Shown: positions 1 through 64,000 of the stretch, piece after piece
How positions within the stretch are numbered: position 1 is the stretch's first letter
How the letters are laid out: every line of letters begins with the position of its first letter
NCBI RefSeq assembly: GCF_011043545.1
Contig: NZ_JAAKGP010000008.1
Span: forward strand, 1-64,000
Length of the DNA: 64,000 nucleotides
From: Rhodobacter sp. SGA-6-6
GTDB taxonomy: Bacteria > Pseudomonadota > Alphaproteobacteria > Rhodobacterales > Rhodobacteraceae
Direction of reading: 5' to 3'
Notes under the pieces: model-generated
The model's database searches: none
What the model was told of the DNA's origin: nothing
What the model saw: the letters and a program-made list of their open reading frames with translations, nothing else
Program-made: the position numbers and the translations under genes

Positions 1-77
1 CATCAATCACCTGACCGGAGATAGGAAGGGCAAGGCTCCCACTGGCCGGGCCGGGCTGCTGCGGCCGGAAATCTCCT

Positions 78-587
78 TCACCTGAACAACGCCTCGATAT
101 CGGACATCGGCCGGAACAGCTTCATCGGCTGGTCCAGAAACGGCAGGAAGCTCTCGCGCTCGTAGAAGCGCTTCGCATTCTCGTCCTTGGCGTTCACGAT
201 CACTGCGAAGGATGCGATCTCGCTGCGCAGGGACCGATAGAGTGCATCCGCGAGCAGAAACCGGCCGTAACCTCTGCCCTGGTAGCGCTGATCGACCGCA
301 AGGCGCCCCAGCAAGATCGCCGGGATCAGAGGATAGCGTGGCAGTTTGCGGACCACGGTCTCCGGCAGTTCGGGAAGCTGCACCGCGGTCGACGAGAGCG
401 TATAGTATCCGGCGATGCCGCCATCCTGCAGCACAAGGATGAAGCACGCCGCCATCTTCTTCCGGGCGTCCTGTCCGGCCTGCATCCGGAAGTAACGATC
501 GAGCGGCTCTACACCGCTTGCGAACCCTGATCGGTCATGTTGCGGGCCGAGAAGCTCGACCCGCAGGATATCATCCGTTCCCCCCAC
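78..587 (-). CDS. GNAT acetyltransferase toxin (TacT-like)
   Basis: This 169-aa protein belongs to the GNAT acetyltransferases and matches the length and layout of TacT/AtaT-type toxins, which acetylate the amino group of charged tRNAs and block translation. The acetyl-CoA loop is visible as RYQGRGYGRFLL near residue 100, preceded by the strand LGRLAVDQ. Near the C-terminus, NAKDENAKRFYE resembles the usual helix around the catalytic Tyr. It lies 3 bases after the DUF1778 antitoxin gene on the same strand, so the two form a type II toxin-antitoxin operon. The tRNA target is inferred from the family. The gene looks intact, unlike most of its neighbours. Confidence 0.85.
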   Translation of the reverse strand: MGGTDDILRVELLGPQHDRSGFASGVEPLDRYFRMQAGQDARKKMAACFILVLQDGGIAGYYTLSSTAVQLPELPETVVRKLPRYPLIPAILLGRLAVDQRYQGRGYGRFLLADALYRSLRSEIASFAVIVNAKDENAKRFYERESFLPFLDQPMKLFRPMSDIEALFR

Positions 588-590
588 GCG

Positions 591-893
591 TCAGACGCCT
601 GTTCTCTCGCGATAGCGGCGAACGGTGTCGCGCAGCCGCGCGTTGACCGGCTGCGGTTCGATCAGGGCCTGGACGAATGCTTGGCTGTCCCGCAGCGAAA
701 GCTCCATATGCTGATGTTCCTCGATGGCCCGACGTGCAGCGTCCTGGACGCTGGTCAGGACGAAATCCGTCAAGGATCGGCCCTGCAGGGCGGCGGCATG
801 TTCGATCAGACGCTTCTGGTCGGCGGTTACGCGTGTCTCGAGGCGTTCACCCCGGACGCGGCCGGTCGTTGACCTCTTTGCTGCTTCGGCCAT
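591..893 (-). CDS. DUF1778 antitoxin (TacA-like)
   Basis: This 100-aa protein is the antitoxin of the GNAT toxin gene that follows. Residues about 18-50 fit a ribbon-helix-helix DNA-binding domain (RLETRVTADQKRLIEHAA then GRSLTDFVL). The C-terminal part (about 60-90) would wrap the toxin. DUF1778 antitoxins bind DNA as dimers and repress their own operon. A sigma-70-like promoter with a palindromic spacer lies just upstream, fitting autoregulation. GGAG 7 bases before the ATG supports the start. Confidence 0.85.
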   Translation of the reverse strand: MAEAAKRSTTGRVRGERLETRVTADQKRLIEHAAALQGRSLTDFVLTSVQDAARRAIEEHQHMELSLRDSQAFVQALIEPQPVNARLRDTVRRYRERTGV

Positions 894-917
894 TTTTGAT
901 CTCCGATCTATCGGGAA

Positions 918-946
918 TATGTACGGCCAATGGCCGGAGAAATCAA
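918..946 (-). promoter_or_regulatory. Promoter and probable operator of the GNAT/DUF1778 operon
   Basis: Read on the minus strand there is TTGATT, a 17-base spacer and TACATA, close to sigma-70 consensus. The spacer contains the palindrome GGCCATTGGCC, placed where a ribbon-helix-helix antitoxin could bind between the -35 and -10 boxes. The predicted start lies about 20 bases before the antitoxin ATG. Confidence 0.6.
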
Positions 947-1005
947 GATGCGGGCCAGCCAGAGAACTAGGTAGATTTCGTTGATCGGCTAGTGGTCACG
1001 TCGGT

Positions 1006-1021
1006 GGGGAAAGCTTTCCCC
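1006..1021. repeat. Perfect 16-bp palindrome GGGGAAAGCTTTCCCC
   Basis: A perfect palindrome lies upstream of the ArdC fragment in a gene-free stretch (894-1170). It could be a regulator site or part of the leader of the lost antirestriction gene. Nothing else in this stretch is recognisable apart from the leader repeat starting at 1116. Confidence 0.4.
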
Positions 1022-1115
1022 CTGGGCCGGCGCTGCGTTGCCGGTACACCCCCTTCTGCGGGGAGGACCCCGGCAACGCCCCCCCCTTAGAGGCAGAGTG
1101 CGGGCCGGGTTTGCC

Positions 1116-1173
1116 GTGACGGGTTGAGGGCTGGAGAGCGGGTCTCCGGCGCCCGTCGCGGAGAACCGCGATG
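1116..1173 (+). repeat. Leader repeat, copy 1 (before ArdC fragment)
   Basis: The stretch ending at the ArdC start codon is nearly the same as the stretch ending at the ParB-fragment start codon (1916-1972). Both start with a GACGGGT segment, contain CCCGTCGCGGAGAACCG and end with the ATG two bases later. The shared leader suggests that the two genes were expressed or regulated together in the parent element. Confidence 0.6.
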
Positions 1174-1526
1174 TCGAGACATGACCGCAGCCTAGGCTTC
1201 GGCTCCGACCGGACCAGCCTCTATAACGAGATCACCGGCAGGATCATCGCCGAGCTGGAGGCCGGGCGTTTTCCCTGGGTCCAGCCTTGGGGCAAGGCCG
1301 CTGCCGTGGCACCCCTCGGCCTGCCGCGGAACGCCAGCACCGGCCGCAGCTACAGCGGCATCAACATCCTGATCCTCTGGGGCGCCATGGTCCAGCATGG
1401 CTATCCCGGCCAAGGCTGGTTCACCTTCCGCCAGGCGCAGTCGCTCGGCGGCTCTGTCCGCAAGGGTGAGCGCGGCACCACTGTCGTCTATGCCGACCGC
1501 TTCACCCCCGAGGAGGAGAAGCGCCG
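1171..1526 (+). pseudogene. ArdC-type antirestriction protein, N-terminal fragment
   Basis: The first about 119 codons encode the N-terminal single-stranded-DNA-binding domain of ArdC-type plasmid antirestriction proteins: YNEITGRIIAELEAGRFPWVQPW, NASTGRSYSGINILILWG, then a GxxVRKGERGTTVVY strand. Full-length relatives are about 300 aa with a C-terminal metallopeptidase domain, which is missing. Homology stops near 1526, where the sequence switches to a different reading frame that encodes the end of RadC. This is a deletion scar, not a designed fusion. ArdC proteins are carried by conjugative plasmids and islands. Confidence 0.75.
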
Positions 1527-1835
1527 CGCTTCCATGTCCTCTATCTCGACCGGAAGAACCGGCTGGTCTCGGATGAATGCCTCGCCATCGGCACGGTCGA
1601 TCACGTTCCGGTCTATCCGAGGGAAGTGCTGAAGCGCAGCCTCGCGCTCGGCGCCATGGCGCTGATCCTCGTCCACAATCACCCCGCCGGGGATCCGGAA
1701 CCCTCCGCCGCCGATCTGGCGATGACGAGGGACATCGAGAAGGGATGCAGGATCCCCGGCATCACCTTGCATGACCATATCATCACCGGCGCGGGCCGGG
1801 AGGTCAGCCTGCGCCAGCGCGGCGATCTGGGGTGA
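1527..1835 (+). pseudogene. RadC (JAB/MPN domain) C-terminal fragment
   Basis: About 102 codons encode the second half of the RadC family. The domain begins with VLYLDRKNRL, and the JAMM metal motif is present as HNHPAGDPEPSAAD, followed by LHDHIITG. The N-terminal helix-hairpin-helix region and the upstream Glu are absent. The frame is shifted by 2 relative to the ArdC fragment that it abuts. RadC-like genes are frequent cargo next to ardC on mobile elements, so a deletion between neighbouring genes explains the junction. Confidence 0.75.
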
Positions 1836-1915
1836 CGGGTTGGCAGGTCAGTCGGCTCGCCCCGCGGGAAGCCCGCGATACCCCGCAGGCCAGAAAGAGG
1901 AGGGCTGGGAGGTCT

Positions 1916-1972
1916 GCGACGGGTCAGGGGGCGAGAGTGGGTCTCGGCCGCCCGTCGCGGAGAACCGACATG
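1916..1972 (+). repeat. Leader repeat, copy 2 (before ParB fragment)
   Basis: This is the second copy of the leader found at 1116-1173, again ending at a start codon. It differs by scattered substitutions and a one-base gap in the middle, but CCCGTCGCGGAGAACCG is identical. Confidence 0.6.
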
Positions 1973-2032
1973 GCAAATGCCGTTCAGAAGATCACCCTCG
2001 CGACCTCGCGCGACATTCCCTTCAACAAGCTG
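1970..2032 (+). pseudogene. ParB-like partition protein, N-terminal stub
   Basis: The first 21 codons (MANAVQKITL, then SRDIPFNKL) match the conserved beginning of ParB-domain proteins carried on alphaproteobacterial plasmids and islands. After FNKL the sequence switches to the end of an opposite-strand GcvT-family fragment, so the rest of parB has been deleted. The identification rests on a short match plus the shared leader. Confidence 0.5.
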
Positions 2033-2469
2033 CGCGGTCCAAAGGCGCGGGGTTTCTTCGACCGGCAGCAGAAGCTCGTAGCCGAGTTCGCCGGTAAACC
2101 CCAGGCGGCTAACCTGCATCGGGATACCGGCGATGGAGACATCGGTGCGGAAGGAATAATAGGGCAGCGCAGCGTTGGAGAAATCTTCCCCCGTCAGCCC
2201 CTGCAGCAGCGCTCGCGACTTCGGCCCCTGCACCGAGATTTGGGCATAGTCCGACCGGCACTCGCGAACGGTCACACCCGATCCGGCAGCACGCTGCGCG
2301 AGAAGACCCGGTCGACGCATTCGGTAGCGCCTGGGCCGGTGACATCGTATTTCAGCAGCATCGAGAATTCGATCACCGCGACATCGTTGCGGATGGCGAA
2401 ATACTCGGCCGCCGGATCGCCCCAGGTCACCGGGATGACGAAGCCGAAGACATCCATCCATTCGACCAC
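2030..2469 (-). pseudogene. GcvT-family aminomethyltransferase fragment
   Basis: Read on the minus strand, about 145 codons in two frames match folate-binding GcvT-family proteins. Frame one has FAIRNDVAVIEFSMLLKYDV followed by TGPGATECVDRVFSR. After a frameshift near 2275-2285, frame two continues with YAQISVQGPKSRALLQ, LPYYSFR and LGFTGELGYELLLP. Both ends are missing, and the end of the fragment abuts the ParB stub. Relatives include glycine-cleavage T protein, the C-terminal half of sarcosine oxidase alpha, and DmdA; the fragment is too short to choose. Confidence 0.7.
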
Positions 2470-2710
2470 GCCCTACGGCTTTGCCTTAGAGCGATGGTCG
2501 GCGGGCGTGCTCGCCTATTATGACGCTTTGTTCGGGTGCCTCCCGGCCAAGCTGGAACCGGGCTCTGGTCCTGCGGACGGGAGCCTGCAGTGCAGTTTAC
2601 CCCCATGCGGGCAACGATCTCTGGCGCGGGCCGATTTCTCCGCCGAACGGGTGGTCTTGGTGTTCGACCGACATCCTGCGAATATGTGTGAAACCGCCAT
2701 TGCGGCGCGG
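2470..2710. other. Gene-free stretch in the island
   Basis: No reading frame here shows recognisable conserved blocks on either strand. It is probably eroded island DNA. The only signals are the promoter and ribosome binding site of the following toxin-antitoxin pair, just downstream. Confidence 0.4.
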
Positions 2711-2739
2711 TTGGCTGGGATGCCACTATGTGCTAATGT
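2711..2739 (+). promoter_or_regulatory. Promoter of the ParDE-like operon
   Basis: TTGGCT, 17 bases, then TAATGT fit a sigma-70-type promoter. The antitoxin ATG follows about 30 bases later, with GAGGAG 6 bases ahead of it. Confidence 0.55.
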
Positions 2740-2768
2740 GGGTTTGTGGGCAACCCGAGGAGCTTCGC

Positions 2769-3023
2769 ATGAGTCGTCTCACCATCGACATGACCGAGCA
2801 GCAGCACCAGAGCCTGAAGGCCCTGGCGGCGCTGGAGGGCAAGACGATCAAGCAATATGCGATCGAGCGGCTGTTTCCTGGGGACGAAGATGCCGACCGG
2901 GCCTGGCAGGACCTGCGGGATCTGCTGAAGACCCGCGTTCAGAACGGCCTGGCCGGGAAGGTCACCTCGAAAGGCATTGCTGATCTTCTCGGCGAAGACC
3001 TGGCCGGAGGCGGCCGGGGTTGA
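2769..3023 (+). CDS. ParD/CopG-like antitoxin
   Basis: This 84-aa protein begins MSRLTIDMTEQQHQSLKALA, which fits a short beta strand followed by a helix, the start of a ribbon-helix-helix domain. ALEGKTIKQYAIERLF completes the domain near residue 37. The remaining half, rich in charged residues, would bind the toxin. The start was set at the ATG after GAGGAG. The stop overlaps the start of the toxin gene by 4 bases, the usual arrangement for a toxin-antitoxin pair. Expected role: neutralise the toxin and repress the operon. Confidence 0.8.
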   Translation: MSRLTIDMTEQQHQSLKALAALEGKTIKQYAIERLFPGDEDADRAWQDLRDLLKTRVQNGLAGKVTSKGIADLLGEDLAGGGRG

Positions 3024-3343
3024 GCCGCATCTACATCCTGACGGAGGATGCTGCCGAGGATATCCGGGGCATCATCCGCTATACGAGAGAGACCTGGGGA
3101 ACCGCCCAGGCCAGCCGCTATATGGCCGATCTGGAAGAGGGCATCATCCGGCTGGCTGGCAATCCCACGAGGTTCCGGGACATGAGCGCACTCTATCCGG
3201 CGTTGCGCATGGCGCATTGCGAGCACCACTATGTCTTCTGCCTGCCACGGGACGACGCACCAGCCCTGATCGTCGCGGTTCTGCACGAACGGATGGATCT
3301 GATGGTCCGGCTCGCCGACCGCCTGAACAGGCCCGAGAACTAG
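3020..3343 (+). CDS. ParE/RelE-superfamily toxin
   Basis: This 107-aa protein has the compact ParE/RelE fold signature: LTEDAAEDIRGIIRYTRETWG at the N-terminus, then ASRYMADLEEGIIRLA, a central RFRDMSALYPALRM, and HEHYVFCL-like and IVAVLHERMDL strands at the end. ParE toxins inhibit DNA gyrase, whereas RelE toxins cut mRNA in the ribosome. The long N-terminal helices and the C-terminal LHERMDL favour ParE. The start is TTG at 3020, inside the antitoxin stop, so the two genes are translationally coupled. The gene is intact. Confidence 0.82.
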   Translation: MSRIYILTEDAAEDIRGIIRYTRETWGTAQASRYMADLEEGIIRLAGNPTRFRDMSALYPALRMAHCEHHYVFCLPRDDAPALIVAVLHERMDLMVRLADRLNRPEN

Positions 3344-3479
3344 CCCCGGCTCCGCGCAATCGGCCGTGGATTCCTGTTGTTGGCTTCACCCCCTGCACTG
3401 CGGGCGTGGCCAGATGGGCATTGGCTCTCTCCTTTCTCGCCGGAATATGGCGCTGGAGAGCGGTGCCCCATGCTCGGAC

Positions 3480-4095
3480 CGTCTTCATGGCCCTGATCCT
3501 TGCGGTCGCGGATCAGCAACATGCGGCGGTCGACGTCGAGGCGGTTGCGACCGCGAACTGCACGATGCGCGACATGGGCAGCGTCAGACGTGCATTGCCG
3601 TCAAAGCACCGGAAGAGGCGGTTCAATTCGGCCATCGTCGGACGTCGGTCCCGCTCGACACCCTTGCCGATCAACCCGAGGCGCTTCAGCGCAACGCGGG
3701 CCAGATCGACTGGCTCCGGTGAAATCTCCAGCCCATGGACGGCAGCGGCATGGTCAGGATCATCTTGATCACGCCGATGTCGATGTCCAACGTCAACGAA
3801 CCGGCCCCCTGGTCCGCACGCTTGCGGCCGTAGTCGATCAGCTTGTGGCGAGGTGACCGATCTTCTCCTTGCCGAGATCACCCTTCAGAGTTGCGAGGGT
3901 GGCGGCCTTGCTCCTGCGGGGTGGTTTCCCTACGGCGCAGATATCGGCTATATGAAGGTCGACCAGATCACCGAAGGTGTGCAGGCGGGCGACGGGCGAT
4001 CGGTTGGGCGGCAGTCCCTGATCGACCAGGGTTTCGGCTTGACGGGTCCATTTGCGGGCATCGTCGCGGCGAAGGAATGTCTCGCTCGCGATCTG
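3480..4095 (-). pseudogene. Tyrosine integrase, frameshifted and truncated remnant
   Basis: Read from about 4095 down to 3480 on the minus strand, several frames carry integrase pieces in the right order. The N-terminal arm-binding part is ETFLRRDDARKWTRQAE followed by LHTFGDLVDLHI. Then come ALKRLGLIGKGVERDRRP and a catalytic-domain start, LPMSRIVQFAVATA. In a shifted frame, DVDRRMLLIRDRKDQG follows. The catalytic Arg neighbourhood is damaged and the rest (His-x-x-Arg, Tyr) is gone. It lies head-to-head with dusA about 50 bases away, as expected for an integrase that uses the dusA site. Confidence 0.65.
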
Positions 4096-4143
4096 GGGAA
4101 TTTCGGGGATATCGGGGCGCAGTTCGGCGAAGATACTATAAAA

Positions 4144-5139
4144 ATGCAGGAAAATCAATCATATAAACTGTCCGTCGCCCCGATGATGGACTGGACCGAC
4201 CGGCATTGCCGGGTCTTCCACCGGCGGATGACCCGCCGGGCGATGCTCTATACCGAGATGGTGACGGCCCCGGCGGTGATCCATGGGCCGAAGGCGCGGC
4301 TGCTGGATTTCGGCGCGGAGGAGCATCCGGTGGCGTTGCAGCTCGGCGGCTCGGACCCGGGGGAGCTGGCGCGGGCGACGGGGATCGCGCGGGACTGGGG
4401 CTATGACGAGATCAACCTGAACTGCGGCTGCCCCTCGGACCGAGTGCAGTCGGGCTGTTTCGGCGCGGTGCTGATGGAGCGGCCGGCGCTGGTGGCCGAC
4501 TGCGTCGCGGCGATGCGGGGGGAAAGCGACGTGCCGGTGACGGTGAAATGCCGGATCGGCGTGGACGAGCAGGACCCGCAGGAGGTGCTGCCGCGGTTCC
4601 TGGAGACCGTCGCGGCGGCGGGCGTCAGGCATTTCATCGTCCATGCCCGCAAGGCCTGGCTGCAGGGCCTGTCGCCGAAGGAGAACCGCGAGATTCCGCC
4701 GCTGGACCACCCGCTGGTGCTGCGGATGAAGCGGGAATTCCCCGAGCTGACCATCTGCCTGAACGGCGGGGTGACCTCGCTGGAGCAGGCCCGCGACCTG
4801 CTGGCGCAGGGGCTGGACGGGGTGATGATCGGCCGGGCGGCCTATCACGACCCGGGCCATGTGCTGATCGGGGCGGACGGCCTTTGGGGTATGGACCATG
4901 CGCCTGCACGGGAAGAGGTGGTGCGCGCCATGCTGCCCTATATCGAGGCGCATCTGGCGGGCGGCGGGCGGCTGCATCAGGTGACGCGGCACATGCTGGG
5001 GCTGTTCCACGGCCTGCCCGGCGCGCGCGGCTGGCGGCAGGTGCTGTCGGCCGAGGCCGGCCGGGGCGGCGCCGGCGTGGAGGTGGTGGAACGTGCGCTG
5101 GCCCGGGTGACGGGCGAGACGGAGCGGCTGGCGGGGTAG
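4144..5139 (+). CDS. dusA: tRNA-dihydrouridine synthase A
   Basis: DusA reduces uridine in the D-loop of tRNAs to dihydrouridine using FMN and NADPH. This 331-aa protein has the typical start (VAPMMDWTDRHCR), NLNCGCPSDRVQSG near residue 91, a VKCRIG strand and the phosphate-binding NGGVTS and GVMIGRAAYHDP near the end. The residue that is usually the catalytic Cys (GACLM in most family members) is Val here (GAVLM, residue 109), while a Cys stands four residues earlier (SGCFG, residue 105). No clear ribosome binding site precedes the ATG, and the first codons are AT-rich, consistent with the 5' end having been rebuilt by island insertion. Confidence 0.9.
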   Translation: MQENQSYKLSVAPMMDWTDRHCRVFHRRMTRRAMLYTEMVTAPAVIHGPKARLLDFGAEEHPVALQLGGSDPGELARATGIARDWGYDEINLNCGCPSDRVQSGCFGAVLMERPALVADCVAAMRGESDVPVTVKCRIGVDEQDPQEVLPRFLETVAAAGVRHFIVHARKAWLQGLSPKENREIPPLDHPLVLRMKREFPELTICLNGGVTSLEQARDLLAQGLDGVMIGRAAYHDPGHVLIGADGLWGMDHAPAREEVVRAMLPYIEAHLAGGGRLHQVTRHMLGLFHGLPGARGWRQVLSAEAGRGGAGVEVVERALARVTGETERLAG

Positions 5140-5246
5140 GGGGGCCTCCCTGCGGCCGGTCGCGACCGATGGTGCAGCTTGGTCTGCGGTTCTTGGGCGG
5201 TTCGTCCTCCCGCACGATACAGGTTCTGGCCGTGTCCACGCTCGGT

Positions 5247-5457
5247 CGGGCGGGATCAGGCGAGGCGCTGCCTCGCCCCCGCCCGTGCGAAAGGGTTGCA
5301 CCCGGAGACGGTGGCGACACGAGACCGGGAGAGGCCAGCGCCCGACCGGGCGGGCGTGAAGCGCCCGCCAAAAGGCGGGCGGGCGCTGGCCGGGCCTTTG
5401 GGGCCCGGCCGGACAAGGGGAAGCGTCGTGCTGTGGCGAAGGCACGCGCCTTCGCCA
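5247..5457 (-). repeat. Dispersed multi-hairpin repeat, copy A
   Basis: This is one of eight copies in the window and the only one in reverse orientation. Read on the minus strand it begins with GGCGAAGGC-type arms around a 4-base loop and ends with a GCGAGGC/GCCTCGC hairpin next to CGCACGGGCGGGGGCG-like sequence. It fills most of the 487-base gap between dusA and the TauE/SafE gene, where I see no gene. Confidence 0.85.
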
Positions 5458-5626
5458 AAAAAAAGCCCGCGGAGGTGAGGAGCCCTCTGACCAGCTCACC
5501 GTCCCGCCGCTCCGTTGCGCATGGAACTCCTACCCGAAGCCCGACCCCTCGCCCCCGGCATTTTCCGTCCCCCTCTGGCCCCCGGCGCGCCGGGCGGCTA
5601 AGCAGGGGCAACCCGGAGGTGCCGCG

Positions 5627-6442
5627 ATGACCGAGCTGTCCACCCTGCTGCCGATGCTGCTGGCGCTGATCGTGATCGGCGGCTTCGCCGGGGTGGTCGG
5701 CGGCCTTCTCGGCGTCGGCGGCGGCATCGTGCTGGTGCCGGCCTTCTTCTACGCCTTCACCGCGCTCGGCTACGGCGGCGGGCAGGTGATGCAGGTCTGC
5801 GTCGCCACCTCGCTGGCCACCATCGTCGTCACCTCGATCCGCTCGGTCTCGGCGCATCACCGCAAGGGGGCGGTGGACTGGACGGTGCTGAAGAGCTGGG
5901 GGCCCTGGCTGGTGGCCTCCTCCGCCGTGGGGGTCTTCGTGGCGTCCCGGGTGCCCTCGGCCGCCCTGCAGGCGGTGTTCGGGGTGCTGGCGGGGCTGGC
6001 CGGGCTGTGGATGGCCTTCGGGCGCGACTCGGCCCGGCTGGGGCAGACGATGCCGGGCGAGCCCCTGCGCGGGGCGATGGCCTCCGGCGTCGGCTTCTTC
6101 TCGGCGCTGATGGGGATCGGCGGCGGCACCTTCGGGGTGCCGCTGATGACGCTGTTCGGGATGCCGATCCACCGGGCGGTGGCGACGGCCTCGGGCTTCG
6201 GCGTGCTGATCGCGGTGCCGGCGGTGCTGGGGTTCCTGATGGTCCGGGCCGAGGGCGCGCCGCCCTGGACGCTGGGGGCGGTGAACGGGCCGGCCTTCCT
6301 GGTGGTGATCGGCACCACGCTGATGACCACGCCCTGGGGGGTGCGGCTGGCCCATGCGATGAACCCGAAGCCGCTGAAGCGCGCCTTCGCGGTGTTTCTG
6401 ACGCTGGTGGCGCTGAACATGCTGCGGAAGGTGCTGTGGTAG
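5627..6442 (+). CDS. TauE/SafE-family membrane exporter
   Basis: This 271-aa inner-membrane protein is almost wholly hydrophobic, with about eight predicted membrane segments. It carries the duplicated TauE/SafE glycine motif GGLLGVGGGIVLVP (about residue 24) and ALMGIGGGTFGVP (about residue 160). The family moves sulfite, sulfoacetate or other organic anions out of or across the cytoplasmic membrane. The substrate cannot be told from sequence, and the gene is not next to sulfur-metabolism genes. Its stop codon overlaps the probable GTG start of the next gene, so the two are likely co-transcribed. Confidence 0.85.
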   Translation: MTELSTLLPMLLALIVIGGFAGVVGGLLGVGGGIVLVPAFFYAFTALGYGGGQVMQVCVATSLATIVVTSIRSVSAHHRKGAVDWTVLKSWGPWLVASSAVGVFVASRVPSAALQAVFGVLAGLAGLWMAFGRDSARLGQTMPGEPLRGAMASGVGFFSALMGIGGGTFGVPLMTLFGMPIHRAVATASGFGVLIAVPAVLGFLMVRAEGAPPWTLGAVNGPAFLVVIGTTLMTTPWGVRLAHAMNPKPLKRAFAVFLTLVALNMLRKVLW

Positions 6443-7194
6443 CCGGGATCGGCCCGGCGGGCTGGCGGAGGATCGGCCCCGACCCGCGGATCGCCGCCTG
6501 GGCCGCGGCGGCGCTGCCGGTGGCGCGGGCGGCGCTGGCGGCAAGCGCCGAGCCCTGGCGCTGCGGCGGCACCTGGTTCGTCGGCGTCGATGCGCTGCCG
6601 AACGGGCCGGATGGGCGCATGGGCGAGACGGCCTTCCCCTGGGGCGCCTTGCCGCTGGAGCCGCTGCCGCTGCACCGGGCGCAGTTGTCGACCGTCCGGC
6701 CCGGCTATCCGCAGCCCTCGGCCGAGGAGGATGCGGCGGCCTGGGGCTTCCGCCTGCGCCGGGACGCGGCGCATCTGGACGGGCTGTTGCCGGTGGGGCC
6801 GCGGCGGCAGCGAATGGTGAAGGAACCGCACGGCTGGATCCTCGGTCTGCCGCTGAACGCCTGCGCGCCGGGCGCCGCGCCGCTGGTGGTCTGGGAGGGC
6901 AGCCACGAGATCGTGCGCCGGGCGCTGGCGGCGGCCTTTTCCGGGCATCCGCCGGAAGGCTGGGGCGATCTGGACCTGACGGCGGCCTACAAGGCGGCGC
7001 GGGCCGAGGTGTTCCGGCGCTGCCCCCGGGTGGAACTGCCCTCCGCCCCGGGACAGGCGGTGTTGCTGCACCGCCACCTGATCCACGGCGTCGCCCCCTG
7101 GGCCGAGGAGGAGGAGGCGCCGGAGGAGGGCCGGATGGTGGCCTATTTCCGGCCGCTGCTGGGATCGGTGGCGGAGTGGATGCGGCTGCCCTGA
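6436..7194 (+). CDS. Hypothetical protein, possibly PhyH-like dioxygenase
   Basis: This 252-aa protein has no clear assignment. The GTG at 6436 was chosen because it overlaps the end of the exporter gene and follows GGAAGG at suitable spacing; no ATG occurs for the next 180 bases. The middle (KEPHGWILGLPLNA, then LVVWEGSHEIVRRAL) and the end (GQAVLLHRHLIHGVAPW) resemble the metal-binding His regions and the GSH turn of phytanoyl-CoA-dioxygenase-like Fe(II)/2-oxoglutarate enzymes. The classic HxD pair is not obvious, so the activity is uncertain. It is followed by a TTTTCG-type palindrome. Confidence 0.6.
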   Translation: MVAGIGPAGWRRIGPDPRIAAWAAAALPVARAALAASAEPWRCGGTWFVGVDALPNGPDGRMGETAFPWGALPLEPLPLHRAQLSTVRPGYPQPSAEEDAAAWGFRLRRDAAHLDGLLPVGPRRQRMVKEPHGWILGLPLNACAPGAAPLVVWEGSHEIVRRALAAAFSGHPPEGWGDLDLTAAYKAARAEVFRRCPRVELPSAPGQAVLLHRHLIHGVAPWAEEEEAPEEGRMVAYFRPLLGSVAEWMRLP

Positions 7195-7208
7195 CACACG
7201 GGAAGATT

Positions 7209-7229
7209 CGATTTTTCGGCGAAAAATCG
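7209..7229. repeat. Post-stop palindrome, TTTTTCG family
   Basis: The near-perfect palindrome GATTTTTCGGCGAAAAATC starts shortly after the stop of the preceding gene and lies between two convergent genes. It belongs to a family found at several other gene ends in the window. Confidence 0.7.
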
Positions 7230-7259
7230 GGGTGTCCGGCGGGTGCATAAGGAAGGGGG

Positions 7260-7520
7260 CTACTCCGCCGCGCGGGGCAGGCGGGCGCTGCGGCCGCCGC
7301 GGCGTTTCGCCAGGCGGGGGGCGCGGGCGGGAAGCTCGGCCATCACCGCGGCGCGTTCCGCGGCCGTCATCCGCGACCAGCCGGAGATTTCGGCGATGGA
7401 ACGATAGCAGCCGACGCAGATGCGTTCTTCCGGGTGGACGACGCAAAGCTTGATGCAGGGCGACTGGATCTCGTCGCGTTTCCAGACATCCTCGTCCTTC
7501 ACGACCCGTTTCCTTGCCAT
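7260..7520 (-). CDS. DUF1289 small protein
   Basis: This 86-aa protein carries the DUF1289 signature: SPCIKLCVV near residue 18, then [17 protein letters not shown] and a helical end ([16 protein letters not shown]). The spaced cysteines suggest metal or Fe-S binding; no function is established for the family. It starts inside the end of ruvX (20-base overlap), so it is the last gene of the ccmI-ruvX-DUF1289 operon. The C-terminal tail is rich in Arg and Ala. Confidence 0.85.
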
Positions 7521-7975
7521 GCCATGCGGTCCAGCGCTCCTTGCAGGATATATCCTGCCGCCACCGCATCGATCACCTCTTTGCGACGTTTTCGAGACGC
7601 ATCCGCCTCCAGAAGCGCCCTTTCGGCGGCGACGGTGGAAAGCCGCTCGTCCCAGAAGGCGATGGGAAGGTCGGTCAGCCGCGTCAGGTTGCGGGCGAAG
7701 GCCTGGGTCGATTGCACCCGCGGACCGGCGGTGCCGTCCATGTTCAGCGGCAGGCCGAGCACCAGGCCGCGGATCTCGCGCTCGGCCAGGATCTGCATCA
7801 GCCGGGCGGCGTCTTCGGTGAATTTCACCCGGCGGAGGATGGTGGTCGGCGTGGCGACCCGGCGGCGCAGGTCCGAGATGGCGATGCCGATGGTCTTGTC
7901 GCCGTAGTCCAGCCCGGCGATGGCGCCGGAAGCGGGCAGGGCGGCCGCGAAACCGGCGATGTCGTCGCAGATCAC
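7499..7975 (-). CDS. ruvX: Putative pre-16S rRNA nuclease RuvX/YqgF
   Basis: This 158-aa protein of the RNase H-like YqgF family processes the 5' end of 16S rRNA; it was earlier named as a Holliday junction resolvase. The motifs are in order: [15 protein letters not shown] (first acidic residue, about residue 21), [29 protein letters not shown] and the final [10 protein letters not shown] helix with the last Asp. The GTG start at 7975 shares bases with the ccmI stop (GTGA overlap), which shows translational coupling. It is the middle gene of a three-gene minus-strand operon. Confidence 0.9.
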
Positions 7976-9189
7976 GGCGCCAGCCCCGCGGCGGCGGCGG
8001 CCTCGGCCAGCGCGGCGAGGTCGCCCTCGCGGCCCGCGAACCGCGTCTTCGCCTCGTCGTAGATCGCCTGCGCCTGGTCCCTGCGGTCCAGCGTGGCAAG
8101 CGCCGCGATCAGCCGCGCCCATTCCGCAGCGCTGCCGCCCTCGGTCGTCAGCCGCTCCTGCAGCTGCGCCACCATGCCCTCGACCATCTGCTGCCGCTCT
8201 TCCGGCGTCATTCCGGCGGCGGCCTCCATGTCCTCGATGGTCGGGCCGGAGGCGGCATCGGGCAGCTGGTAGGGGATGCCGGCGCGCATCGCCACATCCT
8301 CGATCTGGGCGCGGATCGGCCCGACCCAGGGCGCGCCGGGCGGGCTTTCCTCCAGCAAGGGCCGCCAGAAGGCGAAGGCGCGGTCGAAGCGGCCCCCTTG
8401 CGCGAACATCAGGCCGGAGAAATAGCGCGCCATGCCGTCGCGCGGGTCGCGCTCCAGCGCCGCGATCAGCGCCTGCTCGGCCTCGGGCGAGATATAGCCG
8501 CCGGCGGCGAGGATCATCATCTCGGCCAGGGTGGCGTAATCCTCGGCGGTGGCCTCTTCGCCCTTCACCTCCACCAGCCGGGCCTGTGCCGCCTTGGCGG
8601 CGATGAAATTGCCCAGCGTGGCCTCGTTCCGCGCCAGCAGGTCCAGCCCGCGCAGGTCGGTGGCGGTGGCCGGATCGACGGCGGCGCGCAGCTTCTCCAT
8701 CAGCGCCAGGAACTCGGCATCCGGCTGGGCGGGCGGCGGCGGCGCGGCGGCGGCTTCGGCCTCGGCCTGCGAGGGGCGGCCGGCCATCGCCGCATCGGCC
8801 ATGGCGAGGCGCTCGCGGATCGGCAGGTCGGGATACCAGGGCACGCCGACGCGGGAATAAAGCGCCAGCGCCGCGGCCATCGCCGCCAGCACCAGCGCCA
8901 TCGCCGCCCATGGCATCCGCGCGGGCGCGCCGGGGGCGGCGGCGCTCAGCGCACGGTCGGCCTCCAGCAGGCGGCGGGCGATCTCGGTCTTCACCCGTGC
9001 GGCCTCGGCCTCGGTCAGGGTGCCGCGGGCGAGGTCGCGGTCGGCCTCGGCCAGCTGGTCGCGGTAGACCTGGATGTCCTGCGCCGCCGCCGGCGCGGCC
9101 GCATCGCCGCGCATCAGGCCGCGGACCAGCCAAGCGGCGACCAGCACCGCCATCGCCGCCGCCACCGTCCAGAACCAGAAAGTCTCCAT
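7972..9189 (-). CDS. ccmI: Cytochrome c-type biogenesis protein CcmI
   Basis: This 405-aa inner-membrane protein acts in holding apocytochrome c for heme attachment. [22 protein letters not shown] forms the first membrane segment and a second lies near residues 95-112. Between them, a heptad-like cytoplasmic loop ([21 protein letters not shown]) is diagnostic of CcmI. The rest is a periplasmic TPR-like domain ([34 protein letters not shown]) that binds the apocytochrome C-terminal helix. Unlike in a full ccm operon, it is about 26 kb from ccmABCDG and leads ruvX and the DUF1289 gene. Confidence 0.9.
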
Positions 9190-9393
9190 CCGCCCGCCCG
9201 CGCCTTGCCCGTTTCCCGCCCGATGTAGCCCTTCGGCGACGCCGGCAAAAGGGTCCTGGTGCCGCAGGGGCGGCGCGGCTTTCGGCCCCCGATCCGCCCC
9301 ATGTCGCAATTTTCCCGATTGTGCCGCTGGAGGGAGGGGATAAAGCTTTGCCCCGTTCCATGACAAAGCCAGATCCTGCACCGGGAGACGCAT

Positions 9394-10641
9394 ATGAGAC
9401 GCTATTCGGTTTTCGCCATCGCCCGTGAGGCCATGCGCTACCACACGGGCTGGGAAAAGGCCTGGGCCGCGCCCGAGCCGAAGGCGAAATACGACGCGGT
9501 GATCGTCGGTGCGGGCGGCCACGGGCTGGCGACGGCCTATTACCTGGGCAAGAACCACGGCATCCGCAACGTGGCGATCATCGAGAAGGGCTGGCTCGGC
9601 GGCGGCAACACCGGGCGGAACACCACCATCATCCGCTCGAACTACCTGCAGGACCCTTCGGCGGCGATCTACGACAAGGCGCTGCAGCTTTACGAGACGC
9701 TGAGCCAGGACCTGAACTACAACGTGATGTTCAGCCCCCGCGGCCTTCTGATGCTGGCGCAGACCCATCACGAGGTCCGCGGCTACATGCGCACCGTCCA
9801 TGCCAACCTCCTGCAAGGGGTGGAGACGAAGTGGATCACCCCGGACGAGGTGAAGAAGCTGGTGCCGATCATGAACATCGGCGGGCCGCGCTATCCGGTG
9901 CTCGGCGCGCTCTACCAGCCGCGCGGCGGAACCGGCCGGCATGACGCGGTGGCCTGGGGCTATGCCCGGGCGTGCAGCGACATGGGAATGCACATCATCC
10001 AGAACTGCGAGGTGAAGGGGGTCCGGTCGGAAAACGGCGTGGTGACCGGGGTCGACACCACCAAGGGCTTCATCGGCTGCAGCAAGCTGGGCATGGTCGT
10101 CGCCGGCCATTCCGGCCAGCTGGCCGAGATGGCGGGCTTCCGGCTGCCGATCGAGGCGGTGGCCCTGCAGGCGCTGGTCTCCGAGCCGATCAAGCCCTGC
10201 ATGGACGTGGTCGTCATGGCCAACACCGTGCACGGCTACATGAGCCAGTCCGACAAGGGCGAGATGGTGATCGGCGGCGGCACCGACGGCTTCAACAACT
10301 ACACGCAGCGCGGGTCCTGGCACCATATCGAGGAAACCCTGCGCGCGCTGGTCGAGACCTTCCCGATGCTCAGCCGGCTGAAGATGCTGCGGCAATGGGG
10401 CGGCATCGTCGACATGACCGGCGACCGTTCGCCGCTGATCTCGAAGACGCCGCTGGGGAACTGCTTCATCAACTGCGGCTGGGGGACGGGGGGCTTCAAG
10501 GCCATTCCCGGCTCCGGCTGGGCGATGGCCGAGCTGATGGCGAAGGGAGAGCCCGGGCCTCTGGCTGCCGAATTCAACATGTGGCGCTTCAAGGAAGGCA
10601 AGTTCATCGACGAGTCGGTGGCCGCCGGGGTGGCGCATTGA
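9394..10641 (+). CDS. soxB: Sarcosine oxidase subunit beta
   Basis: The beta subunit of heterotetrameric sarcosine oxidase (415 aa) holds FAD and the covalent FMN and is where sarcosine is oxidised to glycine plus a C1 unit with release of H2O2. The FAD-binding Rossmann start is [20 protein letters not shown] at about residue 34, followed by the conserved [20 protein letters not shown]. The C-terminal GCFI-type segment ([17 protein letters not shown]) closes the fold. It is the first gene of soxBDAG, but a small membrane-protein gene separates it from soxD. Confidence 0.95.
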
Positions 10642-10651
10642 TGCGGAACTC

Positions 10652-10672
10652 CGATTTTTCGACGAAAAATCG
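10652..10672. repeat. Post-stop palindrome, TTTTTCG family
   Basis: GATTTTTCGACGAAAAATC starts about 10 bases after the soxB stop. A weaker related inverted repeat (GGGTTTTCGGTGAAACC) follows at about 10680. The same core recurs after other genes in the window. Confidence 0.75.
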
Positions 10673-10846
10673 CGGGCTCCGGGTTTTCGGTGAAACCTCG
10701 GGGGCGGGCCGTCGCGGCCTGCGCGCGCGGTTTTCCGCGGACGGGCGGCCGCCGGATCGCCGGATTTCCGCCGGTCCCGCCGCCGGGCGGAACCATCCCT
10801 TCCGCGCAGCCGTTCCTTCATCGTCCGCAACAACGGAGATGAAGCA

Positions 10847-11191
10847 ATGGCCTACGAACAAGATCGCATCACCGGCAGGCCGGGCGAATACCGCGAGGTG
10901 CGCACCACCGACACCAGCAACGGCGGTCTCATCGCCGCTCTGGTCGTTATCGTCGCCATCGTCATCGGCGCCATCGCCCTGTTCTCGGGGAACCAGCCTG
11001 CCACCGTGCCGGCAACGCCCGAACCGGCGACCCAGCCGCTGGCAACCGAGCCGGCGCAGCCGGTGGTGCCTGACGCCGTGCCGTCGACGCCCGCTCCCGA
11101 TGCCGGTGCCCCGGCTGACGGCGCCGGCAGCGATGTCGGCGACCCGGCTGTTCCCGGCGTTCCCGCCGAGGACGCGGCTCCTGCCGACTGA
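10847..11191 (+). CDS. Small single-pass membrane protein within the sox operon
   Basis: This 114-aa protein has a soluble start (about 25 residues), one strong membrane helix (GLIAALVVIVAIVIGAIALF, residues about 28-47) and a low-complexity tail of Pro, Ala, Val and Asp that probably lies in the periplasm. GGAGATGAAGC before the ATG supports the start. No homologous family is recognisable. Its place between soxB and soxD, flanked by palindromes, is unusual for this operon. Confidence 0.6.
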   Translation: MAYEQDRITGRPGEYREVRTTDTSNGGLIAALVVIVAIVIGAIALFSGNQPATVPATPEPATQPLATEPAQPVVPDAVPSTPAPDAGAPADGAGSDVGDPAVPGVPAEDAAPAD

Positions 11192-11272
11192 CCTGTCCCG
11201 CAAGGGACCGACCGTCCATCCGGGCCGGGGGGCTTCGCGCCTCCCGGCCCTTCTTCGTGCGCAAATGCAGGG

Positions 11273-11295
11273 CCGGATTTTCGGCGAAAATCCGG
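11273..11295. repeat. Palindrome, TTTTCG family, before soxD
   Basis: CCGGATTTTCGGCGAAAATCCGG is palindromic except at its centre and lies after the small membrane-protein gene. An upstream in-frame ATG for soxD (11257) lies just before this hairpin, which is a reason to prefer the later TTG start. Confidence 0.7.
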
Positions 11296-11313
11296 AAGGA
11301 AAAGGAGGCCGCG

Positions 11314-11637
11314 TTGCTGCTGCTTGAATGTCCCTATTGCGGCGTCAAGGCCGAGGAGACCGAGCTTGCCCCGGGCGGCGAGGCGCATCTGAAGCGCTTC
11401 GGCCCCGGCTCGGCCCCGGAGGAATTCGAGGCCTACATGTTCGCCCGGAAGAACCCCAAGGGCGTGCATTTCGAGCGCTGGCGCCATGCCTATGGCTGCG
11501 GCAAGTGGTTCCTCGCCGCGCGCGACACCGCGACGCTGGAGGTCTTCGGCACCTATCCGGCGCAGACCAGCGAACCCCCCGCCGACCTGGTGGAGAAGAT
11601 CCGGGCCAGGCGGCCTGACTGGAAGGGCTACAAATGA
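11314..11637 (+). CDS. soxD: Sarcosine oxidase subunit delta
   Basis: The small delta subunit (107 aa) holds the zinc of the sarcosine oxidase heterotetramer. The zinc ligands are visible as CPYCG at the start and H-A-Y-G-C in WRHAYGCGKWF. The start is set at TTG 11314 because AAGGAGG lies 5 bases before it and the family starts exactly here (LLLECPYCG). An ATG at 11257 would add a stretch encoded by a palindrome. The stop overlaps the soxA start by 4 bases. Confidence 0.92.
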   Translation: MLLLECPYCGVKAEETELAPGGEAHLKRFGPGSAPEEFEAYMFARKNPKGVHFERWRHAYGCGKWFLAARDTATLEVFGTYPAQTSEPPADLVEKIRARRPDWKGYK

Positions 11638-14600
11638 GCACGCGGCTTTCCAAGGGCGGGCGGCTGATCGACCGCACGGCGGCGATGGAGTTCAGCTTCA
11701 ACGGCAAGCGGATGCGCGGGTTCCGCGGCGACACGCTGGCCGCGGCGCTGCTGGCCAACGATCAGATGCTGGTCGGGCGGTCGTTCAAGTATCACCGCCC
11801 GCGCGGCATCGTCGCCTCCGGCGCCGAGGAGCCGAACGCGCTGGTGAACATGGGTGCGGGCGGCCGGTTCGAGCCGAACCAGCGCACGACCACGACCGAG
11901 TTGTTCGACGGGCTGGCCGCCACCAGCCAGAACCACTTCCCCAGCCTGGACTTCGACGTGGGGGTGGTGAACAACTACGCCGCGCGCTTCCTGCCGGCGG
12001 GGTTCTACTACAAGACCTTCATGCACCCGCGGCCGTTCTGGAAACATGTGTTCGAGCCCATCGTCCGCCAGTCCGCCGGTCTCGGCAAGGCGCCGAAGGA
12101 GCGGGACGAGGACCGCTACGAGCAGGCCTATGCCTTCTGCGACCTGCTGGTCGTCGGCGGCGGCATCGCCGGGCTGCAGGCGGCGCTGATCGCCGGGGCG
12201 GCCGGGGCGCGGGTGATCCTGCTGGAGCAGACGCCGCATTGGGGCGGCCGCGCGCCGGTGGACGGCGACGTCATCGACGGGGCGCCGGCAGAAGCGTGGA
12301 TCGACGCCACGCTGGAAGCGCTTGGAAAGATGGAGAATGTCACGCTGAAGGCCCGGACGATGGCTTTCGGCTCCTACGACCACGGCTATGTGCTGGCCGA
12401 GGAGCGGGTGGCAGACCATACCCCCGGCGACGGGCGGCCGAAGAAGCGGCTCTGGCGCATCCGGGCGGCCAAGGTGCTGTCGGCGCAAGGTGCGATCGAG
12501 CGGCCGCTGTCCTTCGCCGGCAACGACATTCCCGGCGTCATGCTGGCCTCCGCCGTGCGCGACTATGTGGTGAACTGGGCGGTCTCGCCCGGCGACCGCA
12601 CCGTGGTCGTCACCAACAACGACGACGCCTACCGCACCGTCCTCGCCTTGAAGGGGGCGGGGCTGGAGGTTGCGGCGGTGGTGGATGCAAGGGCGCAGGT
12701 CACCGGCGCGCTGCCGGCGCAGGCGCGGGCCATGGGCATCCGCATCGAAACGGGGCGCGGCGTGGTCAAGGTCAAGGGCGGCAAGCGCGTGACCGGCGTC
12801 TGCATCGGGTTGCAGGCCGGCGAGGGCGCGGTGCTGGACGAGATCGCTTGCGATGCCGTCGCCATGTCCGGCGGCTGGTCGCCGGTGGTGCATCTGTGGA
12901 GCCATTGCGGCGGCAAGCTGCACTGGGACCGCCGCCACCACATGTTCCGCCCCGATCCCGCCCGTCCGCCAATCACCCATGACGGCAGCCCGATGGTCAT
13001 CCCGGCCGGGGCCGCCAATGGCGCGCTTTCCGCGGCCGAGGCGCTGTCCGATGCGGCCGAGCAGGGCGTGGCGGCGGTGAAGGCCCTGGGTCTGAAGGGC
13101 AGGACCACGCCGCTCGGCAAGGCCGATCCGGTGGAAGAGGCGGCGATGGAGCCGGTCTGGATCATGCCGCAGGGCGCCGGGCCGAAGCTGAAGATGAAGA
13201 TGTGGCTGGACTACCAGAACGACGTGAAGGTGTCGGACGTGCAGCTGGCCGCGCGCGAGGGCTATACCTCGGTCGAACACACCAAGCGCTACACCACGCT
13301 CGGCATGGCGACGGATCAGGGGAAGCTCAGCAATATCAACGGTCTGGCCGTTCTTGCTGATGCTTTGCATGAAGACATCCCGGCCGTCGGCACCACCACC
13401 TTCCGCCCGCCCTACACGCCCGTCACCATCGGCGCGCTGGCCGGCGAGTCGCGGGGCGAGATCTTCCAGCCGCTGCGCCGCAGCCCAATGCACGAATGGC
13501 ACGAGGCGCAGGGCGCCTATATGGAGCCCGTGGGCCTCTGGCGCCGGCCCTATTGCTACCCGCGCGCCGGCGAGACGCATGAACAGGCGGTGCATCGGGA
13601 AATCCTGAACACCCGGGCGAAGGTGGGGATGTTGGACGCCTCCACCCTCGGCAAGATCGTGGTCCGGGGGCCGGATGCCGGCCGCTTCCTCGACATGCTC
13701 TACACCAACGTCATGTCCACTTTGCCGGTGGGCAAGTGCCGCTATGGCCTGATGTGCAACGAGCAGGGGTTCCTGTCGGACGACGGCGTGGTGGTCCGGC
13801 TGGCCGAGGACACCTGGCTCTGCCACACCACCTCGGGCGGCGCCGACCGCATCCATGGCTGGATGGAGGACTGGCTGCAATGCGAATGGTGGGACTGGCA
13901 GGTCTTCACCGCCAATGTCACCGAGCAATACGCCCAGATCGCCGTCGCCGGCCCCGACGCCCGCAAGGTGCTGGAGAAGCTCGGCGGCATGGACGTCTCG
14001 AAGGAGGCGCTGCCCTTCATGACCTTCGTCGAGGGGCATCTGGGCGGCCTTCCGGCGCGGGTGCACCGGATCAGCTTCTCGGGCGAGCTTTCCTATGAGA
14101 TCGCCGTCCCCGCCAGCCACGGCCTTGCGCTGTGGCAGGCGCTGATCGCGGCCGGCGCCGACTACGGCGTGATGCCCTACGGCACCGAGGCGATGCACAT
14201 CATGCGGGCCGAAAAGGGCTTCATCATGATCGGCGACGAGACCGACGGCACGGTGATCCCGCAGGACCTGGGCCTCGACTGGGCGATCTCGAAGAAGAAG
14301 GCCGATTTCCTCGGCAAGCGCGGACAGGAGCGCAGCTTCCTCGCCAGCCCCGACCGCTGGAAGCTGGTCGGCTTCGAGACTCTGGACGGTTCCGTCATCG
14401 AGGACGGCGCCTATGTCCCGGAAGAAGGCGTCAACGGCAACGGCCAGCGCAACGTGCAGGGCCGGGTGACCTCCACCTACTACAGCCCGACGCTGAAGAA
14501 GGGAATCGCCATGGGCCTGTTGAAGAACGGCCCGGCGCGGATGGACGAGGTGGTGGAGTTCACCCGCATGTCGGGCGGCACCACCAAGGCGCGGGTGGTG

Positions 14601-14645
14601 AACCCGGTGTTCCTGGATCCGAAAGGGGAGAAGCAGGATGTCTGA
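11634..14645 (+). CDS. soxA: Sarcosine oxidase subunit alpha
   Basis: The 1003-aa alpha subunit has the three family parts. A ferredoxin-like N-terminal domain (MRGFRGDTLAAALLAND) lacks cluster cysteines, as usual here. An NAD-binding Rossmann domain starts at LVVGGGIAGLQAALIAG, about residue 172. A C-terminal GcvT-like half binds tetrahydrofolate (TNVMSTLPVGKCRYGLM, ISFSGELSYEIAVP). It takes the C1 unit produced on SoxB to form 5,10-methylene-tetrahydrofolate. The gene overlaps soxD by 4 bases and soxG by 8 bases, so translation is coupled. Confidence 0.95.
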   Translation: MSTRLSKGGRLIDRTAAMEFSFNGKRMRGFRGDTLAAALLANDQMLVGRSFKYHRPRGIVASGAEEPNALVNMGAGGRFEPNQRTTTTELFDGLAATSQNHFPSLDFDVGVVNNYAARFLPAGFYYKTFMHPRPFWKHVFEPIVRQSAGLGKAPKERDEDRYEQAYAFCDLLVVGGGIAGLQAALIAGAAGARVILLEQTPHWGGRAPVDGDVIDGAPAEAWIDATLEALGKMENVTLKARTMAFGSYDHGYVLAEERVADHTPGDGRPKKRLWRIRAAKVLSAQGAIERPLSFAGNDIPGVMLASAVRDYVVNWAVSPGDRTVVVTNNDDAYRTVLALKGAGLEVAAVVDARAQVTGALPAQARAMGIRIETGRGVVKVKGGKRVTGVCIGLQAGEGAVLDEIACDAVAMSGGWSPVVHLWSHCGGKLHWDRRHHMFRPDPARPPITHDGSPMVIPAGAANGALSAAEALSDAAEQGVAAVKALGLKGRTTPLGKADPVEEAAMEPVWIMPQGAGPKLKMKMWLDYQNDVKVSDVQLAAREGYTSVEHTKRYTTLGMATDQGKLSNINGLAVLADALHEDIPAVGTTTFRPPYTPVTIGALAGESRGEIFQPLRRSPMHEWHEAQGAYMEPVGLWRRPYCYPRAGETHEQAVHREILNTRAKVGMLDASTLGKIVVRGPDAGRFLDMLYTNVMSTLPVGKCRYGLMCNEQGFLSDDGVVVRLAEDTWLCHTTSGGADRIHGWMEDWLQCEWWDWQVFTANVTEQYAQIAVAGPDARKVLEKLGGMDVSKEALPFMTFVEGHLGGLPARVHRISFSGELSYEIAVPASHGLALWQALIAAGADYGVMPYGTEAMHIMRAEKGFIMIGDETDGTVIPQDLGLDWAISKKKADFLGKRGQERSFLASPDRWKLVGFETLDGSVIEDGAYVPEEGVNGNGQRNVQGRVTSTYYSPTLKKGIAMGLLKNGPARMDEVVEFTRMSGGTTKARVVNPVFLDPKGEKQDV

Positions 14646-15213
14646 TCTTTCCGCGAAACCCGTCTCCGCCCTCGGCGGCGCTTCGTTCGACGGCTTTGCG
14701 AAAGTGCGCGAGATCGGCCCCCTGGGCATGATCACGCTGCGCGCCAAGCCCGGCACCAAGGGGCTGGACCAGGCGGTCAAGGCCGCGGTCGGCACCGGCC
14801 TTCCCGCCGTCCGGCGGATGGAATGGTCCGGCCCGGCCGATACCGGCCGCGGCTGCGGCTGGATGAGCCCGGACGAATTCCTGCTGATCCTGCCCTATGC
14901 CGAGGTCTCCACCGCCCTGGCCGCGCTGGAACAGGCGCTGAAGGGCGAGCACGCCCTCGCCGTCGACGTCTCCGACGCCCGCGCGGTCTTCCGCATCGAG
15001 GGCGAGAAGGCCGGCCAGGTGCTGGCCAAGCTCTGCCCCGCCGACATCGACAGGCTGGAGCCGGGCGAGCTGCGCCGCACCCGCGTGGCGCAGGTGGCGG
15101 GCGCCTTCTGGGCCGGCGAGGGCGGCTATACCCTGGTCTCCTTCCGCTCGGTCGCGGGCTATGTCATGGGGCTGCTCAGCCATTCCGCCATGGCGGGCAG
15201 CGAACTGGGCTGA
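14638..15213 (+). CDS. soxG: Sarcosine oxidase subunit gamma
   Basis: The 191-aa gamma subunit completes the heterotetramer. It is distantly GcvT-like, with RMEWSGPADTGRGCGWMSPDEFLLI in the middle and DVSDARAVFRIEGEKAGQVL after it. It starts 8 bases inside soxA. A hairpin follows the stop, and then the superoxide dismutase gene has its own promoter. The order soxB-(extra gene)-soxD-soxA-soxG is otherwise canonical. Confidence 0.93.
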   Translation: MSDLSAKPVSALGGASFDGFAKVREIGPLGMITLRAKPGTKGLDQAVKAAVGTGLPAVRRMEWSGPADTGRGCGWMSPDEFLLILPYAEVSTALAALEQALKGEHALAVDVSDARAVFRIEGEKAGQVLAKLCPADIDRLEPGELRRTRVAQVAGAFWAGEGGYTLVSFRSVAGYVMGLLSHSAMAGSELG

Positions 15214-15227
15214 GGGCGGAACCGCAG

Positions 15228-15258
15228 CCTGCCCCTGTGCGTTGGCGCAGAGGGCAGG
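15228..15258 (+). terminator. Hairpin after soxG
   Basis: CCTGCCCCTGTGC and GCGCAGAGGGCAGG can pair around GTTG, 15 bases after the soxG stop. There is no clear T tract, so termination by this hairpin alone is uncertain. Confidence 0.45.
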
Positions 15259-15283
15259 TCCGCGCCGCATTCCGTGTGCGGGC

Positions 15284-15312
15284 TTGACCTTGCCGCCCGT
15301 TGCGCCTGTATT
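15284..15312 (+). promoter_or_regulatory. Promoter of sodB
   Basis: TTGACC, a 17-base spacer and TGTATT fit a sigma-70-type promoter 36 bases before the sodB start codon. An imperfect inverted repeat CGTTGC...GCAACG flanks the -10 box and could bind a regulator. Confidence 0.6.
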
Positions 15313-15348
15313 CCCAAGGCAACGCAATCCCGAACAGGAGTGAGTCCC

Positions 15349-15951
15349 ATGGCTTTCACGCTTCCCGATCTTCCCTATGCGCATGACGCGCTGGCCCCCC
15401 TCGGCATGTCGAAGGAGACGCTGGAGTTTCACCACGACATCCACCACAAGGCCTATGTCGACAACGGCAACAAGCTGATCGCCGGGACCGAGTGGGAATC
15501 GAAGTCGCTGGAAGAAATCGTCAAGGGCACCTACCAGGCCGGCGCCGTGGCGCAGAACGGCATCTTCAACAACGCCAGCCAGCACTGGAACCACAACCTG
15601 TTCTGGGAAGTGATGGGCCCGGGCGAGGGCAAGAAGATCCCCGGCGCGCTGGAGAAGGCGCTGACCGAAGGCTTCGGCTCGGTCGAGAAGTTCAAGGAAG
15701 ACTTCTCGGCGGCCGGCGCGGGCCAGTTCGGCTCCGGCTGGGCCTGGCTGGTGAAGGACAAGGACGGGTCGCTGAAGGTGACCAAGACCGAGAACGGGGT
15801 GAACCCGCTCTGCTTCGGCCAGACCGCACTTCTGGGCTGCGACGTGTGGGAGCATTCCTACTACATCGACTTCCGCAACAAGCGCCCGGCCTATCTGACC
15901 AACTTCCTGGAGAAGCTGGTGAACTGGGAAGCCGTCGCCGCGCGGCTGTAA
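15349..15951 (+). CDS. sodB: Superoxide dismutase, Fe/Mn type
   Basis: This 200-aa cytosolic enzyme converts superoxide to H2O2 and O2. The metal ligands are visible: His in LEFHHDIHHKAYV, His in NNASQHWNHNLFW, and the C-terminal DVWEHSYYIDF with Asp and His. GQFGSGWAWLV is typical. Residues such as GAVAQNGIFNN and AGQFGSG fit the Fe-type branch common in alphaproteobacteria, but metal choice cannot be fixed from sequence. The ATG after AGGAG was chosen. It sits directly after the H2O2-producing sarcosine oxidase operon, under its own promoter. Confidence 0.94.
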   Translation: MAFTLPDLPYAHDALAPLGMSKETLEFHHDIHHKAYVDNGNKLIAGTEWESKSLEEIVKGTYQAGAVAQNGIFNNASQHWNHNLFWEVMGPGEGKKIPGALEKALTEGFGSVEKFKEDFSAAGAGQFGSGWAWLVKDKDGSLKVTKTENGVNPLCFGQTALLGCDVWEHSYYIDFRNKRPAYLTNFLEKLVNWEAVAARL

Positions 15952-15974
15952 GGTCGGCGGAACCTCAGGATGCG

Positions 15975-16004
15975 GGCCCGCGGAGCGATCCGCGGGCCTT
16001 TTCC
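15975..16004 (+). terminator. Intrinsic terminator of sodB
   Basis: GGCCCGCGG and CCGCGGGCC pair perfectly around a 6-base loop and are followed by TTTTCCTT, starting 24 bases after the sodB stop. Confidence 0.85.
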
Positions 16005-16106
16005 TTATGGGCCGCAGCCGCGAAACGGGATTGACCTTCCCCTGCACGCGCGGGAAGAATCGGCAGGCAAGGCAGCCGGGCAAGGCGGCCGGGCGCAGGA
16101 GGCGAT

Positions 16107-16892
16107 ATGGCGACGAAATCCGCGGTGAAGAGTGCAGCGAAGGGCAAGATGACGAGTGAGGCGGCTGCGGCGGCCGGACCGGAGGCTACAAGCGGCGGCA
16201 AGGCCGAGAAGGCGGGCCAGACCGGGCTCTACCGCCAGGCGACCGAGGAGGCCGAGCGCATCGGCAAGCCCGAGCGCAAGGAAGGCGCGGGCTATGTCCT
16301 GCACGAATACCCCAGCTACGAGACCTATGTCGAAGTGCAGACCGCCGGCAACAAGGCCAAGCTGCGCCGCCAGTTCGTCAAGCGCAGCCATGTCGACCGA
16401 CTGGCGGCCTATCTGCGCGAACGGGGGGTGGCGGTGACGGCGGGGATCTGCCACGGCACCCGCGCCGGGCGCGAGCAGCGCTGGTTCCGCAAGGCACTGG
16501 CCTGCGACGGGATCTTCGGCACCGAGATTTCGGAGACCGCAACCGGGTTTCCCTTCACCGTGCAATGGGATTTCCATGACGTGAACCCCGAGTGGGTGGG
16601 GCGGTTCGACTTCGTCTATTCCAACTCCTGGGACCATGCCTTCGACCCGCAGCGGGCCTTCGCCGCCTGGCTGGGGCAGTTGCGTCCGGGCGGGCTCCTG
16701 ATGCTGGACTACACCCGCGGCCAGGCTCCGTCGGCGGCCAATGCGCTGGACCCGTTCGGGGCCGAGCTGCCGGCGCTGGTGGAGATGCTGGAGGGCCTCG
16801 GCCGCACCGAGGGGGCGGAACTGCTGGAGGTGCTGGACTGCCGCGATAATGCCGAATACCGGGCGCAGGTCCTGGTGATGGCGAAGCGCTAG
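16107..16892 (+). CDS. SAM-dependent methyltransferase-like protein
   Basis: This 261-aa protein resembles class I methyltransferases in its second half: TAGICHGTRAGREQRWF at the position of the SAM-binding glycine motif, then FDFVYSNSWDHAFDP and LGQLRPGGLLMLDYTRG, which fit motifs II and III. The first about 35 residues are rich in Lys, Ala and Ser and are probably disordered. The methyl acceptor is unknown. It stands alone between the sodB terminator and a convergent LOG-family gene, ending 4 bases from that gene's stop. Confidence 0.7.
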   Translation: MATKSAVKSAAKGKMTSEAAAAAGPEATSGGKAEKAGQTGLYRQATEEAERIGKPERKEGAGYVLHEYPSYETYVEVQTAGNKAKLRRQFVKRSHVDRLAAYLRERGVAVTAGICHGTRAGREQRWFRKALACDGIFGTEISETATGFPFTVQWDFHDVNPEWVGRFDFVYSNSWDHAFDPQRAFAAWLGQLRPGGLLMLDYTRGQAPSAANALDPFGAELPALVEMLEGLGRTEGAELLEVLDCRDNAEYRAQVLVMAKR

Positions 16893-16896
16893 CGGA

Positions 16897-17448
16897 TCAG
16901 CCCAGCAGGGCCTGAAGCTCCGCCTCGGCGGCGGCCACGTCGGGGACGGTGCGGAACAGCTCCAGCGTGGCGGCGCCGGCGAAACCCTCGGCCACGATGT
17001 GATCGAGAAGGGCGATCAGCGGCTGCCAGTAGCCCTGGATGTCCACCAGCAGGATCGGCTTGCGGTGCAGGCCGATCTGCGCCCAGGTCAGCACCTCGAA
17101 AAACTCGTCCAGGGACCCCGCGCCCCCGGGCAGCACCACGATGGCGTCGGAGTTCATGAACATCACCTTCTTGCGCTCGTGCATGTCCTCGGTGACGACG
17201 AAGGTGGTCAGGTCGCGCTTGCCCTTCTCCAGCCCCAGGAGATGGGTCGGGATCACCCCCATGCAGCGGGCGCCGGCGGTCTGCGCGGCGCGGGCGACCT
17301 CTCCCATCAGCCCCACGTCGCCGGCGCCGTAGACCAGCCGCCAGCCGCGGCGGGCGATGGTCTCGCCGAAGGCGCGGGCAGCCTCGGCATGGGCGGGATT
17401 GCGGCCGGGGCGGGCGCCGCAGAAGACGCAGATCGAGGGGGCGGGCAT
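16897..17448 (-). CDS. LOG-family (TIGR00730) nucleotide 5'-monophosphate phosphoribohydrolase
   Basis: This 183-aa Rossmann-like protein belongs to the family once called lysine decarboxylases and now known to release cytokinin bases or related nucleobases from nucleotides. CVFCGARPGRNPAH at the N-terminus, RLVYGAGDVGLMGEVA and the loop LPGGAGSLDEFFEVLTW are typical. The loop reads PGGAGSLDE rather than the common PGGxGTxxE; Ser for Thr is conservative. It converges on the methyltransferase-like gene with a 4-base gap, so the two messages may overlap. Confidence 0.85.
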   Translation of the reverse strand: MPAPSICVFCGARPGRNPAHAEAARAFGETIARRGWRLVYGAGDVGLMGEVARAAQTAGARCMGVIPTHLLGLEKGKRDLTTFVVTEDMHERKKVMFMNSDAIVVLPGGAGSLDEFFEVLTWAQIGLHRKPILLVDIQGYWQPLIALLDHIVAEGFAGAATLELFRTVPDVAAAEAELQALLG

Positions 17449-17551
17449 GGAAGGGTCCTCAAATCTGTTGCCAAGCCCGCTGTAACCCTGTTCCCATGCG
17501 AGGGAAAGCCGGGAAGGGGACGGTTCCGGGAAGGACGGGGGAAGGCGACGG

Positions 17552-19030
17552 ATGGGGTTCTGGGCGGGCTTGGGCGCGGGCGGGCGCGCGGCGGTGATGG
17601 CGGCAGGCGGCGTGGCGGTGGCCGGCGGCGGCTACGGGCTGTGGCGGCTGTCGCAGCCCGCGCCGGTCGCGGAGCCTGCGGCCCTGGTGCCGGAGGTGGC
17701 GCCGGAGCCGGAGACGGCGGCTTCGGTCGAGGCGGAAGCGGCGGCCGAACCCGAGGCGGCCGCCGAAGCGGCGGAGGCGGCGGCTCCGGTTGAGGCCGAA
17801 GTTGCGCCGGAGGCGGCGGCAGAGCCCGAAGTGCCAGTCGAGGTGCCGGAGGCGGCCCCTGCGCCCGAGGTGACGGTGGACACCTGGCGGGTGGCGGCGG
17901 ATGGCGCGGCCACGGTGGCCGGGCGGACCGCGCCCGAGGCGCTGGTGCGGATCCTGGTCGACGGCGTGGTGGTGGCCGAGGCCAGGGCCGGCGCCGGCGG
18001 CGAGTTCGCGGCGCTGTTCACCCTGCCGCCCAACCCCGCGCCCTCGCTGATGACGCTGGTCGCGGTGCTGGCGGACGGGGCGGAGGTGGCGACCAAGGCC
18101 GCCATCGCCCTCGGCCCCATCGCCGGGCCGCAGGTCGCCGCGGCGGAGCCGGCGGAGGAGCCGGTGGCGGTGATGCTGACCGAGGAGGGCGCCGCGGTGG
18201 TGCAGGCGCCGGAACCGGAACCGGAGCCGGTGGCCGAGGCTGCGCCGGAGCCGGCCGCGGTGGCCGGGGTCAGCATCGACACCATCAGCTACACCGCCTC
18301 GGGCGCGGTGCAACTGGGCGGGCGCGGGCAGCCGGGGGCCTTCCTGCGCTTCTACCTCGACAACGCGCCGTTGCAGACCGTGCTGATCCCGGACGGCGGC
18401 CAGTGGTTCACCACGCTGAAGGAGGTGCCGCCGGGCCTCTACGTGCTGCGGGCCGACCAGCTGGACGATGCCGGCAAGGTGACCGGCCGCTTCGAGACGC
18501 CGTTCAAGCGCGAGACGCTGGAGGCTCTGGCCGCCGCGGCGGCAAGCCCGCGGGTGACCGAGGCCGCGCCGGAGGCGACACCGGCGGCGGAAGCGGAGGC
18601 GGCGCCGGAAGGGGCGGTGGCGGTGGCCGATGCCGGGGAGGCCGGGGTGCGGCCGGAACAGGCGGAGACGCCCGCCGAGGCCGCGCCGGAGCAGCCGGAA
18701 GTCGCGGAGGCGGAACCTGCGGAGGCCGCGCCCCCGCCGGAGGAGCCGGAGCCGCCGCAAACCGCCGAGGCCGCGCCGACCCCGGAGCCCGCGCCGGAGA
18801 CCGTGGCGATCTCCGAACCGGAACCGGCGCCGGAGCCCGTCACTGCGCCCCCGCCGCCTGCGCCCGTCACGGTGACGGTGCAGCCCGGTCACACCCTCTG
18901 GGCCATCGCCAAGGGCGAACTCGGCGAGGGCATCCTCTATGTCCAGGTCTACGAGGCCAACCGCGACGCCATCCGCGACCCGGACCTGATCTATCCGGGA
19001 CAGGTGTTCACCATCCCCTCGGGCGGTTAG
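17552..19030 (+). CDS. LysM-domain cell-envelope protein
   Basis: This 492-aa protein starts with a short signal-anchor ([21 protein letters not shown]). It continues with long runs of Ala, Glu, Pro and Val (about residues 40-115 and 330-445). Two Ig-like or CARDB-like beta segments (about 120-190 and 245-325, for example [20 protein letters not shown]) lie between the runs. It ends with a LysM peptidoglycan-binding domain ([15 protein letters not shown], then [13 protein letters not shown]). It is probably anchored in the inner membrane and touches peptidoglycan. Proteins of this layout are common in Rhodobacterales; their role is not established. Confidence 0.8.
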
Positions 19031-19053
19031 AGGTCCCATCTCGGACAGCGGAC

Positions 19054-19264
19054 TGGCGAAGGCCATCGCCTTCGCCACAGTGCACCATTTCAACCAGACC
19101 GGCCGGGACCATAAGTCCCGGCCAGCGCCCGCCCCGCCCTCGGCGGGCGCTTCTCGCCCGCCGGGTCGGGCGCTGGCCTCGCGTGGTTTAGCGCTGCCAC
19201 CGTCTCCGGGCGATATATCACGCACGGGCGGGGGCGAGGCAGTGCCTCGCCTTTCCCCGCCCGC
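19054..19264 (+). repeat. Dispersed multi-hairpin repeat, copy B
   Basis: Plus-orientation copy between the LysM gene and the convergent arsR gene. It starts with TGGCGAAGGCCATCGCC and ends near a GCGAGGCAGTGCCTCGC hairpin. Confidence 0.85.
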
Positions 19265-19279
19265 CCGGCCGGCGTCGGG

Positions 19280-19301
19280 GTAGGGCGGGGTTCACCCCGC
19301 C
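19280..19301. terminator. GGCGGGG-type hairpin between convergent genes
   Basis: GGCGGGGTTCACCCCGCC preceded by GTAG lies just after repeat copy B and 8 bases from the arsR stop. The same hairpin recurs at 21683, 38838, 43552-43613, 52036-52097 and 56049. It may end transcription of arsR on the minus strand. Confidence 0.5.
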
Positions 19302-19309
19302 GATCCGTC

Positions 19310-19660
19310 TTACAGGACCGGCGTCTCCGCTTCGGCCTCTTCCCGGCCATGGCGGCAGCAGGCCACCACTTCGGGATGCGCCATGCAGCAATCGCTCAGC
19401 AGCCAGCCGATCGCCCCGCCGATCCCCGCCGCATCGACGGCGTAGAACACGTTGCGCGCCACCCGGCGCGAGGTCAGCAGCCCGGCCCCCTCCATCGCCG
19501 ACAGATGGAAGGACAGCCGCGAGGACGACAGTCCCAGCCGCCGGGCGATCTCGCCCGCGGGCAGGCCCTCGGGGCCTTGCGGCACCAGAAGGCGGATCAG
19601 GTCCAGCCGCGCTTCGTGGGAAAGCGCCGAGAAGGCGGCGAGGGCTTTACTCCGGTTCAT
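19310..19660 (-). CDS. ArsR/SmtB-family transcriptional regulator
   Basis: This 116-aa winged-helix repressor has AFSALSHEARLDLIRLLV at the N-terminus, the recognition helix region GEIARRLGLSSSRLSFHLSAM, and the wing RRVARNVFYAVD. The end carries clustered cysteines and histidines (SDCCMAHPEVVACCRHG), a likely metal or metalloid sensor site. It is transcribed away from the Atm1-like exporter with a 92-base shared region holding an inverted repeat. The simplest reading is a metal-responsive repressor of itself and possibly of the exporter. Confidence 0.88.
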   Translation of the reverse strand: MNRSKALAAFSALSHEARLDLIRLLVPQGPEGLPAGEIARRLGLSSSRLSFHLSAMEGAGLLTSRRVARNVFYAVDAAGIGGAIGWLLSDCCMAHPEVVACCRHGREEAEAETPVL

Positions 19661-19662
19661 GG

Positions 19663-19686
19663 TTCAACTACTCATGCAGCGTTGAA
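19663..19686. promoter_or_regulatory. Candidate ArsR operator
   Basis: TTCAAC, 12 bases, then GTTGAA form a perfect inverted repeat 2 bases upstream of the arsR start codon, in the region shared with the divergent exporter gene. Size and spacing fit ArsR-family operators. Confidence 0.5.
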
Positions 19687-19752
19687 ATGGACCCTAGACC
19701 ACCGGGCGGGGCCGATCAATCCGCAAATCCGTGATCCAGACGAAGGCCCGCC

Positions 19753-21600
19753 ATGCGCCGCACCACCGCATCCGCACCGAACAGCGATACCGCCCCGCCG
19801 GCTTCGGGCTGGCAGACCATGGCGCGGATGCTGCCCTATCTCTGGCCGCAGGGGCAGGCCTGGGTGAAGCGGCGGGTGGCGGCGGCGCTGCTGCTGCTGC
19901 TGGCGGCCAAGGCGGTGTCGATCATCACACCCTGGATCTACAAGCTGGCGGTGGACGCGCTGACCGCCCGGACCGGCGGCGACCCCGCCGCGACGCTGGC
20001 GCTCGGCGCGGTCGGGCTGACGGTGGCCTACGGGCTGGCCCGGCTCGGCTCGGTCGCTTTCGGGGAATTGCGCGATGCGGTCTTCGTCCGCGTCGGCCAG
20101 CGGGCGCTGCGGCGGTTGGCGCTGGAGACCTTCACCCATATCCACCGGCTGTCCCTGCGCTACCACATCACCCGCAAGACCGGCGGCCTCAGCCGCATCA
20201 TCGAGCGGGGGGTGAAGGGCGTCGATTTCCTGCTGCGCTTCATGCTCTTCTCCATCGGGCCGCTGGTGATCGAGCTGACGCTGGTCTCGGTGATCTTCGC
20301 GGTCTGGTTCGGCTGGACCTATGCCGCGGTGGTCGTCGTCACCATCGCGCTTTACGTCGCCTTCACCTTCAAGGTCACCGAATGGCGGGTGAAGATCCGG
20401 CAGGAGATGAACGACCTCGACACCGATGCCAACCAGAAGGCCATCGACAGCCTGCTGAACTACGAGACGGTGAAGTATTTCAACGCCGAGGCGCGCGAGG
20501 CCGGCCGCTACGATTCCGCCATGCGCGGCTACGAGGCGGCGGCGGTGCGCACCGGCATCTCGCTGGCCTTCCTGAACATGGGCCAGACCTTCCTGATCAC
20601 CTCCGGGCTGGTGGGGGTGATGGTGCTGGCGGCGCGGGGCGTGCAGGCCGGGGAACTGACCGTGGGCGACTTCGTCATGGTCAATGCCTATATGCTGCAG
20701 ATCACCATGCCGCTGAACTTCCTCGGCACCGTCTACCGGGAAATCCGCCAGGCGCTGGTCGACATGGGGCAGATGTTCGGCCTTCTCGCCCAGCCGGCCG
20801 AGGTGGTGGACGCGCCCGACGCCAGGCCGCTGGCGGTGACGGGCGGCGAGATCGTGTTCGAGGAGGTCCGCTTCTCCTACGAGCCGGGGCGCGAGATCCT
20901 GAAGGGGCTGTCGTTCCGCGTCGGCCCGGGGCAGAAACTGGCGCTGGTCGGCCATTCCGGCAGCGGCAAGTCCACGGTGGGGCGGCTTCTGTTCCGCTTC
21001 TACGACGTGACCGGCGGCGCGATCCGCATCGACGGGCAGGACATCCGCGAGGTGGCGCAGGCCAGCCTGCACGCGCAGATCGGCGTGGTGCCGCAGGACA
21101 CCGTGCTGTTCAACGACACCATCCGCTACAACATCGCCTATGGCCGCGACGAGGCCGACGAGGCCGATGTGGTGGCGGCGGCGAAGGCGGCGCGCATCCA
21201 TGATTTCATCATGTCGCTGCCCGACGGCTACGACACCACGGTGGGCGAGCGCGGGCTGAAGCTCTCGGGCGGCGAGAAGCAGCGGGTGGGTATCGCCCGG
21301 ACGCTCTTGAAGAACCCGCCGATCCTGATCCTGGACGAGGCGACCTCGGCGCTGGACACCCAGACCGAGCGGTCGATCCAGGACTCCCTGGCCGAGATGG
21401 GGCAGGGCCGCAGCGTCATCGTCATCGCCCACCGGCTGTCCACCATCGCCGACGCCGACCGCATCCTGGTGCTGGAGGCGGGCCGGGTGATCGAGGAGGG
21501 CACCCACGACGAGTTGCTGGAGACCGGCGGCCGCTATGCCGCGATGTGGGCCCAGCAGATCGCCGAGGAGGAAGAGGACGAGGCGGTGGCGGCGGAGTAG
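19753..21600 (+). CDS. Atm1/HMT-type ABC exporter
   Basis: This 615-aa half-transporter has an N-terminal six-helix membrane domain (about residues 45-320) and a C-terminal ATPase domain. Walker A is GHSGSGKST (about residue 400), the signature is LSGGEKQRVGIARTLL and Walker B is LILDEATSALD. The sequence RFMLFSIGPLVIELTLV and the NYETVKYFNAEARE segment are typical of Atm1/ABCB7/HMT-1 proteins, which export glutathione-linked metals or a sulfur compound. The divergent ArsR gene argues for a metal-detoxification role. It functions as a homodimer in the inner membrane. Confidence 0.88.
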   Translation: MRRTTASAPNSDTAPPASGWQTMARMLPYLWPQGQAWVKRRVAAALLLLLAAKAVSIITPWIYKLAVDALTARTGGDPAATLALGAVGLTVAYGLARLGSVAFGELRDAVFVRVGQRALRRLALETFTHIHRLSLRYHITRKTGGLSRIIERGVKGVDFLLRFMLFSIGPLVIELTLVSVIFAVWFGWTYAAVVVVTIALYVAFTFKVTEWRVKIRQEMNDLDTDANQKAIDSLLNYETVKYFNAEAREAGRYDSAMRGYEAAAVRTGISLAFLNMGQTFLITSGLVGVMVLAARGVQAGELTVGDFVMVNAYMLQITMPLNFLGTVYREIRQALVDMGQMFGLLAQPAEVVDAPDARPLAVTGGEIVFEEVRFSYEPGREILKGLSFRVGPGQKLALVGHSGSGKSTVGRLLFRFYDVTGGAIRIDGQDIREVAQASLHAQIGVVPQDTVLFNDTIRYNIAYGRDEADEADVVAAAKAARIHDFIMSLPDGYDTTVGERGLKLSGGEKQRVGIARTLLKNPPILILDEATSALDTQTERSIQDSLAEMGQGRSVIVIAHRLSTIADADRILVLEAGRVIEEGTHDELLETGGRYAAMWAQQIAEEEEDEAVAAE

Positions 21601-21682
21601 GGGCTGCGGTTTGGGGCGCGGCGGGGTGAAACCTGCGGCCACGGCCGGCCATTGCCCGCTGGACTGATGGGAAACGGTTCCC

Positions 21683-21704
21683 GTAAGGCGGGGTTCACCC
21701 CGCC
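21683..21704. repeat. GGCGGGG-type hairpin
   Basis: GTAAGGCGGGGTTCACCCCGCC lies 82 bases after the exporter gene and directly before repeat copy C, the same order of elements seen in part at 19054-19301. Confidence 0.6.
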
Positions 21705-21719
21705 GATCCGACGATGCAA

Positions 21720-21930
21720 TGGCGAAGGCGCGTGCCTTCGCCACGGCGCACCATCTCAACCGGACCGGCCGGGCCCCAAAGGCCCGGCCAGCGCCCGCCC
21801 CGCCCTTGGGCCAGGCGCTTCTCGCCCGCTGGGTCGGGCGCTGGCCTCTCCGGGCCTCGTGCCGCATCGTCTCCGGTTGAACCGTCGCGCACGGGCGGGG
21901 GCGAGGCAGTGCCTCGCCTTGTCCCGCCCG
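21720..21930 (+). repeat. Dispersed multi-hairpin repeat, copy C
   Basis: Plus-orientation copy in the 437-base gap between the ABC exporter and the caspase-TPR gene. All four hairpin segments are present. An open reading frame runs from inside it into the caspase gene, but its codons are repeat-derived and should not be taken as an N-terminus. Confidence 0.85.
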
Positions 21931-22037
21931 GCCGGCAGGGGGATGCACGGGTCAGGAATGCCCGAGACCGGCGTTTTCCCTTTGACCGCGGCGGCCCGTC
22001 GCGCCAAGATCGCCGTCAAAGCTTTTGGACCAAGGCG

Positions 22038-25000
22038 ATGCTGCGCCGTGTTTTATTCGCCCTTTGCCTGCTGCTGGCGACCGTCTCGGCGGCCTTCGCC
22101 GAAAGGCGGGTGGCGCTGGTGCTGGCGACCGAGGACTACAAGTCCATCCGCAAGCTGGACAACCCGGTCAACGACGCGCGGGCGATGGAGACGCTGCTCG
22201 AATCCCTCGGCTTCGAGGTCTGGCTGGAGACCGACCGCGACCTGAAGCGGATGCGCCGGGCGCTGGAGGATTTCAAGACCGATGCCGCCGGCGCCGATGT
22301 GGCGCTGGTGTTCTATGCCGGCCACGGCGTGGCGCTGGACGGGGTGAACTACCTCTTGCCGACCGATGCCGATGCCACCTCCTCGGCCGCGCTGGCGGCC
22401 AGCGGCCTGCCGCTGGAGGAGGTCCGCGACGTGCTGGACGAGGTGGCGCCGATGGCGATCATGCTGCTGGACGCCTGCCGCGACGATCCCTTCGCCCAGG
22501 GCGCGACGGGGGACGGGCGCGGCGCCGTGCCGCTGTCGGGCGATCCGCCGGAGAAGAAGCCGCCCACCCCCGGGCTGGGGCGGATCGGCCGGGCCGACGG
22601 CGTCCTCTTCGCCTTCGCCGCCGCCCCCGGCGAGACCGCGGCGGACGGCAACGACGGCAACTCCCCCTTCACCTCGGCGCTCCTGCGCCATTTCGGCACC
22701 AAGGGGGTGGAGTTGAAATCGGCGCTGACGCTGGTGCAGCAGGATGTCTACGACCGCTCGCGCGGCAAGCAGCTGCCCTATATCGAAAGCGGCCTGGCCG
22801 AGTTGGTCTTCATCTCCGGCGAGGGCGATCTGCCCGAACGCGACCAGCTGCTGATGGCGATGGCCAGCATCACCCCCGAGCTGCGGCAGGAGGTGGAGGC
22901 GGTCGCGGCGGCGCATGACATGCCGCTGGCCCCGCTTTACGCGGCGCTGATCTCGGCCGACCTCGGCAGCCAGACCGCCGAGGACCGCCAGCGCCTGCTG
23001 CAGGAAGCGGCGGCCTCCTACGCGCAGTTCCAGCAGGGCCTGGTGAAATATGCCTCCAGCGACCCGCGGGTGGCCGAGCTGCGGGCCAAGGCCGAGGAGC
23101 AGCTGGCCCTCGGCGCCACCGCCGCCGCGCGCGAGCTGATCACCGAGGCCGCGGCCATCGACGCGCAGGCGCGGGAATCCCTGCAGGAGAACATCGCCGA
23201 GCTGACCGCGAACCTGGTGGAGCGGACGGTGTCCGAAGCCACCTCGCATGTGCTGAACGCCAATGCGGCCAAAACCGACCTGCGCTACGACCTGGCCATC
23301 GAGGACCTGACCAAGGCGGCCGAGCTTTATGCCTCGGTCAAGGACGGACTGGCCGACCGCGATACGAAATTCGCCTACAACGACGTTCTGCGCGATCTGG
23401 GCGATCTGCAGGTGCTGGCCGGCAACACCAATGCCGCCCTGGGCATCTACCTGACCCGCTCGGAATTCGCCGAGGCGCAGGTGGCGGCGAATCCGGCCGA
23501 TTTCGGCTGGTCGCGCGAGCTGGTCTGGGCGATGAACTCGGTCGGCGTGGTGTTGCAGCAGCAGGGCTATCTGCGCGAGGCCGAAGAGGCCTATACCCGC
23601 GCCTACGAGGTGACGGCGAAGCAGAACGTCGACACGCCGAACGACCTGCTGCTGATGCGCGACCTGGAGGTGGCGCTGAACAAGCTGGGCGACGTGCGCT
23701 TCGCGCTGAACGACCTGAACGGCGCGCTGCTGGCCTATCAGGAGGGGCTGGGGATCAGCCAGTCGCTGCTGGACCAGGACCCGGAAAGCATCCTCTACAA
23801 CCAGGACGTCTCGATCAGCCACGAGAGGATCGGCGACGTGCTGGTGGCGATGGGCGACCGGGCGGCGGCGCGCGACGCCTTCGACGTGTCGCTGATGATC
23901 TCGAAGAAGCTGGCCGACAAATATCCCGACGACATGGAGATCCGCCGCAACCTCTCGGTCTCCTACGAACGGCTGGGCGACACCATGCAGGCCGAGGGCG
24001 ACCTGGACGCGGCGCTGGCGGCCTTCCTGGAGGCGCAGAAGATCCGCGACGACCTGCTGGCGCAGGACCCCGGCAACGCCACCCGCAAGCGCGACGCCGC
24101 GCTGATCTACGAGCGTGTGGGCGAGGTCTACAACCGCATGGGCGACGCCGGTTCGGCGCTGATGAACCAAGAGGCGGCGCGGGGGATGCGGGCCGAGCTG
24201 GTGGCGCTGGACCCGTCGAACATGCTCTGGGCCCGCGATCTGTCGGTCAGCCACGAGAAGGTGGGGATGATCTACCAGCAGGAAGGCGAATTCGCCGGCG
24301 CGCTGGAGGCCTTCTCCGCCTGCCGCGACCTGCGGCTGGCGATCGCCGCGGTGGACCCGGGCAACCTGTCGGCGCAGCGCGACCTGGCGATCTGCATCCA
24401 CAAATGGGCGCAGGCCGAAGAGGGCTCGGGCGATCCGCAGGGCGCGCTTTCGGCGCACCGGACCGCGCTGGACATCCGCCGCGGCAATGCGGCGGCGGAC
24501 CCGGAGAACAAGATCTACCAGCTGGACCTGACCTTCTCGCTGTCGGCCATGGGCAAGCTGAGCTGGACGCTCGGCGACCTCGACGCGGCGATGGGGTCCT
24601 ATGACGAGACCATCCGCATCCTGCAGGCCATCGTGGCGCATGAGCCGGGCGACCTGCCCAGCCACTACGACCTGATGGTCTACAGCACCGACATGGCCGA
24701 TGTGCTGTTGCAGCGCGGCGACCTGGAGGCCGCGGCCGGCTATGCGCAGCTGTCGATGGCGGCGGCCGATGCGCTGCTGGCGGCCGATCCGAAGCTCTGG
24801 GACTACCGCCACGGCAAGCTGGTGGCGGCCAACCGCCTGGGCGATGCCAAGGCGCGGCTGCAGGATGCCGCCGGGGCGCTGGAAGGCTACCGGGTGATGG
24901 CCGAGATCGGCTACCAGCTGGCCTCCGAGGACCCCTACAACACCGGCGCGGCCTGGGATTACGCGCTGGCGATGCTGCGGTCGGGCGAGCAGAAGCTGGC

Positions 25001-25409
25001 GTTGCAGGACTATCCCGGCGCGCGGGCCGACCTGGAGGTCGCGGTGTCGATGCGGCGCTGGCTGGCCGGGCAGGACCCGGCGGCGGTGCAGCCGCAGCGC
25101 GAGCTGGGATGGGCCTTGCAGAAACTGGCCGACAGCCATTTCTACGAGCAGAACTACGACACCGGCCGCCCGCTGGAGGAGGAGGCGCTGGCCATCTTCC
25201 GCTGGGTGGACACGCAGGAGCCGGGGCAGGTCTGGAACATCGTCGACCTGGCGACGGCGCTGGACCGCGCCTCCAGCTACTACGGCGATCCGGCGCCCTA
25301 CCTGCGGGAATCGCTGGCGCTGCTGGAAGGCCTGCAGGCGCAGGGCACGCTGCCCGAGGGCTATCAGAGCTGGATCGACAATTACCGCAGCAAGCTGGGC
25401 GGCAATTGA
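22038..25409 (+). CDS. Secreted caspase-like (C14) TPR protein
   Basis: This 1123-aa protein starts with a signal peptide (LRRVLFALCLLLATVSAAFA). A caspase-like p20 domain follows (about residues 22-270), with RVALVLATEDY, the catalytic His in FYAGHGVALDG and the catalytic Cys in LLDACRDDPF. From about residue 410 to the end there are about 15 TPR-like helical repeats, with recurring phrases such as VSYERLGD, ISHERIGDV and AQRDLAICI at 50-60 residue spacing. It is presumably exported to the periplasm. Bacterial caspase homologues act in stress or death responses, but the target here is unknown. The start was placed at the ATG before the signal peptide. Confidence 0.85.
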   Translation: MLRRVLFALCLLLATVSAAFAERRVALVLATEDYKSIRKLDNPVNDARAMETLLESLGFEVWLETDRDLKRMRRALEDFKTDAAGADVALVFYAGHGVALDGVNYLLPTDADATSSAALAASGLPLEEVRDVLDEVAPMAIMLLDACRDDPFAQGATGDGRGAVPLSGDPPEKKPPTPGLGRIGRADGVLFAFAAAPGETAADGNDGNSPFTSALLRHFGTKGVELKSALTLVQQDVYDRSRGKQLPYIESGLAELVFISGEGDLPERDQLLMAMASITPELRQEVEAVAAAHDMPLAPLYAALISADLGSQTAEDRQRLLQEAAASYAQFQQGLVKYASSDPRVAELRAKAEEQLALGATAAARELITEAAAIDAQARESLQENIAELTANLVERTVSEATSHVLNANAAKTDLRYDLAIEDLTKAAELYASVKDGLADRDTKFAYNDVLRDLGDLQVLAGNTNAALGIYLTRSEFAEAQVAANPADFGWSRELVWAMNSVGVVLQQQGYLREAEEAYTRAYEVTAKQNVDTPNDLLLMRDLEVALNKLGDVRFALNDLNGALLAYQEGLGISQSLLDQDPESILYNQDVSISHERIGDVLVAMGDRAAARDAFDVSLMISKKLADKYPDDMEIRRNLSVSYERLGDTMQAEGDLDAALAAFLEAQKIRDDLLAQDPGNATRKRDAALIYERVGEVYNRMGDAGSALMNQEAARGMRAELVALDPSNMLWARDLSVSHEKVGMIYQQEGEFAGALEAFSACRDLRLAIAAVDPGNLSAQRDLAICIHKWAQAEEGSGDPQGALSAHRTALDIRRGNAAADPENKIYQLDLTFSLSAMGKLSWTLGDLDAAMGSYDETIRILQAIVAHEPGDLPSHYDLMVYSTDMADVLLQRGDLEAAAGYAQLSMAAADALLAADPKLWDYRHGKLVAANRLGDAKARLQDAAGALEGYRVMAEIGYQLASEDPYNTGAAWDYALAMLRSGEQKLALQDYPGARADLEVAVSMRRWLAGQDPAAVQPQRELGWALQKLADSHFYEQNYDTGRPLEEEALAIFRWVDTQEPGQVWNIVDLATALDRASSYYGDPAPYLRESLALLEGLQAQGTLPEGYQSWIDNYRSKLGGN

Positions 25410-25553
25410 CCGGCGGGCCGCGTCCGGGCGGGAGCGGAGTCGGGGGCGGAGTCGGGGGGCCGGGGCTTGGCAAGTCCGGCGCTTTGCCTGTAAGACGGGC
25501 CGAGGCAAGCGGCCCCGCCCGGCGAAGGGCGGCGCGGAAGGAAGGGCGGACGG

Positions 25554-26255
25554 GTGAGCACTCCTGACAGTTTCATCGAGGAAGTGACCGAGGAAGTCCG
25601 CCGCGACCGGCTTTTCCGGCTGTTCCGCAAATACGGCTGGATCGGCGTGGTGCTGATCCTGGCCATCGTCATCGGCACCGCGGTGGTGGAATGGCGCAAG
25701 GCCCGGGCCGAGACGCGGGCCGAAGCCTTCGGCGACGCGGTGCTGGAGGCCTATGACCTCGGCAGCGCCGAGGAGCGGCGGGCGGCACTGGCCGGCATTG
25801 CCGCCGACGGCGAGCAGAAGACGCTGCTGGCGCTGATCGAGGCCTCGGACCCGGCCGAGGACCGCGCGGCGACGCTGGCCGCGCTGGACCGGCTGATCGC
25901 CGATGCCGCGCTGGCCCCGGTCTACCGCGACCTCGCGGTGCTGAAGCGGGTGCTGGTGGCGGGAGCGGAGATGCCGCTGGCCGACCGCCGCGCCGCGCTG
26001 GAGCCGCTGGCGGTGCCGGGCCGGCCCTATCGCCTGCTGGCGCAGGAGCAGCTGGCCTATCTGCTGGTCGAGGAAGGCAAGGCCGGGGACGCCATCGCCG
26101 CGCTGCAGGGCCTGATCCAGGAGCAGGGGGTTTCCTCCTCGCTGCGCGACCGGGCGGGGCAGATGATCATGGTATTGGGCGGCAAGCCGGTGGAACCCGC
26201 GGCGGCCGAAGCGCCGGCGCCGGACGAGGACATGGAGGCCGGGGCGGAGGACTGA
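25554..26255 (+). CDS. YfgM-like TPR membrane protein
   Basis: This 233-aa protein has a cytoplasmic start (FIEEVTEEVRRDRLFRLFRKYGW), one membrane helix (IGVVLILAIVIGTAVVEW, about residues 25-42) and a periplasmic TPR-like domain. The layout matches YfgM, which works with PpiD at the Sec translocon and is typically encoded just before BamB and Der, as here. The start is GTG. The C-terminal 20 residues are rich in Pro, Ala, Glu and Asp. It is likely co-transcribed with the next two genes. Confidence 0.8.
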   Translation: MSTPDSFIEEVTEEVRRDRLFRLFRKYGWIGVVLILAIVIGTAVVEWRKARAETRAEAFGDAVLEAYDLGSAEERRAALAGIAADGEQKTLLALIEASDPAEDRAATLAALDRLIADAALAPVYRDLAVLKRVLVAGAEMPLADRRAALEPLAVPGRPYRLLAQEQLAYLLVEEGKAGDAIAALQGLIQEQGVSSSLRDRAGQMIMVLGGKPVEPAAAEAPAPDEDMEAGAED

Positions 26256-26292
26256 CCCCGCGGGGCAGGGACCGGAACCGGACGGAAACAGG

Positions 26293-27666
26293 ATGAGGGC
26301 AGGCAAGGTGGCATTGGTGCATAGGCTGGGGCTTTTGGCGGGAGGGACCGCGCTGGCGCTGCTGGCCGCCTGCGGCGAGCGCGAGGTGATCCTGCCGGGC
26401 GAACGCTTCCCGGTGCGCGCGCCCCTGGAAGACAGCATCCCGACCGAGGACAATCCCAAGCCGCGGGCGCCTGCCGCGGCGGTGGCGGCGGAAAGCCGGC
26501 CGATCAGCCTGCCCGCGGCGCAGGCCAATGCCGACTGGGGCCAGCGCGCCGGCAACGCCCGCCACGCCGCGCCCCATGCCGCGCTGTCGAAGGCGCCGGT
26601 CGCGGTCTGGTCGGCCAATATCGGTGCCGGCAACAGCCGAAGGAACCGCATCTCCGCAGCGCCGGTGGTGGCTGGCGGCCGGGTCTTCGCCATGGACGCC
26701 GGCGCCACCGTCACCGCGCTGTCGACCGGCGGCGGCCTGCTCTGGCAGGCCGACCTGACCGCGGCCTTCGACAAGGGCGGCGGCGTCTCGGGCGGCGGGC
26801 TGGCGGCCGATGGCGCCCGGGTCTTCGCCGCCACCGCCTATGGCGAGGTGGTGGCGCTGGACGCGAAATCCGGCGGCGTGATCTGGCGGCAGCGCATCGA
26901 CGCCCCCGCCATCGGCGCGCCGGCCATCGAGGGCGGCCGGGTCTATGTCTCGGGCCGCGACGGCAGCGCCTGGGCGCTGGACGCAGGCACGGGCAAGGTG
27001 GTCTGGCAGGTCTTCGGCGCCCCGGGCAAGTCCGGCTGGCTGGGCGCCGCCGCGCCGACCGTGGGCGACCGGGTGGTCTATTTCCCGTCGAACGCCGGCG
27101 ACCTGATGGCGGTCTTGAAGCCCGGCGGCGGCACGCCGGTGTGGCATTCCTCGGCCGCGGGCAAGCGGCTCGGCCGGGCCTATGCCGGCAGCTTCGACAT
27201 CACCGGCGACGCGGCGCTGGTCGGCGGCACGCTTTACGCCGGCACCGGTGCCGGGCGCACCGTGGCGATCGACGCCGGATCGGGCCAGCAGCTCTGGGGC
27301 GTGAACGAGGGCGCTATGGGACCGCTGGCGGTCGCCGGCGGCTCGGTCTTCCTGGTCAACGACGAGGCCCGGCTGGTGCGGCTGGATGCGGCCGACGGCT
27401 CGGCGATCTGGTCGGTCGAGATGCCCTATTTCGAGGCCCAGAAGATCAAGAAGCGCAAGGCCATCGTCGCGCATTACGGGCCGGTGCTGGCCGGCGGGCG
27501 GCTCTGGGTGGCGTCCTCGGACGGCCGGCTTTCGGCCTTCTCGCCCACCGATGGCGGGCTGGTCTACCAGACCGAGATCCCGGGCGGCGCGGCCGGGCAG
27601 CCGGCGGTGGCGGGCGGTGTCCTCTACGTCGTCACCACCAAGGGGCAGGTTGTGGCTTTCCGTTGA
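26293..27666 (+). CDS. bamB: BamB-like PQQ/beta-propeller lipoprotein
   Basis: This 457-aa lipoprotein has a signal peptide ending in the lipobox LLAAC (Cys about residue 27). It continues with repeated propeller blades containing AxVTALSTGGGLLWQ, VVALDAKSGGVIWRQ, WALDAGTGKVVWQ and IDAGSGQQLWG. BamB is part of the outer-membrane protein assembly machine. The gene order YfgM-like, BamB-like, der is conserved in many proteobacteria and supports the name. It is longer than E. coli BamB (about 390 aa) because of the N-terminal Pro- and Ala-rich linker. Confidence 0.8.
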   Translation: MRAGKVALVHRLGLLAGGTALALLAACGEREVILPGERFPVRAPLEDSIPTEDNPKPRAPAAAVAAESRPISLPAAQANADWGQRAGNARHAAPHAALSKAPVAVWSANIGAGNSRRNRISAAPVVAGGRVFAMDAGATVTALSTGGGLLWQADLTAAFDKGGGVSGGGLAADGARVFAATAYGEVVALDAKSGGVIWRQRIDAPAIGAPAIEGGRVYVSGRDGSAWALDAGTGKVVWQVFGAPGKSGWLGAAAPTVGDRVVYFPSNAGDLMAVLKPGGGTPVWHSSAAGKRLGRAYAGSFDITGDAALVGGTLYAGTGAGRTVAIDAGSGQQLWGVNEGAMGPLAVAGGSVFLVNDEARLVRLDAADGSAIWSVEMPYFEAQKIKKRKAIVAHYGPVLAGGRLWVASSDGRLSAFSPTDGGLVYQTEIPGGAAGQPAVAGGVLYVVTTKGQVVAFR

Positions 27667-27713
27667 GGCTTTCCCCGTGTAAGGGGGGCGCTTCGACATG
27701 ACGGACGCATGAG

Positions 27714-29186
27714 ATGAGCTTTACCCTCGCCATCGTGGGCCGCCCCAATGTGGGCAAATCGACGCTGTTCAACCGGCTTGTGGGCCGCAAGCTGGCGCTG
27801 GTGGACGACACCCCCGGCGTGACCCGCGACCTGCGCGAGGGCGAGGCGCGGCTCTTCGACCTGCGCTTCACGGTGATCGACACCGCCGGGCTGGAGGAGG
27901 TCACCGACGACAGCCTTCAGGGGCGGATGCGCCGGCTGACCGAACGCGCGGTGGACATGGCCGATGTCTGCCTGTTCCTGCTGGACGGGCGGGCCGGCGT
28001 CACGCCCTCGGACGAGGTGTTTGCCGACATCCTGCGCAAGAAGGGCGCAAGGGTGATCCTCGGGGTGAACAAGGCCGAGGGCAGGGCAGGGGAATCCGGC
28101 GCGCTGGAGGCTTATTCCCTTGGGCTTGGGGAGCCTTTGCGGCTGTCGGCCGAGCATGGCGAGGGCATGGATGACCTCTACGCCGTGCTGCGCCCGCTGG
28201 AGGGCGAGTTCGCCGCCCGCGAGGCCGAGATCGCCCCCGAGGTCGAGGTCGAGCTGACCGAGGAAGAGGCCGAGCAGGAGGCGGATGAATTCGCCCACCG
28301 GCCGACCGCGAAGAAGCCCTTGCAGATCGCGGTGATCGGCCGGCCGAATGCCGGGAAATCGACGCTGATCAACCGCATCCTCGGGCAGGACCGGCTGCTG
28401 ACCGGGCCGGAGGCCGGGATCACCCGCGACGCCATCTCGGTCAAGGCCGACTGGATGGGCACGCCGATCCGCATCTGGGACACCGCCGGGATGCGCAAGA
28501 AGGCCCGCGTGGTCGAGAAGCTGGAGAAGCTGTCGGTCGCCGACGGCCTGCGGGCGGTGCGCTTCGCCGAGGTGGTGGTCGTCCTTCTCGACGTGGAAAT
28601 CCCCTTCGAGACCCAGGACCTGCGCATCGCCGACTTCGCCGAGACCGAGGGCCGCGCGGTGGTGGTCGCCGTCAACAAATGGGACCTGGAGGACGACAAG
28701 CAGGAAAAGCTGGCCGAACTGAAGGAGATGTTCGACCGACTGCTGCCGCAGCTGCGCGGGGCGCCCCTGATCACCGTCTCGGGCAAGACCGGCCGCGGGC
28801 TGGACCGGCTGCACGACGCCATCATCCGCGCCCATGATGTGTGGAACCGCCGGGTGCCGACCGCCCGGCTGAACACCTGGCTCGGCGCGATGACCGAGGC
28901 GCATCCGCCGCCCGCCCCGGGCGGCCACCGGATCAAGCTGCGCTACATCACCCAGGCCAAGACCCGGCCGCCGGGCTTCGTGGTGAAATGCTCCCGCCCC
29001 GAGGAACTGCCGGAAAGCTACAAGCGCTATCTGGTCAACGGCTTGCGCGAGCATTTCGACATGCCCGGCACGCCGATCCGTCTCTATTTCCGCGGCCAGG
29101 GCGACGAGAATCCCTGGAAGGTGCGCAAGTTCAACACGCCGTCGCGGCTTAGGAAGCACAAGGACAAGATGAAGCCGAAGGGGTAG
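27714..29186 (+). CDS. der: Ribosome biogenesis GTPase Der (EngA)
   Basis: This 490-aa protein has two tandem GTPase domains and a KH-like end, which helps mature the 50S subunit. The first P-loop is GRPNVGKST (residues about 8-16) with the DTAGLEE switch and NKAEG. The second is GRPNAGKST (about residue 206) with [11 protein letters not shown] and NKWDLE. The KH-like domain contains [15 protein letters not shown] and ends in [14 protein letters not shown]. An acidic linker ([17 protein letters not shown]) separates the GTPase domains. A 26-bp palindrome follows the gene. Confidence 0.95.
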
Positions 29187-29206
29187 CGATCTCCGCGCGG
29201 AAATCG

Positions 29207-29232
29207 CACCGGAATTCGCGCGAATTCCGGTG
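29207..29232. repeat. 26-bp perfect palindrome between der and serS
   Basis: The core GGAATTCGCGCGAATTCC is extended to 26 bases by CACC and GGTG on its two sides. It lies between two convergent genes (8 bases from the serS stop), so it may be a two-way terminator. A one-base variant lies at 51729-51754 and a shorter relative at 38757-38778. Confidence 0.75.
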
Positions 29233-29240
29233 CCTTCGGG

Positions 29241-30533
29241 TCAGGCCAGTTCGCCGGTCGCCGAGATGCGGGTCTTGCCGCCGAGGTAGGGGTGCAGCAC
29301 CGCCGGCAGCTCGACCGAGCCGTCGGCCTGCTGGCCGTTCTCCAGCACCGCGATCAGGCAGCGGCCGACGGCGAGGCCCGATCCGTTCAGCGTGGCGACG
29401 AATTCCGGCTTGCCGCCGCCCGCCGGGCGGTAGCGGGCATTCATCCGCCGGGCCTGGAAGGTGCCGCAGGTCGAGCAGCTGGAAATCTCGCGGTAGCGGT
29501 TCTGGCCGGGCAGCCAGACCTCCAGGTCGTAGGTCTTCTGCGACCCGAAGCCCATGTCGCCGGTGCAAAGGACGATGGTGCGATAGGGCAGGCCGAGCTT
29601 TTCGAGGATCGCCTCGGCGCATTTCGTCATCCGCTCGTGCTCGGCCAGCGCGGTGTCGGGGGTGCAGATCGTCACCATCTCGACCTTCTCGAACTGGTGC
29701 TGGCGCAGCATTCCGGTGGTGTCCTTGCCCGCCGACCCGGCCTCGGAGCGGAAGCACTGGGTATGGGCGGTCATCCGCAGCGGCAGGGTGCTGCCCTCGA
29801 CGATCTCGCCCGCGACGACGTTGGTCAGCGTCACCTCGGAGGTGGGCACCAGCCACCAGCCGTTGGTGGTCTGGTAGCTGTCCTCGGCGAACTTGGGCAG
29901 GTTGCCGGTGCCATACATCATCTCGGGCTTCACCAGCACCGGGGTCCAGGTCTCGGCAAGCCCGTGTTCGGTGATGTGGGTGTCCAGCATGAACTGCGCC
30001 AGGGCCCGGTGGACACGGATGACGGCGCCCTTCAGCACCACGAAGCGGCTGCCGGAGAGTTTCGCGGCGGTCTCGAAATCCATCCCGGGCTTCACCCCGG
30101 GGATGTCGAAATGCTCCCGCGGCTGGAAGTTGAAGCTGCGCGGGGTGCCCCAGCGGCGGACCTCGACATTGTCGTCCTCGTCGCGGCCCTCGGGCACCTC
30201 GTCCAGCGGCAGGTTGGGGATCACCTCCAGCGCCGCCTTCAGCCGGGCATCCTCGGCGGCGGCCTCCTCGGTCAGCCGCGCCACCTCGGCCTTCTTCTCG
30301 GCCACCAGCGCGCGCAGCCGCTCGAACTCCGCATCGTCGCCGCGGGCTTTGGCGGCGCCCACCTCTTTCGAGGCGCGGTTCTGCTCGGCGGTGGCGGTCT
30401 CGGCGGCGAGGATCTTCGCCCGCCGCCCCTCGTCCAGCGCCAGCAGGTCCGGGGACATGGGCGCCAGTCCCCGGCGGGCGAGGGCCGCGTCGAAGGCGGC
30501 GGGGTTTTCCCGGATGGCGCGGATGTCGTGCAT
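29241..30533 (-). CDS. serS: Seryl-tRNA synthetase
   Basis: SerRS charges tRNA-Ser and tRNA-Sec with serine. This 430-aa protein has the N-terminal coiled-coil arm (about residues 30-105: [20 protein letters not shown], then [20 protein letters not shown]) that grips the tRNA variable arm. The class II catalytic core follows, with motif 2 around [21 protein letters not shown] and motif 3 in [19 protein letters not shown]. The length is normal. It converges on der. Confidence 0.95.
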
Positions 30534-30716
30534 TTTGGCCTCTCGTCGCTGGTCTTCGCGCGCGCTTATGCCAGATCGGCCGGGGCGGGGAAAGGGCGGG
30601 GCAGGGCGGCGGCGAAGACACTGTCGCGGGGCAAGAAACGCTCCGTTGCGCAGCCGCCCATTGATCCGGGGCGGTCCTCCGGTCTACCGCGGGGGCGGGG
30701 CGAAGGAAGGGCAAGC

Positions 30717-31667
30717 ATGGCGGAGGACGGAGGGGCGAAGGCCCGGGCCAAGGGGGCGGAGTATCGCCGCGCGATCGACCTGCTGCGATTCCTGGCCGCC
30801 GCCGGCATCGTGCTGGACCATGCGCTGGCCTGGGGCTTCGTCGGCTATCCCGCGCTCGGGCTGTTCCTGATCCTGACCTCGTATTTCGGTGTCGGCACCT
30901 ACCGGCGGTCGATGACGGGCGGCGCCGGCGCGGCAGGGTTCTGGGCGGCACGGGCGAAGCGCATCCTCGTCCCCTGGCTCTTCTGGTGCGCCTTCTACCG
31001 GGTGGTCTGGGAGGTGGTCTCGGACGAGCCGTTCCATCTCCTCTCCAACCCCTTCACCCTGCTGATCGGCCCCTCGATCCACCTGTGGTTCCTGCCCTTC
31101 GCCGCGGTGGCGCTGATCTTCATCCCGGCCATCGCCCGGGATGTCGAGACCGGGCGGCAGCTGGCCTGGGCATCGGCGGCGCTGATTCCCTTTTCCATCG
31201 CGCTCGGCCTGATCCATGCAAAATCGGGGCTGGAGGGCTGGCAGATCGCCGGCAGCCCGATCCCGCAGCCGGTGCCGCAATGGGCCTTCTCGCTGCCGAT
31301 CTACATCTGGGGGGCGCTGGCGGCGGTGTCGCACCGGCTGCGGGCGCCCGGGGTGACGCTGGGGGCGGCGGCGGTTTCCAGCGGCATCATGCTGGCGCTG
31401 GACTGGGACGTGGCCAGCATCCAGATGCTGCTCTGCGCCGTGGTGTTCGAGATCTTCTACCGCCTGCCCTGGAAGGGCGAGTGGATGACGAAGCTGGCGG
31501 GCTATGCCTTCGGCATCTACCTGATGCACCCGTTCTTCCTGCTGGTGGGCTACAAGCTTTTCGGGGCGCAGATGGACAAGGCGCTCGGCTTCGGCATCGC
31601 TTTCTTCGGGGCCTGGGCGGGAACCTGGGCGTTCAAGCGGCTGCCGGTGCTGAAGGGGATGGTCTGA
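30717..31667 (+). CDS. Acyltransferase 3 family membrane protein
   Basis: This 316-aa protein has about ten membrane helices. It starts with the family motif YRRAIDLLRFLAAAGIVLDHAL, whose His is the expected catalytic residue, and ends with FGIYLMHPFFLLVGYKLF. Family members move acetyl or other acyl groups onto cell-surface sugars. The ATG after a GAAGGAAGGG ribosome binding site was chosen. No sugar-metabolism neighbours are present, so the acceptor is unknown. Repeat copy D follows. Confidence 0.85.
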   Translation: MAEDGGAKARAKGAEYRRAIDLLRFLAAAGIVLDHALAWGFVGYPALGLFLILTSYFGVGTYRRSMTGGAGAAGFWAARAKRILVPWLFWCAFYRVVWEVVSDEPFHLLSNPFTLLIGPSIHLWFLPFAAVALIFIPAIARDVETGRQLAWASAALIPFSIALGLIHAKSGLEGWQIAGSPIPQPVPQWAFSLPIYIWGALAAVSHRLRAPGVTLGAAAVSSGIMLALDWDVASIQMLLCAVVFEIFYRLPWKGEWMTKLAGYAFGIYLMHPFFLLVGYKLFGAQMDKALGFGIAFFGAWAGTWAFKRLPVLKGMV

Positions 31668-31691
31668 GCGGAGCGTCCCTCGGCCAGTCCA

Positions 31692-31903
31692 TGGCGAAGG
31701 CCATTGCCTTCGCCACGGCGCGACGCTTCCCCTTGTCCCGGCCGGGCCCCAAAGGCCCGGCCAGCGCCCGCCCGCCCCTCGGCGGGCGCTTCACGCCCGC
31801 CCGGTCGGGCGCTGGCCTCTCCCGGTCTCGTGTCGCCACCGTCTCCGGGTGCAACCCTTTCGCACGGGCGGGGGCGAGGCAGTGCCTCGCCTGATCCCGC
31901 CCG
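31692..31903 (+). repeat. Dispersed multi-hairpin repeat, copy D
   Basis: Plus-orientation copy in the gap (31668-32030) between the acyltransferase gene and yajC. All four hairpins are present, including GGCCGGGCCCCAAAGGCCCG. Confidence 0.85.
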
Positions 31904-32030
31904 GCCCGCAGTCCGCGAAGGCCCCACACGCCCGCTTGACCCGCTGCCCTCTGGCATCGCCGCCGAAAACCCCTTACATGGGCCGCAACGCGCCGGAACC
32001 GGCGCCTCTGTCCATCAGGAAAGGATGCCC

Positions 32031-32363
32031 ATGTTCGCAACCCCCGCCTTCGCGCAATCCGCAGGCGACGCCGGTGCCACCGGCGTCCTCGGCTCGATGC
32101 TGATCCCGATGGTCCTGGTCTTCGGGATCATGTATCTGCTGATCATCCGGCCGCAGCAGAAGCAGGCCAAGACCCACAAGGCGATGATCGAGGCCCTGCG
32201 CCGCGGCGACCAGGTGGTGACCCAGGGCGGCATCGTCGGCAAGGTCTCGAAGGTGCAGGAAGACGGCATGGTCGAGGTCGAGATCGCCGAGGGCGTCAAG
32301 GTCAAGGTCCTGCGCCACACCATCACCACGGTGCTGAACAAGACCGAACCCGCGGCCGGCTGA
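32031..32363 (+). CDS. yajC: Preprotein translocase subunit YajC
   Basis: YajC is a small SecDF partner. This 110-aa protein has a Sec-signal-like start (MFATPAFAQSAG), one membrane helix (MLIPMVLVFGIMYLLIIRP) and the conserved QGGIVGKVSKVQEDGMVEVEIAEGVKVKVLR domain. Two ATGs lie 6 bases apart; the second (32031) is preferred because AGGAAAGG then stands at the right distance. It heads the yajC-secD-secF operon. Confidence 0.92.
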   Translation: MFATPAFAQSAGDAGATGVLGSMLIPMVLVFGIMYLLIIRPQQKQAKTHKAMIEALRRGDQVVTQGGIVGKVSKVQEDGMVEVEIAEGVKVKVLRHTITTVLNKTEPAAG

Positions 32364-32436
32364 GACCGGAGGCCAGCCGCCACCCCCGGGGCCGGGTCCC
32401 GGGAAACCCCGCGAAAGAAAAGACCGAGGCCCCGCG

Positions 32437-34104
32437 ATGACCCCTACGGCGCTGTGGAAACGTGCCCTGATCCTGATCTTCTGCCTCTGGGGGCTGCTGG
32501 CGGCGATGCCGAACGGCTTCTATCCCAGGGTCGAGGCGCATAACGACGCCGTGACCGAGATCGAGAAGGCCGAAGGCGTGGCGACGCCCGAGCAGGAGGC
32601 GGCGCGGGCCGGCTGGCCCTCGTTCCTGCCGTCGGCGCTGATGAACCTCGGCCTCGATCTGCGCGGCGGGGCGCATCTGCTGGCGCGGGTGGAACTGGCC
32701 GATGTCTACAAGAGCCGGATGGACGGGCTCTGGCCCGAGGTGCGCGACGCGCTGCGCGGCATCCGCGACCAGGTCGGCGCCGTGCGCCGCGCGCCCTCGC
32801 CCGACGGCGTGCTGCGGGTGACGATCTCCAACCCCGAGGCGATGCCCGCCGCGCTGGCCGCGGTGCAGGCGCTGGCGACGCCGGTCACCTCGCTGACCGG
32901 GGTGGGCCATACCGACATCGAGGTCACCTCGGACGGCGCCGACATCGTGGTGCAGCTGTCCGAGGCCGAGAAGCGCGCCACCGACGACCGCACCATGCAG
33001 CAGAGCCTGGAGATCATCCGCAACCGGGTCGACCAGGCCGGCACCCGCGAGCCGACGATCCAGCGCCAGGGTTCGGACCGCATCCTGATCCAGGTGCCGG
33101 GCATCGGCTCGGCCGCCGAGCTGAAATCGCTGATCGGCACCACGGCGAAGCTGACCTTCCACCCGGTGGTCGGCCGCACCGACAATGCCGGCGCCAGCCC
33201 GGGCGCGCGCAACCTGCTCTTGCCCTCGCTGGACGAGAAGGGCATCTACTACATCATCGAGGAAAGCCCGGTGGTCACCGGCGAGGAACTGCGCGACGCG
33301 CAGCCCGCCTTCGACCAGAACTCCAACCCCGCGGTCAGCTTCCGCTTCGACGGCGTGGGCGCCCGTAAGTTCGGCGACTACACGACGAACAACGTCGGCA
33401 AGCTTTTCGCCATCGTGCTGGACGACACCGTGATCTCGGCCCCGCGGATCAACCAGCCGATCCCCGGCGGATCCGGCATCATCACCGGCAGCTTCACCAT
33501 CGAGGAAGCCACGCAGCTGGCCGTGCTGCTGCGCGCCGGCGCGCTGCCCGCGAAGATGGAATTCCTGGAGGAACGCACCATCGGCCCGGAACTCGGCGCC
33601 GATTCCATCGAGGCCGGCAAGAAGGCCGCCATCATCGGCGCCATCGCCGTCATCGCCTACATGGTGCTCAGCTACGGCATGTTCGGCTGGTTCGCCAATA
33701 TCGCGCTGATCCTGAACGTGGTGATCATGATCGCGGTGCTGTCCACCATCGGCGCCACGCTGACGCTGCCCGGCATCGCCGGGATCGTGCTGACCATGGG
33801 GATGGCGGTGGATGCCAACGTGCTGATCTTCGAGCGGATACGCGAGGAATTGCGCGCCGGGCTCAGTCCGGCCAAGGCCTGCGAGGCGGGGTTCGACCGT
33901 GCCTTCTCGGCGATCATGGACGCCAACATCACCGGGCTGCTGACCGGGATCATCATGTATTGGGTCGGCTCCGGCCCGGTGCGCGGCTTCGCGGTGACCT
34001 TCACGCTGGGGATCATCACCTCGATGTTCACCGCGGTCTATGTCACCCGGCTGGTGATCGAGCTTTACCTGAACTGGAAACGGCCGAAGGCCATCGTGGT
34101 CTGA
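32437..34104 (+). CDS. secD: Protein translocase subunit SecD
   Basis: This 555-aa inner-membrane protein uses the proton gradient to help pull secreted proteins across the membrane with SecF and YajC. After the first helix it has the family motif NLGLDLRGGAHLLARVE, then a large periplasmic region (about residues 90-390) with QQSLEIIRNRVDQAGTREP and the head-domain FDGVGARKFGDYT. Five helices follow, with GMAVDANVLIFERIREEL and GFDRAFSAIMDANITGLLTGIIMYWVGSG. It ends 13 bases before secF. Confidence 0.95.
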   Translation: MTPTALWKRALILIFCLWGLLAAMPNGFYPRVEAHNDAVTEIEKAEGVATPEQEAARAGWPSFLPSALMNLGLDLRGGAHLLARVELADVYKSRMDGLWPEVRDALRGIRDQVGAVRRAPSPDGVLRVTISNPEAMPAALAAVQALATPVTSLTGVGHTDIEVTSDGADIVVQLSEAEKRATDDRTMQQSLEIIRNRVDQAGTREPTIQRQGSDRILIQVPGIGSAAELKSLIGTTAKLTFHPVVGRTDNAGASPGARNLLLPSLDEKGIYYIIEESPVVTGEELRDAQPAFDQNSNPAVSFRFDGVGARKFGDYTTNNVGKLFAIVLDDTVISAPRINQPIPGGSGIITGSFTIEEATQLAVLLRAGALPAKMEFLEERTIGPELGADSIEAGKKAAIIGAIAVIAYMVLSYGMFGWFANIALILNVVIMIAVLSTIGATLTLPGIAGIVLTMGMAVDANVLIFERIREELRAGLSPAKACEAGFDRAFSAIMDANITGLLTGIIMYWVGSGPVRGFAVTFTLGIITSMFTAVYVTRLVIELYLNWKRPKAIVV

Positions 34105-34117
34105 GGGAGGAACGGCA

Positions 34118-35086
34118 ATGGCATTCCGTCTGAAACTGGTCCCCGCCGAGACCAACATCGACTTCTTCCGCGTCCAGTGGCTGACCTTCGGCCTGTCGAT
34201 CGTGCTGATCGTGCTTTCGATCGGCATCGTCGCGGTGAAGGGGCTGAACTTCGGCGTCGACTTCCTGGGCGGCACCACCATCCGCACCGAATCCACCACC
34301 CCGGTGGATGTCGGCGCCTACCGCGACGCCCTGCAGCCGCTGGACCTGGGCGACGTGACCATCACCGAGGTCAACGACCCCGGTTTCCGCGACGACCAGC
34401 ATGTCGCGCAGGTCCGCATCGGCGCCCGCGAGGGCGAGGAGGCGGTCACCCCCGAGGTGATCACCGAGGTCGAGGCGGCCTTGCAGGCGGTGGACCCGGC
34501 CATCGTCTTCGCCGCGGTCGAATCGGTCGGCCCCAAGGTCTCGGGCGAGCTGATCTGGTGGGCGATCATCGCCGTCACCGCCGGCTCGGTCGGCATCCTG
34601 ATCTACATCTGGATGCGGTTCGAATGGCAGATGGCGGTCGGCACCGTCGCGGCGATGCTGCACGACGTGATCGTCACCCTGGGGATCTGGTCGCTGTTCG
34701 GGCTGAAGTTCGATCTGTCCATCGTGGCGGCGCTGCTGACCATCCTCGGCTATTCGGTCAACGACACCGTGGTGATCTTCGACCGGCTGCGCGAGAACCT
34801 GGCGAAATACAAGACCATGCCGCTGCGCGAGATGATGAACCTGACCGCGAACGAGACGCTGAGCCGCACGGTGATGACCGCCTCGACCACGCTGATCTCG
34901 CTGATCGTGCTGATCGTCTGGGGCGGCGACGTGATCCGCGGCTTCGTCTTCGCGATGATCCTCGGCGTGTTGCTGGGCACCTATTCCACCCTCTACATGG
35001 CGAAGAACATTGTGTTGTTTCTCGGCGTCGACCGCGGCGACAAGCCGAAGAAGAGCGCCAGCGAATTCGCCGATGTCGAGGCCTGA
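34118..35086 (+). CDS. secF: Protein translocase subunit SecF
   Basis: This 322-aa partner of SecD has six membrane helices and a small periplasmic domain. Family motifs are GLNFGVDFLGGTTIRTE near the start, and LTILGYSVNDTVVIFDRLREN, MNLTANETLSRTVMTASTTL and GVLLGTYSTLYMAKNI near the end. GGGAGGAACGGCA before the ATG gives a good ribosome binding site. It is followed by an Mth938-like gene after 3 bases. Confidence 0.95.
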   Translation: MAFRLKLVPAETNIDFFRVQWLTFGLSIVLIVLSIGIVAVKGLNFGVDFLGGTTIRTESTTPVDVGAYRDALQPLDLGDVTITEVNDPGFRDDQHVAQVRIGAREGEEAVTPEVITEVEAALQAVDPAIVFAAVESVGPKVSGELIWWAIIAVTAGSVGILIYIWMRFEWQMAVGTVAAMLHDVIVTLGIWSLFGLKFDLSIVAALLTILGYSVNDTVVIFDRLRENLAKYKTMPLREMMNLTANETLSRTVMTASTTLISLIVLIVWGGDVIRGFVFAMILGVLLGTYSTLYMAKNIVLFLGVDRGDKPKKSASEFADVEA

Positions 35087-35089
35087 GTC

Positions 35090-35446
35090 TTGCGCCTGAC
35101 CGAGATCAGCTACGGCTCGGCCCAACCCGTGCAGGGCTACGGGCCGGGCTTCTTCCGCATCGGCGGCCATGTGCTGCGCGGGGCGGCGCTGATCACGCCC
35201 TGGGACGCCGGCCCCTGGGGCGGGCTGGAGGATCTGGAGGCGCCGCTGTCGCTGCAGGGGCGGATCGATGTGCTTCTGCTCGGCATGGGGGCCGAGATCG
35301 CCCATCCGCCCGCCGCCTTCCGCGAGGCGCTGGAGGCGGCCGGGATCGGGGTGGAGGTGATGACCTCCCCCGCCGCCTGCCGCACCTACAATGTGCTGTT
35401 GAGCGAAGGCCGCCGCATCGCTGCGGCGCTGCTGCCGGTGGGCTGA
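35090..35446 (+). CDS. Mth938-like domain protein (DUF498)
   Basis: This 118-aa protein matches the Mth938/NDUFAF3-like domain: RIGGHVLRGAALITPW, LLLGMGAEIAHPPAAFREALEAAGIGVEVM and SPAACRTYNVLLSEGRRIAAALLPVG. Relatives in mitochondria help assemble complex I; the bacterial role is unknown, but the gene commonly follows secF in alphaproteobacteria. The start is TTG 3 bases after the secF stop, matching the family's usual beginning. It is followed by two palindromes. Confidence 0.88.
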   Translation: MRLTEISYGSAQPVQGYGPGFFRIGGHVLRGAALITPWDAGPWGGLEDLEAPLSLQGRIDVLLLGMGAEIAHPPAAFREALEAAGIGVEVMTSPAACRTYNVLLSEGRRIAAALLPVG

Positions 35447-35447
35447 A

Positions 35448-35495
35448 CGGGTTTTCGCCGAAAACCCGAAACCACGATTTTTCGACGAAAAATCG
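35448..35495. repeat. Two tandem post-stop palindromes, TTTTCG family
   Basis: GGGTTTTCGCCGAAAACCC (35448-35468 with flanks) and GATTTTTCGACGAAAAATC (35475-35495 with flanks) stand 6 bases apart directly after the Mth938-like gene and before ccmA. This marks the end of the sec operon. Confidence 0.75.
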
Positions 35496-35549
35496 GCCTG
35501 CGGCAGTTGGGCGCTTTTGCGCCGCCGGCTCTTGCGCTAGGGCTGGCCC

Positions 35550-36176
35550 ATGGAAATGCGCGTCTCCGATCTGGCGGTGCAGCGCGGCGGCATCGTCGTG
35601 CTGGAGGGCCTTTCGTTCACCCTGCCGCCCGGCCGGGCGCTGGTGCTGCGCGGGCCGAACGGCGTGGGCAAGACCACGCTCCTGCGGACGCTGGCCGGGT
35701 TGCAGCCGGCGGTGGCGGGCGAGGTCTCGATCCCCGCGGAAAGCCTGGCCTATGCCAGCCATGCCGACGGGCTGAAGGCCACGCTGACGGTGGCGGAGAA
35801 CCTGGCCTTCTGGGCCGCCGTCTACGGCACCGGGCTGGTGGAGGATGCGCTGGCGGGGATGAACCTGCGCGAGTTGCGCAACCGTTGGGCGGCCAGCCTC
35901 TCGGCCGGGCAGAAGCGGCGGCTGGGGCTGGCGCGTCTGCTGGTCTCCGGCCGGCCGATCTGGGTGCTGGACGAGCCCACCGTCAGCCTCGACGCCGCCT
36001 CGGTGGCGCTGTTCGCCGCGGTGGTGCGGGCGCATCTGGCGGCGGGGGGATCGGCGCTGCTGGCCACCCATATCGACCTCGGCCTCGACGAGGCCGAGGT
36101 GCTGGACCTGACGCCCTTCCGCGCCACCTCGCGCGCCGCGCGGCAGGATGCCGGCTTCCAGGAGGCCTTCCTGTGA
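35550..36176 (+). CDS. ccmA: Heme exporter ATP-binding protein CcmA
   Basis: CcmA (208 aa) is the ATPase of the CcmABCD complex that frees holo-CcmE for cytochrome c maturation. Walker A is GPNGVGKTT, the signature is [14 protein letters not shown] and Walker B is [11 protein letters not shown]. It overlaps ccmB by 4 bases. This starts a ccmA-B-C-D-G run. Confidence 0.94.
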
Positions 36177-36829
36177 CCGCGCTTCTGATCCGCGACCTGC
36201 GGCTGGCGGTCCGCGCCGGCGGCGGCTTCGGCCTCGGCCTCGCCTTCTTCCTGCTGGTGGCGGTGCTGGTGCCGCTCGGCGTCGGGCCGGAGGGAGGAAC
36301 CTTGGGCAAGATCGCCCCCGGCATCCTCTGGGTCGGGGCGCTGCTCTCCTGCCTCCTCTCGCTCGACCGCATCTTCGCTCTGGATTTCGAGGACGGCTCG
36401 CTGGACCTGCTGGCGACCTCGCCCCTGCCGATGGAGGGGGCGGTGGCGGTGAAGGCCCTGGCGCACTGGCTGGTGACCGGCCTGCCGCTGACGCTGGCCG
36501 CGCCGGTCCTGGGCGTCCTGCTCTACCTGCCCGCCAGCGGCTACGGCTGGCTGGTGGTCTCGCTGCTGATCGGCACCCCGGCGCTGTCGGTGATCGGCGC
36601 CTTCGGCGCGGCGCTGACCGTGGGGGTCAAGCGCGGCGGGCTCCTGCTCAGCCTGCTGGTGCTGCCGCTCTACGTGCCGACGCTGATCTTCGGCGCCGAG
36701 GTGGTGAAGCGCGGCGCGGCGGGGATGGAGATCGCCACGCCGCTGGCGCTTTTGGCGGCGATCACCGCCGGGGCGGCGGCGCTCTTGCCCTTCGCCTCGG
36801 CTGCGGCAATCCGCGTCAACCTGCGCTAG
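36173..36829 (+). CDS. ccmB: Heme exporter membrane protein CcmB
   Basis: CcmB (218 aa) is the six-helix membrane partner of CcmA. Typical blocks are [35 protein letters not shown] and [21 protein letters not shown], with a basic [19 protein letters not shown] segment. The GTG start at 36173 shares the ccmA stop (GTGA), indicating translational coupling. Confidence 0.93.
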
Positions 36830-36883
36830 AGCGATACGTGATAGTGACTTGAGCCGACGCGCCCGGGGATTTAACCAAGCACC

Positions 36884-37612
36884 ATGTCGATCTGGGAATA
36901 TGCCAATCCGAAGAAGTTCATGGCCCTGTCGGGCCGGGTCCTGCCCTGGGTGGCGGGGCTGGCGGCGCTGACGCTGGCGGCCGGGCTGGTCTGGGGGTTC
37001 TTCCTGACGCCCGACGACTACAAGCAGGGCTCCACCGTCAAGATCATCTACATCCATGTCCCCGCGGCCTCGGCGGCGATCAACGCCTGGGCGGTGATGC
37101 TGATCGCCTCGCTGGTCTGGATCGTCCGCCGCCACCATGTCTCGGCGCTGGTCGCCAAGGCGGCGGCGCCGGTGGGGCTGACCTTCACCCTGATCGCGCT
37201 GGTGACCGGGGCCTTCTGGGGCCAGCCGATGTGGGGCACCTGGTGGGCCTGGGACCCGCGGCTGACCAATTTCCTGATCTTCGCGCTCTTTTACCTCGGC
37301 TATATCGCGCTGTGGGAGGCGGTGGAGAACCCCGACACCGCCGCCGACCTGACCGGCGTGCTCTGCATCGTCGGCTCGGTCTTCGCGCTGCTTTCCCGCT
37401 ATGCGGTGCTGTTCTGGAACCAGGGCTTGCACCAGGGTGCCAGCCTGTCGATGGACGCGCAGGAGAACGTCTCGGACGTCTACTGGATCCCGCTGGTGAT
37501 CTGCATCGCCGGGTTCGAGCTTCTGTTCCTGGCGCTGGTGCTGGTGCGGGCGCGGACCGAGATCCGCACGCGGCGGGCGCAGGCGCTGATGGCGCGGGAG
37601 AGGCTGGCATGA
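36884..37612 (+). CDS. ccmC: Heme transporter/handling protein CcmC
   Basis: CcmC (242 aa) brings heme to CcmE. It has six membrane helices, the tryptophan-rich WGQPMWGTWWAWDPRLT motif that binds heme, and conserved His residues on both sides (IIYIHVPAASA before it and WNQGLHQGASLS after it). The gene starts 54 bases after ccmB, and its stop overlaps the ccmD start. Confidence 0.95.
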   Translation: MSIWEYANPKKFMALSGRVLPWVAGLAALTLAAGLVWGFFLTPDDYKQGSTVKIIYIHVPAASAAINAWAVMLIASLVWIVRRHHVSALVAKAAAPVGLTFTLIALVTGAFWGQPMWGTWWAWDPRLTNFLIFALFYLGYIALWEAVENPDTAADLTGVLCIVGSVFALLSRYAVLFWNQGLHQGASLSMDAQENVSDVYWIPLVICIAGFELLFLALVLVRARTEIRTRRAQALMARERLA

Positions 37613-37770
37613 TGCCCGATCTGGGGAAATACGCCTTCGCGGTGCTGGGGTCCTACGGGGTGACGGCGCTGCTGCTGGCGGGCCTTCTGGTGCTGACGCT
37701 GGTGCAGCGGGCGCGGGCCAAGCGGCTGCTGGCCGAGGCCGAGGCGCGGATGGAGAAGGCCGATGGCTAG
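37609..37770 (+). CDS. ccmD: Heme exporter protein CcmD
   Basis: CcmD is a 53-aa single-helix protein that holds CcmABC and CcmE together. It shows a short start (PDLGKYAFAVLGSYGVT), one helix (ALLLAGLLVLTLV) and a basic cytoplasmic tail (QRARAKRLLAEAEARMEKA), the exact family pattern. It overlaps ccmC by 4 bases and ccmG by 8 bases. Confidence 0.9.
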   Translation: MMPDLGKYAFAVLGSYGVTALLLAGLLVLTLVQRARAKRLLAEAEARMEKADG

Positions 37771-38293
37771 ATGGGCAATGGCGGTGCCGCCGGTGATCTT
37801 CGCCGGGCTGGCGGCGATGTTCTGGCTGGGCATGGACGGGCGCAACCCGCAGGACCTGCCCTCGACCTTCATCGGCAAGCCGGCGCCGGCGGTGCCGCCG
37901 ACCGGCCTGCCCGGAGTGGCGCAGCTGACCGACGCCGACCTGCGCACGGGCGAGGTGACGGTGGTCAATTTCTGGGCCAGCTGGTGCCCGCCCTGCCGGG
38001 CCGAGCATCCGGTGCTGACCGAGATGGCCGGGCGTGGCATCCGCGTTGCCGGCATCGACATGATGGACGCCGAGAAGGACGCGCTGGCCTATCTTTCGCG
38101 CGAGGGCAATCCGTTCTTCGCGCTCGCCACCGATCCGCAGGGCCGCAACCGGGTGGAATGGGGTGTGACCAACCCGCCGGAGACCTTCATCATCGGCGGC
38201 GACGGCACGGTGCTGTTCAAGTTCGTCGGCCCGCTGGTGGGCACGGACTACGAGACCCGCTTCAAGCCGGCGCTGGAAGAGGCGCTGAAGTGA
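37763..38293 (+). CDS. ccmG: Thiol:disulfide interchange protein CcmG/DsbE
   Basis: This 176-aa membrane-anchored thioredoxin reduces the apocytochrome c heme-binding cysteines in the periplasm. After one N-terminal helix (VPPVIFAGLAAMFWLGM), it has FIGKPAPAVP, the active site WASWCPPCRAEHP and GVTNPPETFIIGGDGTVLFKFVGPL. It starts 8 bases inside ccmD. ccmH and ccmF do not follow, and ccmE is not in the window. Confidence 0.94.
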   Translation: MARWAMAVPPVIFAGLAAMFWLGMDGRNPQDLPSTFIGKPAPAVPPTGLPGVAQLTDADLRTGEVTVVNFWASWCPPCRAEHPVLTEMAGRGIRVAGIDMMDAEKDALAYLSREGNPFFALATDPQGRNRVEWGVTNPPETFIIGGDGTVLFKFVGPLVGTDYETRFKPALEEALK

Positions 38294-38706
38294 GGGCGGC
38301 GCTGGTCCTGACGCTCTGCGCCGGGGCGGCAGGGGCTGAGGGGCGGCCCGATCCATCCTTCTTCACCGGGATCTATGAGCGGGTCGGCCGCGACGGCACC
38401 GATCCGCCCGGGCTGCTGGACGACCTTCTGCGCATCCAGCCGACGGTGCAGGGCTGGGGGCTGCTGGTCACCCGCTGCGACGGGCCGGGCGAGTTGAGCT
38501 GGCCGCTGGAACTGCGGCCGAGCAGCTATGACGAAGTGCCGAACATCCTGGTGGCCGGGGGCGGTCCTCCCGATCTCTGGTGCCAGTATTTCACCGACCA
38601 CAGCAACTATCCGATCCTGACCTGCGAGGCGGCGAGCGGCGCGCGCTTCACCCTCTGGGCGGTGACGGACGACCGGGCGGCGGATTGCGGCGCGGGTTTG
38701 CCCTGA
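38290..38706 (+). CDS. Small secreted protein downstream of ccmG
   Basis: This 138-aa protein begins with a short signal peptide (RAALVLTLCAGAAGAEG). The mature part has four cysteines (TRCDG, LWCQYF, LTCEA, DCGAGL), which may form disulfides. No family is recognised. Its GTG start overlaps the ccmG stop by 4 bases, so it is made with the ccm genes and may be a periplasmic protein that relies on the same thiol chemistry. That link is inference. Confidence 0.65.
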   Translation: MRAALVLTLCAGAAGAEGRPDPSFFTGIYERVGRDGTDPPGLLDDLLRIQPTVQGWGLLVTRCDGPGELSWPLELRPSSYDEVPNILVAGGGPPDLWCQYFTDHSNYPILTCEAASGARFTLWAVTDDRAADCGAGLP

Positions 38707-38710
38707 GCCG

Positions 38711-38778
38711 CCGATTTCTTCGCAGAAATCGGGCCGGAGCCTTCGAAGGCTCCGTCGCGGAATTCGCGCGAATTCCGC
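38711..38778. repeat. Cluster of three palindromes
   Basis: Three palindromes follow one another after the stop of the ccm run. They are CGATTTCTTCGCAGAAATCG, GGAGCCTTCGAAGGCTCC (38736-38753) and GCGGAATTCGCGCGAATTCC extended at 38757-38778. They mark the 3' end of the long plus-strand unit. Confidence 0.7.
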
Positions 38779-38837
38779 TGCCCTGCCTCCCGCTCTGCTT
38801 GTCCGGCCGGGGCCATGCGCTCCTTCCGCAGCGGATT

Positions 38838-38859
38838 GGCGGGGTGAACCCCGCCCTAC
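38838..38859 (-). terminator. GGCGGGG-type hairpin at the end of the small ORF
   Basis: GGCGGGGTGAACCCCGCC followed by CTAC overlaps the stop of the small minus-strand reading frame at 38856. The same hairpin recurs at gene ends elsewhere. Confidence 0.45.
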
Positions 38860-38984
38860 ATCCCCGCCAGCACCGCAATCGCCAGCGTGGCGAGCATCAG
38901 CTCTCCCCAGGGCAGCGAGGGCAGGGGGCGGGGCGCGGCGTCGATCCGGCTTTGCGGCAGGAGAGGGGGCAGGCGGGGGTCCAT
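38856..38984 (-). CDS. Possible 42-aa membrane peptide
   Basis: A short reading frame encodes a Pro-rich start (MDPRLPPLLPQ), a basic middle and a hydrophobic end (PWGELMLATLAIAVLAGM). GGAAAGG lies 9 bases before the ATG. Its stop falls in a hairpin that recurs at gene ends. It lies in the otherwise gene-free 372-base stretch 38707-39078. No family is recognised and it could be chance. Confidence 0.3.
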   Translation of the reverse strand: MDPRLPPLLPQSRIDAAPRPLPSLPWGELMLATLAIAVLAGM

Positions 38985-39078
38985 GGCAGCGGCCTTTCCG
39001 GTTGGTCCGGGGCCAGCATGGCAGGCTTTCCTGAACGGGAACTTAACAAGAACAAATGGCGCTGCCCACCGCTCCGTT

Positions 39079-39396
39079 TCAGTCCGCGATCCGCAATGCG
39101 CTGTATTCGCCGGCCAATTGCGCCCGCCGGGCCGCGAGGTCGCCGCTTATCATTCCCGGAATGAGGAAGAGATCGACCAGCAGCCAGATGCCCCAGAAGA
39201 CCAGCGGCACCAGTAGGAAGATACCCGTCAGGAGCAGTAGGATCTGGATGACCGCGGTTCCGGGTCGCCCCAGATAGAATCGATGCGCGCCTAATCCGCC
39301 TAGGAAAAACCAGAGCAGATAGGCCACCCCAGTGGATTTGCGCTCATTGGCCAAGCGCGCCTCGATCAGCATGTGCTGCTGGGTGTTCAGTGTCAT
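39079..39396 (-). CDS. TM2-domain membrane protein
   Basis: This 105-aa protein has a soluble start (LNTQQHMLIEARLANERKS) and then the TM2 domain: AYLLWFFLGGLGAHRFYLGRP, followed by a second hydrophobic helix pair ending in GIWLLVDLFLIPGMI. TM2 proteins are small two-helix membrane proteins of unknown role. The ATG at 39396 was chosen over an earlier GTG because a GAGGG ribosome binding site precedes it. Codon GC is visibly lower than in the neighbours. Confidence 0.85.
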   Translation of the reverse strand: MTLNTQQHMLIEARLANERKSTGVAYLLWFFLGGLGAHRFYLGRPGTAVIQILLLLTGIFLLVPLVFWGIWLLVDLFLIPGMISGDLAARRAQLAGEYSALRIAD

Positions 39397-39532
39397 CGCA
39401 TCCCTCGTTCCGATGTTCACGGGACGGTAACAGGTCCATGAACAGTTTCAACCCCGAGGGGAGGGGGGGCGAGGCTGCGACATTTTCGCCTGCCGGCAAG
39501 GAGGGCCGGCTCGGCCCCCCTTCGTGTTGCGC

Positions 39533-42286
<2,754 letters not shown>

Positions 42287-42377
42287 GCTGCGGGCCTCCT
42301 TCACTGGCTGGCGTGCCTTGCGCCCCACATGCCCGCAAGGGGGCTGCGACGCAAGGGAATCATTGGGCTCGGGCGTG

Positions 42378-42396
42378 ATTGTATGCAATTGTATGC
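42378..42396 (-). promoter_or_regulatory. Tandem ATTGTATGC repeat upstream of acnA
   Basis: ATTGTATGC occurs twice with a 10-base period (42378-42386 and 42388-42396), in AT-rich sequence about 90 bases before the acnA start. On the minus strand it contains two TACAAT boxes, so it could be the acnA promoter, a regulator site, or both. Confidence 0.4.
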
Positions 42397-42427
42397 CGAA
42401 GCGCCAGAGCCTTCGCACGGCTCCTCC

Positions 42428-42482
42428 GGCGCCTTCGGCTTGTCGTCGCGGACCCTCGTCCCGAGGAGAAGCCGGAGGCGCC
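42428..42482. repeat. Inverted repeat between acnA and the DUF1223 gene
   Basis: GGCGCCTTCGGCTT (42428-42441) pairs with AAGCCGGAGGCGCC (42469-42482) with one mismatch, around a 27-base loop. It lies in the divergent 319-base region, where no gene is seen. Confidence 0.45.
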
Positions 42483-42539
42483 GACGAGGACAGGATGGAG
42501 CCGAAACGCCATATGTGACGGACAATCGCAATTCCTTGA

Positions 42540-42569
42540 TTGGCACCTGCCCGGCGGCTTGCCTATAAC
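42540..42569 (+). promoter_or_regulatory. Promoter of the DUF1223 gene
   Basis: TTGGCA, 18 bases, then TATAAC is close to sigma-70 consensus, 37 bases before the ATG, with CAGG next to the start. Confidence 0.55.
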
Positions 42570-42605
42570 CCCGGGGCAGGGGATCACCAGGACCGGAACG
42601 ACAGG

Positions 42606-43301
42606 ATGCGACAATTGGTCGGCGCCGCTTGCGGCCTCTGGGCGGCACTCGTCCCGCCCGTTCTGGCCGAACCCGTGGTGGTGGTGGAACTTTTCACCTC
42701 GCAGGGCTGTTCCTCCTGCCCGCCGGCGGACGAATTCCTGGAGGCGCTGGTCAAGGACCCGCGGGTGATCCCGCTGTCGCTGCATGTCGACTACTGGGAC
42801 TACATCGGCTGGGAGGACAGCTTCGCCGATCCGAAGTTTACCGAGCGGCAGAAGGCCTATGCCCGCGCCATCGGCTCGCGGATGATCTACACGCCGCAGA
42901 TGATCGTCGACGGCGAGGACCGGGTCGAGGGCTATGCCCCCGAGGAGCTGGCGGTGCATCTCGGCGACCATCTGGCGCAGCCGGCCCGGGTGACGCTGAC
43001 GGTGGAGCGCCGCGGCGATCTGCTGGTGATCCGCGCCGACGCCGACCCGCCGCTGACCGCGCCGGTGCGGGTGCAGCTGGTGCGCTACCGGCCCGAGGAG
43101 ACGGTGGAGATCCAGCGCGGCGAGAATGCCGGCAAGGTCATCACCTACCGCAACATCGTCACCAGCTGGGACAATCTGGGCGACTGGCCGGGCAATGCGC
43201 CGCTGGAACTCTCGGCCCCGGTGCAGGGCGCCGAGCCGGCGGTGGTGATCGTGCAGGAGGAAGGCCCGGCCTCGATCCTGGCGGCGGCAAGGGCGGAATA
43301 G
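42606..43301 (+). CDS. DUF1223 secreted thioredoxin-like protein
   Basis: This 231-aa protein has a signal peptide (RQLVGAACGLWAALVPPVLA). The DUF1223 domain starts with VVVVELFTSQGCSSCPPADE, in which CSSC is a thioredoxin-like pair. LSLHVDYWDYIGWEDSFAD and IYTPQMIVDGEDRVEGY follow, and the C-terminus is a beta domain. Family members are periplasmic, with a presumed redox role that has not been shown. It runs divergently from acnA. Confidence 0.88.
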   Translation: MRQLVGAACGLWAALVPPVLAEPVVVVELFTSQGCSSCPPADEFLEALVKDPRVIPLSLHVDYWDYIGWEDSFADPKFTERQKAYARAIGSRMIYTPQMIVDGEDRVEGYAPEELAVHLGDHLAQPARVTLTVERRGDLLVIRADADPPLTAPVRVQLVRYRPEETVEIQRGENAGKVITYRNIVTSWDNLGDWPGNAPLELSAPVQGAEPAVVIVQEEGPASILAAARAE

Positions 43302-43325
43302 GCCGCGACCATTCCCCGGCTTCCT

Positions 43326-43535
43326 TGGCGAAGGCCATCGCCTTCGCCACAGTGCAACGCTTCCCCTTGTCCCGGCCGGGACCACAAGTCCCGGCCAGCG
43401 CCCGCCCCGCCCTCGGCGGGCGCTTCTCGCCCGCCGGGTCGGGCGCTGGCCTCCCGGGGTTATGCGCTGCCATCGTCTCCGGGTGAACCGTCGCGCACGG
43501 GCGGGGCGAGGCAGTGCCTCGCCTGTTCCCGCCCG
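43326..43535 (+). repeat. Dispersed multi-hairpin repeat, copy E
   Basis: Plus-orientation copy between the DUF1223 gene and the convergent LpxL-type gene. It is followed by a pair of inverted GGCGGGG hairpins. Confidence 0.85.
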
Positions 43536-43551
43536 CGGACGGCGGGGGGGC

Positions 43552-43613
43552 GGCGGGGTGAAACCCCGCCCTACGATGTCGGGTCATCCCGTAGGGCGGG
43601 GTTTCACCCCGCC
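43552..43613. terminator. Paired inverted GGCGGGG hairpins, convergent gene end
   Basis: GGCGGGGTGAAACCCCGCC plus CTAC (43552-43574) faces its exact inverse, GTAG plus GGCGGGGTTTCACCCCGCC (43591-43613), around 16 bases. Each arm is itself a hairpin, and the pair can form a 23-bp stem. It lies between two convergent genes and could stop transcription from both sides. Confidence 0.55.
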
Positions 43614-43625
43614 GCCCCAGCCGCC

Positions 43626-44534
43626 CTAATCGTCCTTCGGCAGGGCCTCCAGCCGCTGCCCGCCCTTCCAGCGGCGGTGGATCCAGAACCACTGGTCCAG
43701 GTGCTGCCGCACCAGCGCCTCCAGGCTGTCGTTCAGGGCCTGGGTCATCGCCTCCGGCGGGCCCGGAGGGATCGGCTCCTCCACCAGGATGGTGAAGGAC
43801 AGCCCGTCCGGCCCGCGGATGCCGTAGATCGGGACCAGCAAGGCGTCGTATTTCAGCGCCAGCTCCGCCGCCGACAGCGCGGTCAGCGCGGTCTTGCCGA
43901 AGAAGCGCAGCGGCGCGCCGTGGCCCATGTTCTGGTCGATCACCATCCCCAGCATCCCGCCGCTGCGCAGGTGGCGCACCATCTCGGCCAGCCCCTTCTT
44001 GCCGCGCGGGAACAGCGGCCGGCCGATCGAGCCGATGGCGCGCTCGTAATGGGCGTTGAAGAACGGGTTCGCCATCGGCATGTAAAGCGCGCCGACCCGG
44101 TAGCCCCTGGCGATCAGCGCCGCCCGGCTGGCGTCGTAATTGCCGAAATGCCCGGTCACCAGGATCACCGGCCGGCCCGCCGCATGGGCGGCCTCCAGCG
44201 CCGTCACGCCCTTGCCGGTCAGCGGATGGCTGACGGCATGGGCGACGAACTCGGCGCCGGAATAGATCTCGATCACGGTGCGGCCGACGTTGTCGGCCAC
44301 GTTGCGCACGATCCGCTCGACCTCCGCCTTCGGCAGGTCGGGCAGCACATGGGCGAGGTTGTCGCGGATGCGCCTGCGGTAGCCCGCCACCGGCGCGACC
44401 ACATGGGAGACCGCCCAACCGCAAAGCGGCACCCGCCAGCGGTAGGGCAGCAGCATCAGCCCGCCGATCAGGCCGCGCAGGAAGCGGTCCTGAAGCCAGT
44501 GGCGGAGGTCGAAGGGCGGTGTCTCGTCAGCCAT
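43626..44534 (-). CDS. LpxL/HtrB-family lipid A acyltransferase
   Basis: This 302-aa inner-membrane protein has an N-terminal hydrophobic helix and the acyltransferase HxxxxD motif as GHFGNYDASRAAL (about residue 126). FPRGKKGLAEMVRHLRSGG, IDQNMGHGAPLRFFGK and a C-terminal WFWIHRRWK follow, all typical of late lipid A acyltransferases that add secondary acyl chains. The start overlaps the stop of the upstream DMT permease gene (ATGA), so the two form an operon. Confidence 0.9.
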   Translation of the reverse strand: MADETPPFDLRHWLQDRFLRGLIGGLMLLPYRWRVPLCGWAVSHVVAPVAGYRRRIRDNLAHVLPDLPKAEVERIVRNVADNVGRTVIEIYSGAEFVAHAVSHPLTGKGVTALEAAHAAGRPVILVTGHFGNYDASRAALIARGYRVGALYMPMANPFFNAHYERAIGSIGRPLFPRGKKGLAEMVRHLRSGGMLGMVIDQNMGHGAPLRFFGKTALTALSAAELALKYDALLVPIYGIRGPDGLSFTILVEEPIPPGPPEAMTQALNDSLEALVRQHLDQWFWIHRRWKGGQRLEALPKDD

Positions 44535-45415
44535 CAGGATGCCGCGGCGCGGGCCGAAAGGGTTTCGCGGTGCCAGACATAAAGCCCCGCCCCCACGATC
44601 ACAAGCGCGCCGGCCACCGTCCAGCCGTCGGGCCACTGGCCGAAGAGCACGATCCCCCAGAAGGCGGCGAAGACGATGCCCAGATAGGCGAAGGGGGCGA
44701 CGATCCCGGCCTCGGTGATCGAGAAGCTGCGGATGATGCAGAGCTGCGCCCCGGTGCCGAGGCAGCCGATCAGGGCGAATTTCCACAGATCGGCGGCGGC
44801 GATCGGTTGCCAGACGAAGGGCAGGGCGGCGCCGGCCAGGATCGTGCCGAACAGCGCGGCATAGATCATCGAGCCCCAGACCGGCTCCTGCGCGCCGATC
44901 CGGCGGGTCAAGAGCGCGCTGCCGGCATAGGAGAGCGCGCAGAGAAGCGGCAGCACCGCCCACCAGCTGAAGACGCCGGCGCCCGGCCGGATCACGATCA
45001 GCGCGCCGACCAGAGCGACGGCGACCCCGGCGATGCGGCGTGGCCCCAGCCTTTCGCCCAGGAACAGCGCCGCGCCGAGAGTGATCAGCACCGGGTTGAT
45101 GTCGGTGATCGCGGTGGCCTCGGCCAAGCCGATATGCGGCAGCGACAGGAAGAAGAAGGTGGTCGCCCCGAACTGGAAGGCCGAGCGCCAGAAATGCAGC
45201 AGCGGAAACCGCGTCCGCAGCATCGGCCCCAGCCTGGGCCCGAGGATCAGGAGGACCAGCAGCAACTGCCCGGCAAAGCGCGTCCAGACCACCAGCGGCG
45301 CCGGATAGCGCGCGATCAGCCCCTTGGCGGTGGCGTCCATCGCGGTGAACAGCAGGATCGCCAGGATCATCAGCAGGATGCCGCGGGTCGGGCTGGAAGG
45401 GGGCAGGGCTGTCAT
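44534..45415 (-). CDS. EamA/DMT-superfamily permease
   Basis: This 293-aa inner-membrane protein has ten predicted helices in two EamA repeats. The first half contains PAPLVVWTRFAGQLLLVLLIL and ATTFFFLSLPHIGLAEATAI, and the second contains GSMIYAALFGTILAGAALP and ITEAGIVAPFAYLGIVFAAFWG. Such carriers export metabolites or amino acids; the substrate is not predictable. A partial protein of the same family is encoded at 63696-64000. It is coupled to the downstream lipid A acyltransferase gene. Confidence 0.88.
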   Translation of the reverse strand: MTALPPSSPTRGILLMILAILLFTAMDATAKGLIARYPAPLVVWTRFAGQLLLVLLILGPRLGPMLRTRFPLLHFWRSAFQFGATTFFFLSLPHIGLAEATAITDINPVLITLGAALFLGERLGPRRIAGVAVALVGALIVIRPGAGVFSWWAVLPLLCALSYAGSALLTRRIGAQEPVWGSMIYAALFGTILAGAALPFVWQPIAAADLWKFALIGCLGTGAQLCIIRSFSITEAGIVAPFAYLGIVFAAFWGIVLFGQWPDGWTVAGALVIVGAGLYVWHRETLSARAAAS

Positions 45416-45544
45416 GGCCGCGCGACCCTAGGGGCGGGAAGGGGCGGGGGCAAGGGGGGCAGGTTGACCGGCAGGGGCGAGGGTGCGACCCTTGCGGCAG
45501 GCTTTGGGGGCCCGCCCGCGGCGCCCCGCCGGAAGGGAATGGCG

Positions 45545-46525
45545 ATGAAACGCTGGATAGCCTGGATCCTCGGCCTGATTCAGGCCGCCGCCCTCTCCGC
45601 GCAGGCGGAGCCGCTTTCGACCGGGCAGCACCTGGCCGAAACCTTCCTGCGCGGCAATGTGGAGGAGATCTGGACCGCCTCGACCGCGGAGATGCGCGCG
45701 GCCTTCGGCTCGGTCGATGCCCTGGCGGCGCTGCGCGAAGACCTGGACGGCTTCGGCACGGAAGAGGCGGTGCTGTCCGAAAGCGTGGAGCGGCAGGCGG
45801 GCCATGACGTCTTCACCCGGCGGTCGCGCTGGTCCGGCTCCGCCGCGCCGCTGGAGCTTGTCATCGCGCTGGACGGGGAGGAGCGGATCGCCGGCTTCTT
45901 CATCCGGCCGCAGCCGGTTGCCGCGCCCAGTCCGCATCTGGACTACCGGACCCGGGCCAGGCTGCGCCTGCCGGTCGAGGGCGAGTGGTTCGTCTACTGG
46001 GGCGGGCGCGAGATCGAGGACAATTATCACGCCGCCGATGCCGGGCAGCGCTTCGCCCTCGACCTGCTGGTCCTGCGCGACGGGCAGAGCCATGCCGGCG
46101 ACCCCTCGGCGCTGGACAGCTATCATTGCTGGGGGCGCCCGATCCTCGCCCCGGCGGAGGGCGTGGTGGTGGCGGCCGTCGACGGGCTGCCGGACCAGCC
46201 CATCGGCAGCGCCGACCCGGCAAACCCGGCGGGAAACCATGTGGTGATCGACTTCGGCAACGGCGAATACGGCTTCCTGGCCCATCTGCGGCGGAACAGC
46301 CTGCGCGTCGCCGTGGACGACCGCGTTGCCGCGGGGCAGGAGATCGGAAGCTGCCGCAACAGCGGCAACACCTCAGAGCCGCACCTGCATTTCCATCTGC
46401 AGACCAGCCCCCGGCTCGGCACCGGCGAGGGCCTGCCGGCGCAATTCACCGGCTATCTGGCGAACGGCGTGCCGGTCGAGCGGGGAGAGCCGCGGAAAGG
46501 GGAAACCATCCGCTCCGCCGATTGA
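45545..46525 (+). CDS. Secreted M23/LytM peptidase
   Basis: This 326-aa protein has a signal peptide (KRWIAWILGLIQAAALSAQA), then an NTF2-like or DUF3887-like domain (about residues 25-130: GQHLAETFLRGNVEEIW). The C-terminal M23 domain has NYHAADAGQRFALDLLV with the first zinc His and Asp, APAEGVVVAAVDGL, GNHVVIDFGNGEYGFLAHL and the HLHFHL motif. The zinc ligands appear complete, so it should be an active peptidoglycan or peptide hydrolase in the periplasm. The second of two close ATGs was chosen by ribosome binding site spacing. Confidence 0.88.
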   Translation: MKRWIAWILGLIQAAALSAQAEPLSTGQHLAETFLRGNVEEIWTASTAEMRAAFGSVDALAALREDLDGFGTEEAVLSESVERQAGHDVFTRRSRWSGSAAPLELVIALDGEERIAGFFIRPQPVAAPSPHLDYRTRARLRLPVEGEWFVYWGGREIEDNYHAADAGQRFALDLLVLRDGQSHAGDPSALDSYHCWGRPILAPAEGVVVAAVDGLPDQPIGSADPANPAGNHVVIDFGNGEYGFLAHLRRNSLRVAVDDRVAAGQEIGSCRNSGNTSEPHLHFHLQTSPRLGTGEGLPAQFTGYLANGVPVERGEPRKGETIRSAD

Positions 46526-46951
46526 CGGTTGCGCGCCGCCTCAGGATGGGGGCGTCCGGTGGGCGGCGGTCCCTCTCCGCCTCAGCCCAAGGGAAGCGGT
46601 TCGGCAAGGAGGATTCCGACCCGCGCCACCGCGGTCCGCCCGGCTGCGACGGCTTCACTCCGAGTTGCCGCCTCAGGCCAAGCGTGTCGACCTATGCGAA
46701 GGCGAGGATACCGACCCGCGCCGCCGCCTCGGACCAAAGGGGCGTCATGCGGACTGGAAGTTGACCGGCCCATGAAGGCGAACTCTGTCCCTTCTCCGCT
46801 GTTCCGCGACACCGCAGGCGGCACTCCGGCCGGTCATCGGGGCGGGACGCCCTCACTCCTCCTCGGTCACCTTTGCCAGTCGCCCTTGCACTCCGGTTCC
46901 TCCGCCGCTGCCGCATGTCGCCGCAGCGCGTATTCCAATCGGACCACCCCC
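46526..46951. other. Non-coding stretch with degenerate direct repeats
   Basis: No credible gene is seen in these 426 bases. Related phrases recur about every 90-95 bases. GAGGAT(T/A)CCGACCCGCGCC occurs near 46608 and 46704, and CCGCCTC(A/G)G(G/C/A)CCAA occurs near 46577, 46668 and 46724. Close to fliG, CCCTCACTCCTCCTC occurs near 46849 and again at the fliG stop, as if the gene end had been duplicated. The stretch may be an eroded tandem duplication. Confidence 0.4.
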
Positions 46952-48034
46952 TCACTCCTCCTCCTCGACCACCATCACCACCTCGCCCGAGGCCTCCAGC
47001 TCGCGGATCGCGCCGATGATCAGGTTCATCGCCTCCTCTCCCTCCTTCTCCTTGACCTTGCCGCGGGCCGCCACCTCCTCGCGCAGGCCCTGCGCCATGC
47101 GCTGCGAGATGTTGGAGAGGATGAACTCGGTCGTCTCCTCCATCCCGGGCTTGCCGGCGGCGAAGGCCATGGCGGCGACCAGCCGCACCTGATCGACCAT
47201 GCGGATGATCTTCGGCACGTCGCGCGGCGGGATGCGGGCAGGGATGTGGACCCAGGTGAAGATCGCACGGCGCACCTTCTCGGCGAAGCCGGCATCCTCG
47301 GCCTCCAGCCCCTGCAGCACCTCCTCGCGCGTCAGCGCGGGGGAGACGTTGAGGATCGCCCCCACCCGCTCCACCGGGCCGGTGTCGAAGGCCCTCGGCG
47401 GCTGGCTGTCGATCTGGGCGAGGATGGCAAGGCCGATCCGGCGCACGGTTTCCGGGTCGATGTTGCCGGTCAGCGAAACGGCGAAGGCAATGCGGCGCGC
47501 CCTCTCGCCCGGCAGGCGGCCCAGCATGTCGGCGGCCTTGGCCACCGGCAGCTTGGACATCACCACGGCGGCGACCTCGACCGCTTCTTCCTCGATCACC
47601 GCCAGAAGCTGGGGCACCGGCAGGGCGGTCAGCCGCTCCCAAGGGTCGGTGCCGGCACTCACCCCGGCCTTGCGGCGCAGCCGGCTGGCGGCGGATTGCG
47701 AGATATGGCCGTCCATCACCGAAAGCACCCCCTCGATCCCGCCGGGGAAGGCGAGGCCGACCGAATCCAGTTCGGCCAGGAATTCGGCCACCACCGCATC
47801 CAGCGTCTGCCGGTCGACCAGCCGCATCGCGCCCATCTGCTCGGCCAGCGCCTGCTGCATGTGGTCGGGCAGCTGCGCCAGCGGGATCTTCGCGCCCTCG
47901 GCGATCAGATAACGCACGATCACCGCCGCCTTCTGCCGCGCCGAGAGGACGCGGGGCAGGGGCGCCTCGCCGGCCAGCGTCATCATCCGCCGGGCGGGCG
48001 TGATGCGCGCCAGCGCCTGGCCTTCCTCCATCAT
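46952..48034 (-). CDS. fliG: Flagellar motor switch protein FliG (solitary)
   Basis: FliG (360 aa) forms the rotor ring that meets the stator. It shows the N-terminal domain (LSARQKAAVIVRYLIAEGAKI), the middle domain with ALPVPQLLAVIEEEAVEVAAVVMSKLP and a C-terminal motor region (FAEKVRRAIFTWVHIPARIPPRDVPKIIR, then FILSNISQRMAQGLREEV). The end is very acidic (VVEEEE). The ATG at 48034, after GGAGG, was chosen over an upstream TTG. No other flagellar gene is in the window. Confidence 0.85.
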   Translation of the reverse strand: MMEEGQALARITPARRMMTLAGEAPLPRVLSARQKAAVIVRYLIAEGAKIPLAQLPDHMQQALAEQMGAMRLVDRQTLDAVVAEFLAELDSVGLAFPGGIEGVLSVMDGHISQSAASRLRRKAGVSAGTDPWERLTALPVPQLLAVIEEEAVEVAAVVMSKLPVAKAADMLGRLPGERARRIAFAVSLTGNIDPETVRRIGLAILAQIDSQPPRAFDTGPVERVGAILNVSPALTREEVLQGLEAEDAGFAEKVRRAIFTWVHIPARIPPRDVPKIIRMVDQVRLVAAMAFAAGKPGMEETTEFILSNISQRMAQGLREEVAARGKVKEKEGEEAMNLIIGAIRELEASGEVVMVVEEEE

Positions 48035-48098
48035 CCGCGCCTCCGAATCTGCCTCTGCGGCAGCTTCGCAGGCGGGGCTTAACAAGCCCTTGCCGGGA

Positions 48099-48260
48099 TC
48101 AGCTGGAGGGCTGCAGCACGCAGGCCCCTTTCACCGAATCCCAGACATGCCCCTCAATGCAGGAAGAGGCGGAGGTGGAGCTGTGGCCCGGGCAATCCGC
48201 CAGGCCGAATGTGGGGATCAGCGCCAGGGCGAGCGCTGCGAAGCTGAGGCGTATCGTCAT
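48099..48260 (-). CDS. Small secreted Cys-containing protein
   Basis: This 53-aa protein has a signal peptide (TIRLSFAALALALIPTFGLA). The mature part is about 33 residues with three cysteines (DCPGHSS, SSCIEGH, GACVLQ). The pattern recalls small secreted proteins often found near purB in Rhodobacteraceae, and weakly a chitin-binding-like Cys spacing. The function is unknown. A repeat copy and 200 bases of gene-free sequence lie between it and purB. Confidence 0.7.
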   Translation of the reverse strand: MTIRLSFAALALALIPTFGLADCPGHSSTSASSCIEGHVWDSVKGACVLQPSS

Positions 48261-48462
48261 GCTGCATCCTTTCCTTGGCTCGGGCCCGCAGGGGCCATAC
48301 GGAGGCATGGTCCATACGGGCGCAGGGAAAGGATAGCACGAAATCCCCGCGTCCCGGGTGTGTTTTCCGCGCGACCGGGCAGGGCGGCGGAAATCCCCAT
48401 GGAGGCTGACGGGGAGATCCGATGCCTGCCGGGTCACATTCGGCTTTCTCGCGCGTTCTGTC

Positions 48463-48675
48463 TGGCGAAGGCCATCGCCTTCGCCACCGTGCAATGGTTC
48501 GACCAAGACCGGCCGGGTGCCTCAAGCACCCGGCCAGCGCCCGCCCCGCCCCCGGCGGGCGCTTCTCGCCCGCCGGGTCGGGCGCCGGCCTCTCGGGGTT
48601 AGGGCTGCCACCGTCTCCGGGTGATGCGCTGCGCACGGGCGGGGACGAGGCAGTGCCTCGCCTTCTCCCGCCCGG
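48463..48675 (+). repeat. Dispersed multi-hairpin repeat, copy F
   Basis: This copy lies in the gap (48261-48738) after purB, in the orientation opposite to both flanking genes. All four hairpins are present. Confidence 0.85.
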
Positions 48676-48738
48676 CCGGAGCGGTGCAACATTCGGGCGC
48701 CTGCCAAGGCGTCGGCTCAACCGTGGAGGTCGCTCGCC

Positions 48739-50040
48739 CTAGCCGAACACCCGCGCGAAGATCGTGTCGACGTGCTTGGTGTGGTAGCCGAGGTCGAACT
48801 TCTCCTCGATCTCGGCGGGGGTCAGGGCGGCGGTGACCTCGGGGTCGGCCAGCAGCTCGGTCCTGAAATCCGCCCCCTTCTCCCAGACCTTCATCGCGTT
48901 CCGCTGCACCAGCCGATAGGCATCTTCGCGCGACACCCCCGCCTGGGTCAGCGCCAGCAGCACCCGCTGGCTCATCACCAGCCCCTTGAACTTGTTCAGG
49001 TTCTTCAGCATGTTCTCGGGGTAGATCACCAGCTTCTCCACCACCCCGGCCAGCCGGTGCAGCGCGAAGTCCAGCGTGATGGTGGCGTCCGGGCCGATCA
49101 TCCGCTCCACCGAGGAATGCGAGATGTCGCGCTCGTGCCAGAGCGCCACGTTCTCCAGCGCCGGCACCACCGCCATGCGGACGAGGCGGGCGAGGCCGGT
49201 GAGGTTTTCGGTCAGCACCGGGTTCCTTTTGTGCGGCATGGCCGAGCTGCCCTTCTGGCCGGGCGAGAAAAACTCCTCCGCCTCCAGCACCTCGGTCCGC
49301 TGCATGTGGCGGATCTCGATGGCGATGTTCTCGATGCTGGACGCGATCACGCCCAGGGTGGCGAAGAACATCGCGTGGCGGTCGCGCGGGATCACCTGGG
49401 TGGAAATCGGCTCCGGCGCCAGCCCCAGCATCTTGCAGACATGTTCTTCCACCGCCGGGTCGATGTTGGCGAAGGTGCCGACCGCGCCGGAGATCGCGCC
49501 GGTGGCGACTTCTTTCCTTGCGTTTTCGAGACGTTCCCGGCCGCGCTTCATCTCGGCATAGAAGCGGGCGAAGGTCAGGCCCATCGTCGTCGGTTCGGCA
49601 TGGATGCCGTGGCTGCGGCCGATCCGCACCGTATCCTTGTGCTCGAAAGCCCGCGCCTTCAGGGCGGCCAGCACCCGGTCCATCCCCGCCAGCAACAGGT
49701 CCGCCGCCCGCACCAGCTGGATGTTCAGCGTGGTGTCCAGCACGTCCGAGGAGGTCATGCCCTGATGGACGAAGCGCGCCTCGTCGTTGCCGATGATCTC
49801 GGCCAGATGGGTCAGGAAGGCGATCACGTCGTGCTTGGTCACCGCCTCGATCTCGTCGATGCGGGCGACGTCGAACTCCACGTCCTTCGCCCGCCAGACC
49901 GCCGCGGCATTCTCCTTCGGGATCACGCCGAGCATCGCCTGGGCGTCGCACGCATGGGCCTCGATCTCGAACCAGATGCGGAAGCGGGTCTCGGGCGACC
50001 AGTTCTTCACCATCTCGGGGCGGGAATAGCGCGGGATCAT
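48739..50040 (-). CDS. purB: Adenylosuccinate lyase
   Basis: PurB (433 aa) acts twice in purine synthesis, releasing fumarate from SAICAR and from adenylosuccinate. The fumarase/aspartase signature is visible as GSSAMPHKRNPVLTENL (about residue 263). HQGMTSSDVLDTTLN and GRSHGIHAEPTTMG carry the catalytic His regions. The length and start (IPRYSRPEMVKNWSPETRFRIW) match the family. It is transcribed away from the TetR gene. Confidence 0.96.
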   Translation of the reverse strand: MIPRYSRPEMVKNWSPETRFRIWFEIEAHACDAQAMLGVIPKENAAAVWRAKDVEFDVARIDEIEAVTKHDVIAFLTHLAEIIGNDEARFVHQGMTSSDVLDTTLNIQLVRAADLLLAGMDRVLAALKARAFEHKDTVRIGRSHGIHAEPTTMGLTFARFYAEMKRGRERLENARKEVATGAISGAVGTFANIDPAVEEHVCKMLGLAPEPISTQVIPRDRHAMFFATLGVIASSIENIAIEIRHMQRTEVLEAEEFFSPGQKGSSAMPHKRNPVLTENLTGLARLVRMAVVPALENVALWHERDISHSSVERMIGPDATITLDFALHRLAGVVEKLVIYPENMLKNLNKFKGLVMSQRVLLALTQAGVSREDAYRLVQRNAMKVWEKGADFRTELLADPEVTAALTPAEIEEKFDLGYHTKHVDTIFARVFG

Positions 50041-50111
50041 CGGGGCCTCCGGGCGTTCGGGATGCGGCCCCCTTACGGCGGGGGCCGGGCGGGCGCAAGC
50101 GGGTTGGCGTT

Positions 50112-50128
50112 GGGGTTTGGTTAACCCC
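50112..50128. promoter_or_regulatory. Candidate TetR operator
   Basis: GGGGTT-TGGTT-AACCCC is an inverted repeat in the 187-base divergent region between purB and the TetR gene. Its size fits a TetR-family operator. The assignment is by position only. Confidence 0.35.
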
Positions 50129-50227
50129 TTGCGGGCTAGGGTGCAGGCCGAAGCGGCAGGAGGCGCGGATGGCAGGGCAAGGCGAGGCGGTTGCGGCGGG
50201 GCGCGGGCGCGGCTATGGGGACGGGCG

Positions 50228-50839
50228 ATGAACGCGCTCTCGCCGATTTCCCCCGTTGCCGCCCGGGCCAGGCCGAAGCTGGCGCCCTCGGACTGGATCA
50301 TGGCCGGGTTCCGCGCCCTGGTGGCCGGCGGGCCGGAGGCGGTGCGGGTGGAGGCGCTGGCGCGCGAACTCGGCGCCACCAAGGGCAGTTTCTACTGGCA
50401 CTTCAAGGATCTGCGCGGGCTTCATGATGCGATGCTCGAAGCCTTCGAGCGGCTGGCGACGTCGGAGATTACCGGCGCCCTCCGCCGCTCCGGCGGCCCG
50501 CCGCGGGCGCAGGTGCTGCGGCTGGCGGAACTGGTCTCCACCCAGCCCGAGGCCGAAACCGGCGGTGCCGCGCTGGAGCCCGCCCTGCGCGACTGGGGCC
50601 GCACCGATCCGCTGGCCCGCGCCACGCTGGAGCGGGTGGATGCGCAAAGGCTGGCCGATCTCTGCGCCTTCCTCGGCGCGGCGGGGCTGGACAGCGCCCG
50701 CGCCGCCGAAGGGGCGGTGCGCTTCTATGCCGCCCTCCTTGGCCTTGAGGCGCTGCGCATCACCTGCGGCATCGAGATGCGCGGGCCGCTGCTGGCGGTG
50801 GCCCGGGCGATCCTCGGCGAGGAGGCGGCCGCGGAATGA
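50228..50839 (+). CDS. TetR-family transcriptional regulator
   Basis: This 203-aa protein has an N-terminal helix-turn-helix of TetR type: WIMAGFRALVAGGPEAVRVEALARELG then TKGSFYWHFKDLRGLHDAMLE. The ligand domain (residues about 75-200) has no recognisable ligand signature. It overlaps the following EEP-phosphatase gene by 4 bases, so it probably controls that operon. Confidence 0.85.
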   Translation: MNALSPISPVAARARPKLAPSDWIMAGFRALVAGGPEAVRVEALARELGATKGSFYWHFKDLRGLHDAMLEAFERLATSEITGALRRSGGPPRAQVLRLAELVSTQPEAETGGAALEPALRDWGRTDPLARATLERVDAQRLADLCAFLGAAGLDSARAAEGAVRFYAALLGLEALRITCGIEMRGPLLAVARAILGEEAAAE

Positions 50840-51705
50840 GGACGGCGCTGACCCTTCTGGCCGGACTGGCGGCCCTGGCGGTGCTCGGCGGCTATCTCGG
50901 CGCCGTCCATCCCTTGGGCGATTCGCTGGCGGTGTTCCGGCTGCAGGCGGCGGGCGCTCTGGCGATCCTGTCGGCGCTCGCGCTGCTGGCGGGGGCGCGG
51001 CAGGGCGGGCGGCTGGGGATGCTGCTGGCGCTGGTCGCCGGGGTGCCGGTGCTGTGGGCCTATGGCAGCGGGGATGCGGCGATTGTTGACGGCCTGCGGC
51101 TCTACCAGAAGAACCTGCTCTACCGGAACGACGATCTTGCCGGGCTGGCGCAGGACATCCGCGCCGCCGCCCCGGATGCGGTGACGCTGCAGGAAGTGTC
51201 GGAGGCGAACCTCGCCCTGCTGGCGGCGTTGGAGCCGGAACTGCCGCATCAACTGCACTGTCCCTTCGCCCGCGTCGGCGGCACCGCCATCGCCACCCGG
51301 CTGACGCCGGTCGCCGGGACGGGGCTTTGTGCCGACGGGCTGGCGGCGCTGCAGGTGGAGGGGCCGCAGGGCCGGCTCTGGCTGGTCTCGGTGCACCTGC
51401 ACTGGCCCTGGCCGCAGGGGCAGGCCGCGCAGGTCCGCCGGCTGCTGCCGGTGCTGGAGGGGTTGCAGGGGCCGGTGGTGATGGCGGGCGATTTCAACAT
51501 GGTGCGCTGGTCGGCGACGGTGGCGGCGATGGCGCAGGCGGCAAGGGTGCAGCCGGCGGGGGCGGTGCATGGCAGCTACACCGGCTTCGCCCCATGGCTG
51601 ATGCTGCCGATCGACCATGTGCTCGCCCCCGGCGGCGGGACCGTGGAGGTGCGCGGGGGGCTGGGATCGGATCATCTCGGGTTGCTGGCGGAGGTCGGGC
51701 TCTAG
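50836..51705 (+). CDS. Membrane-anchored endonuclease/exonuclease/phosphatase protein
   Basis: This 289-aa protein has two or three N-terminal membrane helices (about residues 1-80), then an EEP domain facing the periplasm or the membrane. The motifs are in order: VTLQEVSEANLALL (metal Glu), VSVHLHWPWP, MAGDFNMVRWSAT, LPIDHVLAPGG and GLGSDHLGLLAEV. Such proteins hydrolyse phosphodiesters in nucleic acids or lipids; the substrate is unknown. It is coupled to the TetR gene. Confidence 0.85.
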   Translation: MRTALTLLAGLAALAVLGGYLGAVHPLGDSLAVFRLQAAGALAILSALALLAGARQGGRLGMLLALVAGVPVLWAYGSGDAAIVDGLRLYQKNLLYRNDDLAGLAQDIRAAAPDAVTLQEVSEANLALLAALEPELPHQLHCPFARVGGTAIATRLTPVAGTGLCADGLAALQVEGPQGRLWLVSVHLHWPWPQGQAAQVRRLLPVLEGLQGPVVMAGDFNMVRWSATVAAMAQAARVQPAGAVHGSYTGFAPWLMLPIDHVLAPGGGTVEVRGGLGSDHLGLLAEVGL

Positions 51706-51728
51706 GCGATGTCCGCGCGGGACAATCG

Positions 51729-51754
51729 CACCGGAATTCGCGCGAAGTCCGGTG
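51729..51754. repeat. Post-stop palindrome, GGAATTCGCGCG family
   Basis: This is the same 26-base palindrome as at 29207-29232 with one substitution in the right arm (GAAGTCC for GAATTCC). It lies 24 bases after the EEP gene. Confidence 0.7.
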
Positions 51755-51790
51755 TGCGGAGGGGGCCGTCGTCCGTATCTTCCGTCTGTC

Positions 51791-51978
51791 TGGCAAGGCC
51801 AATCGCCTTCGCCATGACGCAGCGCTTCCCCTTGTACCGGCCGGACCCCCAAGACCCGGGCGCTTCTCGCCCGCCGGGTCGGGCGCAGGCATCCTGGGGG
51901 CTTGAGTTGCCAGAGTTTCCGGGAGCTACTGCCACGCACGGGCGGGGGCGAGGCAATGCCTCGCCTGGCCCGGCCCGG
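51791..51978 (+). repeat. Dispersed multi-hairpin repeat, copy G (degenerate)
   Basis: This copy is shorter and more diverged than the others. The first hairpin reads GGCAAGGCCAATCGCCTTCGCC and part of the second and third hairpins is deleted, but the terminal GGCGAGGCAATGCCTCGCC is kept. Confidence 0.75.
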
Positions 51979-52035
51979 CCCGGCGAAACCGGGCGGCGGC
52001 GGCCAACCGGAACCATTCCTCCCAGGAAACCGGGC

Positions 52036-52097
52036 GGCGGGGTGAACCCCGCCCTACGAACCCCGGAGAAACCCCGTAGGGCGGGGTTCACCCCGCC
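52036..52097. terminator. Paired inverted GGCGGGG hairpins, convergent gene end
   Basis: GGCGGGGTGAACCCCGCC plus CTAC (52036-52057) faces its inverse, GTAG plus GGCGGGGTTCACCCCGCC (52076-52097), around 18 bases. The arrangement and position (after a multi-hairpin repeat, between convergent genes) repeat those at 43552-43613. Confidence 0.55.
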
Positions 52098-52116
52098 GGA
52101 TTCGCCCCTCCGCCGT

Positions 52117-53457
52117 TTACCCCACCAGCCGCGGGTCGAAGGGATACTTGGTCAGGTTCTCGCAGCCGGTCTCGGTGATCAGCACCTGGTCCTCCAGCTT
52201 GATCGAGAAATCGCCCCCTTCGGGAGAGACCAGCGCCTCGGTGCAGAGCACCATGCCCGGCTCCAGCGCCACCTCGAAGGCGCCCTCCACCCAGGCGTCG
52301 GCATAGGGCACGAAGGGCCATTCGTCGCAGAGCCCGACTCCGTGCATCTTGCAGGAATATTTCTGCTTCCAATACTGGTCTTCCAGCTGGTGCCCGCCGA
52401 AGCACAACTCCCTGATCGTCACCCCCGGCTTCAGCCGGGCCTGATGGTCGCGGATGTGGTCGATCCCGTGGTTCATGGCGGAAATCATCGCGTTCGAGGG
52501 CCGGGTCTCGCCCACCCACCAGCTGCGCGAGATGTCGATGCAGATGCCGTAGGAGCCGATCAGGTCGGTGTCGAAGGCGACGATCTCCTCCGGCTGCACG
52601 ATCCGCGGCCCGCATTCCTGGAACCAGGGATTGGTGCGCGGGCCGGAGGCCAGGAGCCGGGTCTCGATCCATTCGCCGCCGCGGCGGATGTTGCCCTTGT
52701 GCAGTTCGGCCCAGATGTCGTCCTCGCTGACGCCGCCCTTCGGCACGTTCTCGCGGGTGAAGGCCTCCATCTCGGCGATGGCCGCCTCGCAGGCGTGATG
52801 GGCGCAGCGCATCGCCAGGATCTCGTCCGGCCCCTTGATGGCGCGGGTGCGTTCGGTGATCTCCTCGCCCTCCAGCACCTCGAAGCCGATCCGTTCCAGC
52901 GCCCGCAGGCCGGCGACCATGATCTTGTCCACCGCCAGCCTGCGGTTGCTGCCGGCGTGCGCCCGCATCACCTCCTCGACCTGGCCGGCGAAGGAGGTGG
53001 CGTCGGCGGCAGTCCGGTCGCCCGAGACCATGTAGAAGAACGAGGCGCCGGAGCGGATTTCCTTCACCAGCGGGTTGAAGGTCACCAGGAAGGGCGCCTC
53101 CTTGTATTCCCAGATCACCATATGGCCGTCGGCGCAGAGCAGCACGGCGCGGAACGGGTTGTGGCTGTTCCACAGCTGCATGTTGGTGGTGTCGGTGGCG
53201 TAGCGGATGTTCAGCGGGTCGAAGAGAAGAAGGCCGCCGACGTCGCGATCCACCAGCGCCTGCGTGAGCCGCCGCCAGCGGAACTCCCGCATTTTCTCCA
53301 GGTTCGGCGCCACCAGCCCCGCCGCCTCCCATTCGCGGAAGGCAAGCTGGGTCGGGCCGATCTCCACCCGGTCGTTGTCGTTGGGGGTGCCGTCGGCAAG
53401 GCGGTCGGCGCGGCCGGGGTCGATCTTGCGGCGGGTCTGCGAATAGGGCTGGCTCAT
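52117..53457 (-). CDS. dddP: DMSP lyase DddP (M24 family)
   Basis: DddP cleaves dimethylsulfoniopropionate to dimethyl sulfide and acrylate. It belongs to the M24 metallopeptidase fold but is a lyase. This 446-aa protein matches DddP in length and in blocks such as TPNDNDRVEIGPTQLAF, FDPLNIRYATDTTNMQLWN, IETRLLASGPRTNPWFQECG, FDTDLIGSYGICIDISRSWW, HGVGLCDEWPFVPY and GGDFSIKLEDQVLITETG, which carry the metal Asp, Glu and His ligands. The assignment comes from recalled family sequence, not a search. A TTGCGG/CCGCAA inverted repeat and AAAGGAG precede the ATG. Confidence 0.88.
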   Translation of the reverse strand: MSQPYSQTRRKIDPGRADRLADGTPNDNDRVEIGPTQLAFREWEAAGLVAPNLEKMREFRWRRLTQALVDRDVGGLLLFDPLNIRYATDTTNMQLWNSHNPFRAVLLCADGHMVIWEYKEAPFLVTFNPLVKEIRSGASFFYMVSGDRTAADATSFAGQVEEVMRAHAGSNRRLAVDKIMVAGLRALERIGFEVLEGEEITERTRAIKGPDEILAMRCAHHACEAAIAEMEAFTRENVPKGGVSEDDIWAELHKGNIRRGGEWIETRLLASGPRTNPWFQECGPRIVQPEEIVAFDTDLIGSYGICIDISRSWWVGETRPSNAMISAMNHGIDHIRDHQARLKPGVTIRELCFGGHQLEDQYWKQKYSCKMHGVGLCDEWPFVPYADAWVEGAFEVALEPGMVLCTEALVSPEGGDFSIKLEDQVLITETGCENLTKYPFDPRLVG

Positions 53458-53470
53458 CGACTTGCTCCTT

Positions 53471-53491
53471 TTGCGGTCAGGCTGGCCGCAA
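53471..53491 (-). promoter_or_regulatory. Inverted repeat in the dddP leader
   Basis: TTGCGG, 9 bases, then CCGCAA lie directly upstream of the dddP ribosome binding site. It could be an operator or a small leader hairpin. Confidence 0.4.
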
Positions 53492-53537
53492 AGCACCGCA
53501 AGGGGTTGCCCGCAGGCGACAGGCGATGTCGCAGGCG

Positions 53538-53609
53538 GCTCATCGGTCCTTGCAGTCCCTCTTCGCAAGGGCGCACCCCGCGAAGAGGGACCGAAGGGAA
53601 CCGATGAGC
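53538..53609 (-). terminator. Nested hairpin between the EF-G-like gene and dddP
   Basis: The inner arms GTCCCTCTTCGC (53555-53566) and GCGAAGAGGGAC (53580-53591) pair perfectly. The outer arms GCTCATCGGT (53538-53547) and ACCGATGAGC (53600-53609) pair perfectly too. The structure begins at the EF-G-like stop codon, so it is probably that gene's terminator, though without a clear T tract. Confidence 0.65.
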
Positions 53610-55651
53610 TATCCCTTCAAAGCCGCCGCCCGTGCCGCCACCGCCTGTTCGGCCTCGCGGCCCGAGAGCTGCTCCAGATGGTGGAAGCCGGCGGTGTAGA
53701 AACCCACCCCCAGCGTCTGGCTGCGCAGCTCGGTGATCAGCCCCTCCATCTCTGCCGCCGGCATCAGCGCCGAGACCTCGTCCCAGCCCTTCCAGCCCTC
53801 TTTCGCGTCGAAGCCCAGAAGCTGCCCGCGGCGCGAGGTGACGATGCGCTGCGCCTTCGGCGTGAACTCTGACGGCACCGAGAGGATCACCTCCATCACC
53901 GGCTCCAGCAACACCGGGTTGCAGCCGGGCAGCGCCTCGGCCATCGCCTTGGCGCCGGCCTTCTGGAAGGCGAAGTCGGAGCTGTCCACCGTATGATAGC
54001 TGCCGTCGGTCAGCACCACGGCCATGTCCACCACCGGAAAGCCCAGGGGCCCGCGGGAAAGCGCGGTTTCCACCCCCTTCTGCACCGCCGGGATGTATTG
54101 CTTCGGCACCACCCCGCCGGTGATCCGGTCGGAGAAGCCGAAGCCCTCGCCGCGGGCGCGGGGGGCGATCTCCAGCACGATGTCGGCGAATTCGCCATGG
54201 CCGCCGGATTGTTTCTTGTGCCGCGTGTGGATGGTCGCGGGCTTGCTGATCGTTTCGCGGTAGGAAACGGCGGGCCGGGCGGTCTTCACCGCCAGCCCGG
54301 CCTCGGACTTCAGCTGCGACAGCGCCACCGCCAGATGGATGTCGCCCTGTCCGGTCAGCAGCGTCTCGGCGGTCTCGGGCCGCACCTCGACCCGCAGCGC
54401 CGGGTCCTCGTCGCAGAGCCGGGCCAGCGCGGCCGACAGCTTGGCCTCGTCCGCCGGATGCTCGGCCCTTATCGCCAGCGCGGCGACCGGGGCAGGGGGG
54501 TCGGGCCAGTCCGCCCGGTTGTGCAGCCCCTCGCCGATCAGGTCACCCGCCTTCACCGCCGCCATCCGGCCGAGGACGACGACCTCGCCCTCGCCCGCCG
54601 CACCCTTGGCGGTGAACTTGCGCCCCAGGGAGGAGGAGACCGAGCCCACCCGATCCGGGCCGAGGGTCATGCCGTCCCTGACCTCGCCGCGCCAGATGCG
54701 GGCGAGGGCGGCGCGCCCGGCCTGGCCGGACTGGAAGGTCTTGATCACCTGCGCCAGCGGCTCTGACGCCGGCAGTCCCAGCCGGGCGGCGGTAGCGGCC
54801 GGGAAGGGGCAGTCGTGGCGCAGCGCCTTCCACAGCCGGCGCACGCCGTTCTCCTGCTCGGCGGCGCCGAAGAACACCGGCACCACCAGGTCCTGTTCCA
54901 GGTCGCGGGTCAGCGAGGCGTAGATCTCGGCCGGCGCTGGCACCATGTCGGAGAGGACCTGTTCGAGAATGGCATCGTCGAAATCCGCCAGCGCCTCGAT
55001 CATCGCCGCGCGGGCGGCGCCCTCGTCGCCCTTGGCCGCCTCGGGCAGCGGGATCAGGTCCGAGGGCTTTTGCGGGTTCCACTGCCAGGCCCGTTCCGAC
55101 ACCAGGTCGATCATGCCGGTGACATGGCGGGCGCCATCGCGGATCGGGATCTCGCGCAGGGCCAGCGGCCGGTCGGAAAAGCCCTGCAAGGCGTGGAAGG
55201 TTGCCCGCACATGCGCCTCGGGCGCGTCCATGCGGTTGACGAAGACCAGATGCGGGATGCGGCGGTCGTCGAGGAATTTCAGGATCGGCGAGACGGCGAG
55301 GACGCGCTCGGGGAAGGGGTCGCAGACCACCACGGCCAAGTCGGCCACCATCAGCGCCGCGCGGGTGTCGGACAGAAGCTCCACCGAGCCGGGGCAGTCG
55401 ATCAGCGCCCAGTCCTCGTCCATGAAGCGGCAGGAGGCGACCGAAAGCTCGGTCGAGATGCCGCGCGCCCGCGCCTCGGGGGCGGCGTCGCCCACGGTGT
55501 TGCGGTCCTTGGCGGTGCCGCGTCGGTCGGTTGCGCCGGCGGTGTGCAAAAGCGCCTCGAAAAGCGTGGTCTTGCCGCTGCCATGCGCGCCAACCAGCGC
55601 GGCGCATCGGGTGCCCCGTCTTGCCTCGGGATTCGCGGTCTTCGGGCTCAT
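53609..55651 (-). CDS. EF-G-like translational GTPase paralogue
   Basis: This 680-aa protein has the EF-G layout with altered GTPase motifs: P-loop GAHGSGKTT, switch region DCPGSVEL instead of the usual DxPGHVDF, and NRMD. Domain II follows, and then domains III-V with HTRHKKQSGGHGEFADI and QLLGFDAKEGWKGW. Loss of the canonical switch His argues against being the main elongation factor. Related EF-G-like proteins in alphaproteobacteria have unknown or stress-related roles. It is upstream of dddP on the same strand, separated by a strong nested hairpin. Confidence 0.85.
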   Translation of the reverse strand: MSPKTANPEARRGTRCAALVGAHGSGKTTLFEALLHTAGATDRRGTAKDRNTVGDAAPEARARGISTELSVASCRFMDEDWALIDCPGSVELLSDTRAALMVADLAVVVCDPFPERVLAVSPILKFLDDRRIPHLVFVNRMDAPEAHVRATFHALQGFSDRPLALREIPIRDGARHVTGMIDLVSERAWQWNPQKPSDLIPLPEAAKGDEGAARAAMIEALADFDDAILEQVLSDMVPAPAEIYASLTRDLEQDLVVPVFFGAAEQENGVRRLWKALRHDCPFPAATAARLGLPASEPLAQVIKTFQSGQAGRAALARIWRGEVRDGMTLGPDRVGSVSSSLGRKFTAKGAAGEGEVVVLGRMAAVKAGDLIGEGLHNRADWPDPPAPVAALAIRAEHPADEAKLSAALARLCDEDPALRVEVRPETAETLLTGQGDIHLAVALSQLKSEAGLAVKTARPAVSYRETISKPATIHTRHKKQSGGHGEFADIVLEIAPRARGEGFGFSDRITGGVVPKQYIPAVQKGVETALSRGPLGFPVVDMAVVLTDGSYHTVDSSDFAFQKAGAKAMAEALPGCNPVLLEPVMEVILSVPSEFTPKAQRIVTSRRGQLLGFDAKEGWKGWDEVSALMPAAEMEGLITELRSQTLGVGFYTAGFHHLEQLSGREAEQAVAARAAALKG

Positions 55652-55846
55652 GTCTAGCCTCCCTTCGGGCCTTGGGACGGCCGTCGGGGCGGGGCGCGGG
55701 CTCAAGGCGGCCCGTCCTCGCCCGGCCGCCGGTTCGGGGGCGCCATGACCGCGCCCCATGCGGCCAGCTTAGACGCGGGGGAAGCGCCCTGTCGCGCGGA
55801 ATCGTCACCGCGGCGGCATCGGGTCGCGGGCTCCCCCTGGCTTCCT

Positions 55847-56035
55847 TGGCGAAGGCCATCGCCTTCGCCACATTCCGACGCTTCACCTTGTCCCGGCCAG
55901 CGCCCGCCCCGCCCCCGGCGGGCGCTTCTCGCCCGCCGGGTCGGGCGCTGGCCTCTGTAGTCTCGTGCCGACAGGTCTCCGGTTGAACCCATCCGCACGG
56001 GCGGGGGCGAGGCAGTGCCTCGCCTTCTCCCGCCC
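55847..56035 (+). repeat. Dispersed multi-hairpin repeat, copy H
   Basis: This copy lies between two divergent genes, so it cannot be serving as a terminator for either. It lacks the GGCCGGG/CCCGGCC hairpin of full copies but keeps the first, third and fourth segments. The 195 bases before it (55652-55846) hold nothing recognisable. Confidence 0.8.
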
Positions 56036-56048
56036 GGGGAAGCCGGGT

Positions 56049-56070
56049 GGCGGGGTGAACCCCGCCCTAC
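56049..56070. repeat. GGCGGGG-type hairpin
   Basis: GGCGGGGTGAACCCCGCC plus CTAC, a single copy, lies after repeat copy H and about 75 bases before the DUF3445 gene. Confidence 0.6.
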
Positions 56071-56146
56071 GGTCGCCGCCTTTACAGGGGGGCACCCCGC
56101 CCGAGCCCCCGTTGCAGCCCCTCGCGATCCGCCCTAGCCTGCCGCC

Positions 56147-56947
56147 ATGAAAGACCTCCTCCCCCAGCCCGCCCCGATCCTGCAGGCGCGCCTGCCCTTC
56201 CTGCCCTGGATGGACCCGCGCACCGCCCGGATGCCCGGCATCCTGCCGGTGGAGGGCGAGGACTGGCTGCGGGTGGACGACGCCTACGCCGCCCAGATGG
56301 CGGAGCGCGAGCGGCTGATCGGTGCCGTGCCGGAGGTGGTCCACGCGCTGCTGCCCGAGGGCCGGGCGGCGGCGGAGGAGCTTTACGCTACCGTGCTCGA
56401 CCGTCTTACCCGGATGGAGGGGTTCCGCATCGGCGCGGCCTCCGCCCTGCGGCCCGACGGGGTGGAGGTGGCGCTGGACCCGGGCGCCCCGCTGCTCACC
56501 CTCGGCCGGCTGGTGCAGGAGGACCTCTGCCTGATGGAACAGGCGGGGGAGGAGCACCGGCTCACCGGCGGCATCCTCTGCTTTCCGGCCAGCTGGACCC
56601 TGCGGCAGAAGATCGGCCGGGCGCTGGTCTCGATCCACCGGCCGGTCGACAGCTACGATGACGGCATGGCCCGCCGGGTCCAGCGCCTGTTCGACGCGAT
56701 CCGCCCGGGCGCGGCGCTGTGGCGGATGAACTTCCTGACCTACGACGACCCGGCGCTGCACCAGCCGCGGCTGGAGGGCCAGCACCGCCCCCGCCCGCAG
56801 GGGCATTTCTTCATCCGCTGCGAGCGCCAGTGCCTGCTGCGCCTGCCGCAGAGCCGGGCGGTGGTCTTCGCCATCCACACCTATGTCGTCCCCGCCGATA
56901 CCCTGACGGCCGGGGAACTTGCGGCGCTGAAGGCGGCGCAGGGCTGA
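56147..56947 (+). CDS. DUF3445 / heme-dependent oxidative N-demethylase-like protein
   Basis: This 266-aa protein matches DUF3445: an N-terminal ARLPFLPWMDPRTARMPGILPV, QEDLCLMEQAGEEHRLTGGILCFPASW, GRALVSIHRPVDSYDDGMARRVQRLFD and IRCERQCLLRLPQSRAVVFAIHTYV near the end. The family has been tied to heme-dependent oxidative demethylation of small amines such as dimethylamine. That substrate is not shown here. It may connect with sarcosine-type methylamine metabolism encoded earlier in the window, which is inference. Confidence 0.82.
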   Translation: MKDLLPQPAPILQARLPFLPWMDPRTARMPGILPVEGEDWLRVDDAYAAQMAERERLIGAVPEVVHALLPEGRAAAEELYATVLDRLTRMEGFRIGAASALRPDGVEVALDPGAPLLTLGRLVQEDLCLMEQAGEEHRLTGGILCFPASWTLRQKIGRALVSIHRPVDSYDDGMARRVQRLFDAIRPGAALWRMNFLTYDDPALHQPRLEGQHRPRPQGHFFIRCERQCLLRLPQSRAVVFAIHTYVVPADTLTAGELAALKAAQG

Positions 56948-56953
56948 GGCGGC

Positions 56954-57589
56954 TCAGCCCCCGGTCCGCCGGCGCAGGTCCTCGCCGTTCAGGTGGGCGA
57001 TCCCAGCCAGCGCGGCGCCGACCGGTAGCGCCAGCACCAGCAGCGCATGGCCGAGCAGCCAGCCTGCCCCCGCCGCGAGCCGGTCCCGGCCGCGGGTGAA
57101 GGCAGGCGAGGCTTCCTCCGGCGCAGGGGTTTCGCGCGGCGCGGGGACAGGCTCCCGCAGCAGCGCGCGGATGGCGGCGAGGTCGCAGTCCTCCTCCGGC
57201 CCCGCCGCCGCGGGCGCGGGTCGCGCCGGCCGGGGCGCGGCGGGTTCCGCGGTGAAGATCGTCGGAGGCGCAGGCTCCTGCGCCCGGTCCCGCCCGACCG
57301 ACCGCCCGGCGCGGGCCAGCACCTCGGCCCCGCCGCGGATCGCCGCCGCGGTCCGGGCGACCGAGGGTAGGAAGCGGCCGCTGCGGCCCAGCCGGTCCGG
57401 CGGCACCCGCCAGCGGCCGGTGGCGACCTCGACCCCCGAGCCCGCGGCCGAGGAGCGCCCCAGCAGCCCCGACAGCCCCTCGCGGGCGCAGGTCACCGAG
57501 GCCCGGGCGAAAGCGCGGGCGTCGAAGGGCGGGTTCTGGCTGCCCTCGGCCCAGATGCGGGGGCGGCTGTCCTTGGCGGTCTTCGGCAT
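56954..57589 (-). CDS. Hypothetical C-terminally anchored membrane protein
   Basis: This 211-aa protein has a basic start (PKTAKDSRPRIWAEGSQNPPF), a Pro- and Ala-rich middle (about residues 90-150) and one C-terminal hydrophobic segment (GAGWLLGHALLVLALPVGAALAGIA). No family is recognised. It ends 6 bases from the stop of the convergent DUF3445 gene. The ATG at 57589 was chosen because upstream codons run into the glnA terminator. Confidence 0.6.
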   Translation of the reverse strand: MPKTAKDSRPRIWAEGSQNPPFDARAFARASVTCAREGLSGLLGRSSAAGSGVEVATGRWRVPPDRLGRSGRFLPSVARTAAAIRGGAEVLARAGRSVGRDRAQEPAPPTIFTAEPAAPRPARPAPAAAGPEEDCDLAAIRALLREPVPAPRETPAPEEASPAFTRGRDRLAAGAGWLLGHALLVLALPVGAALAGIAHLNGEDLRRRTGG

Positions 57590-57718
57590 GGGGCCTCGCA
57601 GGGCGGATGGGCAATCCGGGCCATGCTGCGGTGGAAATCGGGCGCCGCCTGGGCGGAACCGCGGCGGAAGCGTGGCATCGCGTCGCCGTCCGGGAAACAA
57701 TCCCTTGACGAGGAACGG

Positions 57719-57743
57719 AAAAAGGCCGCCCGGAGGCGGCCTT
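57719..57743 (-). terminator. Intrinsic terminator of glnA
   Basis: On the minus strand, AAAGGCCGCC and GGCGGCCTTT pair perfectly around a 3-base loop, and the second arm runs into a T-rich tract. It lies 22 bases after the glnA stop. Confidence 0.85.
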
Positions 57744-57764
57744 TCCCTTGCCTTCCCGCAGGGG

Positions 57765-59174
57765 TCAGCAGGAGTAATACATCTGGTATTCGATCGGGTG
57801 GGGGGTATGTTCGAAGGCATAGACCTCTTCCCATTTCAGCCCGATATAGGCCTCCAGCTGGTCGCGGGTGAAGACGTCGCCCGCCAGCAGGAAGTCCATG
57901 TCCTTCTCCAGCTCCTCCAGCGCCTCGCGCAGCGAGCCGCAGACGGTCGGGATCGCCGCCAGTTCCTCGGGCGGCAGGTCGTAGAGGTCCTTGTCCGAGG
58001 CGGGACCCGGGTCGATCTTGTTCTTGATCCCGTCGAGCCCGGCCATCATCAGCGCCGCGAAGGCCAGGTAGGGGTTGGCCGCCGGATCGGGGAAACGGGC
58101 CTCGACGCGCTTGGCCTTCGGCGATTCGGTCCACGGGATACGGACGCAGCCCGAGCGGTTGCGGGCGGAATAGGCCCGCAGCACCGGCGCCTCGAAGCCC
58201 GGGATCAGCCGCTTGTAGCTGTTGGTCGAAGGGTTGGTCAGCGCGTTCAGCGCCTTGGCATGTTTCAGGATGCCGCCGATGAACCACAGCGCCTCCTGGG
58301 AAAGGTCGGCATATTTGTCGCCGGCGAACAAGGGCTTGCCGCCCTTCCAGATCGACATGTTGACGTGCATCCCGCTGCCGTTGTCGCCCTTCATCGGCTT
58401 CGGCATGAAGGTCACCGTCTTGCCATAGGCGGCGGCGACATTGTGGATGACGTATTTGTATTTCTGGATGTTGTCGGCCTGCTCGACCAGCCCGCCGAAG
58501 ATCATCCCCAGTTCATGCTGGCAGGTGGCGACCTCATGGTGGTGCTTGTCCACCTTGATGCCCATCCGCTTCATGGTGGACAGCATCTCGGACCGCAGGT
58601 CCTGCGCGGTGTCGACCGGGTTCACCGGGAAGTAGCCGCCCTTGTAATTGGCGCGGTGGGCGAGGTTGCCGCCCTCGAAGGCGGCGTCGGTGTTCCAGGC
58701 CGCATCCTCGGCGTCGAGCTGGAACGACACCTTGTTCGGCGCCACCGAATAGCGCACGTCGTCGAAGATGAAGAACTCGGCTTCCGGGCCGAAATAGGCG
58801 GTGTCGCCGATGCCGGAGGATTTCAGGTAAGCCTCGGCCTTCAGCGCGGTCTGGCGCGGGCAGCGGCTGTAGGCCTCGCCGGTGTCGGGCTCCACCACGT
58901 TGCAATGCACGCAGAGCGTCTTCTCGGCGTAGAACGGGTCGATGTAGACGCTGGCCGCATCGGGCATCAGCTTCATGTCGGACTGGTCGATCGACTTCCA
59001 TCCGGCGATGGAAGAGCCGTCGAACATGAAGCCTTCCTCGAAGAAGTCCTCGTCCACCAGGTCGGCGACCAGGGTGACGTGCTGGAGCTTGCCCTTGGGA
59101 TCGGTGAAGCGGACATCGACATATTCGATCTCCTCTTCCTTGATCAGGTCCAGCGCCTTTGCGACTGCGCTCAT
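57765..59174 (-). CDS. glnA: Glutamine synthetase type I
   Basis: GlnA (469 aa) makes glutamine from glutamate and ammonia as a dodecamer and is the main nitrogen-assimilation enzyme. Family blocks are [28 protein letters not shown], the ATP-binding [21 protein letters not shown] and [17 protein letters not shown]. The adenylylation Tyr is in DLYDLPPEE (about residue 400), so the enzyme should be switched by GlnE. It lies downstream of glnB on the same strand with a palindrome between them. Confidence 0.97.
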
Positions 59175-59206
59175 CGTGATGCCTTTCGGTTCTGGTTTGC
59201 GGGGGG

Positions 59207-59227
59207 CTGATTTTCGACGAAAATCAG
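59207..59227. repeat. Palindrome, TTTTCG family, between glnB and glnA
   Basis: TGATTTTCGACGAAAATCA (extended to 21 bases by C and G) lies 4 bases after the glnB stop. An identical copy follows tig at 63679-63699. It could set the ratio of glnB to glnB-glnA message. Confidence 0.75.
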
Positions 59228-59231
59228 GGGA

Positions 59232-61431
<2,200 letters not shown>

Positions 61432-61505
61432 CGGCGAAAAGGGGGCGTCCATGACGGACGACCCCCGATCCTTTCAGGTTCTGCCAGGAGCCTTGAAGGA
61501 ATTCC

Positions 61506-61988
61506 TCAGACGGGCGCCGGCACCGGGGCGCAGGCCAGCTCCAGCCCGCCGGCGTAAAGCACTTCCTCGCGCTCGAAGCGCAGGGTGAAGAGGCGGACCT
61601 CGGCCACCACCTCCTTGCGGATGTAGTCGCCGTCGGCCAGCCGCTGCGCCTCGACCATCGCGGCCTCCTGGCCGTAGAGCGCCCTGGCGCGCCAGTCGCG
61701 GACCAGGATCGGCTGGGCGGGGGCGACGAAGAGATCGGCGTCGGGCCGGTCGTGGCCGAGGGCGGAGGCGGAAATCCGCACCATCTGCACGTCCTGCAGC
61801 ACCGAGACCTGGATGTCCTTCAGCACCCGGGCCCCGGAGCGGGTGATCACCCGGTCGCCGGGGGCCAGGAACTGCACCGGCAACTCGCCCTCCAGCGTCA
61901 GGACCATGGTGCCGGCGGTGATGCCCTGCAGGGGAACGGCCTGCTGCACGGCCCCGGCGGTGTCGAAGGTCTGGGTCAGGTTGCCCAT
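61506..61988 (-). CDS. Hint-domain protein
   Basis: This 160-aa protein has a Hint (hedgehog/intein-like) beta fold: GITAGTMVLTLEGELPVQFLAPGDRVITRSGARVLKDI, with later SALGHDRPDADLFVAPAQPILVRDW and VRLFTLRFEREEVLYAGGLELAC. Small Hint proteins of this type are numerous in Rhodobacterales. The usual splicing Cys or Ser at the start is replaced by Gly-Ile or Ala-Gly-Thr, so autocatalysis is unlikely. The ATG after GAGG was chosen over an upstream ATG without a ribosome binding site. Confidence 0.8.
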   Translation of the reverse strand: MGNLTQTFDTAGAVQQAVPLQGITAGTMVLTLEGELPVQFLAPGDRVITRSGARVLKDIQVSVLQDVQMVRISASALGHDRPDADLFVAPAQPILVRDWRARALYGQEAAMVEAQRLADGDYIRKEVVAEVRLFTLRFEREEVLYAGGLELACAPVPAPV

Positions 61989-62176
61989 CGGCGTCCTCGC
62001 TGCATCCTTGCCCATCGTTCTTGCCGCAGATTGTGGCAGGAATAGGTCCAATCATGGCAAAGTTTCGGGCGCCCGCCGGTTTCGGCGACGGTTTTCCAAG
62101 CCGGCGCTGCCTTGGATTTTCCTCTCGCATCCGCCTTTCGCCTTTGTTAGAAGGGCGCGGAATTTCCGGCACGGGC

Positions 62177-62209
62177 GGGGACCGACCCTCTGGCAGAGGG
62201 CAGGTCCCC
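62177..62209 (+). other. Strong hairpin before tRNA-Leu
   Basis: GGGGACC and GGTCCCC enclose CCCTC and GAGGG with two small internal loops, 25 bases before the tRNA. The region between the Hint gene start (61988) and the tRNA is otherwise without a gene. It may be a terminator for transcription from upstream or part of the tRNA leader. Confidence 0.4.
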
Positions 62210-62233
62210 TTGTTCGTGCAGGAACGGCACATG

Positions 62234-62318
62234 CGGGTGTGGCGGAATTGGCAGACGCACCGGATTTAGGTTCCGGCGCCGCAAGGCGTGGGGGTTCAAG
62301 TCCCTTCACCCGCACCAG
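62234..62318 (+). tRNA. tRNA-Leu (anticodon UAG)
   Basis: An 85-base cloverleaf with acceptor stem GCGGGTG/CACCCGC followed by ACCA, D-arm with GGCAGACGC, anticodon stem CCGGA/TCCGG around TTTAGGT (anticodon TAG), a long variable arm (GCGCCGCAAGGCGT) typical of tRNA-Leu, and T-arm GGGGGTTCAAGTCCCTT. The CCA end is encoded. It reads CUA and, with wobble, other CUN codons. Confidence 0.97.
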
Positions 62319-62339
62319 GTAGGACAGAAGGACGCAAAC

Positions 62340-63674
62340 ATGCAGGTCACCGAGACCCTGAACGAAGGCCTCAAGCGCGGCTACACCATCACCGTCACCG
62401 CGGCGGAGCTGGAGGCCAAGGTGCAGGAAAAGCTCCTGGAGGCGCAGCCCGAGGTCGAGATCAAGGGCTTCCGCAAGGGCAAGGTGCCGCTGGCGATCCT
62501 GAGGAAGCAGTTCGGCCCGCGCCTTCTGGGCGACGCCATGCAGGACGCCATCGACGGCGCCATGAAGGACCATTTCGAGAAGACCGGCGACCGCCCGGCG
62601 CTGCAGCCCGAGGTCAAGATGGTCAACGGCGAGGAGTGGAAGGAAGGCACGGATGTCGTGGTCGAGATGAGCTACGAGAACCTGCCGCCGATCCCGGCCT
62701 TCGATGCCGCCAAGATCAAGCTGGACAAGCTGGTGGTCAAGGCCGACGACAAGGCCGTGGACGAGGCGCTGGCCAACCTGGCCGAGGGCGCCAAGTCCTT
62801 CGAGGACCGCAAGAAGGGCGCCAAGGCCAAGGACGGCGACCAGGTGGTGATCGACTTCAAGGGCTCGGTCGACGGCGAGCTGTTCGAGGGCGGCTCGGCC
62901 GAGGACTATCCGCTGGTGCTGGGATCGAACAGCTTCATCCCCGGCTTCGAGGCCCAGCTGGTCGGCGCCAAGGCCGGCGACGAGGTGTCCGTGAACGTCT
63001 CCTTCCCGGAAAACTACGGCGCCGCCCATCTGGCCGGCAAGGCCGCGGTCTTCGCCTGCACCGTCAAGGCGGTGAAGGAGCCGAAGGCGTCCGAGATCGA
63101 CGACGAGCTGGCGAAGAAATACGGCGCCGAGGATCTGGCGGCGCTGAAGGCACAGGTCGCCTCGCGGCTGGAGGCCGAATATGCCGGCGCCTCGCGCGCG
63201 GTGCTGAAGCGGGCGCTCCTGGACCAGCTGGACGAGATGGTGAAGTTCGACCTGCCGTCGAAGCTGGTCGAGGCCGAGGCCGGGCAGATCGCCCACCAGC
63301 TCTGGCATGAGGAACATCCCGAGGAGCATGGCCACAACCATGCCCATATCGAGCCGACCGACGAGCACAAGAAGCTGGCCGAGCGCCGCGTCCGCCTGGG
63401 GCTGGTGCTGGCCGAGGTCGGCAAGACTGCCGAGGTCACCGTCACCGATGCCGAGATGACCCAGGCGGTTCTGGCCGCCGCCCGGCAATACCCGGGGCAG
63501 GAGCGGCAGTTCTTCGAATTCGTGCAGAAGAACCCGCAGATGCAGCAGCAGCTGCGCGCGCCGGTCTTCGAGGACAAGGTGATCGACCATATCGTCGGCC
63601 AGGCCAAGGTGACCGAGAAGGAGGTCTCGAAAGAGAAGCTCCAGAAGGCCGTCGAGGCGCTGGACGAGATGTAA
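62340..63674 (+). CDS. tig: Trigger factor
   Basis: Trigger factor (444 aa) is the ribosome-bound chaperone and prolyl isomerase. The ribosome-binding signature is [20 protein letters not shown] (GFRxGKxP, about residue 43). The FKBP-type domain is at about 150-240 ([21 protein letters not shown]). The C-terminal helical chaperone arms follow, with a His-rich stretch [14 protein letters not shown] that is longer than in most relatives and could bind metal. It starts 21 bases after tRNA-Leu. Confidence 0.95.
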
Positions 63675-63678
63675 GGAA

Positions 63679-63699
63679 CTGATTTTCGACGAAAATCAG
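63679..63699. repeat. Palindrome, TTTTCG family, after tig
   Basis: This is identical over 21 bases to the copy between glnB and glnA (core TGATTTTCGACGAAAATCA). It contains the stop codon of the convergent DMT permease gene. Confidence 0.75.
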
Positions 63700-64000
63700 G
63701 GGGCCGCACCTTCGGGTGCGGCCTTTTCCTTTGCCGCCTCCGGCTGGCGGATGACGTAAAGGCCGGCGCCGATGATCACCGCGATGCCTGCCCAGGCGAT
63801 GGCGTCCGGCATCTCGTGCCAGAAGATCCAGCCCCAGAGCACGCCCCAGAACATGAAGCTGTATTCGAAGGGGGCGACGGTGGAGGAGGGCGCGGCGCGG
63901 TAGGCCTGGGTCAGCAGCGTCAGCCCGATCGCGGCAATGCCGCCGCAGGCCGCCATCAGCCCGAGGTCCCAGAGCGAAGGCATCACCCAGCCGCGGGTCA
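63696..64000 (-). CDS. DMT/EamA permease, C-terminal part (runs off the window)
   Basis: About 100 codons encode the last membrane helices of an EamA carrier: GGIAAIGLTLLTQAYRAAPS, STVAPFEYSFMFWGVLWGWIFW and AIAWAGIAVIIGAGLYVIRQ. The frame stays open to the window edge, and a whole family member is about 300 aa, so the start lies outside. Its last codons overlap the tig terminator, giving the low-complexity end EKAAPEGAAP. The family is the same as that of the permease at 44534. Confidence 0.82.
   Translation of the reverse strand, partial: TRGWVMPSLWDLGLMAACGGIAAIGLTLLTQAYRAAPSSTVAPFEYSFMFWGVLWGWIFWHEMPDAIAWAGIAVIIGAGLYVIRQPEAAKEKAAPEGAAP
63702..63732 (+). terminator. Intrinsic terminator of tig
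   Basis: GGCCGCACC, TTCG, GGTGCGGCC, then TTTTCCTTT: a perfect 9-bp stem with a stable tetraloop and a T-rich tail, 28 bases after the tig stop. It lies inside the coding end of the convergent permease gene. Confidence 0.9.

What the first reader, a model, noticed from the sequence alone, without database searches (positions are those of the whole stretch)
5247..56035. Eight copies of a 190-213 bp multi-hairpin repeat, all between genes
Copies at 5247, 19054, 21720, 31692, 43326, 48463, 51791 and 55847 share an order of hairpins: GGCGAAGGC/GCCTTCGCC, then GGCCGGG/CCCGGCC, then a long GCCAGCGCCCG/CGGGCGCTGGC stem enclosing GGCGGGCG/CGCCCGCC, then GCGAGGC/GCCTCGC. The size is constant, the sequence is well kept and none is in a gene. 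One lies between divergent genes, so the element is not simply a terminator. About one copy per 8 kb implies hundreds per genome. It could be a MITE-like element, a BIME-like binding site or a structured RNA.
Basis: seen in the sequence. Interest (0 to 1): 0.8.

Follow-up and report, generated by a model that had tools for sequence, protein, structure and literature searches.

The report
Shuffled four-hairpin repeats at gene ends
This bacterium carries hundreds of copies of a 210-base DNA element built of four hairpins, mostly placed just after genes; the hairpins are kept almost unchanged while the sequence between them looks shuffled among the copies, as if the copies formed a recombining population inside one genome.

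Summary
Eight copies of a ~211-bp four-hairpin element lie between genes (5238-5458 on minus, seven on plus; two with internal deletions). A 1.26-Mb sample of the genome holds 89 copies, none inside a predicted gene, so about 300 per genome. A covariance model finds the family in 59 of 394 Rhodobacteraceae genomes (100 bits or more in 11) and in 1 of 385 genomes drawn from the class, the own. Across genera two stems change by compensated pairs. Two sites tested are empty in most relatives read. There is no target duplication, no inverted ends, no Rfam match and no Y1 (REP-type) transposase in the genome. Two things were not foreseen. (1) Stems differ from consensus by 1% and linkers by 22-31%, yet linker variants more than about 15 bp apart are nearly in linkage equilibrium, and copies at the same site in two sister species have linkers no more alike than random copies. 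So copies seem to exchange short tracts. (2) 73 of 89 copies point along the leading strand, but two relatives do not share this. Best reading: a new kind of REP/BIME-like intragenomic repeat population, spread by an unknown factor that recognises the hairpins. Mechanism is inferred.

The parts
5238..5458 (-). copy 1 of the four-hairpin element, reversed relative to the others
19053..19272 (+). copy 2, 22 nt after the stop of gene 17552-19030
   Evidence: no copy in 12 relatives' loci read at this site
21719..21939 (+). copy 3, between tandem genes 19819-21600 and 22038-25409
   Evidence: among 10 relatives' loci read at this site only G014 has a copy, in the opposite orientation
31691..31912 (+). 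copy 4, 23 nt after the stop of gene 30717-31667; 3' half 98% and 5' half 90% identical to copy 1
43325..43539 (+). copy 5, reference copy; 23 nt after the stop of gene 42606-43301, convergent pair
43326..43349 (+). hairpin H1 of the reference copy (TGGCGAAGGC / GCCTTCGCCA)
43374..43396 (+). hairpin M2 of the reference copy (GGCCGGGAC / GTCCCGGCC)
43397..43447 (+). module M3: outer stem AGCGCCCG / CGGGCGCT around GGCGGGCG / CGCCCGCC; the 5' arm can pair with the middle strand instead
43498..43535 (+). module M4: outer CGGGC / GCCCG around an inner stem (GGCGAGGC / GCCTCGCC)
48462..48680 (+). copy 6; M2 tip changed in a compensated way (GGGTGC / GCACCC)
51790..51986 (+). copy 7, internal deletion in M2-M3
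55846..56042 (+). copy 8, 5' arm of M2 deleted; between divergent genes

Best explanation
The element is a non-coding, four-hairpin intergenic repeat of the Rhodobacteraceae that lives as a population of copies inside the genome. SHOWN: about 300 copies by extrapolation, none of 89 in a predicted gene, concentrated after stop codons in this genome; two sites empty in most relatives read; the same architecture in several genera with H1 and M4 stems changed in step; stems almost invariant within a genome while linkers vary; linker variants close to linkage equilibrium; linkers of copies at one site no more alike between sister species than linkers of random copies. INFERRED: new copies arise and old ones are overwritten by a process that copies short tracts between elements (gene conversion or template switching at the hairpins), and a trans-acting, sequence-specific hairpin-binding factor decides which copies persist or are copied, so that H1 and M4 stems stay uniform within a species but change together between genera. 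Placement after genes most likely reflects tolerance: insertions into genes and promoters are lost. An extra host benefit at gene ends (boundary or 3'-end structure) is possible and unproven.
For: Copies and context: (37 convergent, 46 tandem, 6 divergent; gaps of 30 bp or more, filled ones included: 123, 463, 179). Empty sites. Patchy spread: 157 last-hairpin pattern hits in the own genome, 0 in the 12 other genomes of the genus (one of them, G001, has 3 matches to the model), but copies in more distant Frigidibacter. Covariation: 52 cells changed on both sides against 16.0 (sd 3.1) in shuffles and 0-8 in slid controls. Stems against linkers: 1.0% against 31% and 22% divergence, with equal singletons per site, 49 in 109 and 29 in 64. 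Linkage: r2 0.24 at <=3 bp, at the permuted level beyond 60 bp; 220 of 228 pairs of biallelic sites more than 10 bp apart show all four combinations, each in at least 3 copies. Beyond 12 bp only five pairs exceed r2 0.1; four join the two arms of M3 (0.45-0.78), the fifth is weak (0.11). The stem/linker contrast repeats in G013 and G014. Orthologous copies: linker identity 0.64-0.74 in 6 pairs against a mean of 0.68 for 378 cross-species pairs.
Against: No mobilising enzyme was found, and neither exchange nor insertion was seen happening. Linkage equilibrium could also come from recurrent mutation; several linker sites carry three or four common bases, and at such sites the singleton comparison says little. 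Within the genome compensated stem changes are almost absent (2 of 43 pairs). The ortholog test rests on 6 pairs, 4 of them with both flanks clearly alignable in the same orientation. Avoidance of divergent gaps is weaker in relatives: 4 of 16 placed copies in G013 and 4 of 20 in G014, against 6 of 89. The leading-strand polarity of the own genome (73 of 89) is unexplained and not shared (G013 4 of 17, G014 10 of 20).
Confidence: 0.55

Rival explanations
1. Linkers are simply fast-mutating or old and saturated; each copy evolves alone, and stems are held by host-level selection on every copy. No exchange between copies is needed.
For: Linkage equilibrium is also expected under saturation; some sites (35, 138, 162, 166, 168) have 3-4 common bases. 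Orthologous copies have unrelated linkers, as a hypermutable linker would.
Against: 23 sites are biallelic at 20-49% with third alleles at 5% or less, 10 of them transversions. Alleles come in short blocks, such as the CATC and GCGT loops, with strong linkage at <=3 bp (r2 0.24-0.45), which single-base mutation does not make.
Confidence: 0.22
2. A single-strand DNA element of the REP/RAYT or IS200/IS605 type: hairpin ends are cut by a Y1 HUH transposase and inserted into lagging-strand template, which would give orientation bias.
For: Hairpins at both ends, no target duplication, leading-strand polarity 73 of 89 in this genome. Lagging-strand targeting by IS200/IS605 members is stated in PMC6006769 (passages seen).
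Against: No Y1_Tnp in the own genome nor in 21 of the 22 others searched, including G013 and G014; polarity not kept in two relatives; GTAG within 10 bases of either end in 0 of 83 copies. Other HUH classes (IS91 type) were not searched.
Confidence: 0.12
3. A structured RNA or 3'-UTR module kept for RNA function (processing, stability, termination), spread by duplication.
For: 3'-end placement in this genome, covariation across genera, stable RNA fold (z -5.3), two alternative folds of M3.
Against: The DNA fold is as exceptional (z -6.1); G-U changes are not commoner than A-C in most stems within the genome; no Rfam match; no U-tract terminator in three copies; orientation to the neighbouring genes is mixed.
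Confidence: 0.1
4. A replication-polarised site like KOPS or Chi that marks the leading strand.
For: 73 of 89 copies co-orient with the contig's majority KOPS GGGNAGGG direction, also in convergent gaps (33 of 37) and next to lagging-strand genes (17 of 25).
Against: G013: 4 of 17 co-oriented; G014: 10 of 20.
Confidence: 0.03

Closest known systems
REP / REPIN with RAYT (TnpA-REP)
   Same: High-copy intergenic hairpins forming an intragenomic sequence population (PMC8049555, abstract and section list seen; PMC3116915, search listing only)
   Different: Four different hairpins in a fixed 210-bp order, no GTAG at the ends, no Y1 transposase in the genome; interior close to linkage equilibrium
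BIME of enterobacteria (recalled)
   Same: Mosaic of palindromes outside genes, at gene ends, rarely between divergent genes (recalled)
   Different: BIMEs combine variable numbers of REPs (recalled); here four unlike modules in constant order that rarely occur outside full copies
CGTC-tagged palindromic repeats of alphaproteobacteria (PMC3733652, passages seen)
   Same: Alphaproteobacterial palindromes without a known dedicated transposase
   Different: REPs there are 20-40 bp with a CGTC tag; here CGTC is directly at the left end in 1 of 83 copies and at the right end in 0
RIME of Rhizobium (cited in PMC2873474, passages seen; otherwise recalled)
   Same: Alphaproteobacterial intergenic mosaic of palindromes about 100-200 bp (recalled)
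   Different: Not compared by sequence here

Membership tests
REP/RAYT | Y1 (RAYT) transposase in the genome | tested here: not met
   none in the own genome; 1 of 23 genomes searched (G262) has a match
REP/RAYT | GTAG (or CGTC) tag beside the palindrome | tested here: not met
   83 of 89 copies with both ends found: GTAG within 10 bases of either end in 0; CGTC at -4..-1 in 1 and within 10 bases left in 5
MITE | terminal inverted repeats | tested here: not met
   ends TGGCGAAGGC and CCCGCCCG are not inverted copies
MITE | target site duplication | tested here: not met
   0 of 83 copies with 4 bp or more; 6 of 83 with 2-3 bp, about as when shuffled (4.5)
BIME-like intergenic mosaic repeat | high copy, outside genes, mostly after genes | tested here: met
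   for the own genome; in G013 and G014 also 0 of 38 in genes, but 8 of 36 placed copies in divergent gaps
BIME-like intergenic mosaic repeat | binding by host proteins (IHF, gyrase, Pol I in enterobacteria; recalled) | not testable with these tools
   needs DNA-binding experiments
Known Rfam family | match above gathering score | tested here: not met
   only a tRNA in the window; 3 matches up to E 1 in 20 relatives' loci, all below gathering score; one (BjrC68, L214:369-436, E 0.03) is near that locus' copy at 449-652
Intrinsic terminator | hairpin followed by a T-run | tested here: not met
   none of 4 sites in 17500-33000 falls in the three copies there; the test was not applied to the other copies
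RIME of Rhizobium | sequence similarity to RIME | not tested
   no RIME sequence was fetched

The most novel reading that the evidence does not exclude
Copies are made and continually rewritten by template switching at hairpin stems, so that each copy is a fresh mosaic of linker segments: a freely recombining population of several hundred 210-bp elements inside one bacterial chromosome, with selection acting mainly on the hairpins and a co-evolving recognition factor in each genus.
Probability: 0.25. Interest if true: 0.85.

Novelty: new variant of a known kind. Interest (0 to 1): 0.6.

Why it matters
Bacterial interspersed repeats are usually treated as copies that each mutate alone. Here hundreds of copies behave like a recombining population, with freely varying linkers and constrained hairpins, and the hairpins changed in step between genera. 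This makes population-genetic tests possible inside single genomes and points to an unknown hairpin-recognising factor in a large, ecologically common family. It also offers about 300 natural insertions, mostly after genes, on which any effect on transcript ends can be measured.

Tried and rejected
First gene calls locked onto shadow reading frames and were replaced by a caller seeded on codon-position GC; it is home-made and unvalidated. GC skew was weak and mixed on C1, so KOPS counts (motif recalled) were used to set replication direction, one direction per contig; on C1 (44 against 83) and C12 (18 against 48) this is not clean. Target duplication, terminal inverted repeats, Y1 transposase, conserved replication polarity and U-tract termination were tested and rejected. 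Reverse transcriptase occurs in 4 of 12 carrier genomes searched, including the own one, so it is not a general requirement; whether the own one matters was not followed. RNAalifold on 63 copies of one genome gave almost no covariation (2 of 43 pairs); the signal is between genera. Solo modules were sought as a clue to an autonomous form in 864 kb: 15 H1, 1 M2 and 2 M3 hits outside full copies, five H1 and one M2 of them at E<0.01; three truncated copies were read and none had the other end beyond a gene in the stretch shown. Precise empty-site joints were not obtained: intergenic DNA of G013 and G014 is too diverged. Of 9 G013 sites looked up in G014, 2 have a full copy, 2 a shortened one, 1 a fragment and 4 none (nhmmer; two of the nine G014 stretches were not printed). 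The second composite of flanks (10 G014 sites, printed) was never searched. Literature: searches showed no paper on this repeat in the listings seen; only PMC papers under open licences are held.
Full report
Observation. The eight copies are real and lie between genes. The consensus of 63 copies is 211 bp, from TGGCGAAGGC to CCCGCCCG. Modules: hairpin H1; hairpin M2; M3, a long outer stem around an inner hairpin; M4, an outer stem around an inner hairpin. Linker 1 lies between H1 and M2 and linker 2 between M3 and M4. Copy 1 is on the minus strand and copies 7 and 8 carry internal deletions.

Number and place. In 1.264 Mb of the own genome (4.29 Mb, 67 contigs) nhmmer finds 89 copies above 90 bits, about 300 per genome by extrapolation. 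A model search of the whole genome scored 150 candidates and all matched. None of 89 overlaps a predicted gene by more than 60 bp; 37 lie in convergent, 46 in tandem and 6 in divergent gaps, against 123, 463 and 179 gaps of at least 30 bp, filled ones included. In the first 864 kb, 29 of 131 convergent gene pairs carry a copy. Where the upstream gene is co-oriented, the 5' end lies 18-27 nt after its stop in 19 of 47 copies; where the downstream gene opposes, the 3' end lies 15-39 nt from its stop in 21 of 42. Genes were called by my own script. In relatives the placement is less tidy: of 17 fetched G013 copies 6 are convergent, 6 tandem, 4 divergent, 1 unplaced; of 21 G014 copies 5, 11, 4 and 1; none in a gene.

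Empty sites and turnover. After the stop at 19030, none of 12 relatives' loci read has a copy; after the stop at 21600, 1 of 10 does. That one, G014, has its copy in the opposite orientation, and F. albus (G013) has there another, different hairpin-rich sequence. Between G013 and G014, aligned stretches of which are 85-96% identical, sites show the element in both, in one only, in opposite orientations, or replaced by other sequences.

Distribution. In its genus the last-hairpin pattern is in 1 of 13 genomes, the own one. G001 of the genus has three matches to the covariance model; the other 11 were searched only by pattern and by DNA (list cut). Over a gene where G001 is 81% identical to the own genome, G013 and G014 are 75%, so carriers can be more distant than non-carriers such as G010 (82%). 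In the family 59 of 394 genomes match the model at E <= 1e-5; 11 reach 100 bits (at most 6 candidates scored per genome, stricter filters). Of 20 family stretches read by eye, 9 have all four modules, 10 only M2-M3 and one is unclear. In the class sample 1 of 385 genomes matched at E <= 1e-6, the own.

Structure. Twenty-one copies chosen by hand from the own and ten other genomes (A3) fit the four-hairpin structure, M2 left out of the count: 94.9% of cells paired; 52 cells with both sides changed against 16.0 (sd 3.1) in shuffles and 0-8 in slid controls; the measure of further pair types is not above shuffles (15 against 15.8). The changes are in H1 (GGCGAAGGC, GGCAGGGGC, GGCAGAGGC, GGCCAAGGC and others) and in the inner stem of M4; 3 rows have two unpaired cells in H1, and the outer stem of M4 is paired in 83% only, partly by misalignment. 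M3 shows none; its 5' arm pairs with the middle strand in 207 of 210 cells, against 156 of 168 for the outer pairing. Among the 89 own copies both are near 98%, so two folds compete. The outer pairing is supported within the genome: the linked changes at 83/84 and 111/114 join its arms (r2 0.45-0.78). Single-strand folding is exceptional as DNA (z -6.1) and as RNA (z -5.3). Within the genome A-C departures are at least as common as G-U ones in all stems but H1, so the data do not point to RNA of the given strand.

The copies as a population. Stem sites (109, drawn from the consensus pairs, with M2 tip and M3 inner extension left out) differ from consensus in 1.0% of cells, linker 1 (22 sites) in 31% and linker 2 (42 sites) in 22%. 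Singletons per site are alike: 49 in 109 and 29 in 64; alleles seen at most twice are slightly rarer in stems (p 0.019). Mutations thus seem to enter both classes at similar rates but do not become common in stems; at saturated linker sites this comparison is weakened. Linkage among 89 copies is strong at <=3 bp (r2 0.24), weak at 9-30 bp (0.02 against 0.012 permuted), hardly above permuted at 31-60 bp and at the permuted level beyond 60 bp. Among 23 biallelic sites, 220 of 228 pairs more than 10 bp apart show all four combinations with at least 3 copies each; besides the M3 arms one weak pair (42-144, r2 0.11) stands out. G013 (19 copies) and G014 (18) show the same contrast of H1 stem (0.8% and 0.3%) and linker 1 (33% and 34%) and low linkage, with small samples.

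In-place rewriting. Six orthologous G013-G014 pairs, one of them inverted, have linker identity 0.64-0.74; 378 cross-species pairs average 0.678 (sd 0.056), so the orthologs fall at percentiles 20-88. Both flanks align well for four of the five same-orientation pairs. Linkers therefore seem to turn over faster than the flanks. I infer exchange between copies; hypermutable linkers are the main rival.

Polarity. In the own genome 73 of 89 copies follow the leading strand as set by KOPS (p 7e-10), also in convergent gaps (33 of 37) and beside lagging-strand genes (17 of 25). F. albus has 4 of 17 and G014 10 of 20, one copy undecided. This speaks against a conserved replication signal but leaves the own bias unexplained.

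What moves it. No target duplication (83 of 89 copies with both ends found), no inverted ends, no Y1 transposase in 22 of 23 genomes, reverse transcriptase in 4 of 12. The factor is unknown. Known parallels are REP/REPIN populations (PMC8049555, abstract; PMC6006769 and PMC3733652, passages) and BIMEs (recalled). It works like these but fails the tests for REP/RAYT and MITE, so I file it as a new variant of the intergenic palindromic repeats.

Noticed in passing
window 19287, 21690, 52039, 56052 and own contigs C1, C23: A second palindrome family (GGCGGGGTGAACCCCGCC, often an inverted pair about 60 bp apart) lies beside many copies, often 17-20 bp from an end (9-52 bp at these four window sites); 23 of 32 sites in 864 kb lie within 80 bp of a copy.
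   Followed up: partly
L083:3740-3960 and L014:430-630: A different hairpin-rich element (GCCCGGAACAAGGCGC... in L083) occupies sites in one Frigidibacter genome where the sister genome has the element.
   Followed up: no
L220, L221, L223, L226, L228, L229: An M2-M3 core of about 85 bp stands alone in other Rhodobacteraceae genomes, possibly an ancestral or reduced form.
   Followed up: partly
L203, L211, L028: Tandem runs of the element, some copies partial, with spacers in G289 and G015.
   Followed up: no
window 43397-43447: M3 has two competing folds: the 5' arm can pair with the middle strand or with the 3' arm.
   Followed up: partly
own contigs C1, C12, C23, C65, C66: Leading-strand polarity of copies in the own genome, not found in the two relatives tested.
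   Followed up: partly
window 17663-18743: Gene 17552-19030 holds a long degenerate repeat, seen as repeat family D1; it looks rich in Glu, Ala and Pro codons by eye, not translated.
   Followed up: no
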